From the NCBI GenBank assembly GCA_963965975.1, contig OZ014418.1:2136275-2200274 (forward strand): a stretch of DNA of 64,000 nucleotides, in the 5' to 3' direction. Source of the stretch: Xestospongia bergquistia (lineage: Eukaryota; Porifera; Demospongiae; Haplosclerida; Petrosiidae). Position numbers and translations under genes: made by a program. The notes below the pieces were generated by a model. It searched no databases. It saw nothing but the letters and a program-made list of their open reading frames with translations, and was not told the origin of the DNA. Of the stretch, positions 1-64,000 are shown piece by piece (positions within the stretch are counted from its first letter, which is position 1; every line of letters starts with the position of its first letter).

Positions 1-3930
<3,930 letters not shown>

Positions 3931-3975
3931 AATTATTTTTAAATCCTGTAAAAAGTTTATACAATTAATTAATAT

Positions 3976-4056
3976 TCAGTATTAAATCATTGTCATCTTC
4001 CTCTTTGCTGGAAGATACAAGTCCTCTATAACTGAAAAGTCTTTGAATAATTGCCA
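3976..4056 (-). pseudogene. decayed copy of the PPP1R36-like 3' end
   Basis: About 80 bases just after the TTLL stop resemble 6135-6214, the end of the PPP1R36-like gene that encodes its acidic Ser/Glu/Asp tail. Shared blocks include TAAATCATTGT and ATCTTCCTCTT, followed by a CTGGAAGAT block, in the same order. No long frame survives. It mirrors the decayed TTLL 3' copy at 5975-6065, so the facing gene ends appear to have been duplicated together. Confidence 0.6.
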
Positions 4057-4062
4057 GAATCT

Positions 4063-4395
4063 CATCATTTTGATGTAAGCCCAATATTTAGTTACCAAAG
4101 TCAAAACTGGTCTAACTCAGTATGTATAATGCCAAGTAGAAGCCAAAAAGTACTCTTTGTAGTTTTTGTACAGTAACTGAAACTATGAGCAAGACTATTT
4201 CAACTTAACTAAATGGGTTAGTTCAGTTGAAAACAGTATATATCTGCTCATAGCTTAAATTGAAGCCATGATTCAATTACTGTCTAAAAGTGTGTGTAAA
4301 AGCAATGTAGTTGTAACTAATTGGTTTTATGCATATTGAGTTACACTAGTATTTGCCCTGTAGCAACTTAGAATTGGCGTTATATATTGATGAAT
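4063..4395. mobile_element. MITE-like foldback element, family 1, copy a
   Basis: The ends are related as inverted repeats around GATGTAAGCCCAAT, degenerate at the right end. The interior is also largely foldback. The same element, in the same orientation and about the same length, is at 56692-57052. It has no coding capacity, so it is probably a non-autonomous DNA transposon. Confidence 0.65.
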
Positions 4396-4533
4396 CTGTA
4401 GTACAAAGACTACTTGTTGCTACACTACAAGGAAATATAATATAGTAGACTAAGAGTACCAGTTAAACGCATCAAATTGAATTGCTCTGTCCTAGACTGT
4501 AAAAATAAATATGTTACTTTAATGAACTGATTT

Positions 4534-4690
4534 ATAGCTTACATCATAGATCAGTTTATTACTATGGAATCTAGAATGTATGTAAATTATTCACTCTATA
4601 ATTCTTGCTTTGTAATAGCATACCAACAAATTATATAGTGAGTAATTCACACGAATTCTAGGTCCATAATAATTCATCCATGCAAGCTAC
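4534..4690. mobile_element. MITE-like foldback element, family 2, copy a
   Basis: About 157 bases with ends TAGCTTACATCA and TGCAAGCTAC facing each other. Subterminal arms include GAATT..ATTCAC and GTGAGTAATTCACACGAATTC. Related copies lie at 5637-5902, 25815-25951, 47820-47969, 53624-53778 and 63615-63766. Confidence 0.65.
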
Positions 4691-4900
4691 TAAGATTTTT
4701 TGCAATTGGATAATTAAGTTAATACGGTCAGTGTAAAGTCAATACGAAAGTAATTTAAACTTTGTACAGACGGTAAAATTTAAATTATCTGTGACGTAAG
4801 GTTTGCTGCAATTCATATTTACAGCTTTTATTTTGTGTAACTATCGCACTAAAGACAGAAGAAGAGGACACAAGAGGCGAGACTTCATCGTTGTTCAAAA

Positions 4901-5209
4901 TGGCAGCTCCACATTATTATCCACCGCCGTCTCATAATCCATATTTTGGTCACGCTGTACCACAATATGTGCAACCTCAACCTCAATATGTGCAGTATCC
5001 AGCACCTCGACCTATGTATATGCAACCACAATCTTGTAACGTTACTAATAATATTAACGCAGGTGGCAAACAGGTACAATATTTAGCATACAATTTGGAC
5101 AACAAATATTTGCACAATATTTTTTTTTCTTTCTCTTTTATCTTTAGAATATTAACAGTCACAACAAATCTAATAATAGAAGTGGTTGCTGCTGTTTTAA
5201 TTAGTGCAA
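4901..5209 (+). CDS. small Pro/Gln/Tyr-rich protein with Cys-rich tail
   Basis: Two-exon gene of unknown function. Exon 1 (4901 to about 5071) encodes MAAPHYYPPPSHNPYFGHAV and a head rich in Pro, Gln and Tyr, ending with an Asn-rich stretch (NVTNNIN). A phase-0 donor CAG|GTACAA follows; the acceptor is near 5145. The second exon then reads NINSHNKSNNRSGCCFN and stops near 5207-5209. Head, start context (CAAAATGGC) and phase-0 intron match the minus-strand family at 13835-36511, but the tail here is short and Cys-containing and lacks the WPW membrane module. The Cys-Cys tail could be lipid-modified (inference only). An AATAAA is at 5225-5230. The ORF also runs on through the intron to 5229, so an unspliced form cannot be excluded. 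Confidence 0.6.
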
Positions 5210-5636
5210 TACATATAGTTACTGAATAAATATGTATGCATTGACTATAATCATGTATGATATATTACTGTGTGGTTTGTTTTAATTTCTCACTACATAG
5301 CAGGCTTGGTATGGTTATTGTGTGCAATGCTTTTATTATTGAACTAAATATAAATGGCAAAAATTTACACATGTAATTTATAATACATTTGTATATGCAA
5401 GTGCATCTGTTTAAGGCCCAACAGACATGATAATAAGGTTGATGACAATTTTTGAAACAGACTGGTATTTATTTACATGTAGCTTTAAAATGAGCCTGTT
5501 CGTGTGCATGCACACAATGAAATTATAATATTGATTTTTGAAACTACCCCATATTGTTTGAGTCACACTGGGAAATTACATGTTGTAACTACATGTAAAA
5601 TATGCTAAATATTAATCAGTTATTTTTACAGCCAGG

Positions 5637-5902
5637 CATAGCTTACATCAGTGAGATACTATATATATATATATGAAATCTAGGGCTCGAGTGAATTATT
5701 CCCTAGACAAAACAATATTTTCAATTTACACAGAAATATAAGTAAGTATATACACAATTATATAGCATTCTTATACTCGTTATAATGATATGATTCGTTG
5801 GTATGTTATACTATTACAAGACAACAAATTGTACATGGAGTAAATGTACATGAATTTTGAATTCCATACTATCCATACTGATCATATTCATGATTTAAGC
5901 TA
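5637..5902. mobile_element. MITE-like element, family 2, degraded copy b
   Basis: Starts TAGCTTACATCAGTGAG and ends with TTTAAGCTAC. Internal blocks (GTTGGTATGTTATACTA, TGAATTTTGAATTCCATA) match the other family 2 copies. It is longer and more diverged, with an inserted AT run. Confidence 0.5.
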
Positions 5903-5974
5903 CAAATTAGTTGGGACAGCAACAATTAGGAGAAACCAACTGAACCACTGATGATATAGCTAACACTACAAAAT

Positions 5975-6065
5975 ATAAAACAGGGTCTCCTCAGTTATCC
6001 AGATTTTTACGTAAGCATGCTTATGGTTAAGCTGTGCACGGCCCTATGAAGGAAAGCATCCTCGC
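5975..6065 (+). pseudogene. decayed copy of TTLL last exon
   Basis: The block CTCAGTTATCCAGATTTTTACGTAAGCATGC... matches 3765-3850 of the TTLL last exon (CTCAGATACCCAGAATTTTACGTAAGCATGC...), followed by diverged similarity to about 6065. The frame is broken. It lies just downstream of the convergent PPP1R36-like gene end. Confidence 0.65.
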
Positions 6066-6134
6066 AAAGAAAAGTTTAAAGTTTTCAAATTCTGTAAAAA
6101 CCATGGATAAAAATTGTTATCATTGTTATTAATT

Positions 6135-7802
6135 TTATTCGTCAGATAAATCATTGTTATCTTCCTCTTCACTGGAAGATGAGTCCTCTATCAACTGTAG
6201 AGTCTTTGAGTCAAACTTTGACTTAGGCTGACCAATAATTCCAACATTACTAGTAGAAGGATTAATGCTCTCAGAACTAACAAAAATGGCAATTTACATT
6301 AATTTCAGTGTTAGCATTATATATACCTTATCTCTGGTATCTGTATATTTCTATGTTTTGATAACTGTGACAATGGTGGCGGATAGAGAATCTCCATTAC
6401 TGGACTCCGAATTCTAGAACAAGTTTATACTATTATCAATATCACCAGAAGTAATATGTACTTTGGAAGTAATCCTGGTGCTGGACGATCGTAATGTACT
6501 TTCCAAGTTAAACTGTACATGATTCCAGCATTCAAAATGGATTTAAGTACATATTTGAATACTTACTGATCGTCATCAGTTTCATTTTCCATTACTAAGC
6601 TTCCCAAGTCATCATCCTGATCTGTGACTGAGTCTAACATAAATGAAAAGTAAGAACAGACAAAGTATGAGAGAATATACCTTTATCTGAAGGTGGAGTT
6701 ATAGCTATATCTTTGTTAAATGCTCTAGTTCTCAGAAGACTAATAACATAATTATATTCACTGTATTGTTAACTGTCAATTCTCCTATTTACCTCCCTAG
6801 AACTGAATGTATAGTGTCCCAGTGTTGATAACCAAAAGTGACCCAGCTTACTAACATGGTAAACTCATAAATAGCCTGTGAAAAGTTGAAATGGGATTTT
6901 AACAGTATCTCTTATTTTTACCTCATATAAATATTGGTCCATTAATGTTCGAGAAAACCGGAGTCTGTAAAAAACTAAAAAATACATGGATAGTCTGTTT
7001 ATACTGATTACCGTCCTTGCATTGAATGATGACTGAACTCTATACCTAGACCAGCTATTAGTTGAATATATGAAGCACTCAAATTTGATTTGGTTTGTTC
7101 TAATTTTTGCACAGTCTCTTTTAAAAACATTCGAGCTTTGTCACCTGCTATTCTAAGAACAAGCAAAAGGCAAACATAATAGATCATCAACTTATGATGT
7201 TATTCACCCTTGAGTGTCAATTGATTCATCTTTCAATGCAGTTTCATGTTGTAGATGCAAATCAAAATAGTTTAAAATATTCCACAGAAAACTATCCATT
7301 GATGCAGTCCTGTTAGAATAGGTAATAAAATAAACTTTTAGAGAGAAAGAGTACTTTTAACCAAGCCAATAAATGTAGTTACTGGTGGTTGTAGGGAAAA
7401 ATGGCTATAGAGTTGTCTCTAATACTTATACTATTAACAAACTATATTATATATGACTTACTTATAACAATCATCAAATATTTGAGATGAGCTTTTCTTC
7501 ATTTCCTTAAGCAACAGTGGATTTATAAGGTCTATAGCTACTCCTATTTATACAATAGTAGATTTTTTTGTTGCGTTCGGTATGAACTCACTTTTAACAT
7601 CATTCAATGTAACAACTTGATTAATGTCATTATCACTGGATGTTGCTTGAAGTTTGGTATTGAAGAATAGCTGATGCACAGAGGGTGCAGTACCAACTCT
7701 TTATAACCTTCTATTAATAAGGATAATATTGTTGTTCTTTAGTTACCTTTCTAGTTTGAGTTGGTTCGTTGTATCATCCCAAGTCCACCTTCCTTTCTCC
7801 AT
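6135..7802 (-). CDS. PPP1R36: PPP1R36-like protein
   Basis: Gene of about 11 exons read on the minus strand, from ATG at 7800-7802 (MEKGRWTWDD) to a stop at 6135-6137. Recognisable family features are the Trp-rich start, a VTLNDVK segment, and a core exon with SASYIQLIAGLGIEFSHH. These are followed by LRFSRTLMDQYLYEAIYEF, LVSWVTFGYQHWD and SLLRTRAFN, which parallel the conserved core of protein phosphatase 1 regulatory subunit 36 as I remember it. The C-terminus is acidic (Ser/Glu/Asp). The animal protein is linked to PP1 regulation and sperm/flagellar roles; here that is inference by homology. It shares a 243-base divergent promoter with the asparaginase gene and converges on TTLL. The acceptor of exon 2 is not clear. 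Confidence 0.72.
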
Positions 7803-8045
7803 TGTGAAAATTGGGGCGGGGCTCGTTTGCAAAATATAATATATTATGTCAGAATATATATACGTGACGTATTTATACTAGGTGTATATACTATATATAT
7901 AGTATGTAGAATGACGTAGTCTATAACTATGTATGATCATGTGATTATTACACCTCCACCACGCCCTGGATGTTTGCTTTAAAAGACGTGTCACAGGTAA
8001 CTTATATATCATATGCTTTTTATGTGTAAGTTTTTGTTATTCAAT
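7803..8045. promoter_or_regulatory. bidirectional intergenic region PPP1R36/ASPG
   Basis: 243 bases between two divergent start codons (7802 on minus, 8046 on plus). It must hold both promoters and 5' leaders. It contains palindromic AT stretches (TATACTATATATATAGTAT) and no obvious gene. Confidence 0.55.
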
Positions 8046-11000
8046 ATGTCTGTTTGTGAAAATAACGAACAAGAGATGGACCGTGTTTCCCAAGTTGAAA
8101 AGAAATGTCGAGTATTAGTTTTATACACAGGAGGGACCATTGGTATGAAATGGACAGAAAAAGGTACATCAACAAGAGACTAGTTCATAGAAATAATAGA
8201 GATTGGAGATTGTATGAAATACAACAAGAGAGTACCTAACACATGGAATAGTATAGTTAGAAATATTGTATGATCCTTCACATAGAAAATAGCATAGATC
8301 TCCATTTCAATTAGCATGTCATGTCATGATTGTATTTGATTTAGGATATGTCCCAGCAAAGGATTACTTCAATGATAAAGTACGCACATATCCAATGTTA
8401 CATGATTCACAATACAAGTTGACTGACAGTGAAATACATGAACTTAATCCTTTGAGACCAATTGCTCTACCGTAAGTCTTACTATCACACATACATTAAT
8501 ATCACAATCAAGATATATTATAAGCTCTGTAACTTTAATACATTTTAAGCCTGAAATATTAGACCACATGATGATCAGTGATAAAAACAACCAGGAATAA
8601 GTGATTCACATTGCTCAAACTAATAAAGTATAATACTCTGTATATTTCAACAAAGGGGGTTTTAATACATAATTAATTTGTCTACAACAAACTGTGGGGA
8701 CAATCGAATGATTTGTCTATTGTGTAAATAAGGTGTTACTTGTACTACATGATTACTTCCTACTTGTAACAAGTACATGAATATCTGTCAAATATAATGT
8801 CTTAATGACAATAATTATAATATTGTGTTGTTAAACATTTGTACTACTTATGTTGAACATTTATAGTGTTTAACATATATACATGTACATGAAAGGTTCA
8901 AACCATAAAATGGTTGGTTGATATTCTAGAGTATTCTTGACATGTAATATTGAATGTAATCTTATTGACAAAAATGTGTCTAATGTCCTTGTTTTGTTTA
9001 TTTTCCTTTACAAATTAATATTCTCTTTTTGATCTTTTGTTTGTGTAGTTTAACTATGAATAAACATCGCATCATCTACTGTATTCAAGAGTATGACCCT
9101 CTATTAGACTCTAGTAATATGTCAATGAGTGATTGGGCTCGTATTGCTACAGATATTAGCAAATGGTACTCAAAGTTTGATTCCTTCATTGTTCTTCATG
9201 GTACAGACACTATGGCATACACTGCATCAGCATTGTCCTTTATGTTGGAGAACTTGGGAAAAACTGTCATTTTAACAGGATCACAGGTATAGCTTGAATG
9301 GACAAATGAATAGATGAGAACAGACAGACAGACAAATGGGTGGATGGATAAATCAATGGACAGATGAATAGATGAATAGATAGATGGATTGATAATGTTA
9401 TGAAATACTAAGTGATAAGTAAGGACTATTGTTTTTACTAACATCTCAGATCCCTTTGTCTGAGTTGAGAAATGATGGCAGAGACAACTTCTTGGAAGCT
9501 CTAATCATAGCCGGGGAATACATCATTCCAGAGGTCACTATACTATTAAAATAGTTTATAGATTATTATTGGTTTGTTACAGGTGACACTTTACTTCAAT
9601 AACAGATTGTATAGAGGGAATAGAACTGTAAAATTGAATTCAGGTCAACTTGATCCTTTCTCCTCTCCTAACATACCTCCTTTAGCTACTGTAGGAGTTG
9701 AGATAGAAAGTAAGACACATTAATTTTATATGTACAGTGTAATCTATAGACGATGTCATCATTTGCTATGAATAGAATGATAGTTGTTTATTTGTTTTGT
9801 TAATAAAGTGTTTGTTTTGACGTATGAATATTTGTGCTATGAATATAATTATTCATGCACCATAGATTATAATACAAAGAGACACAGTAATGATAAACTC
9901 AAATTGATTTTTTAGCTAACAAAATATTCTTGATCAATATAGACCAGTTGTTATTTATGATAATTAGTTTGTATGAAGGACACTCACAATAAGTAGTAAT
10001 TATTTATAGCTACTTGGAATTGAAGGATGTGTACTGTTCGTGACATGAACAAACAAAACAAAGTTGTTTACCTGTAAAGAAATACACTTAAACATTTTAT
10101 TCTTCCACTGTATGAATAGAACTTGATATATTGAGTTTTTAAATAGAACTAATAGAAAACAAAGACACAATTTAATTTGTTTTTTCTTCCTCTTATAGTT
10201 GTTTGGGATGCTCTGTTTCGACCTACTACTATAGAAAAGTTTAGAGTCCATTCTGACATGAACACTAATGTTGGAATACTGAGAATATTTCCTGGTATTT
10301 CTCAGACAGCTGTAAGTCATAATAAGTATAATATCGACATAATAGAAGAATATGTAAATATAATCTTGAGAAGTATTGTAATTTTAAACAATCTAAATAT
10401 AACTATCCTAGGTCCACTCCTTTCTTCAGTCACCAATGGAGGGTGTGGTTTTACAGTCATATGGCTCTGGCAATATTCCTGATATTCGTGATGATATTAT
10501 AAAAGAATTGAAGAATGCCAGCGAGAGGGGAGTGGTCATTGTGAATTGTACTCAATGTTTGACGGGACATGTCACTGAAAAATATGCTGCTGGAAGAGTG
10601 AGTAAAACATTAAAACAGTATAAGTAAAATCAATGTTTCTCTTCCCCAGATTCTCAAAGATATTGGAGTTATTCCTGGACATGATATGACACCAGAGGCA
10701 GCTCTTACTAAACTCTCTTATCTTCTCGGCAAGAGGGATTTGACATTAGAGGAGAGACGTCAACTAATGGAGAAGAATATGAGAGGAGAATTGACAGTAT
10801 TCGAGGAACGGAATGTGTCACAACTCTCTTTTCTTGAGACTGAGTTACTTCAATCAGTGGCCAAGACACTTCATATTTCATCTTCTAAGGCAAGCATCTC
10901 TAGATCACATAAAAACACTGTCCTTAATATTTAGCAATAAAAGTAATACTCAGTTAAAACAATTGTGTACTTGTCTTTCAAATGTTATCGTTGTGGCTTT

Positions 11001-12636
11001 TCCGATCTCTTTTAGGGTGTCAAATTATTGAGAGAGACATTATTTCCTCCTCTTATGTGTGCTGCTGCAGCTAAAGGAGATCTGGAGAGGCTGAAAAAAT
11101 TACAACAAGAGGTAGTAATGTAATATTGTTTAAAAAGATCATAAACAATGCACATTAGTATGTGTACATGTACACGTACATATAATAACACATTGTTAAA
11201 ATAGATTGATTGTTTTTATAGTCACATGATTTGTATACATTAACAAATGTTTTGATTACTAATTACTATGAAATAACACAGGTTGTGTACTTAAAAAATT
11301 CCTTTTCAAAAAGTGGTATGAAGGGATGATCTATTACAGAGTCTATAATGACAGCTCTTACACACGATGCGGTAGATCTGGCACAGATAACATAGAGACA
11401 CCCCTCCCCCACACAGCATCCCTAAAAATTATTAATTTTTGTCTGACATTAACTAAACTTTTAATTGCCATGACAATTAATTACATACATACTATTACTT
11501 TGAAGAATAAACAACTATGAAATAGTTAGATTGACCAATCCATTTTAACAGTGTGCAATCAATGACTTTTGTAATAAATGTTCATAGAGGCAAATAGTAC
11601 ATGAATTATGAACAAAGAAACTGAAATTTATTTTATTTCTTGATTGTTGTTATAGTAACTAACACTACTTTAGGGAGGTGATTTTAGTTTACCCGATTAT
11701 GTTGGACTTACCCCTCTTCACTTGGCCGCTCGTGGAGGTAAAGTTGAAGTTGTACATTACCTCCTTCAACATGGTGCATCGGTTCATATGAAGGACACTT
11801 TCAATCATACTCCTCTTTATGCTGCCATCATGTTCAAGTGAGCAATGACATCAATACTTATGATAAATGTAATGCTTATTGTTAGACATTTAGAAGTTAT
11901 TGAACTTTTAGTAAAGACTGGAGCACATATCCAAGAGTCCTCAATAGAAATTGGTACTAAGTTATGCCAGTAAGATGAAGTTACACACACACACACACAC
12001 ACACATTGCATATCATGATAAAACAACCATTGACTTCAAAAAGAAACTTTTCATTGCACGAAGCATAATACAACTCAAGACAGATAATATGTTGTAATCA
12101 TGAATGTTTTATTTACTTAGGGCTGCAGCTAAAAATGATATTGAGTCACTCAAAGCATGGAATCTAGCTGGTGCTGATCTCAATACAAAAGACTATGCTA
12201 ATAGGACAGCCTTATCTCTGGTGATTATGAGTAGAATAAATATGCATAATGTGTGATAAGTTGTTATATTGTAACTTTTAGATTTATCGTACTGTGTGTA
12301 GTAGTAGAACATGTAAGTAATATAGGTACATTATCAGCTCAGTAGATTCCTATTTTAACTATCGCTAAAAAATAATTTTAGTACCAACATTGATAATTTT
12401 ATAATTATGGTTATTGTAATTTTATTTGATAGGCTAAAGAAAATGGTCATTGTGAAGTGGTACAGTTCATATCTGAAGCTATTGGTCTAAATACAATTAA
12501 GGAAGATAGCAAGGAGAGTCAAGGAGCTCAAGAGAAATGTGAAGGAAAATCGAACTCTAAGTCACACCATGAACGTCGTGATAGTAGTGGACAGCTTTGT
12601 ACATTAAACTTACCTTCAGTAAAATCTGACAACTGA
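8046..12636 (+). CDS. ASPG: L-asparaginase with ankyrin repeats (60 kDa lysophospholipase family)
   Basis: About 13 exons. It hydrolyses asparagine to aspartate; animal orthologs are also named 60 kDa lysophospholipase. Exon 1 (8046 to about 8161) carries the first catalytic Thr motif LYTGGTIGMK. The exon ending at 9287 has the second, VLHGTDTMAYTASALSFM, with the conserved Thr-Asp pair. Later exons encode LTGSQIPLSELRNDGRDN, PMEGVVLQSYGSGN and VNCTQCLTGHV, typical of type I-like asparaginases. The C-terminus from about 11674 has ankyrin repeats (GLTPLHLAARGGKVEVVHYL, then HLEVIELLVKTGAHI and AAAKNDIESLKAWNLAGADL). The last exon (about 12434-12636) is a polar tail. The exon ending at 10889 uses a GC donor (TCTAAG|GCAAGC). 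No signal peptide is visible, so it is probably cytosolic. Confidence 0.92.
9300..9395 (+). repeat. GAYA-type minisatellite in ASPG intron
   Basis: Degenerate tetranucleotide tract (GACAGACAGACA, GATGAATAGATAGATGGA). Non-coding, within the intron after the HGTDTMAY exon. Confidence 0.75.
11985..12004 (+). repeat. (CA)n microsatellite
   Basis: Ten CA units in an ASPG intron between two ankyrin-coding exons. Confidence 0.85.
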
Positions 12637-13834
12637 GATATTGTCATTATATTTGTTCATTGTATAATACATTTCTATAATGTTTTCATTCTTCAGTTCT
12701 GATAGAATTGTTCATGTTTTTTAGTATTGTCATCAGTTTTTAATATTTAAATTGAAACTAATTGGCAACTTAATATACACTATATATTATATATTCAAGA
12801 GTTGGGTTTTAGTAAATTGTAAAGCAATGGTCTTCACCATATCACAGGGAAGAATCTGACCAGCTGGCTTGACCATATGACATTTGATCATGATTTGTCA
12901 TAAGAGGTGACCTTTTGAACAAAACTAATCATAACATTGGTGTAGTCATAGAGATACAATAAAATCAACAGTGATACAAGTAGGATCAGATAGGAATCTG
13001 GACTTTGTTGTAATGTATATTGAAATTTATTTGTGATTTCTTACACCATAAATTTTTAAGGGTGGTGAAAATCTTATTGACAAAATTTATGTCTACAAGC
13101 AATACTTAGAAATACATATCATATTACCAGTTTATTCCGGTGGTCAAATCCAATATAAATCTTCAATTGTTTAAATCATGTTTGATTAATCAAATACCTA
13201 ATTAATAAAATGGATAAAAGGAGATATTGACGTCAAACACACTTCCCACTTATCTCCTTTTTCAAACAAGCTCGAATCTTTTCTTTTTGATCTTTGCATG
13301 AAATTATACATTCAAGCAATGAGAAATCAGTTTGTAATGATTATAATCTCATTAACTGGACAATGTTTGTTGACAATTTATATGTACAAGCAATATTTAG
13401 ACTGCATCGCTCACTTTCTTTCAACATAATCTGCTCACGTGTAGAAGGGAAATATTTTATTGATGAAGTTTCATGATAACACTAAAATTAATGCACATCA
13501 TATGACTTTCATCATTTGTCTGATAACTAACTGTTGATTAACTTTATTTTCATATTCAAGTTGATCCGAGGGTGTGAAAGGAAAAAAGCGAAGGAACAAA
13601 CTCCCACAGAATTAATTAAATGCCAGGTAGTGCTCTCAAGAGTTGCGTTACTACGTGTGCCTATTCAAGTTTTAATAGTTCATGTTTTAAAGACTTATGA
13701 TACAACTTATAAAAGTTTGATTATACATAAATTAATAAAACAGCTTTCTAGTTAGAAATACAACATATTTAATACATTTGCTATTTATATCATGTAACCA
13801 TTAATTGGGGAATAATTGTTCTTTTAAATTATAC
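12637..13834. other. intergenic, no convincing gene
   Basis: AT-rich spacer between the convergent ASPG and small membrane protein genes. A weak direct repeat is visible: ACAAAATTTATGTCTACAAG near 13080 against ACAATTTATATGTACAAG near 13372, both followed by CAATA(C/T)TTAGA. The short reading frames at 13294 and 13534 have no family features and are probably chance. Confidence 0.5.
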
Positions 13835-14148
13835 TCAACACCCGTACATGAGACAGAGGAGGAGCCAAACAAAAACCCATGGCCAAAAAAGTAAAGTAAT
13901 TATAAAATGGAGGACATGGTTTGGACGGTCATCATTGACATAGACACGCTGTTGGGTTACCTAAGGTAAAATAAAAACAAAACAGAACAGTTATCATAAC
14001 AAATCAAGAGTAGCTTAATGTTTACTATTTCAATAACAAATAAAGATAAAATCACATGATCAACAATGATGAAATTGTTCACATGATCAAGTATTGCCTA
14101 AAACTAACAAATCACTCCCAAAACACAATTTTTATTAAAGACTAACAT

Positions 14149-14202
<54 letters not shown>

Positions 14203-14640
14203 CCACCACTCTTGAAGAGTACATCTACAGAAGACTACATACAGTCTAGAAGAGTACATATCTGCATTAAGTTGCTGGGGTGGATTTTTAAGTGATTAAT
14301 CATAGATAATATTGTTTTGATAGTTATAAAAATTACTCTTGTTCCATTAATTGATTATAACTAATTTTAATTGTTAAACCAATTGGGAAACCATGCATGT
14401 TAGTAGATGAAAGAGAAGTAGACAAAATGGGTCAGGGATCAGGTCGTATTAACTTACAGTTGGTTGTGAACCAACAACTACAACATTTGTAGTTGCTTGT
14501 TGAGCAGGTGCTGGTTGATAACCGGTGGCCTGGTAACCAGTATAAACTCCACCAGCAGGCTGGTATCCACCTTGATAACCAGGTGGAGGGTAGCCTTGCT
14601 GATAGCCAGGATTATATGGCGGTGGTTGTTGATATGCCAT
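13835..14640 (-). CDS. P/Q/Y-rich small membrane protein, WPW family (member 1)
   Basis: Two exons, 14458-14640 and 13835-13960, joined at a phase-0 intron. The head begins MAYQQPPPYNPGYQQGYPPP, includes a PPPY (PPxY-type, possible WW-domain ligand) and ends with TTNVVVVGSQPT. The second exon starts VTQQRVYVNDDRPNHVLH and continues FIITLLFWPWVFVWLLLC to LMYGC-stop. The hydrophobic stretch of about 20 residues probably inserts in a membrane; the end is Cys-rich. Function is unknown. The His-x3-His / WPW / VW pattern recalls short uncharacterised membrane segments following Pro-rich tails in other eukaryotes (from memory, not searched). A longer in-frame start exists at 14679, but ATG 14640 fits the family. 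Confidence 0.78.
14150..14201 (+). repeat. (CA)n microsatellite
   Basis: About 26 CA units within the intron of the small membrane protein gene. Confidence 0.95.
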
Positions 14641-15151
14641 CACTAGTAGAGAGACTAGAGAAATAGAAGTACTGAACAACTAATGGCTTTAACAATGCTT
14701 GTATTATCACTATAATGAATGTACATTACATAGTTAAAGGACTACAGTACTCCTCACAGCGTTATGATTGAAGATTTTACTACTTGATTACGGGCTCTCA
14801 CTTATGAACAGGTAACTTTCCCAGAAAACTCCACCTTTTAAGTTATAACAACCTTATTAGTTCTGGAGGGAGGGGCTGGCAGCGGTCAAGGGTCATAACT
14901 GATAAGGCGGCAATAAAATTAATGTATAGTTTGAGTTCATTTACTTAGCAGTTACTAATTTCAATATTCCCATTATAATGGCAAAGAGTAACTTAATGCA
15001 AACAGAAGTTCAGTGTTTTCAACATAGGATTTATGTTGTTATTATACACACAACTAAATTGAAAGAGTAACTGATTGTTACATAAAAAATTAATAAAATC
15101 AAAATAAATGTGGATTGATGTACTGTAATACTCTTCACACTTTGATCTCTC

Positions 15152-15660
15152 TTAACATCCGTAGATACAACAGATTAAAAGCCAGACAAAAATCCATGGC
15201 CAGCAAAAAAATGTGATGAGGCAATGAAGGACATGATTTGGACGATCTTTTGTTGTAATAACTGTAGTCTAAAATAAAAATGTATATTATAGTAATGGAA
15301 ATCTCTACAGTGATATGTCTGTGCATCTTCTTCTAATTATATGTTTGTGTGTGAGTATGTTGAGAGTATATCAAATAAAATGTACCCTATTCTATAGTTA
15401 AAACTCATTGAAAATGTCTCCATGATGTATCAATGATAGCATAATGAACTATTCACAATGCCCTATTTTTATTTGCACTGTCATTAATTAATTACCTGAG
15501 GTGTTGACTGAACTACCACTACATTGTTGCTTGTCTGTTGTTGTTGTTGTACTGGTGGAGGAGCTTGATGGTAGTATGGAGAGGGAGGTGGATGGCCGTA
15601 GCCTGCTGGAGGTGCTGGATGACCATAGCCCAGTGGCTGGGATGCAAAATTGGTGTCCAT
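15152..15660 (-). CDS. P/Q/Y-rich small membrane protein, WPW family (member 2)
   Basis: Exon 1 (15496-15660) encodes MDTNFASQPLGYGHPAPPAG, a Tyr/Pro/His-rich run and QQQQQTSNNVVVVQSTPQ. Exon 2 (15152-15268) begins after TTTTAG and encodes TTVITTKDRPNHVLHCLI, then TFFCWPWIFVWLLICC and IYGC-stop. The intron is phase 0, as in the other members. The linker between head and membrane segment is polar (KDRPNH). Function is unknown. Its start lies 300 bases from the divergent ADP-dependent glucokinase start. Confidence 0.78.
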
Positions 15661-15960
15661 TGATGCAATAGTCTCAATAAGTTCCTTTATATGACTAGCT
15701 TGTAATTTTCTACAGTTCTCTTATGACAGTTCAGTTTTATTCTTTATATAACTAGCTTGTAGTTTTCTACAGTTCTCTTATATAGACAGTTCAGTTTTGT
15801 CTCATCATGCTGTTTGTTTTGCAACAGTGTATTACATGTTAACGCACAAAAAAATACACGTGACATTTTATGTAGTAAGTGATTATAAAAATCGACACTA
15901 GGTTAATATGAATATCAATTTCCTTATTAATAATTAATTAAGGGCGTGGTCGAGTCAACA
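15661..15960. promoter_or_regulatory. bidirectional intergenic region, member 2 / ADPGK
   Basis: Separates two divergent starts. It contains an imperfect direct repeat: TATGACTAGCTTGTAATTTT at about 15690 and TATAACTAGCTTGTAGTTTT at about 15746, each followed by CTACAGTTCTCTTAT. Confidence 0.5.
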
Positions 15961-17762
15961 ATGGGTTTAGGACAAGTCTTAGCCTCATCTATTTTCATTT
16001 TCCTTGCAGTAACTCTTCCTTACGTTCAGGTATCATTTCGTGGAGACCTAAAGCGTATTCTAAATGGTCTACTATATCAAGAGAGAAGGTATCCAGTGAG
16101 ACAGGGTAACCGTGTGGCTGTAGGATTTGGTTCTTGTTGGGACTTGAATACTGATGCTATTGCAACACTTGAAAAAGCTGAAATATCACCTCCAATTTCA
16201 TCAGATCATTTTGATACAATATCTTCAGAGGAAGAACTTGCAAAAGTTTTTGCTTATTTTTTTCAAAATGGAGCAGCAGCCGAGTATGTTATTGTATTCA
16301 CGGATTTAATATAAACATTTGGCTTTCATACTAAGTCCATGAATAATTTTAGAATAACCTAATTCAACAATTGTATAGATAAATACTAGCTGATTAGCCT
16401 GCATGCTGGGGTCAAATGGTTAGGCCAACTGAGTTATACTATACAGGCTAGCACTAAAGATATTTTCTGTCTTTGATAGTCTATCCCACAGACGTGATAT
16501 ACATGTACAGTGTATAATAAATCAAATATTATATTGCTGAGTTCCTACATGTAATCATGTGACATGGGATAAATTTCCTGTTTGGGTGTTTTATTAATAT
16601 TCACATTTCCTTAACTCATTAGGCTATTTGTTATACTTTCTAACTCTGTGTTGTCTTTTTTAGACGCTTCTCTAACAACAAAGATTTTTTCAAAACTATT
16701 GTATCAATAGCAGCTGGTATCAATGGCTCTTATTGGACAATTGGTGGCAATGCTCCTGTTATGTCTCAGAGATTGGCTATAGAAGGCTGGGAGGTGTTAT
16801 TGGCTGCCCAAATAAATTCCAAAACAGCTAAAGTATTACATAATTCCATAACATTGACAGGCAATGCCTCTAAGTATGTTGAAGAGGATGTCCATTTAAT
16901 CATGGAGTATGATCTAGGAGCACACTGGGGACCATACGTTAGTCCTCGAGGTAATCGTTTTATTATACACAGTGACTATTCTAACATGTTGCTGGAGACT
17001 CTTGATGGCTTTAGTGAAGCAGTAGTTAATTTCAGTCCAAACTTGGTAGTGATTAGTGGCTTACAAATGATGGATAACTTTCCTTTTGATCTAAAATTGC
17101 GCACAGATAAATTGAAAAAACTAGAGAGCATTCTAATTGCACTCCCTTCTACTACCAAAGTACATTTTGAAATGGCTTCATTTACAGAGGAAATATTGCT
17201 CAAAGAATTATTGGAGTATGTAATACCATATGCTGATTCAATGGGAATGAATGAACAAGAATTGGCCAATTTACATAGCCTTCTTACGTATGGGAGCATT
17301 AATTTGGTTTCAGACTATAGTCCACGTGTTGCCACTGCTCTAGACCAAGGAAGAAAAGTCTTGAAAGGTTTGCAAATGAAAAGGAGATCTCCACATCACC
17401 ATTCATTAAGTCGTATACATGTTCACACACTAGCCTTCCAAGCTATCTTCACAGTTCAGGGATCTGGGTGGCACCACACACGTACAGCAGCAGCTAAGTC
17501 TTCACTGGTGGCTAATAGGCATGTTTGCTCTTCTAATTATATCAATTTAGACAACGCTAAACTTATTTTGGACGATTCGTTCTCACTGAGTGTTGAGTCA
17601 GACAGCAAACGGATGCCTTTAATGGAAGATGCCCCAGTATCATGTTGGTATGAAGGTAACACAAAGATTTGTGTTGCTCCCAATCTCGTATGCACTGCCA
17701 TCCGAAAAACTGCTGGAGGCGGTGATAATATATCAGCTGCTGGTCTCTCTGTTCAGTTGTAA
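15961..17762 (+). CDS. ADPGK: ADP-dependent glucokinase, membrane-anchored
   Basis: Two exons, 15961-16283 and 16664-17762, joined through a split Glu codon. It phosphorylates glucose with ADP as donor (ADP-GK family, ribokinase-like fold). The start MGLGQVLASSIFIFLAVTLP is a hydrophobic signal/anchor, as expected for the ER-associated animal enzyme. The C-terminal half carries RIHVHTLAFQAIFTV, an Ala-rich HHTRTAAAKSSLVANRHVC segment, and IRKTAGGGDNISAAGL near the end. The GGGD there sits where the conserved catalytic GxGD of the family lies; Asp is kept, and the residue after the first Gly is Gly. An upstream GTG at 15946 is in frame, but the ATG at 15961 is the better start. A decayed copy of exon 1 lies downstream. 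Confidence 0.88.
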
Positions 17763-18074
17763 CAGGTTATAGTTGTATTTGATCAAAACTTTTATTTCTG
17801 TGCTTAATTATATCATGCTGCATTATTTAGGTTACCTCTGGATTATTTACTTTTATTTATTGTGAATTGTATACACATAGTGACAACATTTTTTGTCAGT
17901 GTAGAGTAGAGGGAGGGGTCTCTAATCAGCAGGTCTGTACATATATAGCAATATAATAGTGGTTATAGTGTCATTATATTAGAGTATAATACTCTACTAT
18001 AATGGTATTGTAATGCCAATCCTCCTACCTGCTGGAGGGAGGGACTGGCTACATAAGACTAATAAACAGTGGTA

Positions 18075-18330
18075 TATGAAGCAGAGCTCAAGTTGTCTAT
18101 TACATCAAAAACAAAGGGAGCTAGTGAGACAGAGTACTATAGTATTTGGTTCTGAAATTGACTTAAACACTGATGTCATTGTAACACTTGAATAGCAAAA
18201 ATATCAGCTCATGTTGATACAATATCTTCAGAGAAAGCTATAATTTAGACAATATTTCCTTATTTCTTTCAAATAAAGAAGCAGTTGAGTGTATTAATTC
18301 TTTTTATATTTGAATTCACCTAATCTCACA
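18075..18330 (+). pseudogene. decayed ADPGK exon 1 copy
   Basis: The region matches exon 1 of the upstream gene in order: TACATCAA then a Gln/Arg-coding part, CTAGTGAGACAG, ATTTGGTTCT..GACTT.AA.ACTGATG, GTAACACTTGAA, TTGATACAATATCTTCAGAG and TTTCCTTATTTCTTTCAAA. An in-frame TAG follows the ACACTTGAA block, and later indels break the frame. No copy of exon 2 is seen. The call as a partial tandem duplicate is well supported by the ordered matches. Confidence 0.75.
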
Positions 18331-20030
18331 ATTAATTCTAATATTTTTGGTCAACTTAGGCTACAAATGATCAGTTTACTAGCATATACCATCAATTAGA
18401 TCATGACATGCAAGGGCACCATACAGTACATAATAGATAAAATGCTCTATAACATGTGTGCATGCATCAGACAGGCAGTAAGTACTCCATCGTATGCATT
18501 ATAGTACTGCCTATGTAGTGATGACTCAGATTATCTAATGAAATATATAAGTAGAAGCATGAAATATATCAAAGAACCTCTTAATTCTAAATAGTGTTAC
18601 TTAATTTCTACATACATACTAACTATGTCACAATCTTAATTAATATTATTGTATTATTTCAATCTGTTCATCTTTGATTTTTTTCTCAACTATTTTATCT
18701 TGCATATGACATAAGTATACAGTTTACATAACATATGTCAACTATATGTGATTCTGTGTTAAGAGCATGACTACTGGTTAGTTGAATGAATTGGTTACCA
18801 ATTTAGGGTCAACATTTTTTCACATATAATAAATATATTGAGAAATAGTAGGCATCATAATATTTGTATTGCTAATGTAATAGCAACTGACAGTTATTCA
18901 TGGCTGTTCCTTTTAACATCTCATTAGTTAGACAAAATAATGCTATAGGCCTGAGTGTAATGGCTATCACTATGGATTTATACCACCCACACAGCCTTTT
19001 TGAGGAGTCATTTGTTGAAATACATGAACTGTGCATTTCCATAGCAATTACTATAATGACTATACTATTTAATCTATATATAGTATCTGTTGCTATTGTT
19101 GAGGTGTGTATATAACCCAAGTGATAATGAATGAGTTGTAATGAACCATTCCATCTTGACAGTGATAATGCCAACTATGGAATACTACAAATCATGAATA
19201 CTATTACTATATATTACAGCTGTTTGGTTATAATAGTATCTATAAGATAAGATCTGTTCATGGCTTCAATTATCAAGCAATAAACTATGAGGATTACTTT
19301 TTTGGCTTATACTTGGCTTTACACATATTGTGTTAGATTAGTTTTGCATTGTGGTAACTCAACATTGGGTTTACATTACAATTGTATTGATAAAACTATG
19401 GTAACCAGGGCCTCAGTTAAAATGACACTATCCTTTTCTCATCATGTTTTATATGCAATGAAAATGATTGTGGATTGCTTGAATCAACCAATCTACTTTT
19501 ACAGTAATAAGTTAGAGTTATATAGGCAATGTCTGTATGTATCATTTGTTAAGCATTGAACTTACTCAACAACCAAAACATGTTGACAATCATTTCTAAT
19601 TATTTTTAGGTAACAACATAATTTAAAACTGAGTAACCATGAGCATCATGAAATTGTTGAGTTTTAGAATCAATAATAGCCATTTTGACAGCACAAGTTT
19701 GTCTCCTTTCACACATTACTTGTTAACCTTATGTAATAAGACTTTGGTAAAAGTTTCACTTGGAACATAAAATATAGTTTTTCACTAATTAATTGCTTAC
19801 TCTGATAGTTGTCTAAACAAATCATTTAGAAAAAAAAACTAACAAAATACATTTCTTGTACCAAAAATCAAGTAAATGTATGAATAGGTAGTGTCAGTTT
19901 AATACAAACAATGTTAACTAAATAATAGGGCATTATCCTTGCACAAAGCATGTACATAATCAAGGTGTAAACATTTTCTTTGCCATAGATATATAACAAT
20001 GTTAGATATAATGATTGTCATTGTTATTCG
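18331..20030. other. intergenic with repeat fragments
   Basis: No gene recognised. Around 19478-19510 is GATTGCTTGAATCAACCAAT followed by a TTTTACAGT, a terminus of the CACTGTAAAAA-type foldback family. Short reading frames at 18900 and 19287 overlap each other on both strands and show no family features. Confidence 0.45.
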
Positions 20031-21860
20031 ATTGGAAATTGTTGAATTTTTTAAAATTTCAAATTCTGAATACTGACAAAATAAGCCTACTACTAATAAA
20101 TGTGGGATCACTCATAATAAGTTTATCATAACAGATTAAGTCAGATGTAAAGTTGATGTAATATTATAGTTTAATTACATGGCCTACACATATTTGCACG
20201 CATGACACAGGAATATTTCCTACTCAATATATATTACAATGTTAAAATTAGATTACTGATTTTATTTTATTTCTCAGGTGACAACAATCTGTATGATAGT
20301 CTGTTTCCTTTAGCACCCATAGATACAGCAGAGGCAACACCAAACAAGTATCCAAGGAAAGAAGAAAAAGGTTATGATGCAGTGAAGACAATGGTTTGGA
20401 GTGTCATCTCTCTCCACATAGGTGACAACTGTCTAGAAAATATATTGAATATACTAATTACTGTACGTATGTAGTAAAAATGCATAGCCATACTAATGCT
20501 GTTTATTTACTCAAATGAGCATTCTCACAGTGTATAGATTAAAATTTATATATATGTATATACAACTATCACAACTGAGAACATAGCCTTAAAAGGGTGC
20601 ATAAAAGGAATCCTTCTTTGGGTCTGGGGAATGGGAACAAATGCATTAGGACTCATACAACAGGAATATATATGTGGATAGAACATTCTTAGACCTGATC
20701 ATGTGTCAAGAGAGTGAAAAACGCAAAATAACTGTTGTGATATACACTGGTTGTGGTGATAATCTTTCAAATAGAAGCACAGACCATCTTTTATTAAATA
20801 ACATTGTCTCATGTCATGTATTACTTTAAGAGGAGAGTCTCAAGGACTTTATTATCTATCATCAAGTCACGTGAAATAGGTGTTAAGTGAAAAGGAGAAG
20901 CTTGTAAGTGGTGTTTCTGTGGCCTGTAAGAATTTTGCAGGCTATATGAGTTCCATATGCCCTTGTCCCCAGGACCCTTACTCTCTCAGTGAACAGTTGG
21001 CAACACTAGACTAGGTAATAGTATTGATTTACTGTTAAAGGTCATGTGGCATCTCTTATACTAGCTTTTTCTGTTCACTGCCTATAATTTTCTGCTGATA
21101 TAAAAACAATAGCTAAGTAAAGACAGACCTAGTTAAATTCTAAGTTTGTATCTCAGTTACCTGTGGCTGTTGCTGGACAAGTATTACATTGCTTTGTTGC
21201 TGGTATTGAGGACCAGGCTGAACGTACTGCTGAGGTTGATAAGACATTTTTCTTTCTCTTGTTGGTACCTATATCTAACTGTCTTGATAAGGGTGTGGCC
21301 AGTTATATCTTTGCAGTTACCGGTATTGTGTTACGTACTGTTAATAAAATTAGGATACGCAAATAGCAGCTACAGATAGTTTTTTGCACTTGTGCATTAG
21401 GATGGACTATAGATATTCGTTACTACTTTGGAGGATATCATTTTATTTCTGGTATTGTGTATTCCTATCAGATTACTCACAATAGAGAGCCACGAGTAAA
21501 GAAAAGTTAATAAATAATTAAGCTACGCGTAAATGATCACGCCCTTATTGATAACTAATATTTGGCGTGCCAAATATATCTTGGCACACCTTGACTGAGT
21601 GCCTCCCTGTAATTATATGCGAAAACACCAAAATATCTGTATAAGATCTTGCAATAATTGGTTATACAATCCTTTGTACTTTTATATTTGTGTTACTTTC
21701 ACTTTGATTCATCGTGGAGATTGTTGAGTTCAGGTTTAAAACTGAGTTTACATGCATGTCTGGCACCTAGAGAAGTTTTGAGTTTGTACAACTAGCTAAG
21801 TTATGTGTAGATATACTGTCAGTTTGATTAGAGCTCATTGGTTTGTTAAGGTTTATAGAC
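20030..21860. repeat. segmental duplication, copy 1 (with gene member 3)
   Basis: Similar in order and orientation to 22030-23740. Shared blocks include GCCTACTACTAATAAATG against GTCTACTACTAATAAATA at the left. At the right they share CCAAATATA..TTGGC and TATATGCGAAAAC, and further on GAGTTTACAT..TGTCTGGCA. It carries a complete two-exon gene. Borders are approximate. Confidence 0.7.
20310..21247 (-). CDS. P/Q/Y-rich small membrane protein, WPW family (member 3)
   Basis: Exon 1 (21161-21247) encodes a short head, MSYQPQQYVQPGPQYQQQSN, then VILVQQQPQ. Exon 2 (20310-20432) encodes TVVTYVERDDTPNHCLHCII, then TFFFFPWILVWCCLCC and IYGC-stop. In this member and member 4 the WPW Trp-Pro-Trp becomes Phe-Pro-Trp. 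The intron of about 730 bases is long for the cluster. Function is unknown. Paired with member 4 by a segmental duplication. Confidence 0.75.
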
Positions 21861-22029
21861 TTACCATACCACACTGTATATAATTGCTATATATAGGCTT
21901 GTGAATCAGATAATTGAAACATATAACAAAACAGGCCTGACTCTGATTTGGGCACTGATTCAAAGTGTTCTAGACAGTGACAAATGTTGCATTGTTTGAC
22001 ATAATAATTGCAGTATCATGAGTTTTATT
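21861..22029. other. short spacer between duplicated segments
   Basis: Nothing recognised. Confidence 0.4.
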
Positions 22030-23740
22030 TCAAATTCTGAATATTACAACTCAAATAAGTCTACTACTAATAAATATGGGATTACTCATAATGAGTTTAT
22101 CATAATAGCTAAAGTCAGATGATAGTTCAATTGCATGACTTACACAAATTAGCTAACATGTATGATACAGGAACACTAATAATAGTTGTTACTTAGTATA
22201 CGTTACAATGAGAAAGTTTGATCACTAATTTTAGTTTATTTCTCAGGAGACAATCCATATATGATAGTATGTTTTCTTTAGCAGCCATAGATACAGCAGA
22301 GGCAACACCAAACAAATATCCAAGGAAAGAAGAAAAAGGTTATGATGCAGTGAAGGCAATGGTTTGGACTGTCATCTCTCACTGTATATCTGACAATTCT
22401 CTGAGAAAATAGGATATGTTCATTATATACTAATTACTACAGACAATTTTAAAAATGTGTGGGCATGCATGCATACATATATAGTGTTTATTTACTCATC
22501 ATCACTAGCTACAGCTATATATAATATCACAAATAAGAGCATATTGCCTTAAAAGGGTGTGTATAGTAATCCTTCACTGGCATCATTATCTTTATGTCAT
22601 CACAAATCTGTGACTAAAAATTTAAGCGTCTAGGAATAATTCATTGTATTTCAAGATTTAGGTTTGGGCTTTAAATATTAATTTAAATGTCACATTAAAG
22701 TAGTTTAACGTACTGCCTTTTCAGCAGCTACCTTGATACAGTGTTTAATGATTTGGTGCAATATGCAGCTTTAAGACAGCTGTACAATAACCATCCAATG
22801 ATTCACCTACTCTTTGTTTGTACTTTGATATCACATTGCATGTGCACTTGATCACAGTACACTCAATATACACAGATAGTTGATATTATGGTAAAATTAC
22901 TTTTACATAACATGGTTATAAGGTTTAGGGTAATAATATTAATTTCCTGCTAAAGGACATGTGGTATCAAACTATCAATTATACTGGCTCTCTCTCTATC
23001 CACTGCCTGCTTATAATTTTCCACTTTGGCTACAGCTAAAACAGAGTTGTTTAAATTACTTAGTTTTATCTTACCTGTGGCTGTTGTTGGACAACTATTA
23101 TATTGCTTTGCTGCTGGCACTGAGGACCAGACTGAACGTATGGCAGAGGTTGATATCCTGAAGCCATTTTTCCTTCGTCGATGCCCAAATAACTGAGGAA
23201 GGGTGTGGCGAGTAAACGTAAACTTCTTAGGGCATGCAAACAACGACAGGTTAGTTTGCACTTGTATGGTCTAGTAGATATTTGTTATTACTTTGGAATA
23301 CATCACTTTATTTTTCTGTTTGTGTATTCTTATCTGATTATTCACAATTGAGTACCACGCATAAAAGATATTGTAATTATAAAGTTAATAAATAATTGCT
23401 ACGTGCAAAACAACCACGCCCTGAGTCGCCCTCATCAATAACTGAACTTATATTCGACGCGCCAAATATAGTTGGCTCACTTTAACTGAGTAATTCCCTA
23501 TAATTATATGCGAAAACGCCCAAATGTCTGAACGAGACCTTGCAATAATTGGTTATACAACACTTTGTTTTGTTAAGTTTGTGTGAGACAATCATAACAC
23601 TTTCACTTTGGAGATAGATTCGTTTTAAAAGTCAATTTGGTGAGTTTACATATGTCTGGCAACTGCTGAAGTTTTGAGTTTGTATCTAGCTAAAGTTCTG
23701 TTTGGATATATTGTCAGATTAAATAAAGTTAATTGTTTGA
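22030..23740. repeat. segmental duplication, copy 2 (with gene member 4)
   Basis: Partner of 20030-21860. Exon 2 is the best-conserved stretch; the intron has diverged strongly and differs in length, so the duplication is not recent. Confidence 0.7.
22278..23167 (-). CDS. P/Q/Y-rich small membrane protein, WPW family (member 4)
   Basis: Exon 1 (23075-23167) encodes MASGYQPLPYVQSGPQCQQQ then SNIIVVQQQPQ. Exon 2 (22278-22400) encodes RIVRYTVRDDSPNHCLHCII, then TFFFFPWIFVWCCLCC and IYGC-stop. Both splice sites are standard (CAG|GTAAGA; CTCAG|AGA). It is the closest relative of member 3. Function is unknown. Confidence 0.75.
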
Positions 23741-24616
23741 TTAGATCTAGAGCTAACATACAATACAGTATAACTGTCTGAATTCAGACAATGCAATAGG
23801 AATATAACAAGAACTCGGGACTTGATTTGGACACCTAGATTATTTTGAGGATCTTAACTTAGTTTTGATGTGTTCCAGACAGTGATGATGTTTGTTTGAG
23901 AAGATGTGTCATTCAGTGTGTATTGGCTATAGCCAGATGTGGCCTGAATCTTGTGAAAATGAAGAGTTATAGGACCACAGCATATGTATACTCTGGTATG
24001 TTGGAAATTATTGAGTTAGTCAGCAGGAGGAAATGACAATCCCTAAATAGATGGCTAAACACACTTTGATTGAAAACAGACTAGGTTAATGTTCTCTCTT
24101 CATTTATCACTGTTGCTTTCACCAAAATTTTCATGTCACAATCATCAGCTACTATACAAAGTTGGTTTAATACTTAATGACTTCAATTATAAGTGTAACT
24201 ACTTTCAATCTAAATTCAATCTAAATTAAATTCAAATAAATGATTAATCATGCCAGTGACACAACTTAATTTAATGAAGACATGGTCATATGTTGTATCA
24301 ATTATATGGTAATTCAAATTAAAATCATCATTATGAATGATATTGTGTATATAAAATAGACACAGACTGATTCTTTTTACTAAAAACATGTACACAGGGT
24401 AACTACTTTCAATCTAACAGTGTAATGAGATTTTTGAAACGTGTGATTTTCATCTCTTAGCTGCACTGTAAAAACTGCTTGGTTGATTTAACCAATATAT
24501 TTTTCTAACCCTTCTCTTTCCTCTCCATATGTCTTGTCAATTAAAGCCTTAGATCAGGTCATTCTACCAGCATCCGAAGATTCATCTCAAGATCCTTTTC
24601 TTCACACTTCTTCTAA
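23741..24616. other. intergenic with repeat fragments
   Basis: 24249-24414 is a direct repeat of 25061-25224. At 24465-24505 is CACTGTAAAAACTGCTTGG followed by TTGATTTAACCAAT, a left terminus of the CACTGTAAAAA foldback family. No gene seen. Confidence 0.5.
24249..24414. repeat. dispersed direct repeat, copy 1
   Basis: About 165 bases from CATGCCAGTGACAC to TAACTACTTTCAATC, highly similar to 25061-25224. Shared long blocks include AATTTAATGAAGACATGGTC and TATATAAAATAGACACAGAC. Non-coding. Confidence 0.8.
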
Positions 24617-24832
24617 CCCTCATCTCTCTCCCTTATACCTTCTTTCTTTAAAGCAATGGATCGTATTACCAATGACCCTCAATCTCTTGGGGCTAGCATA
24701 GAAGTATCTCACATAATGCCACAGTTGGCATCTACAGAACAAGCCAGACCCAATGTTAATCAAGAAAGCAGTTTACAGATACATATGGGAGATACTTTGT
24801 CTCTTTTTGCTTGTCTAGCCAGACAAAGTTAG
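24617..24832 (+). pseudogene. possible orphan exon or gene remnant
   Basis: An open frame from 24617 runs through ATG 24656 (MDRITNDPQSLGASIEVSH) to a TAG at 24830-24832; from the ATG it codes 58 residues. A second frame just upstream (about 24545-24700) is also open and reads naturally (ALDQVILPASEDSSQDPFL), so this may be a frameshifted fragment of one coding segment. No family recognised. It could also be chance in a GC-richer patch. Confidence 0.3.
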
Positions 24833-25060
24833 TAATAAACAGATATGTTTTTGTGGTCTTAATTATTATAATATTACAGTGGTTGATATAATAGTATATT
24901 AGGTTATCTCTAGACTAGTTGAGTTATGTATGCAAGTAGGGAAATATATTTTGACTATTAAAGGAATTGCTAAACCAACACAAAATAAATGCATATAGCA
25001 TCTGTTCTCATATAGTCATGAAATGTAATTAAATGTTTCAAAAATTAAATTTAAAGAAAT

Positions 25061-25224
25061 CATGCCGGTGACACAAACTTAATTTAATGAAGACATGGTC
25101 ATACATTATATCAGTTATATGGTAATTCAAATTAAAATCATCATTATGAATGATATTGTGTATATAAAATAGACACAGACTGATTCTTTTTAATAAAAAC
25201 ATATACAGTGTAACTACTTTCAAT
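25061..25224. repeat. dispersed direct repeat, copy 2
   Basis: Second copy of 24249-24414. It abuts the left end of the element at 25227. Confidence 0.8.
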
Positions 25225-25226
25225 GC

Positions 25227-25476
25227 GGTGTAAAAACTGATTGGTTGATTCAACCAATATATAGTTAAACAGATTGCATGATGAAAACTATTTACAAAAT
25301 GCTTAGAACTAATAATGATTTTTTTAAGGAAATAAGATTATTTTCATTTGATAAACAATCAATACCATAAGACATTAATAATCAAAACTATATTATGTTT
25401 ACTTTCAGTTTACATCATGCAACCTGTATAAATAACTATATAATTGGCTAAATCAACCAATCAGTTTTTATAGTGT
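25227..25476. mobile_element. MITE-like element with GTGTAAAAACTGATTGG inverted ends
   Basis: The left end GGTGTAAAAACTGATTGGTT and right end CCAATCAGTTTTTATAGTG are inverted repeats. The subterminal TTGATTCAACCAAT is also palindromic. About 250 bases with no ORF. Its ends resemble those of the larger element at 48473-53351. Confidence 0.65.
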
Positions 25477-25814
25477 GATTCTGAACAAGCAGCCAGGTAT
25501 ATTCTATCAATAGTATAGTCTACTCATAGTATATATACATACTGCATGTAGATCATTTAGTGATAATTTGAATTAAATTTATTAATTTCAATTGATACAT
25601 CATACAGTTAGTCATGAGACTAAATCATATTCGTTAATACGGTATTATTATTAGAATATTTATATCTGGTGTGCTATTCTAATTAAATATTCATTAGTTC
25701 TAAAACAGACATTCTATCTATTTAATGCCTCAAGACATGAATAATATACTGTTGACCTCACAATACACCATATAGAATCCATATATAAACTATATTTTGA
25801 GTTATTAACTTGAA

Positions 25815-25951
25815 TGCTAGCTAGAATTGATGTGAATTACTCGCTATATTATTTGTTGGTAACTATGCTATGCTGTTACAAATCAACAAATTATAATGTG
25901 AGTAATTCACATGAACTTTGAATTCCATAGGATTCCACTGATGTAAGCTAC
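25815..25951. mobile_element. MITE-like element, family 2, copy c
   Basis: Contains TGTGAATTACTCGC and GTGAGTAATTCACATGAACT, and ends TGATGTAAGCTAC as in other family 2 copies. The left end is diverged. Confidence 0.55.
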
Positions 25952-26226
25952 TGTAACAATTTAGTTTGTTAAAGTAATATACTAATTTAAGAATTTTAAA
26001 AAATCATATTTTGTTGATAACGATTCTGTGTGTCTGTTGGTATCAGTTAAAATACAATCATAAAAGTTCAGGAAAACAGTGCACAAATAAAAAGTCTATG
26101 CAAGTGACAAGTTAAAGATAGGAATATATTGACTCACTATAAATGTTTGTAACAATAATTGAACTTAATTGAACTATCAAACTTGAATTAACAATAAAAG
26201 CATAACATACACCTTTCACTATTCAT

Positions 26227-26477
26227 CTAACATCCATATATGCAGCACATAAGGAGCCAAACAAAGATCCAAGGCCAGCAGAATAAGGTAATGATGCAGT
26301 GAAGAAAATGAGAGGGTTTATCTTTCTGTACTTGCACAACTGTCTATGGATGGAAGAAAACATTTACAAGATACAGGATATATATATATATTAGTTTACC
26401 GGTCCTGCCTGCTGTGTGACAACAACAATGTTGTTGTTAGTCTGTTGTTGCATTTGTGGTTGACCATAATATGCCAT
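26227..26477 (-). CDS. P/Q/Y-rich small membrane protein, WPW family (member 5)
   Basis: Compact gene: exon 1 (26400-26477) and exon 2 (26227-26343) with a 56-base intron. The head is the shortest of the family, MAYYGQPQMQQQTNNNIVVV followed by TQQAGP. Exon 2 encodes TVVQVQKDKPSHFLHCIITL, then FCWPWIFVWLLMCC and IYGC-stop. The start lies in CAAAATGGC, as in several paralogs. Function is unknown. Confidence 0.8.
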
Positions 26478-27100
26478 TTTGAATCCAGAGCAACGAAGTG
26501 AGTATAGAAACTATCTCTTCCGATGTGGCACGATGTGCAACTATACACATTATTATATATATATAATTTGATTGGTATAGTTTTGGGTGTGGTTTAGGAA
26601 ATGATGAAGGGTGTTTCCTTAGTCAAGCGTCGCCCCTCACGGCCATTATTTTAAGAGGCGCGTTTCTACGTTTAGAGTCATGGTGGGCACAAGAACTCCA
26701 ATGTAACCCCTTTATTTTAATTGTTGCATATAGAATAGCATATGACGATGCAACCACACTGGTATACTGGGTATGAATCAGTTTGGAAGAGTTATTTTTG
26801 GTTTACTTCAAGCTCAAGAAAAATACTAGTTCTGACGTCGCATATTATATGCAATTTCAATACTAATAAATGTAATTAATACACTGTAGCAATATTGTAT
26901 ATAACAATAATCATAAAAGGTTTAGGGAAAACAATTCACAAATAAAAATGACTATAGAGTACATATTAATTAAATAGGCATAATTATACTCACTCACTAA
27001 TTATAAAATGTTTGTAGCAATAACTATAATACTTATAAATTATTATACGTTATCAAAGTATAAATAAAAAGTGTAATATAAATCTTTCACTACTTTTCAT
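26478..27100. other. intergenic between members 5 and 6
   Basis: About 620 bases with an AT-rich patch near 26550. No gene seen. It must contain the member 5 promoter and the member 6 3' end. Confidence 0.4.
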
Positions 27101-27433
27101 CTAACAGCCATATATGCAGCACATAATGATCCAGACAAAGATCCAAGGCCAGCAGAGTAAGGTAATGATGCAGTGAAGAAGATGAGTCGGCTTCTCTTTC
27201 TTCTGTACTTGCACTACTGCCTATATAGATGAGAAAAAGGATATTTACAAGATAGAATATTGTAGATATAAATATAATAGCTTTACTGGTGCAGCCTGTT
27301 GAATAACAACAATGTTGTTATTAGAAGTCTGCTGTTGAAGTTGTGGTTGCTGCGCGTATTGAGGTTGTGGTGGAGGTTGATCATATGGCTGAGGAGGCGG
27401 CTGCATCGATGGATCGTATTGTGGAGCTGCCAT
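27101..27433 (-). CDS. P/Q/Y-rich small membrane protein, WPW family (member 6)
   Basis: Exon 1 (27287-27433) encodes MAAPQYDPSMQPPPQPYDQP, further Pro/Gln/Tyr residues and TSNNNIVVIQQAAP. Exon 2 (27101-27220) encodes AVVQVQKKEKPTHLLHCIIT, then LLCWPWIFVWIIMCC and IYGC-stop. The 66-base intron has standard ends. The membrane-segment linker has one extra Lys relative to members 5, 7 and 8. Function is unknown. Confidence 0.8.
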
Positions 27434-28197
27434 TTTGAAGAAGAGCGACGAAGTGAGCTCGGGAACCACCCCTCCTCCTAATAAGGGCGTGTTACTATGG
27501 TGAGACAACTATCGTTTTTTGATTGGCCAGTTATACAGTTTTGGGTGTGGTGTATGAAGGACCGCTAGAAGGCGTGTAATATCCCTATAATCATGCACAT
27601 TATGTGAGTATATACTGTTCTTCCTCTTTGCGAGATAGGACAATCGAAACTTCTCCTATGGCAGTCTAGTGCTGTACCACAATAACATTGTTAGTAATAA
27701 TTGCTGTGTAGTTAGTTAGCTGAGGATGTCGTTAATGTTTATTGAAGTTATCGAGCTATAGTTGACCCTGCAGAAGCTCGTTACTTTATGCTTTTATAAA
27801 TTAGGTATGGCTAGGAAAATCACTAATCCATTTAAGACTTAAGTTATGTAAGAATATTTAGAATGTGTAATACGTTAATTTCTTGCTATAATTCACTATT
27901 ATGATAGCAATCGCAATGCTGCATTGTGTGGATATAGATAGTCCTAATGTCCTAACTCACATAATGGTTTCCAGCATAGCACATATACTACTGAGTTTAT
28001 ATAATTAAGATAAACAATTTAGAATTCATATTTAGTACAGATTATATAACGCAATCAGCAATATCTGCAATAAGCTATTATGATAGCATATTAAAAAACT
28101 ATAAGCACAGATTATGATGGCATATTTAATATAAATATATGCATAGCTATATATATATATATATATATTATGTTATCATGAGGTCTATAATTTTCAT
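27434..28197. other. intergenic between members 6 and 7
   Basis: AT-rich, with a (TA)n run near 28147-28169. No gene recognised. Confidence 0.4.
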
Positions 28198-28502
28198 CTA
28201 ACATCCATATATGCAGCACATAATGAGCCAGACAAAGATCCAAGGCCAGCAGAGTAAGGTAATGATGCAGTGAAGAAGATGAGAGGGCTTCTCTTTCTGT
28301 ACTTGCACTACTGCCTATATATAGATGAAAGAAGATATTTACAAGATAGGATATAGATAATAGTGTTCAGTACCGGTGAAGCCTGTTGCTGAACAACAAC
28401 AACGTTGTTATTAGAAGTCTGCTGTTGAAGTTGTGGTTGTGGCGGAGGTTGACCATAATACGGATTTTGAGGTGGCGGCTGGTAATACTGTGGAGCTGCC
28501 AT
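28198..28502 (-). CDS. P/Q/Y-rich small membrane protein, WPW family (member 7)
   Basis: Exon 1 (28374-28502) encodes MAAPQYYQPPPQNPYYGQPP, then QLQQQTSNNNVVVVQQQASP. Exon 2 (28198-28314) encodes AVVQVQKEKPSHLLHCIITL, then LCWPWIFVWLIMCC and IYGC-stop. The intron is 59 bases. Exon 2 is nearly identical to that of member 8, while the heads differ in repeat number, so the tail is the conserved part of the family. Function is unknown. Confidence 0.8.
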
Positions 28503-29329
28503 CTTGAACAACAACAATGAAAAACGCTAGACCGAATTTAACTTGACCCTTTTCAATCGATTTTCACTCTTTTTATAGGATCTTCTACTTTTAGCGCCCC
28601 TCTTATGGTAGTTGGGCGTATACAGCCTATAGTATTGGTAGTTGGGCGTATATAGCCTATAGTATACGATGAATATTTTCGAACGATTATAGCTGTGAAT
28701 ATGTTTAACTATACACATAAAATAGGTGAACAAAACTTGCAATTGAGAGTACGAAGGCTAATTTTATCACAACCCATAGGCTTGGACGGATCCAAGTTGG
28801 AGAGAGCTGAGTATATATGCATCGGAAGGATTGATTGAAATTGAAGTTAATAAGGTGTACTGTTTGGGAACAGAAATAGATTTGAGAGATGGTAAGGAGA
28901 AGTCAATATAATAGCGATTATAATTTAATAATTCGAAATACTGAATTGAAGTAATCATTAAAGTGATTTACCATTTCTGTAGGGTCACTTCTAATTTTGA
29001 CTCATAATCACATTTAGCTAGTAAAGCAACACAATAAATTTTATCCTAGCTTGCGAGGGATTTCAATTTATGGAGGCAGTATGGTGTGGGACTTGGTTGA
29101 ATCAGACATCTCAAAGAGCTGTGCTGATGCAATAGAGGTTTGATCCCTGGATTAAACCATTTAAAAAGTGGGTAACTATATAGACCTTGACTTTTGGAAT
29201 GTTTATTTGAATTATTTGTTACAGACATAACCCACAAACAGTTATATCATCAGAAGTAAAACAGATACTAATATTATGTCAGTATCATGCAAGTATCCAT
29301 GAGATACTATTAAAGTCTGCCTTGATATG
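28503..29329. other. intergenic; possible tRNA-derived SINE remnant
   Basis: A short tandem repeat of about 29-32 bases near 28605-28665 (GGTAGTTGGGCGTATA.AGCC) lies upstream of member 7. At 29070-29160, GGAGGCAGTATGGTGTGGG and GAGGTTTGATCCCTGG stand about 60 bases apart, resembling degraded A and B boxes of a tRNA-type promoter. No gene recognised. Confidence 0.35.
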
Positions 29330-29582
29330 TATCAAGATTGATGTTTGGAGATTAAGATATTAAAAGTAATTAGATAATGATCAGAATTTAGAGTAAAATT
29401 AGATGAAAAGATAAATTGTTCACATAGTCAGAGAGATTACTGATGACCAGATCAAGAATATTACCTTTCACATGGGTAGATATGCCAACTAACTGTTCTA
29501 GGTCACAAATGATATCACAGAGAGAGGAAGAGAATTGAGTATGAACAATAAGTGCAGAACAATTCACATTAGGAACATTCAT
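29330..29582 (-). mobile_element. LINE (non-LTR retrotransposon) ORF2 remnant
   Basis: The minus-strand frame encodes LEQLVGISTHVKGNILDLVI followed by SNLSDYVNNLSFH. After a frame break it reads SDHYLITFNIL. This is the usual end of the endonuclease domain in animal LINE ORF2 proteins (Thr-His-x-x-Gly-Asn-x-Leu-Asp-Leu and Ser-Asp-His). The element is truncated at both ends and frameshifted, hence inactive. Confidence 0.7.
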
Positions 29583-30640
29583 GAAGTCAACTAAAACTGA
29601 CTAGAGACAATGCTAACATGGTGGTTAATTTATCCACTCTATGTTAAATATGTTGTTTGATGTGGTGACCTGCATGGCCATGGGCTTATATTGAGATTGT
29701 CCTAAACTGATGTTGTCTATTGTACAATTTTTCTGTAGTGATTTGAGCATAATTGTCTTGCACTCTAGTAGCTGTGGAGTCTATTGGAACACAGTCCTTA
29801 TACAGATTCAGATAAAGACATGTATAATACAGTTGTCCTCTTCTTTGTTTGTATATCTGAACTATTGATCTGATTTCCATGATTAAATAGCTAAACTGAT
29901 TATAAATTAATCAATCATCAAATAATGTATGAAGACAGACTGGACCATTGTCATTTTTAGCATAATTAATAGGTGATTAGATATTGAGTAACAAATACCA
30001 TATTGCTCTTATATTACTAGTATACTACTGTTGTCTATTGATTCCATTGATATAACAAAGTGCAAACAGTAGACAACAATATAGACTGCACTATCAAGAG
30101 GAAGCAACAGATGCTCTACCTTTGTTTATTGCTATTGGTGAAGTGCAAACAGATTAGAATAAGAGAATAGAATACATTGTACATATGGAAGGTAGTGACT
30201 ATTGATTGCTAACTAACATAACTCTTAACAATTAGTCAATTACAACTATACAAGAAACTATTTGTCTATAGTTTATTATTAATAACAACAATCTGGTGTT
30301 TACTATTTTCTCAATATTTCATCAATCGTGTATTATATGCAATAAAAATAACCTTGGATTGGTTAAATCAACCAATCAATTTACAGTGCATGATTGACAT
30401 ATTGATATCAAGTCAAAGAAAGCCTATAGCAAAGCTCATATATGATCCTCCTTCTTGTCAAAACATTTTAAAGTATACTTTAGAATGCTACAATGTTATA
30501 ATTAAATGATCTATATTTGAAACAATGTATTTCTTCTGCTGCATGACTAGCCACTACTTATTTTGATCATGACCTGGAAATTATTCACTGTGTGTCACTC
30601 TGTTTGTTCTTATTGGTGATTTTGTAGTATATGTCCTAAA
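29583..30640. other. intergenic, repeat fragments
   Basis: GGATTGGTTAAATCAACCAAT followed by CAATTTACAGTGC (30355-30390) is a right terminus of the CACTGTAAAAA foldback family. No coding sequence seen. Confidence 0.4.
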
Positions 30641-30681
30641 TATGCATATATATATATATATATGTATATACATTATATAAG

Positions 30682-30715
<34 letters not shown>

Positions 30716-30726
30716 CATTATATAAG

Positions 30727-30762
<36 letters not shown>

Positions 30763-30772
30763 CATTATATAA

Positions 30773-30809
<37 letters not shown>
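30641..30809 (+). repeat. AT-rich minisatellite
   Basis: GTATATACATTATATAAG recurs three times (about 30664, 30709, 30756) with a period of 45-47 bases, separated by (TA)n runs of increasing length. Confidence 0.9.
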
Positions 30810-30813
<4 letters not shown>

Positions 30814-31107
30814 CATAGGAAATGATTAGTATGTTTACTTTCAGTTAGCATCAAATAATTTTCTACATACAGCCTGTATAACTATAGATTGTTTAAATCA
30901 ACAAATCAGTTTTTACAGTGAATTGGTTACCTATTATTTGTCTTTGTAATAATAAACATTATTAATCTTCCTAGGATAAATAATATCTACAAGACAATGT
31001 CAATAGAGGCACAAAACATGACCAATCTATTGAATTTCCTCTAATATATCTAACAGTGTAGCTATATATAATATATAGGATATCTCTTCTACACTTAGGA
31101 TAGCACC

Positions 31108-31743
31108 TTGTTCTTCAGTTTATTATATTTAACATCTTGTGCGCACTTCTGTAAACATGCCACGTATGCAATCTCTTTCCATATTTCAGGCCCATTCTAT
31201 TTTAGTGGTACAGCCATACTATTTAATTTGGTTAATAGTATGACTCTGAAGTCCTCAATTTCTCTCATTTCTCTAAAAATATACAAATATCAGTCTCTTC
31301 TGCCTCTCATATTCCTACTCTTTATTAACAAAGTTTGCACCACCCTCCACTCAATCTTAATTAAACTTGATAATCAAGTTATCTATGTGCAGGATGTGTA
31401 TTCTACAAGTACTAATATTAGTAAATACATTTTGATCTTAATTAGTGATCCTTACCTTCTAAGACAGACAGCAAATTATCTATGTCAACATTTTCAATAT
31501 GTTGGAATTAATGGAAATTAAGCACAATGTTAAGTTATGTACGAAATATCTCAGGAATCTGTTCTTGGTGTGCTGTTGTACACGTTTCATGTGTATATTT
31601 TGAATGACACCGAATTGAGCATTGAGCATTGTCCTAAATGTCTGGGATTACTGTTGTCCCAATGTATATATAGTTTGGGAGTAAGTAGGTCTATATTTAA
31701 AAGTTTTCTACATATTTCTACCACATTATTAAATTTAGTATAA
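31108..31743 (+). mobile_element. possible LINE reverse-transcriptase remnant
   Basis: Two successive plus-strand frames. Across their junction the translation contains VGINGN, then after stops SVLGVLLYTFHVYILND. This resembles the reverse-transcriptase block where V-x-V-N-G is followed by Gly-Ser-Val-Leu-Gly-Pro-Leu-Leu-Phe and an Asn-Asp pair. Upstream TTLHSILIKLDN could match the pre-palm segment. The similarity is weak and several stops interrupt it; chance is possible. Confidence 0.4.
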
Positions 31744-31798
31744 AAACTGTCTTGCATACGTGATCAATAAAGACAATTGTAATTAATTCTCCGGATCC

Positions 31799-31915
31799 TT
31801 AACATCCATAGAGACAACAGGCAACAATCCAAACAATTATCCATGGCCAGAAGAAGATGCTGATGATACAGTGAAGAATATGACTTGGTTTATCTCCCAT
31901 TATACTATAGATATT
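31799..31915 (-). pseudogene. orphan second exon of the WPW family
   Basis: After CTCAG the frame reads NIYSIMGDKPSHILHCIISI, then FFWPWIIVWIVACC and LYGC-stop, with all conserved family positions kept. No matching P/Q/Y head exon was found upstream to 33950. A donor-like GGTAAGTA at about 31945 belongs to no head-like exon. It may be a remnant, or may splice to an unrecognised first exon. The frame is undamaged. Confidence 0.65.
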
Positions 31916-33950
31916 CTGAGAATATTTATTTAGAGCTATACATACTTACCTTTATCTCTTATATATATGTTAGCTGTCTTTAGACAATGATGACTGCTTC
32001 CTGTCAGCAATCAGCCCTTACAGGAACTACAATCGTAATAGACGAGTTTATCATCTTGTGATCATGTGACTCTACTACGTCACATATAGTTTGTAGTATG
32101 ATCTATTATTAGCATCTATTGTTAGTATTTCTATTATTAGACGTACACATGTGCTATTATTAGTAACTACTATATATAGATGCTGTTGAGAGCATGTTAT
32201 CATATATTTGTTGGTAAGTATCTTTGATAATGGTCTGGTCTGCCTATCTACTCCAGTTTTGCCTACTGAAAGTCTAATTTGGGCTCATGCTGAAAGAACA
32301 GTGCCTTGTTTATTTAAGGTTTAGGTTTTAGTATCTGATGTTTGGTGACCACACCTACTTACACAGTGCCATTCTTTTCAGCACGATCCCTAAATCAAGA
32401 ATGATTTTTATATGATTCCACTTTTATTTGCCATGTAACAATAAAATATTTATTAATATTGGGCCATATAGTAAATAGATATGATGACATCACTACCTGT
32501 CATTTAATGATGATGTCATCAGAGTGAAGTTACACCCAGAACCACCCGATACTATAATATTTGGGTGTAAGCCAAGTGTACACATATAGATAAACAACCA
32601 CAACAATTACAATAGTCTAGTTACATACAATTATATAACAAATTCCTGAATAGGTAATACAGCACATACGAGTGTGAGTATGTTCATATTAATTTTGAGC
32701 ACTGTTCCTGTTGTTTACATTGAATTTTTCTCACTTTATTAACCTCTTCTAATGCATCTGATATTATCATAACAGTATGATGATTCTGATAATATATACT
32801 ATGCGTAGTGTGTTTAGATATTCCCTCACAAAATGCTTGTGACACAATACAAATGAAGGTCAAAATAACATTTCTCTGAGCATACCAAGCAACAACATGC
32901 TAAACTCCAACAATAAAAATAGTACTCTATTGTACATACCCCCGTACCACAGGAAAAATGTAGTATAACTATTATATATTCTGTTGTAAAGGGATATTTT
33001 TAAAAGTATAACAGTTATAGCTGCTAAATTTAAATATATGTATTTGTTTAACAGCTTCTCTTTGAGCTCTATATAAAAATGCACTGCTTGGTTTTAAAAA
33101 TATCTGCTGAGTATGCCTATTGATACACTGTGGTTAATAGCCACAGCTGCTAGGAGTTAGTTATAATAACAAAAAACCAACACAATGAACATGTATGGTT
33201 GGTATCCACTCCTTCATAGATTAAAATATATGATAATAAAGTTTATGGTACACACTTTTAATACACAATTTAATACAGCAATCTATTGTACTTTATGTAA
33301 GGATAATATCTCATATTACATTATACAAACTGTTATGCATACAAGTATATACATACATATGTATATATATATATATGAGGGAGAGCACACAATTATTATA
33401 GTTTTGTTCTCCTAAGCTTGTGTTACACATGCCAGCTATGACAGGAATTCTGTCTGGACTGTAGCAAATAGTCACATTGTTTGTTAAAACAACCAATCAG
33501 TGATACATACAACATGATAGAGGTACATTGATTCGCCAATGGTTTTCTACCATGGATGTAAATTTGAAAAAGAACCTTCAGACTTTATATATCTTATATA
33601 TATATTTTAGACTTGGATATCACAGTATACTATATGTACAATATATCCCTCAATTTTGTTTGTGCATACCCTATAGTGATCTTCAATACATTTAAGATAT
33701 AATGCTTTAGGGACAAAACAAGTTATTAAACTATTTAATTTACACAATGCAAGTTATGACTAAATTTGTTATCAATATAACAATTAAAGTATTCAAATTA
33801 TTGTTTTATAAATCTATAATATACCTTAATTATAAAAAAGGTACTAAAGGATCAACAATATAGCTTTACATGTACTTAGTACTGTACATGTACACTCAAT
33901 ACTAGCTATGAATTAAATATACAGTTGTTATGAGTTTTTAAGTTTCTCAT
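31916..33950. other. intergenic, no gene recognised
   Basis: Two kb without family features. Reading frames near 32860 and 33185 are AT-driven. A (TA)n/(GTATA)n patch lies near 33345-33375. Confidence 0.4.
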
Positions 33951-34314
33951 CTAACATCCATATATGCAACACATGAGGAGCCAAACAAAGATCCAAGGCC
34001 AGCAGAAAAAGGTAATGATGCAGTGAAGAAGATGAGAGGGCTTCTCTTTCTGTACTTGCACTACTGTCTACAGATAAAAAGGCATTTACAAAGACTAAAT
34101 ATATATAATTGTTATTTACCTGTCCAGCCTGCTGCTGCTGAACAACAACAACGTTATTAGTTGTCTGCTGCTGTGCAAATTGAGGCTGTTGTGGAGGAGG
34201 TTGATAATATGGCTGAGCTGGAGGTTGACCATAGTATTGTTGAGGTGGAGGCTCACCATAACCGTATTGTTGAGGTGGTGGCTGCATACCTGGATCATAC
34301 TGTGGAGCCGCCAT
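33951..34314 (-). CDS. P/Q/Y-rich small membrane protein, WPW family (member 8)
   Basis: Exon 1 (34120-34314) has a long head: MAAPQYDPGMQPPPQQYGYG, then repeated PPPQQYYGQPP-like units, and TTNNVVVVQQQQAGQ. Exon 2 (33951-34067) encodes TVVQVQKEKPSHLLHCIITF, then FCWPWIFVWLLMCC and IYGC-stop. The 52-base intron is the shortest in the family. Function is unknown. Repeat-driven length variation of the head is evident against members 6 and 7. Confidence 0.82.
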
Positions 34315-36132
34315 TTTAACACTTGACTTAATTTAGCTCGATTCGCTGCTAATGCTTGCTATATACTGAAGTATGTTACAAGAACGTTCGCTATTATATA
34401 TAAGCGTGTAAGCTCCGACTTATATTATAGGTTATTTGGCATATAAAGTGGTCTCGTCCTCAGACTGCCAGCTCCCGAACGAAAAGTCACTTCTCCAAGC
34501 CCCCGAGAGCGAAAAGGCAGTTTTGCTTTGGTTATCAGCGTGACGTCATTGATCATAATTATGACCTTGTGGAAAAAATCAATACTATGAACCGTGAAGA
34601 CAAGGAAGCAATGAAAGAAGAGACAGATCCAAATCCAATAACACTTATCATCAAACTACAACCTTCAGTTGTTACAGAGACTAAACCAATGCAGTTGTGT
34701 GCACAGACTGTACTTGTTTAGTTGCTTACTTTGTAATTACACCCATTGCTTTAAATAATTTCATCAAGAGAATCAGATTTTGATTATTAGCATATAGTAC
34801 TGCGTGTTGATTGGTAATAGTAATAGATAGTTATAATTTTGTAATACTCCATAGTTGATTGTCGCTTGGGTTTAGTCTTCTCATTTTAAAGACATACTTT
34901 ATAATTGTAACAATTGTATCATTAGGAACAATACAGTTTTTAGTCATGACAGTCTGGGAATATGGCATGCCATTTGTAACAAAAGTAATATCATGTAATG
35001 TATACATTATAGCACTATAGTGCATGCAATTCATGTTATAGTGTATCACTCATGCACTATATATAACATGAAATGTATTTTTATGCTATAATGTACATTA
35101 AACAATATTGCTTTTGTTGCAAACACCATCCCATAGTGGCAAGAGTATATGTTGAGAATGTTTTTATGAATGTTGGATTTTGTCTGACAACTAGAATTCC
35201 AGAACTCCAAGTAGTAAAAATAGCAGCTTTATTGTAACTATTGAAGAGCAATCCTTATTACAGGAATTATAATTATAGTACTGTGAAATTATTGTTTGAC
35301 CATGCAAAGCTTGAGATATATACTGAGAATATCTTTATACTTATGATGTACATCATACATCAATAACTTATAAGGATTTACAGTTATTAGTTAACAATTT
35401 ATAGAATCTCAAGGCTGTTAGTTGTTTTTTCATGTACATACAATTACACTGCTTCTTGACATGAAAATGTTCTCATGCAGTGAAAAATAGTGTTGTAATA
35501 GTGTTTTATTCCAGTATTGATTCTCCGAGTTTGTGCCAAGTTAAAGTTAACATATATAGTAAGATGTAAAGGTATATATAATTATCTTAAGAAAGGACAT
35601 CCTGTGGTTATATACAAAAAGAAGGTGTTTATATAATAAATAATATAATTATATGTAAATAGGATGATAAAGTTGCATTAGAAAAAGTGAGGCAGGTGTA
35701 TGTGTTAGGTGCAGAAACTCAGAGATACAAGAAATGATAACGAGAACTGAAAGATGATGTAGTAGATATGTAATGATCACATGTTGTAAAACCTAAAAGC
35801 ATGAATACAGGTATAAAACTGAGATAATATTGAAATAATGAACATAACATCATACTTGATTACTCAAACACATTATTAGAATATTAGGCAGTTTTCATTC
35901 ATATTTTATTAGTACTTACCAGTGTAAATATGCAAGTGTGACATTATTGTATAGTGTTGTGTGTTCAAGTTATAATTTTTAAAACTAATTACTCAATACT
36001 TTGATATACAGGACAAAAAAGTTGTTAGAATTATTATCTTTAAATTAAAAGGCAGTTAATTAGGGAGTTGAATTGACTGTATATATTATAATCATAGCAA
36101 CTTAATGTAATTTTGAGAAGTTTCTCAGTCAT
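34315..36132. other. intergenic between members 8 and 9
   Basis: Contains a 44-codon plus-strand frame at 34587-34721 (MNRED... to a TAG) in a GC-richer patch, unrecognised and possibly chance. It also contains the hairpin at 34996-35100. Nothing else recognised. Confidence 0.4.
34996..35100. repeat. imperfect 105-base hairpin
   Basis: Left arm TAATGTATACATTATAGCA... and right arm ...TGCTATAATGTACATTA are inverted repeats of about 45 bases each. The TTCATGTTATA blocks near the loop are also paired. Likely a small foldback MITE; an RNA hairpin is possible but unsupported. Confidence 0.75.
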
Positions 36133-36511
36133 TTAACATCCATATATGTAACACAGAATAAGCCACACAAAGACCCAGGGCCAGCAGAAAAAGGTAATGA
36201 TGCAGTGAAGAAAATGAGAGGGTTTATCTCTCTTTACTTAACCATTGTCTATAGAGAAGAATATAATCATTCCGAATTATAGTGCAAATATTTACTGTGC
36301 CTGTTTGTTGTACAATTACGTTAACAGGTGTTGCTTGTTGAGGAACTCGAGGTGGCGGTTGGCCATATTGATTATATTGTTGAGGCGGTGGTTGGCCATA
36401 TTCATTATATTGTTGAGGTGGTGGTTGGCCATGATGATTATATTGAGGTGGTGGCGGTTGACCATATTGAACATATTGAGGTGGCGGCAGTTGATCATGA
36501 CCATATTCCAT
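36133..36511 (-). CDS. WPW-family small membrane protein (member 9), possibly frameshifted
   Basis: Exon 1 (36296-36511) encodes MEYGHDQLPPPQYVQYGQPP, repeated QYGQPPPQQYN units and VNVIVQQTGT. Exon 2 encodes DKPSHFLHCIITFFCWPW, then VFVWLILCYIYGC-stop (stop at 36133-36135). At the expected acceptor (CTATAG|ACAATGG, about 36248) the exon is one base shorter than its paralogs, and the phase-0 join meets a stop at once. An AG at 36233-36232 would restore phase 0, removing about six residues of the linker, but its context is poor. So either the acceptor has moved or the gene is broken. Function is unknown. Confidence 0.6.
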
Positions 36512-38222
36512 TTTGAGCAAATTGAACAAACAAAGCGACACCGGAGATTAGGACGTCGTAACTATATTCGGTTATATACCTCGCCAGTTATCGCGAAACT
36601 CACGGCTATGCCAAAAATTCACGGCACCTGTAAACGTAGTTGCTTCCCAACATTTTAAGTTTGTTATAATATATTTTAGTCAATTTGACTCCTTGGTTGG
36701 TATTTGTTATTATATAGTCTTTTAAAGCTTATTATGTATGATAATAATTCTAAAAAAAATTGAATAATATTATTATATATACAAATTTCTTATAACTTGT
36801 TGAGCATGTATACAATAATACCACACTCGTATATTTACATTGATATTGCAGATATTATTACTATAGAACAAGAAATGACGCCTATACATACATACATACA
36901 CATGTATATTATATATATAGTAGAGATTGAGACAATGCCTCAACTAACTATAAGTCACGTACATGCATAGTCTTATTTTGTGAATAGTTACTGAATTATG
37001 TACATTTGTATGTTATAAATATATGATATATGAAGCATGCGTGTTTTTTACCTTTCATTTAGTTTCGAATATCATTTTCTTGCGCACGTCCAGAACTTCA
37101 GTACAAAATTATCGCTACAGGTCTGCCGCCCTCTTACGCAGAATAATGGGCGTATATTGTGAATGTTGATAAACACAAGGATTCAATATTTTTAGAGGAA
37201 GTTCCATGAGAGATTATGATCCTTCTTCGTCTAATAATAAGCCACGAGTAAGATTAACGAAAGTCTCCCTTCTTAATTATGAAGTACCAGTACAATTGAT
37301 CAACAATAATATAACTTAAATGAACCTTGAATTAACAAAGATCAGATGATAATATTTGTCTCTTCCTCATTGAATGCATGGCTATGCATACTAGTGGTGC
37401 TCTACCATAATGTACTAGGTCAAGTTTATTTCAAAAAGATCACTGCCAGCAATTAAACCAAAAGAATGAAAAAATGATTGAAAAGTTTATGATAATTATA
37501 ACAATTCATGGCATTAGCGCACAGCAGTTTAAAATTGATAAGGAGAATAAAAAAGACAAAAACAGTATCTGCAATAGCTGTCTTAGATTTTCTCTGTAAC
37601 CATGACAACGACTGTCCTTTTGCCTGAGCTTACTATTTGTTTAATTCATTTGTCCCATATTGCAATCAGGAATAGGATTCTCAGCCTGAGGATGCCATAA
37701 ATCAACTATCTGAGTTTCAGAAAACTCTTGAATGCTAATATTATATTGGTGTGCACTAGATCAGCATATACTGTGTAGTTACATATTCTGTACTTAATAC
37801 ACAAATTATTCTAAAAAATCTTTTACAGTTACATCATATAGTTATACTGTGTAGGGAGTGTGTGGGGTTATTGACTTGCATATGTGTATGTGTGAATGCT
37901 CTCAATTCCAACACCATTTTGTTTAGCTACTATAAATTCTATTAAGAGCACAGTAAGTAAACTGAAGTCAGCATAGACTAAGGGTATATGTTGAATTGGA
38001 ATGCAATCTTTAAGTGTGGCTGCTAGTTAAAAAGAGATACCCTCTTAAAGACAATTGCACAAAGTGGAATAATTTGTTTAAATAAAAGCTACTTTTAATA
38101 ATGAATAGCAAAATTATGATACAGCAATACATAACATTAATACACAACATTTTAAAGTTGATATATAGAATAAAATGGAAACACAATTCACAACACAATT
38201 AATAGTAATTATAATATGAATT
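36512..38222. other. intergenic, no gene recognised
   Basis: AT-rich spacer with a small CATA tandem tract near 36887-36902. No supported coding sequence. It must contain the member 9 promoter and the 3' end of the next minus-strand gene. Confidence 0.4.
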
Positions 38223-41200
38223 TTAGATTTTCTCTGGGACCTTGACAACAAACATCGGATTAGGTACACCTTTAACACCTTTTATAGTAACATCATATTC
38301 GTTCTAAAACAAAAGACAAAAATTAATGAACTTGTATTGAAAGTAAATGCAAATTTAATTCCCAAATGAGTAAACAAACATTTTATAATAGTCAACAAAG
38401 TACTTACATCAGAAGTAGGTAAACGAGAATGTGCAAAACGCTGATGTCTCTTCTTATAGACAACCTAATTTAAAACAAAGACATCAATTACATTATTACA
38501 ACTACTAAATACACTAACAATGATCAGGACAGACATTAGTCCTATAAGGAGCAACAATATACCACAGACAGAGACATAGACCCAAAACAGTGCCTGTTCC
38601 TCTTCATTATCACTGTCATCATCTCCCTGACAATTGGTTTGAGAGTAGGTGAAGTTGCCTGATGGCTGGAGGGTGGTGTCCTGATAATTAATGACCAATG
38701 TCTTGTTATTATACTGTCAAAGAGAGCAATAAAGTAAGTATTCAAGATGAGATAAAATAGGAGGGGTAAACTTGTATTTTTGACAAATATGTGGATAATA
38801 TTAAAGTTTATAATATCCACATAGCTTCAAAGAGTTGTCACTTACATCTTGCTGCATTTGTACCACAAGTAATGTCACATTAGCACTGTTAGGCAGACTA
38901 CTGTCATCTCCAATAGTTACTGTGATAATAATACTACCACGAGTAACAAGGATGTGAGTAATTTGAGCCTCATGAAGACCAGTTGTACCACTGTACTTAT
39001 TGACCAAGCTATTTTTGATCTCTTGTTTAAAGCTGTCCATATTTTGAGTAATTGTGTCATAATTTCCATTGAATTTCATAGTGATGTTAATACTACAAAA
39101 GAGATATATTGTTTATCAGTCAATCCTATCATATCTATCAATACAGTTACAAATTCTAGACTTACATTCGATGAATAGGAGAATCACAAGAGCTTGATTG
39201 GACACATGTAATCTTACGATTATGACATGTACTGTCACAACAACATCAAAAAATAAATTATACCAAATACACATAACAATCTCTTACCATACTGAGCAGC
39301 CATCATCAACCTGACCTCCATCTACAATAGTCATACCACCAGCAGTACATACCACTACTACAACAGTATAACATCATTTAAATGGTAATACTTGTTGTAA
39401 CTTACAGCATGCCATTTCAGTACAGCCCAACACTCCATCAGAACATGTACTATATATAGGAATGTAGTGATAATTAGAAGTGATTATTGAACATACCAAG
39501 TGTTACAACCATCAGGTGACTGGACACTTGTACCAGATGCAACTGTTTTGTTACCCATAGTACACGAGGCCACTATATAATGTGTCAATATAATATTGTT
39601 ATATGTTGTACTGTAACTTACAACAAGCCATTAGTGTACAAAAAGATGCTCCTTTGGTACATGTACTAAAAAGAAACAAATATTAGAAAGAGTGAGATAG
39701 AAAACATACCAAGTGTTGCAGCCATCAGGTGATGCGAAAGTAGAGCCATCAGCATAGATTTTATCACCAACTTTACATGAGCCTAGAGAGAGAAAGCAGA
39801 CAGAGAACATGTTTAAATCTTAACTTGATCAAACTCACCAGGAGGGCAATAAGGACAACATTGTTGGTTGTCAGTAATAGGCTTGATACCTTCACCACAA
39901 TTAGGCCAATCACATTGAATTCCCTAAAATGGCAATAAAAAAGACAGCACATCAGTGATCAATGTATTGAACAAAATGAAGCAAAAATATATGCAAGTAG
40001 TACTTACAGCGCAGTTGAGTGCTTCACATTCAGGTTGCTGAAACATGACAGGAGAGCTGAGAGGTTTTCCAGTGAGTGTATTAGCGCACCAGCACATCCC
40101 AGTAGAGGCATGACATTGAACAGATGAAAAGTTACCATTATCATCACATTGTGGAATGTAAGCACCGATAAGACCCTAAGGGAAAAAGAAAGTAAGATCT
40201 CAGCAACATTAAATGAAATGACTATCTATTCTGTACAAGACATTAAGCAAATGATTGACGATAAACTTTCCATATCTGATTATCCTTTTTTTCAATGACA
40301 TTATCAATTAATAAGGTACCCACCCTCTTTTAAAGTGCTATCTATCATTATGTAAATACATAACTGTAGATTCTAGGACAGTCAGTTGAAGTCCACATAA
40401 AAATTATTTCATTTGTCTAACTGACCTTGCTCATAGTAGAGTTTCTAATAGCTGAACAAAGTGGTGTTGGTTTGACGGCTTTAACACACATAGAACCACA
40501 CCCAGTTGGACAACATAATTGATCCTCTTGACAAGCTTCATTACTCTTACAACCAAAATCTATTGAACAAAATACGCCGAGTATTGGATCAATAGGTGGA
40601 CATTTCATTGGAGGTTTATAATAAGGGACAGCTGTGGGAGTGACACATGCATGACCACACCCATTGGAGCAACACATCTCTGAGTCTTCACACACATCAT
40701 CAGTGCTACATAGTTCAGAACATACACCCACAGTATCACTGGAAGTGGAAGGACACATCTTAATCTGAGTGAGGTTAGCTTCTATAGACGGTAGTTGTAT
40801 AAGTGCTCCAACCACTATAAGAAAAGAAATATATATGTAATGTGTGTGTGTGTGTGTGTGTGCATCATAATGCTCCTGTCTTTAAGGTGTAGTCATTAAT
40901 AGTTGCACTGTGATATCTCTAAAATAGTTCTACTGTTCTACTGATATATCTGAAGTATACCAATGTTTGAATACATTTATTGTACAAGAATTAACAGATC
41001 ATTGCATTTACAAACACTCGACATATCAACAATATTATAACTACTACAACATCAACCTCAGTGACTTAGTGACATACCAGTATCTCTATACTTAATTCAT
41101 GACTTACCGCATGTTTCCAGACAAGACTGGTAAGTAGTAAATCTGTTATCATTTCCACCACACCCACCATATATGAACTGTACACATTGTTGAGTAGTAG

Positions 41201-44200
41201 AATTGTAATAATAAGATGGAAAATATGCTTTACACATTCCAGCTTGAGATGGTAGAGAACAATATGCTACAATAAAGAGAATAGTAAACACAAGAAATAG
41301 ACCAAGCTAATACTACATCAAAATATCAAATTTAACTAACCAGGAATAGAGAATGAAGTAGGAGTTGTTGATGTAGTACACGTAGGTTGACCTCGAACAG
41401 GCTGTGTAGTAGCTTTACCAGTCTGACTGTCTACACACCAACAATATCCCTCATGACATTGGATCTGAGAGAAGTCTCCACTCTCCTCACACTGTGGAAT
41501 ATAAACTCCCAACAAACCAGAAGACATGTTCTGAGCTTTAGATTTGACAGCAGGACACAGAGGAGTGGGAACAATACCAGTTTTACACACAATACCACAA
41601 CCATTACTACAACATAGCTTTCCTGAACCACAGTCACCATTTCCTTCTGGTAAGCATGGATCTTCAATGAGACAGGATCCTATAATGCTAGAATTGGTCT
41701 CAGGACATTCCATTGGTGGCTCTACATATGGAACTTGATAACCTAAAAATAGATTTACCATTATATTTAATTAATGCAGGAATTCCCTTATAGAGGTAAT
41801 ACCTGAAGTTGGAGCAGAAGATGGCATAGGTAGAGACACAGATGGCACTAAAAGGAACAGATTATTGCAATGTAAATAAATATGTTGACAGATATTAGTT
41901 AGAGGAAAGGAAGATCTGCTTATAAATAGACTTAGTTGTATAAATAATATCGAAATTAAATGCTCAAGGCAAAAATGCTAGGTAAAACATATTGGTTAAA
42001 CTTACAACATGCTCTTTCAGTGCAAAATGAATGTCCATTAGAACAATTTACATTAGCCAATTTACATGTTTATGTGTTAGGTTATTTTGTAACAATTAGT
42101 GAATGATCACACAGAAAATTGTACTTTATTAATTAAGTAAAATATTAATATACTTGTTGGACAAGATGATGGGCTGACGCATGTTCCCTGAGCATTGGTA
42201 ACCATACCAGTAGGACAGAAACAACCTTGAACACATTCTTGGATACATTCGGGAGGATTGTCTTTATTAGCACAGGTCAATGGACAAGGACTACCACAAG
42301 TGCTATAGATCATACCATTGGTACAAGCTAAAATGAATAGAGTATATTTAGAATACAATGTGTGAATATCTATATACTTGGTGTGGTAGAGGTAGGAACA
42401 GATGAAGTTGTTGATGTAGTACAAGTAGGGTGACCTCGAACAGGTTGTGTAGTAGCTTTACCAGTCTGACTGTCTACACACCAACAATATCCCTCATGAC
42501 ATTGGATCTGAGAGAAGTCTCCACTCTCCTCACACTGTGGAATATAAGCTCCCAACAAACCAGAAGACATGTTCTGAGCTTTAGATTTAACAGCAGGACA
42601 CAGAGGAGTGGGAACAATACCAGTTTTACACACAACACCACAACCATTACTACAACATAGCTTTCCAGAATCACAGTCACCAATTCCTTCTGGTAAGCAT
42701 GCATCATCAGTGAGACAGGATCCTATACTGCTAGAATTGGTCTCAGGACATTCCATTGGTGGCTCTACATATGGAGCTTGGTAACCTATAAAAGCAGTTA
42801 TATTTGTCATTCATCTAACTATTTACATTATCATATATAAATAAACTCTTTTACCTGGAGTAGTAGTTGAAGGAGAAGAAGTCACAGGAGCTAAATAACA
42901 AAGTGAGTAGTAATTAATCTACAACTAGTGTGTTGTTATAAATGACTTACGACAAGCCATGAGGGTACAAGCAACTAGGCCATTACTGCAGAAGCTATTA
43001 TTGAGAAATGTTGTTAAATAAAATGTAGTTATTTATTTAATTACATACCAAGTATTACAGCCATCTTGAGCTAGAAAACTTTCACCTTCCTTGTATGTAT
43101 TGTTACCAACTTTACAAGTCTCTGAATAAAATAGGAAGAGAACAATAACTAAATAACATGATACTATTTCTAATTACTTGGAAGAGAGGATGGAGAGGGT
43201 GTGGCTTGACTGGAAGCTACACAAGGAGAGGTCATCATAGATGAGTTATAACTATAGATTCACTTACTACTAGGACAGTCATCAGGTTGAACACACCCAC
43301 CATTGTACTCGGCCATTCCATAAGGACAGAAACAACCAGTGACACACTCTAGGGGACAAAGTCTAGGACCATTGTCTTTATTAGCACAAGTCAATGGACA
43401 GAGAGTGCCACAAGTCTCATAAATCTTTCCATTAGTACAAGTTGGAGCTAAAAATGAGTTAAGATGATGTTCACATCAAGCCTCAATAAACAGCAGAGCT
43501 CAAAATAAACATTACATGTTATTTTGTGATTACATTGAAATCTATTAAGATAACTACTATTGAAAAAAACCAACAAACAGTTATCACTAAACACAAACTG
43601 ACATAAACATCAAATGATAAGCTAATCTAAATGTATAAACATTACATGTAGTACCTGGTGTTGTAGATGGAACTGGTACACTACCTATAAGGGAAGAAAA
43701 GACATAACAGCTGGTCACTGTATATATATTCCCAGTAAATTAGTTTACTTTCTTTGGATCGTCATTATGGTATTGATATTAACTACATACTGTACTCACC
43801 TTGTCCAGCACTATGAATGCTATTCACTAGGAATGCAACTATAATAAAGAGAACACGAGCATAGACGTAACGCTTACAACACAATAATGGTACTTCTACT
43901 TTGACCTTTGATTGCACAATAGTTAAATAACAATATTCATTGTCACAATGGGTGTGGCCATTGAATCATAGCTGTTTACAGTAGACATTCTTATTTAATT
44001 TCAAGGGTTTACAAATCAAATCAATGGTCACCAATAAATAAACAATTCAAATATACAATATGTTGAGTCATTCCATGTTTATATTATCAGTGTTCACTTT
44101 ATCTGACAGTCAAATCTTAGACATGTGATATAATAATAGACATTGATTAATAGCCCCTAAATGATAGTCTTTGTTTTGATAATTCAAGTTTATTGGTACA

Positions 44201-44700
44201 TTGAGACTAGTACTTACAAAGAATGAGATTATTTTGTGGAGATACGGTATTTCATTAAACAAGTACATTACATAACATGTCTGATAAAGTGAATGCTGGT
44301 AATTATAACATGGAATGATAAATATAGGTACCATCTAAAGCATTCACAGTTTAACGTATTACATTTAATTCTCAAGTTTAGGGTTTAATGAATAGCATAA
44401 CTAGCTTATTAAAGTGCAGGATCTGTTATAAGCATCCTAGCCAATGGGTTGAATAAAGCTGTTCAATAATTCTAATTGAAAATCTAACTAACTCTAGCTA
44501 CTATATACAACAAAGTGTATACATTGTGTCATATAAACTACAAACAATGAGTGTATTGATAACTCACCATAGAGAAACAGAAGGATCTAAAGAATAGAGA
44601 AAAGACAAGATATAAAACTTTAGTAATAACAGTCAACCACGTAACAAAACAGATATCATTATCTTAGGCATTTTGCCATAAAAATACTACCTACCTTCAT
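38223..44700 (-). CDS. transmembrane multi-domain protease-inhibitor-like protein (TIL, WAP, thyroglobulin-1, Kunitz, VWC-like)
   Basis: A gene of more than 20 exons, first ATG at 44698-44700, stop at 38223-38225. The first small exons join to a signal peptide, [20 protein letters not shown]. Modules in order: TIL (about 43264-43446); VWC-like pair (43131-42950); WAP plus thyroglobulin-1 with CWCV (42786-42400); TIL (42328-42153); half VWC (42058-42005); second WAP plus thyroglobulin-1 (41744-41340); Kunitz (41272-41108, GMCKA with Lys at the usual P1, and FIYGGCGG); two WAP (40813-40427); thyroglobulin-1 (40178-40013); VWC-like modules with DGCNTC (39925-39300). Then come a SEA-sized extracellular segment (39102-38846), a membrane helix [20 protein letters not shown] and a short basic tail. 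Thr/Ser/Pro linkers occupy tiny exons. It probably inhibits proteases at the cell surface (inference). No named ortholog is recognised. Confidence 0.82.
40840..40862 (+). repeat. (GT)n microsatellite
   Basis: About 11 GT units in an intron of the multi-inhibitor gene. Confidence 0.9.
41340..41744 (-). repeat. WAP-thyroglobulin exon, duplicate B
   Basis: Single exon coding one eight-Cys WAP module and one thyroglobulin-1 module. Nearly identical to 42400-42786: the protein differs at only a dozen or so positions, mostly within the WAP part. Confidence 0.85.
42400..42786 (-). repeat. WAP-thyroglobulin exon, duplicate A
   Basis: Partner of 41340-41744. The thyroglobulin part (from LCPAV to [10 protein letters not shown]) is almost unchanged between the two, pointing to recent duplication or gene conversion. 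Confidence 0.85.
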
Positions 44701-44892
44701 TCTTCTTGACCACTCTAAAAGCCAGAGGATAAGTTATAAGTTTCACTATTCAAGACTATGAGCTAGCGACTTCCTCTATAGTAAATTCATTATATAGCCA
44801 TATATGGTGATTGTGCACGTGAATAAACAATAAACAAGTAATGAATATCATTACCTATTGTCCTTTTTTAATTAAGCTATAGTACTACTATA
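44701..44892. promoter_or_regulatory. bidirectional intergenic region, inhibitor gene / STN1
   Basis: 192 bases separate the two divergent start codons. No TATA-like element stands out. It must hold both leaders. Confidence 0.55.
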
Positions 44893-47100
44893 ATGGATGA
44901 ATTAAAAAAGGAGCTAGTGTTCTATCCCCCTAGATTATGGGGTCTGGATCCATTGTTTGACGTACGATTTAGACTATATGTGTCTGATGTATTAACATTG
45001 CCTCAATATTCTCACTATCAAGGTGATCACAAAATACTGAATAAACCGAATGCATTCGAATTATGTCATAAATAATGCCTGTTAATGTCAGGTAGTCAAT
45101 GTATACATTATAATGCTATATAAACAACTCCATACAAACTTGTATTGGTTTATTATAGTATATATATCAATCAGTAGCTATAAGTCAGAGGCCGTTATAT
45201 CTCATGTAGCCAGCCCCTCCCCCTCCAGGAAGGAATGGGCTGGCTGCATGAGACCATTTTAAATTCTTTTAATTAATTGAAATAGTAGTTAAAGAATTAC
45301 TGGTAATATCAAAATCATCTAACTTAAGAGCAATCTTAATGTAATGCAGGAGTAGGTTGGTCCTAGACTCCTCTGGAAGAATCTATGACTATGATGCCTG
45401 CAGGCTGAAGTAGCTCTCATTCATTACCTTTACTGTATTACCTGTGGATTGACGTTTTATTGTTGTATCATAGAAATGCCTGTAGTATAACATATCAACA
45501 TAGTATTAACTCAAGCAAAAAAATATGCTGGATATGGTGCTCTACTATGAAATATTTATTATTTTATACCATACTATTGTGATCTAACATGTTGATGTAT
45601 ATAATGTGGGATTATTTTTCTTACAGGTGTGTTTTCAATATTAAACCATGTTGTCACTAATGTGTGCATCATGGGAGATGTACGTATGGTAGACAGGAGA
45701 GAGAAGTCTGTGATTTATCATGGTAACATACACATAATGAACACATCAACACAAATCTATTAGTAGTATATATATCTCATGCTTTAGTCTAAGATAAGAC
45801 TTTATTGGAAATGTATTGCTATTTAGCTAACATTAATAGTTCATTGATTATGTAATAAATGAATCAATGTTTGTCCTTATATCATTATAGTTGATGATGG
45901 TACAGGTTGTATCAGATGTAATTGGTGGAGACAGCAAGGTAGTATGATACAGCAAAAAGAATACCATGCTGAGCCTAATGTGGAATCAGGGGATTTAGTG
46001 AGAGTGATTGGAAAGGTGTCTGAATATAATGGAAGAAAAGATATTATAGTCAATTCGATAAGTCAGTTTACATACACATGACATATAGTTTGAATTTTCA
46101 AATTCTGTGAATTATAGTTAATGAGACAAATCCTAATGCTGAGGTGTTTCACTGGTTGGAGGTTAACAACTTGAAAAAGACAGTTTACAATAAACAATTT
46201 GTTCTGCCATCATCATTCATTGACAAGTGAGTCTTTGATAGAGTTTTGAGCTGACAGCAGAGCCACCTCTTTGTTTGTAGACATATTAAGTTATTGAAAC
46301 CAGTCATAAAGGAAAAATTGCTACAGTTTTTACAAGAGCAGACTGACAGGAAAGTAACACCATTTACACTTGAGGAACTACAACAACAAATAAGACAAGA
46401 TAGTAACATTTTGAGTGAGGTATAGATTATTTATGTATGCATGAATATATTTCAAAAAAAGCATTAAGATTTTCAACAATACTTTTATAGGCTTAATATT
46501 TAGTGGTTAACAAATCATTTTTCCATTTGATTTTAGATTAGTTCAAATCTACCACCTACTGTCTGCCCAGACTTAACTTGTGAACTACATGAAGTGATGA
46601 CTAGTTTGGTGTCAGAGGGATACTTTATTTCTTCTCTTGGTAATCATCCTGCTGGAGATCATTATGTGGTAAGATAACTCTGTCCATATTGATTGATTTG
46701 ACTACCATTGGCTATTGTTGTTATTTCCTGTAATTAATGATGATATTATTTGTTGTATATATAGTTTATGTCTGATGATGATCATGTCATTCCTATCATT
46801 CTGGTAATCTTTGAAAGATACAAAGGTACTAAAACACATCTAATATAGACCAGTATCAAATGGTTTTGTATTAAGTTACAAATATTGCTTTTACCCCCCC
46901 CCCCTCTCTCTCCTCCTCCTCTCTCCCTTTCAGATCTTCCAGACCCAAGTTTATCTGTTGAACAGATACTTTTAGAACTAACACATCAGAACAAGCTAGA
47001 AAACTTGCCTAGGAAGAGAATAGAACACGTTCTACAGGTTTTAGTCGAGAGAAATGACATTTATCCTGTTGGAGAGTGCAATTATAGACGGATATTATGA
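44893..47100 (+). CDS. STN1: CST complex subunit STN1
   Basis: Telomere-associated single-strand DNA-binding subunit (with CTC1 and TEN1) that promotes C-strand fill-in by polymerase alpha. Exon 1 (44893-45022) encodes YPPRLWGLDPLFDVRFRLYV, matching the LWGLDP start of animal STN1. Exon 2 begins at 45627 and encodes the first OB-fold strands (NVCIMGDVRMVDRREKSVIY). The next encodes VDDGTGCIRCNWW, the typical OB turn, and RVIGKVSEYNGRKDIIV. Later exons encode a helical linker and two winged-helix-like segments (SLVSEGYFISSLGNHPAG; LVERNDIYPVGECNYRRIL-stop at 47098-47100). Intron phases join without breaks. Most of the gene except exon 1 is repeated at 60932-64000. Confidence 0.88.
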
Positions 47101-47268
47101 TTAAAAGTATCATATTGGACTTCAATTATCCAAACTATAAACTATATTAGTGTCTTATGTTATTGGGTGATTTAGCTAATGACACATATAGATAATATCT
47201 ATACATGTCGTTAGCTAAATAATTGTTGTATACATCTATTAGATATATACAACAATTATCATCATCGC

Positions 47269-47271
47269 CAA

Positions 47272-47321
<50 letters not shown>
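47269..47321 (+). repeat. (ATT)n microsatellite, copy 1
   Basis: About 17 units. The equivalent tract in the duplicate is at 63078-63120 and is shorter. Confidence 0.95.
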
Positions 47322-47322
<1 letters not shown>

Positions 47323-47819
47323 GATTACACTAAGTTTTCTGTCTTATTCTTTCCTACAAACCACACCTCACATTTAGTCAGATTTGTTTCATCACTTGCT
47401 CATGCCAATACTAATTCTATTCTTTAACATATAAATATCACTTAGATAAAGCCTTTCAAGCCTGTATAATTTAACAACTTCTGCAGCTCTACATACTACA
47501 TACTAAGTGTTTTAATATTCCATATAATATTAATGACAGATGATTGCATATGTGACCTCCATGCATGTATCATACTGATGGAGGTTCAAACTTGGCTAAT
47601 ATACATGGAAAATAATGTTCATATTACCTTACAGTACACTTTGAGACTCAAACAATGAGACATTGCCACACCAAACACAGTCTTTGAATTGATGTAACTA
47701 TATATATATATACTAATAAACATGAATGAATACTATTATAAAGGCTGTGAGCACATGGCAGGCTGAGGCCATTGCTATATGACTGTAAAAGTTAAATAGT
47801 TATTTAAACAACCAAATTG

Positions 47820-47969
47820 TAGTTTACATCAGTGGGTTAGAGTTCATATGAATTACTCACTGAATAATTTGTTGGCATGTTATACTAACATTGTAACAAA
47901 GTAAGAAATTATTGAGTGAGTAATTCACATGAACTTTGAATTCAACATCATTCTACTGATGTAAGCTAC
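47820..47969. mobile_element. MITE-like element, family 2, copy d
   Basis: Starts AGTTTACATCAGTGG and ends CTACTGATGTAAGCTAC in inverted orientation. Arms contain ATGAATTACTCAC and GTGAGTAATTCACATGAACT. Carried along in the STN1 duplication. Confidence 0.7.
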
Positions 47970-48658
47970 AAATTAGTTAGCTAAAGTAACATTAATTTTA
48001 CAGTGTATTAAACTGTATTTACAATAGATGAAGCCTGTGTACACCTATATGGGTATGGTTAGAGCTATAGATATTATTGGTGGCAGGAATAAACCAACTT
48101 CATGGTACACAAACATGTCAGCCCATATAGTATATATTGTTTTAGTAGACTAAAGGTACTTTAAGATCAGTATAACAACAGTAAAGATACCTCATTTTGA
48201 CTTTACATACAGAACTGATTCCTTATGGTTGCAATTAGTTAGATACTATATATTATCAACAGCTGCAATACAGACTGATACAACATGTGTCTATGCATGA
48301 ATGTACTGCTAACTAACAGCAAACAGTTTGATGGCATGATTCGTATAAGGGAAGTAGCCATTATACTATTGTCATTAAATGTATTATTAATAAACTATGT
48401 CTACACATTTTACTTAAAGTATAATTGCTTACTCATAAAGTTAAGTGAAGCAATTGCAATTAATCACAAGTTCACTGTAAAAATTAATATGTCATTTTAA
48501 CAACTAATATGTATACAGTGTGACGTAAACACTTATCTCAAAGAATTGAAATTGTTTATAATATTATCATTATTATTATTGTACCATAAATAAAACACAA
48601 TTGAAAAAGTTTTTAAGACACACTTTGTTCTAAGGAAGAAGTTCTTACCTGATAGAGG

Positions 48659-50609
48659 TTACTGGTACTTTCTCTGTGGGTGACTTAAGGAAAAAACCTC
48701 CATAAATGAATACATGTTCTTACATCCCTTTGGGTAACATATATTGTAGATGAAGTATGCAGCTAAAAGACTCAATGGAGGACACTCCTTCACCTCATGA
48801 ACAATGACACAATCAGCAACTAAATAGCATTGACCAGAATCGCCAGTTGCTAAAAGGTAAGGTTGTGGCTGCTGATTTTCCTTTACAATTTCCTCAATAT
48901 CCATGGCCCCCTATGTCAAACATTTCGTTTCACATTAACACTTTTCGTCATACTATACTTTTGTAAAGTAGATAACCTTGCTTGGGTCAGCTTTTGTCCT
49001 GGAATCTGGAAGTAACATTGGCAGGATAACCAAACCTAAAAATGAATCATTACCTATATATGTCAAAATAGCACAATTTTTACAAATTATGAACTGACTA
49101 TCTGGTATGTAATCCAGCAGTTTCTTTAACTGTACAGAATGTTGAGCATCAAGTTTAGCCTGTTGAAGTAACATTGGATAAATAAATCTCTTGCCATGCA
49201 TCTTGAGAATCTTTAAGTGTAATGTTGTTGTCACAAAGCCTCTGCATCTCCATTAACAGCTTCAAATGCCAAAAAACATGTCCATCAGTAGAAAAAAAAT
49301 CTTACCTCTCTTTCCTTTTGTAGGAATGGATACTTTTCAAATAAAGACACTAAATCATAAGGGTTATCAAGGATGTCCTGCCGACGCATGGGAAAGGAAG
49401 AATCCATGAGCTCATCCACAACTTGAAAATTAGCTTTGTTTTTTTTTGAATTCAGCAATAAGAGCCTTGTTGTATCTCATAAAGGCCATTTTGTCTTCAC
49501 CTATGAAACAAAATAATAAAGATCATTAAAATCTTTGACTACCAGATATTGGTAATGGTTTCTTTAAAACAGCAGCTTGCCCAGGAGATTGTGACTTGAC
49601 AGCTACATTAGACATGATGTTGTTACACAACATAATTCACATGATTATACCACTTAAAGTTGAAGGAACTACCATATCATTTGAGGATTCTTGTTTCACA
49701 AGCCGTGGTTTTTTCTCTCTTCTGAATTCCTTGAAACGGTTCATAAGGGATTGAATAATTGCACCCTGAAATGGTAATTGTAATTAAAGTTACATTATAT
49801 ATATATATATTGTGTACATATGGTGATCCCACAGGTGACTTCATATATTCGTACTTGTCACAAATGCTAACACTGACATTTCTATAGTCCTCAGCAGTTG
49901 GATAACGCTTGTAAGCTAGCATAGAAGATGCTACAGCTGAAAAAAATTGACTATGAGTCTCCTTTGTCAACTGCTTAGTTTCCAATGCCACCTCTACATC
50001 ACGACGAAAGTGCTTCGGCAAAGAAAATGTATTTGGCAAAGGTATGGAGTCATTTGCACATTTTTCAACTTTTCTCCTCTTTTTACTGTTGCTACTGTCA
50101 AACAATGATACATCACTTGTGTTAGCATCTAATGATGATCTATCAGTATTATCTTCATCCTCATCTTCTAACAGGGGCAATCTCCTTCTTGGTCTTCCAG
50201 TAAAAGTCTTAGTTTCAGACTTGTGACCTGAGGTACCAGTTGGTGTAGACTTTGGCATACCAGCTTCACTAGACTATAGAAGATATTATGGAACACAAAT
50301 GGCAGAGTGCTGCCATCATATAATTACCTTATCATCCTGTGTTTCAGTTTCAGCTGGAGAATATAGTGTTGATGTAACAACAACCTTCAGTTTTTCTTTA
50401 TTGCCAACCTTTTCATCATCATTCAAATCCACAAATTCGTTCCAGTCATGGTCATATCACTGAAATGTTACATCAACTGCGACGTGCTTTTCAAAAGCAA
50501 ATTCTTTTCTGAGTTCTCTTTTCAAGAGTGGAATATCTCCTTCTTCTGACTCACACGGAAGCTTGATAACTTTGTTACGGTCTAGGAACGAGACAAGTAC
50601 AGACTTCAT
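48659..50609 (-). pseudogene. transposon companion gene (nuclear protein-like), disrupted
   Basis: Starts at ATG 50609 (MKSVLVSFLDRNKVIKLP). After ...EKHVAVDVTFQ a TGA at 50457-50459 interrupts a frame that continues naturally downstream (YDHDWNEFVDLNDDEKVGNK). Later exons encode a Ser/Asp/Glu-rich linker with basic KKRRK near the middle. A conserved-looking part follows, with FSLPKHFRRDVE and ASSMLAYKRYPTAEDYRNVS; the last exons carry YLLATGDSGQCYLVADC and LLAAYFIYNICYPKGCKN, ending at 48659-48661. I recall this plan from multi-copy uncharacterised proteins of fishes, corals and sponges. Function is unknown. The single in-frame stop suggests an inactive copy, unless it is an assembly error. 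Confidence 0.55.
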
Positions 50610-50685
50610 AATAGTAGCACGAGGGTTGATGTGAAGACTGAAGAAGTGTGACAAAAAAGTGGAGACTGGGCTCTAATAAAAATAA
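50610..50685. promoter_or_regulatory. bidirectional promoter region of the transposon-like element
   Basis: 76 bases between the two divergent start codons of the element. It must serve both genes if they are transcribed. Confidence 0.4.
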
Positions 50686-53163
50686 TGGCTGCTATTGTTT
50701 CGGATGAGAGTGTTGTCGGTGTTACACAAGGTGTTTCGTGCTCGGTTTCATGTTATTTATTAAAGTGAAAGCCAGGAAGATTTTGAGCCTTTTCAAGGGT
50801 TGCATTCAAAGTACCTACAGGAAAAGTACTTTAAGGAGACATTACACATTGTGGTATGCCTGGTTCTTGATATGACATGCATGGAGTGGTACTTACTATA
50901 GGAGCCAGTGGAAAGGAAGGTTGGGCAGAGATTTCAGTTAACGCGACACACTGACAGGCCATACCTGATAACTGTGAATGACTGTGTATGATGTGCCTCT
51001 AATTTTGTCTCTCAAACAGCTCCTGTCAGACCAATTTATTCAAGATGAAGTAAGCTAATATTTTAATAATCATTCGTTGTGCATATGTTATGTAGATTCT
51101 AAGAGGCCATGAACGAAGTGACCAATTACTTGATGATTACTGTGATGGTACTGCATATGCAGCTCATCCCCTTTTCTCTTGTGAGCCGTGTGCTTTGCAG
51201 TTGATGATTTATTACGATGAGCTTGAGGTCTGCAATCATTTTAGGCACCAAAACTAAGATTCATAAAGGGGGTATGTTTATTTATGTACACCTAGAATAC
51301 CTGTATATAAATGATGTGATTATATGTACTTTTTATTATACTCTTGGTAACATCTTGCCTCAGTTTCGTTTTCAATTAAAGTCCATTCATCTTTTGGCTA
51401 TTGCAAAATCATCTCTTATAACAAAATATGGGCCAGATACTGTTCTCAGCGCGTTTTGTGATGACTTAAAAATTCTTGAAGAGGTACACAATTCTAAACA
51501 TATTCACATTTGTCTTTATATATAGGAAGGAATCATTGTTGATGGAATTCCCTCTGTGGTTCATGGTACTGTTTCTATTGCATCCAGTGATAACCTTGGC
51601 TCAACATACATTGGAGGTTTCAAAGCACCCTCAGAGTCATTTCGTAAATGTCGGCACTGCATGGCAACATCAGACGATATGAAGACTGAGGTTTGTCTAT
51701 GTTGTGAAATGTGAATGTATAACTTTTTTTTCAGTTTGCCTCTAATGCTTTCATAGCACGAACTAGAGAAACACATGCTCATCATGTTAATGCATTGGAT
51801 GGTGCACTTCAGGCACATGCTTCCACGATGTATGGTGTGACTAGAAATGCTATTCTGAACTCTTCAAAGTTTTTTCATGTTACTGAAGGATTGGCTCCAG
51901 ACATTATGCATGATGTTTTGGAAGGAGTTGCTCAATATGAATTGAAGGAACTTCTGAAGTATCTCATTGACAAAAAATATATCACTTTGAACTCTTTCAA
52001 CAATGAGCTTGAGAAATTTCCATACTCCTATTCTGACATAAAGGATAAGCCTACTCCTATATCTTCAACAACATTGTATTCTTCTGACCACAATATTAAG
52101 CAGAAAGGTATGTGAGCATGTAGTATCATTAATTTTTATCATACATGAATGTTACAGTATGTTATTTATAGCTGCACAGATGTGGTGTTTAGCAAGACTG
52201 GTTCCTTTAATGATTACGCACAGTATTCCCATATCTGACCACCACTGGCTCAACTTCTTACACTTACTGACTATAATTGACTACCTATTTGCCCCTGTTA
52301 TTTCTCGTAATGTTACAAGTCATCTTGGAGTTCTTATTGAAGATCACCACCTAGAGTTTACAAAACTGTATCCATCATGTCCAATAACACCCAAATTCCA
52401 CTACATGGTACATTATCCTGAGTGGATTGATAGGTAAGTATTATTTCATGAAATTAAATATACCCTTTGGTAGGTGTGGACCTTTGGTTCGTTTTTGGTG
52501 CATGCGCTATGAAGCTAAGCACAATTACTTCAAGAATATTGCTCAGAGGATTAAATGCTTTCGAAACATTCCAAAAAGCCTTGCAAGCCATCACCAAAGG
52601 CTCGTGTGTTTGTACATTAATGCTGACAATGTTTTGAAACTATCTAAGGAGTCATTGTCTGGTCCAGGTATGAATTGATTTTATTTATTCCATTACATGT
52701 TTACATGTAGATCAGCAAGTTTCCATTAATTGTTTGCCATATCAGTCACAGCTGATGCTATTAAGAGGAGAACTGAGAGCAGACTCTGTGATTACTAGGC
52801 TATGACATAATTACATTAATTTTATTTGCCCTTCCTTTAAATAGAGTAACATGGATTAAAGTTAATGGCACGTTATATAAAGTAGGTGGGGTCGTTGTGC
52901 TCTCTATGAACTTAGTTCCTAATTTTGGTCTCATTCATGATATCCTTGTTTTTGACGTTGACACCTATTACATAGTGTGTGAAGAACTTGTCACATTATG
53001 CTTTCAATCTCACTTCCATTCGTACGAAGTTATGCACAAGGAATGTATGACTTTCTCTATTTCTAAAATATCTAGTCTTATTGATCATAACGTAATTGGT
53101 TTATACAACAGATCAGGTTCTAATTTTGTAACACTTAAATATTACCTTGTTGAAAAGATATAA
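50686..53163 (+). pseudogene. transposase-like gene with probable frameshift
   Basis: Likely start ATG 50686 (MAAIVSDESVV). Exons encode EDFEPFQGLHSKYLQEKYFK, RHTDRPYLITVNDC, ILRGHERSDQLLDDYCDG and YTLGNILPQFRFQLKS. Then come FRKCRHCMATSDDMKTE (Cys-x2-His-Cys), GLAPDIMHDVLEGVAQYELK, LTIIDYLFAPVISRNVTSH, ITPKFHYMVHYPEW and FWCMRYEAKHNYFKNIAQ, ending at 53161-53163. The MHDVLEG and RYEAKH blocks are hallmarks of a multi-copy animal protein set that I take to be transposase-derived (family name not recalled; Asp/Glu positions suggest a DDE-type core). Near 51230 the frame shifts by one base between VCNH and LGTKTKIHKG, in a T run. The original could also be a domesticated gene, but the shift argues against function. 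Confidence 0.6.
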
Positions 53164-53199
53164 ATTAACTTTGTGAACAATACCAGTAAGGTGGTAGTC

Positions 53200-53330
53200 A
53201 CACTAAGTGTTTAGAGCACACTATTAGTGTGCCAGAGCAAAATATTAGTGTGCTCTGCACACTAATAGTGTGGAGAGCACATTATGTGTCCTACCACACC
53301 ATAGGTGTGCCAAGTGAAAAGTGTGCAGCA
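53200..53330. repeat. subterminal palindromic repeats of the transposon-like element
   Basis: CACACTATTAGTGTG and CACACTAATAGTGTG palindromes plus related GTGTGCC and CACACTAAGTGT motifs recur five or more times within 130 bases, just inside the right terminus. Such clusters often bind transposase (inference). Confidence 0.65.
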
Positions 53331-53623
53331 AACACTCCTCTTTTTACAGTGTATCTTTGTTTTTCTCCATTAGCACTTTTTGTAATTATACTAATAACTG
53401 TATAGTGCATCAACCTTAGTTAGGCCTGATTTCAAACTTAGCTGTATTATCTTAAATCAAAGTATTGTCATAATAATAAGTACATATAAATTTGTGTATT
53501 AATGACAATGAAGTTATTAAAGTGATTGACAAAGTCAAAGGTAGTAAAATTTTTTCTTAGTGTGACAATTATTGACAGTAACACTGTAAAAATTATATAA
53601 TATGTCATTTTAACAACTAATTT

Positions 53624-53778
53624 GTAGTTTACATGGGTGGATTACTATGGAATTTAGAATTCTTGAGAATTCATCACTATGTAATTTGTTGGTATGTTGT
53701 ATGGTTACATACTAACAAATTATACAATTAGTAATTCACATAAATTCTAAATTCCATAGTAATCCACCTATGTAAAGT
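53624..53778. mobile_element. MITE-like element, family 2, copy e
   Basis: Inverted arms: GGTGGATTACTATGGAATTT on the left and AAATTCCATAGTAATCCACC on the right pair almost perfectly. The centre carries ATTTGTTGGTATGTTGTAT as in the other copies. This is the best-preserved hairpin of the family. Confidence 0.75.
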
Positions 53779-54290
53779 AACATAACAGACTTTTCAATAT
53801 ATATACATCTATCTTAGTGTGGTTATCAGAAATTGTAACTTGTCAAAAATATTTAGCTCAGTTTATAGTATATTATTATATATAATTAGCTAGTGACCAG
53901 GAATCTTGCAGGGTATTGTAAAATGACAATAGAGGTAGAGGCTATATCAACTTAGAATATACTTTAAACAATGAAACACTCAGTAAAGTATGAGTGGCAA
54001 ATTAATAAACGTTTAGTTGATTGCTGAAAGGAAATGCTAGTGCTAAACTGACTAATTAAATGTAGTAACATGCATAGATATATACAGAATGAAAAATTAT
54101 AACAGGGCAAATGTCTACTTATATAATTATTCGTAACTTAATTAATTGATTTTCATTAAATTAAACCGACCAGAAACCAAGTAAAACATAACCACAACTA
54201 CTTAAAAAGTTATAAATACAGTCGGGTGCTGTGTAACTCCATTTATGTTACGCGTAGATCGATAACTTAAACGCAATCCCGAGAACAAAA

Positions 54291-55061
54291 ATGGCACTTT
54301 CAACAGGAGCCTGGGTAAATCCTTGGTATAATCTTGAAACCTTGTATAAACCAACAACTTCTGCAGCACTTGCTTCTATTCCAGATTGGGGTTGTGCTAC
54401 AAACCCAGATTATGGCTTTACAAAAGAAAAAGTTGATAAGGTTAGATCTTCAACAGGAGGAAAAGTTCTCATATCATTTGGTGGATCTAGAGCTGCTGGT
54501 AAATTTTGGGGAGACATGGCAGCAGATCCAAATGGCTCAAGTCAGCAAATAATTAAATACCTGACAAGTGTTGGAGCTGATGGTGCTGATTATGATATTG
54601 AATCTGGTCCTGATTTTACAGTGGAAGTGAATGCCGAACTTGCAAAGATGATGCAAAAGGTGAAGGATAGTGGTAGGGGCTTCATTCAAGCAATGTCAGT
54701 CTTAGCTGGAAGTTATACTGTTTATAAGCCAATACTTGATGCAAACGTATTGGATGAGGTCATCGTTATGTGCTACAATGGAGGAATGTTTGTTGACGGT
54801 AACCCTAGTGGTGGTGGATTAGATTGGAAAGGATGGATGGATAAGTGGATTGGATATATGGGAGCCAACAAGAACAAGCTTATTGTTGGACTATGTATCC
54901 AATACGATCCAAATGTTCAATATTATGCTGATGACTCTCTTGTCCAAGAAGCATCACAATACTGTCGTGAAAATGGCTTAGCTGGTGTTTACTTTTGGTG
55001 GTACTCCAGTGATGCACCTGGGGCTTCAACTTTGAATGACCTAATATCAATTGTCAACTAA
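54291..55061 (+). CDS. GH18 chitinase-like protein, intact copy
   Basis: A single-exon gene of 256 codons. Motifs of glycoside hydrolase family 18 follow in order: a first strand GAWVNPWYN, KVLISFGGS (S-x-G-G), ADGADYDIES carrying the DxxDxDxE signature with catalytic Glu, EVIVMCYNGG in place of the usual M-x-Y-D, and GVYFWWYSSD near the end with the barrel Trp. It should bind or cleave chitin or other GlcNAc polymers. No signal peptide and no carbohydrate-binding module are visible, and the protein is shorter than most animal chitinases. Lack of introns is unusual beside the intron-rich neighbours and raises retroposition or ancient lateral transfer. Two damaged tandem copies follow. Confidence 0.8.
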   Translation: MALSTGAWVNPWYNLETLYKPTTSAALASIPDWGCATNPDYGFTKEKVDKVRSSTGGKVLISFGGSRAAGKFWGDMAADPNGSSQQIIKYLTSVGADGADYDIESGPDFTVEVNAELAKMMQKVKDSGRGFIQAMSVLAGSYTVYKPILDANVLDEVIVMCYNGGMFVDGNPSGGGLDWKGWMDKWIGYMGANKNKLIVGLCIQYDPNVQYYADDSLVQEASQYCRENGLAGVYFWWYSSDAPGASTLNDLISIVN

Positions 55062-58000
55062 AGTGAACGACACTGATCTCAATCAAAACAATGTTTACAA
55101 TTACTATTATTAGTTATATAATATTCATTAATTTTTGAAGTAGTAATTTTGTCTGATTACCTTTTTGATTATTAAACATTCTTGTTAGAAGATACCTAAA
55201 TTAATAAAACAAATGTTAGGAAATTTAAAAGTACACTTATACAATACGAATTGTGTGTTTCTAAATAATTAAAGTCAATTAATATAAGAGCAAAAGACTA
55301 ATCTTGGTTCACAATAACACACGTAAAAGTCGATAACATTTAACACTTGCATGTGTAATTATATATCTAATAATCATGATATACCTGGTGGCTATAGTAT
55401 ATAGCATTACTACTGTATTTATTGAAGGGTAATGACTACAATAACATAGTGCAACACCAAAGATTGAAAGATGGTATACATGCTACTCAATCATCAATTT
55501 ACCACTGATATAATTATAGTAAATATATAAATGCAAGATAAGATCAATGGGTTGTACTTTTTAAGTGTTGTTTGCTTGCAAATTTGCTGGAAATCAAACA
55601 AAAAAGGATATATGGCTTATATATTCTTTCATGTACACAAAGTGAGTGAACAGAGGCTGACACAATGGTTATGCATGCTTATTAATACAGAGGTGTTTTT
55701 ACAGTGACTACCTTTACACTTACCCTTAGCTTCCATGTTAACTACTAAAGTGTTAACATATGTAAGAAGGAAATAGACTACAATGTACATACATATTAAG
55801 AGTGGCCATTACAATAGCAACCTTAACCTTATAAATATTTAAATCAATAGTATTGATGTAACATGTGTCTATGTATGAATGAATGTACGCAAACTAACAA
55901 TAAACAATTGGGTAGCATGATTAACTAGTTACTATAATAATTATAATTATCATTTCTGCAATATGTCAATATAACATGTAAATATACAGTTAGCAAACAG
56001 CTTGGTTGTATGATTGTGTTTGAAGCATTAGGGGGTAGCATCATATTGTTGACATTAAATAAACTTGTTGTAATGAACTATGTCTAAAAGCAAACACTAT
56101 TTAATGTGTAATTGCTGACTCCTGAGGAAAATCAATTTAGTGATTGTGAGTTACAATCATTGATTTTTATACTGGTGGAATTAAAAAGAAAATATAATTA
56201 TTTTGACCTTATTGATCATACTTCATTATGTGTTAACACACAAATATATATATACTAGCTAACGCTGTAAAAATTGATTGATTTAACCAATCTATTTTCA
56301 TGTTCAATGACTATTATACACATCAATTAGACCCTGAGAAGTTTAATAAACACTACTCTGTTCTCATTTATTAACAGACTAATGACAAGTTATTTGTTGA
56401 TATTGTCAGATTTATGAGATTCCATATAACATCACATTAGACATTCATGTACCATTAATCTGTACACAGCAAAAAACACAAGGTTAAAACTACCCACAAT
56501 CCTTCACTATTTGCATCATCTTTGCAAACTAAGTCAAACCATCTGTTAGTTTATATAAATATGACCATGATAAACATTGTAATTAAATAAATCAGATATT
56601 AATGACTGGTGTGAAGAAACAGAAATGACATAGGTATAATAATGCACTTAAAATAGAATTTTATCATTTCAACCCTTAATTGTCCTCGTTACCAGAATCT
56701 CATCAAGTTGATGTAAGCCCAATATTGAGTTACCATAAAGTCAAAAACTGGTCTAACTTAATATGTGAAAAGCCAACTAGAAGCCAAAAGTAGTCTTTGT
56801 AGTTTATATCCAATAACTGAAATTATGAGGGAGAGGTGGATACTGTTTCAACCTAACTAACTAGGTTAATTAAGTTGAAATAGTATCTGCTTATAGCTTC
56901 AATTGAAGCCATGATTCGACTACTATAGCAAAGTGGGTGTAAAAGCAATGTGGTTGTAGATGCAACTAGTTCACTTCATGCTTATTGAGTTACACTTGTA
57001 TTATTGCCTTGTAGCAACTTTGAATTGGGCTTACATCATATTGATGTAACTATAGTTAAAATGACAACATGCTTTTTTTCAGTGTGGCTATCAAAATAAA
57101 GTACATTACATGATGAAACCAAACAAAGAAGCATGTCACCACCAATGATTTATATTAACAATATTAGTTATAACAACCTATTTTGCTAGTTATGATAACC
57201 ACAACATATGTTAGAATCAAACCTACTAAGTGTTACAGTAACCACAGTGCACGAAGTTAAAGTAACAGCAATTGTTACATCAACTACTTATGTCAGATGT
57301 TACTTTAACTATAAGTGTGGGTTGCAATCACCAATACACTTGACAGTTGCTTTAACTATAATTTTCATTGGGTTATTTTAACCCAAGACATGGGTTACCT
57401 GAGTTACAGGTGTTTTGACCCAAAAGTTTGGGTACTTTCTACCCATCACTTTTTACTGTGTACATACATTGTAGTCTATTTCTTTCTTATGTTTGTGCAC
57501 TGTAGTAACATGGAAGGAGGAGCATCTGTTGCTTTCACTTAATAGGGAAATCCATCACCTACTTCTATTTATACCACTTGTTCTGTTACTAATGTTTGGA
57601 GAACTATAGTATATTAGTAATTACTGGATTTACTATACTTCTCAGAATGTCATTTATGTACTAACAATGGATTGGTTAACTAAACCAATCACAGTTTCAG
57701 TGATATATATGACAATACTTTAGTTTAAGATAACACACCTAAGTTTGGAATCCTAGCTAAACAATATTGATTATACTATAAAGTGCTGTTGGAAAAAATT
57801 TAGAAGGTTACAATTTAAAATTAAACAGGAAAAGGCAAGATTATGGTAGAACACAAAAGTCAAAGTTGATGTTAAAATATGTATGCATCTGTCTTAGAGT
57901 ATTTATCAGATCTCATACATGCTAAAATATTTAGCTCAGTTTATAGTATATTATAAATGACATATAATTAATTAGTGATCAAGAGCCCTGGCAATTAAGA

Positions 58001-58297
58001 TTACTTTTTGAGCAAAGCATGTGTTCTGTTTAATCAATTGTTAGTGGGAAACTAATAAACTTATAGTTGATTGCTAAAAACCAATGATAGTGTTAAACTG
58101 ACTAATTAAATGTAGTAAGATTTCCCATGCATATGTGTATACAGAATAAGATAATTATAACAGGGCAATTATCTACTTATATAGTTATTAATTATGTTAA
58201 TTGATTGATTTTCAAACTGATCAATGAGAAAACCACACCTACTTTATGTTGCTATTATCTCATAGATTGACAACATAAACGCAATACAGAGAATAAA
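55062..58297. other. spacer between GH18 copies 1 and 2, repeat-rich
   Basis: Contains the family 1 MITE copy b (56692-57052). Possible outer termini are CGCTGTAAAAATTGATTG (56268) and CCAATCACAGTTTCAGTG (about 57700). It also has repeated TTAAAGTAAC / GTTACTTTAAC and GGGTTATTTTAACCC motifs at 57240-57380. The block upstream of copy 2 (from about 57890) matches those of copies 1 and 3. No gene seen. Confidence 0.5.
56692..57052. mobile_element. MITE-like foldback element, family 1, copy b
   Basis: TCAAGTTGATGTAAGCCCAAT on the left pairs with ATTGGGCTTACATCATATTGA on the right. The interior aligns along its length with 4063-4395. Confidence 0.75.
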
Positions 58298-59072
58298 ATG
58301 GCACTTTCAACTGGAGCCTGGGTAAATCCTTGGTATAATCTTGAAACCTTGTATAAACCAACAACTTCTGCAGCACTTGCTTCAATTGCATGTTGGAGTT
58401 GGGCTACATGTAGATCCAGCTTACGGCTTTACAAAGAGAAATGTTGATAGGATTAGATCTTCAACAGCAGGAAAAGTTCTCATTTCATTTGGTGGATCTG
58501 GAGCTGTTGGTCACATTTGGGGAAACATGGCAGCAGACCCAAATGCCTCAAGTCAGCAAATGATTGAATACCTGACAAGCGTTGGAGCTGATGGTGTTGA
58601 TCATGATATCGAATCTGGTCCTGATTTTACAGTGGAAGTAAATGCTGAACTTGCAAAGATGATGCAAAAGGTGAAGGATAGTGGTAGGGGCTTCATTCAA
58701 TCAATGTCAGTCTTAGCTGGATATTACAATGTTTATAAGCCAATACTTGATGCAAACGTATTGGATGAGGTCATTGTAATGTGTTACAATGGAGGCATGT
58801 TTATCAACAGTAACCCTAATGGTGGTGGATTAGATTGGAAAGGATGGATGGATAAGTGGATTGGATATATGGGAGCCAACAAGAACAAGCTTATTGTTGG
58901 ACTATGCATCCAATACAATTCAAGTGTTCAATATTATGCTGATGACTCTTTTGTCCAAGAAGTATCACGATATTGTCGTGAAAATGGCTTAGCTGGTGTT
59001 TACTTTTGGTGGTATTCCAGTGATGCACCAGGGGCTTCAACATTGAATCGCCTGATTTCAATTGCCAACTAA
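58298..59072 (+). pseudogene. GH18 chitinase-like copy 2, frameshifted
   Basis: Very close to copy 1 in DNA. The start ATG 58298 (MALSTGAWVNPWYNLETLYK) is intact. Near 58410 an extra four bases (ACATGTAG against ATAG in copy 3) shift the frame, so the N-terminal and main parts lie in different frames. The downstream frame is otherwise open to 59072 and keeps DGVDHDIE, with the catalytic Glu. A protein starting at the internal ATG 58341 would lack the first barrel strand. Either a recent pseudogene or a base-call error. Confidence 0.75.
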
Positions 59073-59491
59073 AGCAACAATGTATCTGTCTTAGAGTCTT
59101 CATTGGATCTCACATGTGCTATAATATTAAGCTCAGTTTATAGTATACTATAAATAATATATAATTAATTAGTGACCAAGAAGCCTAGCAATTAAGATTA
59201 CTTTTTGAGTAAAGCATGTGTTCTTTTTAATCAATTGTTAGGGCAAACTAATAAACTTTTAGTCAAATGTTGAAAAGCAGTGATAGTGTTAAACTGACTA
59301 ATTAAATGTAGTAAGATTTCCCATACGTAGGTGTATACATAATGAAATAATTATAACAGGGCAAAGTCTACTTATATAATTATTCGTTATCTTTATTAAT
59401 TGATTGTCATTAAATTAATTGACTAGCAAGCCAAACGTAGCCACACCTACTTTATGTTGCGCATAGATCTAAACGCAATACAGAGAATATA
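59073..59491. repeat. GH18 upstream block, repeated with copies 1 and 2
   Basis: Blocks such as AGCTCAGTTTATAGTATA and GTTAAACTGACTAATTAAAT, then TATAACAGGGCAA, occur in the same order before all three GH18 copies (from about 53850, 57930 and 59130). The duplicated unit therefore included promoter-side sequence. Confidence 0.8.
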
Positions 59492-60182
59492 ATGGCACTT
59501 TCAACAGGAACCTGGGTAAATCCTTGGTATAATCTTGAAACCTTGTATAAACCAAAAACTTCTGCAGCACTTGCTTCTATTCCAGATTGGAGTTGGGCTA
59601 TAGACCCAGCTTATGGCTTTACAAAAACAAATGTTGATAGGGTTAGATCTTCAACAGGAGGAAAAGTTCTTGTGTCATTTGGTGGATCTGGAGCTGTTGG
59701 ATGGTGTTCGTTATGATATCGAATCTGGTCCTGATTTTACAGTGGAAGTGAATGCTGAACTTGCAAAGATGATGCAAATAGTGAAGGATAGTGGTAGGGG
59801 CTTCATTCAATCAATGTCAGTCTTAGCTGGAAGTTATACTGTTTATAAGCCAATACTTGATGCAAACGCATTGGATGAGGTCATCGTAATGTGCTACAAT
59901 GGAGGCGTGTTTGTTGACGGTAACCCTAGTGGTGGTGGATTAGATTGGAAAGGATGGATGGATAAGTGGATTGGATATATGGGAACCAACAAGAAAAAGC
60001 TTGTTGTTGGATTATGTATCCAATACAATTCAAGTGTTCAATATTATGCTGATGACTCTCTTGTCCAAGAAGTATCACGATATTGTCGTGAAAATGGCTT
60101 ATCTGGTGTTTACTTTTGGTGGTACTCCAGTGATGCACCTGGGGCTTCAACATTGAATCACCTGATTTCAATTGTCAACTAA
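59492..60182 (+). pseudogene. GH18 chitinase-like copy 3, internal deletion
   Basis: The start MALSTGTWVNPWYNLETLYK is intact. At about 59700 roughly 80 bases present in copies 1 and 2 are missing, joining GGAGCTGTTGG to ATGGTGTTCG. A short GTTGGAGCTG-like homology at the two ends of the lost segment suggests slippage. The deletion shifts the frame, and the signature reads DGVRYDIE with Arg in place of an Asp. The remainder is open to 60182. Not expected to make an active enzyme. Confidence 0.82.
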
Positions 60183-60931
60183 AGCGAATGAGACTGATCT
60201 CAATCAAAACAATGTTTACAATTACTATTATTAGTTTATATAGAATGTATTAATTGTTGAAGTATTAGTTTTGATTATCTTTTTAACTATTAAACATTCT
60301 TATTAAAAGATACCTAAATTAGTAGCACAAATGTTAAGAAAGTTAAAAGTATACTTATACGATAAAGAGCTGTCCAAGAAAATTGTGATTAACAATTTAA
60401 AATAATTAAAGTAAATTAAGATGCCAAAAACTATAGTCTCAGTAAATTAAGAACAAAAAAACTATTATAGCCTTTGTATGTAATATGGTGGTATCTTAAT
60501 AAGTAAAAGACCAATCTGGCTATTGTGATTCCCAGTAATACTGTATAAGAGTGGATAATATTTTAACACTGCATGTGTAACTATATAAGCTATAGTTATA
60601 TAGTCTATAATATAACACACTACTGTATTTACTGACAGAAACTGTAAAATAGATATAGACTGCAATAACATGGTAGTGATGGTACAATAGCAAAGATTGA
60701 AAGACAAGGTTCTACAGTTATATGCATGCTAGGTCAATCATCAATTTACTAATGACATCTATATACTTTGTTGATGTTTATTGCTCTAACAACAAAGGTC
60801 AAACATCTGAATCCATGTTCCTGTTGAAGGTTCCTTGAACTGATACTATCACATATTATCACCTATACCTAAGCCTCTTGACCAGAACATATTTGCTCTT
60901 CTCTTCTCCCTTGTCTTAAGGTTCCTCAAAG
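60183..60931. other. spacer between GH18 copy 3 and the second STN1 segment
   Basis: The first 150 bases match the 3' flank of GH18 copy 1 (GATCTCAATCAAAACAATG at 60195 and 55076). No gene recognised. It ends at the junction with the duplicated STN1 segment at 60932. Confidence 0.55.
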
Positions 60932-61433
60932 AACAACTCCATACAAACTTGTATTGGTTTATTATAGTATATATATCAATCAGTAGCTATAAGTCGGAGG
61001 CCGTTATATCTCATGTAGCCAGCCCCTCCCCCTCCAGGAAGGAATGGGCTGGCTGCATGAGACCATTTTAAATTCTTTTAATTAGTTGAAATAGTAGTTA
61101 AAGAATTACTGGTAATATCAAAATCATCTAACTTAAGAGCAATCTTAATGTAATGCAGGAGTAGGTTGGTCCTAGACTCCTCTGGAAGAATCTATGACTA
61201 TGATGCCTGCAGGCTGAAGTAGCTCTCATTCATTACCTTTACTGTATTACCTGTGGATTGACGTTTTATTGTTGTATCAAAGAAATGCCTGTAGTATAAC
61301 ATATCAACATAGTATTAACGCAAGCAAAAATATGCTGGATATGGTGCTCTACTATGAAATATTTGTTATTTTATACCATACTATTATGATCTAACATGTT
61401 GATGTATATAATGTGGGATTATTTTCCTCACAG

Positions 61434-62906
61434 GTGTGTTTTCAATATTAAACCATGTTGTCACTAATGTGTGCATCATGGGAGACGTACGTATGGTAGA
61501 CAGGAGAGAGAAGTCTGTGATTTATCATGGTAACATACACATAATGAACACATCAACACAAATATATTAGTAGTATATATATCTCATGCTTTAGTCTAAG
61601 ATAAGACTTTATTGGAAATGTATTGCTATTTAGCTAACATTAATAGTTCATTGATTATGTAATAAATGAATCAATGTTTGTCCTTATATCATTATAGTTG
61701 ATGATGGTACAGGTTGTATCAGATGTAATTGGTGGAGACAGCAAGGTAGTATGATACAGCAAAAAGAATACCATGCTGAGCCTAATGTGGAATCAGGGGA
61801 TTTGGTGAGAGTGATTGGAAAGGTGTCTGAATATAATGGAAGAAAAGATATTATAGTCAATTCAATAAGTCAGTTTACATACACATGATATATAGTTTGA
61901 ATTTTCAAATTCTGTGAATTATAGTTAATGAGACAAATCCTAATGCTGAGGTGTTTCACTGGTTGGAGGTTAACAACTTGAAAAAGACAGTTTACAATAA
62001 ACAATTTGTTCTGCCATCATCATTCATTGACAAGTGAGTCTTTGATAGAGTTTTGAGTTGACAGCAGAGCCACCTTTTTGTTTGTAGACATATTAAGTTA
62101 TTGAAACCAGTCATAAAGGAAAAATTGCTACAGTTTTTACAAGAGCAGGCTGACAGGAAAGTAACACCATTTACACTTGAGGAAATACAACAACAAATAA
62201 GACAAGATAGTAACATTTTGAGTGAGGTATAGATTATTTATGTATGCATGAATATATTTCAAAAAAAGCATTAAGATTTTCAACAATACTTTTATAGGCT
62301 TAATATTTAGTGGTTAACAAATCATTTTTCCATTTGATTTTAGATTAGTTCAAATCTACCACCTACTGTCTGCCCAGACTTAACTTGTGAACTACATGAA
62401 GTGATGACTAGTTTGGTGTCAGAGGGATGCTTTATTTCTTCTCTTGGTAATCATCCTGCTGGAGATCATTATGTGGTAAGATAACTCTGTCCATATTGAT
62501 TGATTTGACTACCATTGGCTATTGTTGTTATTTCCTGTAATTAATGATGATATTATTTGTTGTATATATAGTTTATGTCTGATGATGATCATGTCATTCC
62601 TATCATTCTGGCAATCTTTGAAAGATACAAAGGTACTAAAACACATCTAATATAGATCAATATCAAATGGTTTTGTATTAAGTTACAAATATTGCTTTTA
62701 TCCCCCCCCTCTCTCTCTCTCCTCCTCTCTCCCTTTCAGATCTTCCAGATCCAAGTTTATCTGTTGAACAGATACTTTTAGAACTAACACATCAGAACAA
62801 GCTACAAAACTTGCCTAGGAAGAGAATAGAACGCGTTCTACAGGTTTTAGTTGAGAGAAATGACATTTATCCTGTTGGAGAGTGCAATTATAGACGGATA
62901 CTATGA
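61434..62906 (+). pseudogene. STN1 partial duplicate lacking exon 1
   Basis: Exons 2 to 8 of STN1 are present with intact splice sites and frame, ending at TGA 62904-62906. Exon 1 with the LWGLDP start is absent upstream; the sequence before 60932 belongs to the GH18 flank. Compared with copy 1 there are several amino-acid changes, among them Thr to Ala, Leu to Ile, Tyr to Cys (in the block before ISSLGNHPAG), Val to Ala, Glu to Gln and His to Arg, and no stops. It may be silent, or use a new first exon. An assembly duplication is another explanation. Confidence 0.75.
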
Positions 62907-63077
62907 TTAAAAGTATCATATTGGACTTCAATTATTCAAACTATAAAATATATTAGTGTCTTATGTTATCAGGTGATTTAGCTAATGACACATATAGATA
63001 ATATCTATATATGTCATTACCTAAATAATTGTTGTATATATTTATTACATATATACAACAATTATCATCATCACCAA

Positions 63078-63120
<43 letters not shown>
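63078..63120 (+). repeat. (ATT)n microsatellite, copy 2
   Basis: Counterpart of 47269-47321, about three units shorter. On translation it gives a spurious poly-Tyr frame. Confidence 0.95.
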
Positions 63121-63614
63121 AGATTACACTAAGTTTTCTGTCTTATTCTTTCCTACAAACCACACCTCACATTTAGTCAGATTTGTTTCATCACTTGCTC
63201 ATGCCAATACTAATTCTATTCTTTAACAAACAAAATATCACTTAGATAAAGCCTTTCAAGCCTGTATAATTTAACAACTTCTGCAGCTCTACATACTACA
63301 TACTAAGTGTTTTAATATTCCATATAATGTTAATGACAGATGATTGCATATGTGACCTCCATGCATGTATCATACTGATGGAGGTTCAAACTTGGCTAAT
63401 ATACATGGAAAATAATGTTCATATTACCTTACAGTACACTTTGAGACTCAAACAATGAGACAATGCCACACCAAACACAGTCTTTGAATTGATGTAACTA
63501 TATATATACTAATCAACATGAATGAATACAATTATAAAGGCTGTGAGCACATGGCAGGCTGAGGCCATTGCTATATGACTGTAAGAGTTAAATAGTTATT
63601 TAAACAACCAAATT

Positions 63615-63766
63615 GTAGTTTACATCAGTGGGTTAGAGTTCATATGAATTACTCACTGTATAATTTGTTGGTATGTTATACTAACATTGTAATAAAGTAA
63701 CAAATTATTGAGTGAGTAATTCACATGAACTTTGAATTCAACATCATTCTACTGATGTAAGCTACA
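63615..63766. mobile_element. MITE-like element, family 2, copy f
   Basis: Duplicate of the element at 47820-47969, carried within the segmental duplication. Confidence 0.7.
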
Positions 63767-64000
63767 AATTAGTTAGCTAAAGTAACATTAATTTTACAGT
63801 GTATTAAACTGTATTTACAATAGATGAAGCCTGTGTACACCTATATGGGTATGGTTAGAGCTATAGATATTATTGGTGGCAGTAATAAACCAACTTCATG
63901 GTACACAAACATGTCAGCCCATATAGTATTGTTTTAGTAGACTAAAGGTACTTTAATAAAGGCATTTAAGATCAGTATAACAACAGTAAAGATACCTCAT

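Follow-up and report, generated by a model that had tools for sequence, protein, structure and literature searches.

A tandem family of small two-exon sponge proteins with a predicted membrane tail that resembles a phage and bacterial module

Introduction

A short stretch of the genome of the sponge Xestospongia bergquistia carries, on one strand, a series of small genes whose first exons differ freely and whose second exons are almost the same. What might such proteins do, and where could their constant second exon have come from? We analyzed a window of 64,000 nucleotides (contig OZ014418.1, positions 2,136,275 to 2,200,274) for which a first-pass annotation, made from the sequence alone, had proposed an undescribed family of small membrane proteins with a variable P/Q/Y-rich head and a fixed tail. 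Here, we describe the gene models, compare the proteins with families of similar layout, and trace relatives of the tail in phages and bacteria.

Results

Ten tail exons lie in a single minus-strand cluster

A six-frame scan of the X. bergquistia window revealed ten copies of the tail on the minus strand (13835-36222). Nine of them (g1-g7, g9 and g10) are preceded by a P/Q/Y-rich head with a GT-AG intron in between, and the tenth is an orphan exon; the cluster runs from the stop codon of g1 to the ATG of g10 (13835-36511). When all six frames were scanned with BLOSUM62, the ten tails scored 130-172, exclusively on the minus strand, compared with 35 for the best non-tail site in the window and top scores of 18-27 in five shuffled windows. 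Each of the nine spliced models reads through without a stop (64-104 aa, with introns of 52-728 bp), the splice phase is 0, and donor and acceptor sit at a homologous place in eight of the nine genes. The proposed minus-strand cluster of nine two-exon genes and an orphan exon is therefore borne out. Genome searches found the family at this one locus in 146 Mb. In the same genome, 29 cathepsin-type matches were obtained with the sponge marker silicatein in view; the four stretches read all carried the ordinary GSCWAF site.

The two copies at the left end are g1 (13835..14640; exon 1 14640-14458, intron 497 bp, exon 2 13960-13835; 102 aa), whose P/Q/Y/G head contains PPPY and PPGY and whose tail reads PNHVLHFIITLLFWPWVFVWLLLCLMYGC, and g2 (15152..15660; exon 1 15660-15496, intron 227 bp, exon 2 15268-15152; 93 aa), with the tail PNHVLHCLITFFCWPWIFVWLLICCIYGC. 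Next are g3 (20310..21247; exon 1 21247-21161, intron 728 bp, exon 2 20432-20310; 69 aa) and g4 (22278..23167; exon 1 23167-23075, intron 674 bp, exon 2 22400-22278; 71 aa); among the copies, g4 most resembles g3, and both have FPW and seven cysteines. Further along are g5 (26227..26477; exon 1 26477-26400, intron 56 bp, exon 2 26343-26227; 64 aa), with the shortest head of the cluster (26 aa), g6 (27101..27433; exon 1 27433-27287, intron 66 bp, exon 2 27220-27101; 88 aa), g7 (28198..28502; exon 1 28502-28374, intron 59 bp, exon 2 28314-28198; 81 aa) and g9 (33951..34314; exon 1 34314-34120, intron 52 bp, exon 2 34067-33951; 103 aa). The orphan exon g8 (31799..31915) reads NIYSIMGDKPSHILHCIISIFFWPWIIVWIVACCLYGC; a search of 1.8 kb upstream and of the open reading frames listed between g8 and g9 did not find a P/Q/Y head for it, and g8 could be translated from its own ATG. 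Lastly, g10 (36133..36511; exon 1 36511-36296 with PPQY repeats, exon 2 36231-36133; 104 aa) is a doubtful model, because the homologous acceptor would lead into a stop and the AG further downstream that was used instead is an ad hoc guess.

The tail is conserved and is predicted to form a membrane helix

Thirteen positions are identical in all ten tails (P10, H12, L14, H15, I18, P24, W25, V28, W29, C33, Y36, G37 and C38). The tail motif had been described as an invariant WPW; PW is indeed present in ten of ten, and the full WPW in eight, with FPW in g3 and g4. Over 45 tail pairs, pooled pS was 0.643 and pN 0.147 (pN/pS 0.23), with synonymous sites near saturation when g1 or g2 is compared with most others. 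The tails are under purifying selection, and this result and the shuffled-window scores together rule out a chance or low-complexity artefact. A local family of small proteins, in which low-complexity heads vary and hydrophobic tails at the C-terminus stay nearly fixed, is supported.

In the nine models, the maximum Kyte-Doolittle hydropathy over 19 residues is 2.16-2.47 and peaks at the C-terminus. AlphaFold predicted a single unbroken helix spanning residues 11-37 of the exon's 38 (mean pLDDT 76, pTM 0.34); the H..H pair marks the start of this helix, and W...W falls in its second half. From the first H onward, charged residues are absent from all ten tails; before the helix there are 1-3 Lys/Arg and 1-3 Asp/Glu, acids outnumbering bases in g3. 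Each tail has two (g1) to seven (g3 and g4) cysteines. Hydropathy and helix prediction make a membrane module the best reading of the tail, as the first-pass annotation had suggested.

A C-terminal anchor with a cytosolic head is the favored reading

The heads are P/Q/Y-rich, nearly uncharged and devoid of hydrophobic stretches. We consider that these genes probably encode tiny C-terminally anchored proteins whose sticky, near-uncharged head is displayed at the cytosolic membrane face, although we place this reading just above even, our confidence having been lowered because basic and acidic residues both precede the helix, a weak guide to topology. The exon 2 helix would anchor the protein in the membrane, and the two to seven tail cysteines might be palmitoylated. 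Exon 1 and the NNVVVVQQ...VVxV linker would provide a flexible, near charge-free head with a short beta-prone strand, kept at the cytosolic face by an anchor at the extreme C-terminus. Such a head could act as a multivalent docking surface whose length and repeats change among copies while the anchor is retained. We favor a cytosolic over a secreted head because the helix lies at the very C-terminus and the heads lack a hydrophobic stretch, as expected if the proteins insert like tail-anchored proteins. Expression of the genes we infer, as we do membrane insertion, the cytosolic head, lipidation and head-mediated docking.

The proteins resemble LITAF and CYSTM but most likely belong to neither

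LITAF offers one alternative to a spanning anchor. LITAF is reported to carry a hydrophobic stretch of 22 residues flanked by two zinc-binding motifs, with both ends cytosolic and with zinc knuckles that are required for stable membrane integration (PMC5095921); its anchor cysteines are reported to allow partition into high-curvature tubules (PMC8353527). LITAF/SIMPLE-like proteins (PF10601) and the window proteins both have proline in the head and a hydrophobic segment of ~22 residues with cysteines. The window tail could be a LITAF-like monotopic curvature device that enters the cytosolic leaflet and turns back on itself, so as to bend or sort membranes, while the head recruits partners. The cysteines of the window tails are consistent with this, as are zinc-flanked versions of the tail from bacteria and phages, three of five of which matched zf-LITAF-like below the cut-off (E 0.0003, 0.003 and 0.0045). 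If these relatives had a LITAF-like fold, both segment ends would lie on one side, which would imply shallow insertion and argue against a spanning anchor; an AlphaFold model of one such copy from a bacterium was of low quality (mean pLDDT 58) and was set aside. Nevertheless, none of the ten window tails has the flanking knuckles that LITAF needs: a CxxC pair beside the segment is absent from all ten, and in g3 and g4 C..C is confined to the segment itself. Furthermore, the predicted helix is unbroken, no tail matched PF10601 at E up to 10, and the 21 PF10601 matches in the sponge's own genome are on C3, C6 and C10, away from the cluster. Of the LITAF head motifs, PPxY occurs in two of nine heads and the PT/SAP-type P[ST]AP in none. 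We therefore regard a LITAF-like device as unlikely.

A second family, CYSTM (PF12734), has the same layout of a tiny protein with a variable head or linker, a beta-prone element and a C-terminal Cys-rich helix, and the window proteins share its size and arrangement (64-104 aa, with peak hydrophobicity at the C-terminus in nine models). CYSTM proteins have 3-4 consecutive cysteines in the helix followed by an acidic residue, and manganese-stress phenotypes in yeast, as reported in PMC10217909. By analogy, the window proteins could be stress proteins that use the Cys-rich tail to bind metal at the membrane or to quench oxidants there. However, the window tails reach CC at most, with no run of three or more cysteines, no charge past the helix start and no acidic end, and g1 has only two cysteines; at E up to 10, PF12734 matched none of the ten tails, and at E up to 1 nothing genome-wide. 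We consider this role improbable. Collectively, the window proteins are comparable to CYSTM or LITAF but are most likely members of neither, and an anchored protein with a cytosolic head remains our preferred reading.

Two domains of unknown function were also considered. DUF2510 (PF10708) occurs in actinobacterial and phage proteins. In MalagasyRose, the tail sits behind a DUF2510 head (Pfam E 4.3e-13), and in other copies it follows a head of GWYPDP-like type; GWYP is absent from all nine window heads, and one full-length window protein gave no Pfam match. DUF4234 (PF14018) was matched, below its cut-off, by some of the tail's relatives in bacteria and phages (best 3.8e-5, 24.2 of 25.3 bits, L060), and by none of the ten window tails at E up to 10.

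The tail resembles a module of tailed phages and scattered bacteria

The ten tails had no match in NCBIfam or the PDB and only chance-level, single-member matches in Pfam at E up to 10, and the titles and abstract openings surveyed describe neither the family nor its tail. In this respect, the family is undescribed, as proposed; the tail does not, however, stand alone, since all ten copies match the PHROGs families phrog_36892 (best 3.4e-6), phrog_34413 (8.3e-5) and phrog_2697 (4.9e-4), in a comparison run to E 10 against a collection that has no curated cut-off. Searched against the whole sponge genome, phrog_36892 placed the cluster in the top six of 11 matches, phrog_34413 placed g1 first of two (E 0.04; one of ten tails found), and phrog_17545 matched g2 alone (E 0.04). 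Among 14 control genomes, phrog_36892 matched in two and phrog_17545 in one.

These four PHROGs families are tailed-phage proteins of unknown function that share with the window tails the signature H..H...[T/S]....W...W and its hydrophobic filling, as exemplified by the tail of Pseudomonas phage Kremar (NHLGHFILTLFIWPWLFAW). The two H and two W are invariant across 12 aligned phage tails and in all ten window tails (H12, H15, W25 and W29). By contrast with the window genes, the PHROGs proteins are intronless, have other heads or none, and in many of those read carry charged residues past the helix. Similar in plan are mycobacteriophage BabyRay gp32 and similar integrase-side proteins, as well as Dietzia P/Q/Y proteins, with a P/Q/Y head, a V-rich strand, a basic link and an NHxLH tail at or near the C-terminus; unlike the window genes, these bacterial or phage genes lack the Cys-rich YGC end. 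In other bacterial and phage proteins, the NHxLH tail is joined to DUF2510 or to zinc knuckles. Across 88 prokaryote loci, the heads were P/Q/Y (21), DUF2510 (16), zinc-like (11) or other (27), and the remainder had VDEYG after the tail (10), C..C only after the tail (1) or no motif (2).

Profile comparisons were made in both directions, against shuffles that leave membrane-helix constraints unmodelled. With an HMM of 24 bacterial tails (from 34 loci), nine of ten window tails scored 19.5-29.6 bits, compared with 16.5 for the best of 19,882 scored shuffles; g2 scored highest, and g8 was weakest at 14.5 bits, below two shuffles. Reciprocally, the window-tail HMM scored 32 of 38 prokaryote and phage tails higher than any of 19,000 shuffles; the other six did not surpass the top shuffle. 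Moreover, hhalign gave 95.5% for the window tails against seven phage tails that had been found using other phage proteins as queries. These comparisons show that the tail is similar, at the level of sequence, to a prokaryotic and phage module found with unrelated heads.

Direct scans with the window tails gave 59 pattern matches in genome contigs and 25 in viral contigs, none of which was confirmed. Against plasmids, the window tails hit five records (E 1-3), every one within a CoA transferase gene, and the Dietzia tail hit none. Among 299 Pseudomonadota genomes, the window-tail HMM matched 26 with E no higher than 0.1. The top match, at E 0.002, was a true relative in the search-centre genome, already known as a carrier, and the full signature was not seen in the one frame read in 10 of the other 25.

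The origin of the tail

Is this resemblance inherited? Perhaps the tail represents an as yet unnamed module for membrane anchoring that several domains of life use. On one account, it is an ancient plug-in anchor of tailed phages, scattered bacteria and an animal, which the sponge lineage would have acquired from a bacterium or phage and which then would have gained an intron and a P/Q/Y head and expanded in place; we hold this to be possible but rather doubtful. Convergence, which concerns origin only, we entertain as a tentative alternative with a real, if less than even, chance: the window tails and the phage tails would be alike only because both are short Trp/His-rich membrane anchors, and the animal family would have arisen locally. 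A resemblance over ~25 hydrophobic residues can arise by convergence, and comparable sites are few; the aligned window and bacterial rows have just five invariant positions (H, L, H, W and W), and all ten bacterial rows aligned carry one extra residue between the tail halves. Relatives are also rare, occurring in six of 296 Actinomycetota genomes, one of which is the search centre and another (L080) lacks the tail. Against convergence, three phage profiles each place the cluster first in 146 Mb, the HMM tests in both directions beat shuffles for most tails, and the hexapeptide PNHVLH of g1 and g2 recurs in three of 24 bacterial frames read and in phage proteins.

Were the shared origin true, proteins of this plan in phages and in the animal would perform one physical task, keeping a sticky disordered head at the membrane's inner face. 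The similarity offers a first way into a membrane module carried by many phages and unnamed in the libraries searched, and connects that module with a eukaryotic gene family. Whether the phage 'unknown membrane proteins' encoded next to integrases share one anchor with swappable heads with the animal family becomes testable, as does whether animals have taken such a piece from phages or bacteria.

A plus-strand gene with a related head start

Outside the cluster, on the plus strand, g11 (4900..5204) has a head exon (4900-5073), a candidate 74-bp intron and a second exon (5148-5204). Its head reads MAAPHYYPPPSHNPYFGH...GGKQ, and exon 2 reads NINSHNKSNNRSGCCCFN where the others have the WPW tail; a genome search with the entire g11 protein matched g11 alone. 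Its 38-nt start context is identical to those of g6, g7 and g9 at 30, 30 and 27 of 38 positions, the next best of 2972 ATGs reaching 22. The gene g11 shares its head start with the cluster and may close with GCCC where the others have the WPW tail, which hints that the tail is a replaceable anchor.

A single cluster of two-exon genes

A scan of all frames of the window recovered ten tails, every one on the minus strand (in copies g1 to g10, which span 13835–36511) and with a score far above those of shuffles. Nine of these copies have a P/Q/Y-rich head and a GT-AG phase-0 intron upstream of the tail, which bears out the first-pass annotation of at least nine two-exon genes plus one orphan exon; the open proteins are 64–104 aa long. 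The orphan, g8, is a tail exon without a P/Q/Y head, and the gene model of g10 requires an unusual splice acceptor. The intron site is common to the copies, with intron lengths of 52–728 bp. Pro, Gln and Tyr together make up 42–66% of the nine heads; Lys/Arg are absent from eight of the nine, one to three Asp/Glu occur in four, and PPxY was found only in the g1 and g10 heads. The WPW tail motif, previously described as invariant, is present in eight copies, but is replaced by FPW in two.

The substitution pattern marks the cluster copies as real genes. Across 45 pairs of tails, pS was 0.643 and pN 0.147: distant copies have almost saturated at synonymous sites, yet the protein is kept. Synonymous change also exceeded amino-acid change in all four head pairs compared (g3/g4, dS 0.28, dN 0.11; g6/g7, dS 0.30, dN 0.11; g6/g9, dS 1.60, dN 0.24; g7/g9, dS 0.63, dN 0.24). 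The low ratio is not universal among the closest tails (g5/g7, 0.69, from four changes).

The gene family is undescribed in Pfam and NCBIfam, neither of which gave a significant match for it. Searches with the ten tails returned three Pfam families with one tail member apiece (best E 0.053), and no match in NCBIfam or PDB. Proteins of this broad type, small with a disordered head and a membrane anchor at the C-terminus, are known already (CYSTM, LITAF). Within the 146.46 Mb, 21-contig genome, where the window occupies 2136275–2200274 of contig C8, a g9-like tblastn query gave 16 matches, 15 of them inside the cluster, including all ten tails; the sole match outside had an E of 7.7. Four flanking stretches of ~10 kb contained no further P/Q/Y heads, at a threshold under which the short g5 head goes undetected as well.

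The tails resemble phage and bacterial proteins

Three PHROGs tailed-phage protein families, phrog_36892, phrog_34413 and phrog_2697, matched all ten tails in a search with an E limit of 10 (best E 3.4e-6, 8.3e-5 and 4.9e-4, respectively); phrog_23532 matched seven and phrog_17545 six. The PHROGs families matched are given no function, except for one weak match named 'membrane protein'. When phrog_36892 was searched against the 146 Mb genome, the first six matches were cluster members (E 0.001 to 0.32), and the remainder fell in five unrelated places from E 0.9. The phrog_34413 and phrog_17545 profiles each recovered one tail only, g1 as the first of two matches (E 0.04) and g2 as the sole match (E 0.037), respectively. 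The cluster spans ~1.6 in 10,000 of the genome, and since the profiles are themselves related, the three genome searches do not count as independent draws. Among 14 control genomes, phrog_36892 matched two, phrog_34413 none, and phrog_17545 one. A literature search of titles and abstract openings found no link between phage proteins of this kind and a eukaryotic cluster.

By tblastn, the g9 tail matched 33 phage records at E ≤10 (best 0.03). The tail of Pseudomonas phage Kremar reads NHLGHFILTLFIWPWLFAWIM and that of phage PN09 SHFGHAILSILFFPWIIVW; in Mycobacterium phage MalagasyRose a DUF2510 head (E 4.3e-13) precedes VVVTGPNHVLHLLLTVFT, and in phage BabyRay a P/Q/Y head precedes VAVMPVKTNHALHLLLSILTFWMFGGWIWVWIIV. 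The tail gene lies at most four genes from the integrase in all six mycobacteriophage maps examined (L021, L024, L027, L028, L166, L167), and the heads at four of these loci are DUF2510-type (L021, L027), P/Q/Y (L028), or short (L024). This neighbourhood suggests, from gene position, that the tail gene is used in lysogeny.

An alignment of six phage tails, two of which originally came from the window-tail search at E 4 and 8, matched 34 bacterial-contig loci. Mycobacterium-type organisms and Dietzia account for 21; the remainder are singletons from further actinobacteria, Chloroflexi, Pseudomonas, Rhizobium, Desulfobacteraceae, Spartobacteria, Brocadiia, and one more bacterium. At their ends the Dietzia copies have QQTVYV (or QQTVFV), followed by a basic link and then NHALHLVLT...GLWLP[VI]WIILAIA[NH]S, a plan that is the nearest bacterial echo of the head-strand-tail plan in the window. 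A rule-based sort of heads at 88 loci, several being copies of the same phages, gave 21 P/Q/Y, 16 DUF2510, 11 zinc-like (C..C or C..E before the tail, C..C after), 10 with the tail then VDEYG, one with C..C after only, two without a motif, and 27 others, with at least one locus missorted (L038) and some DUF2510-like heads counted under 'other'. The module is rare: at E 1e-4, phrog_2697 matches 6 of 296 Actinomycetota genomes, including the centre genome of the set, one counted by profile match alone (L079), and one matched through its head, without the tail (L080).

An HMM of 24 bacterial tails, which left out ten of the 34 loci (nine being Dietzia), gave nine of the ten window tails a higher score than any of the 19,882 shuffles scored; two shuffles outscored g8. 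With a window-tail HMM, 32 of 38 tails from prokaryotes and phages outscored all 19,000 shuffles, and six did not; five in this set (Kremar, PN09, Proteus, Rhizobium phage, MalagasyRose) had originally been recovered with a window tail. Lastly, hhalign gave 96.8% against 12 phage tails, and 95.5% against seven tails that phage-protein queries had recovered, at two removes from the window tail. The comparison spans just 25 membrane residues, and the likeness may be convergence; from the profile comparisons, however, we favor a real sequence kinship between the window and phage/bacterial tails as the likelier reading, with no direction implied.

A putative membrane-tethered docking head

AlphaFold (19 rows) predicted a single helix at residues 11–37 of the tail exon (mean pLDDT 76, pTM 0.34). 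The helix reaches the C-terminus, with zero charged residues from the first H onward. Each tail has one to three Lys/Arg before the helix but also one to three Asp/Glu, and this charge is weak support for topology at best. Proteins with a helix at the very C-terminus usually hold their N-terminal part in the cytosol. From the C-terminal helix, the two to seven Cys per tail, and the low-complexity heads, we propose that the P/Q/Y head would serve as a docking surface, tethered to the membrane by the tail helix, and that the tail is likely lipidated.

Alternatively, the window tails may insert shallowly in the manner of LITAF, which is zinc-clamped with both ends cytosolic (PMC5095921) and supports membrane curvature (PMC8353527). 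This alternative derives from relatives with zinc knuckles on both sides of the same segment: cysteine pairs flank NHxLH (or SHxxH) in bacterial and phage proteins at six loci (L053, L060, L061, L062, L022, L026). Three of five zinc-flanked proteins tested reach zf-LITAF-like at E 0.0003–0.0045, and one zinc-flanked protein reaches DUF4234 at 3.8e-5, all under cut-off; such proteins could be prokaryotic kin of the LITAF domain or could simply resemble it. The window proteins, however, are without zinc knuckles, and were rejected as LITAFs for this reason.

A related head with a putative different end

A P/Q/Y head exon, MAAPHYYPPPSHNPYFGH, also starts at 4900 on the plus strand (g11, 4900–5204). 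Its 38-nt start context is identical to those of g6, g7 and g9 at 30, 30 and 27 positions, the next best of 2972 ATGs reaching 22. The kinship of g11 with the cluster rests on this start, since the whole protein as a genome query recovered only g11 itself. A putative 74-bp phase-0 intron is followed by the frame NINSHNKSNNRSGCCCFN and a stop, giving a Cys-cluster end (GCCCFN); this model is tentative because the unspliced frame continues to another, hydrophobic end. As it stands, the putative spliced g11 would retain the head and swap the anchor for a cysteine cluster. Cysteine clusters of the GCCC kind are often lipidated.

Other genes

An ADP-dependent glucokinase exon (16644–17762, +) lies within the cluster on the opposite strand, and open frames at 15934–16314 and 17983–18195 are, judged by eye, putative further pieces. 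L-asparaginase exons occupy 8984–10934 (+), their C-terminal match being under its cut-off. Repeated Cys-rich exons at 40417–42810 (−) include one with a thyroglobulin type-1 repeat (42370–42810) and putative WAP-like parts. Elsewhere in the genome, clusters of LITAF-domain genes with matches over cut-off are found on contigs C6 (6.83 Mb), C3 (9.80 Mb), and C10 (2.33 Mb). Finally, 54258–60182 (+) contains a tandem of three similar GH18 chitinase-like open frames, with the Pfam match coming from the first.
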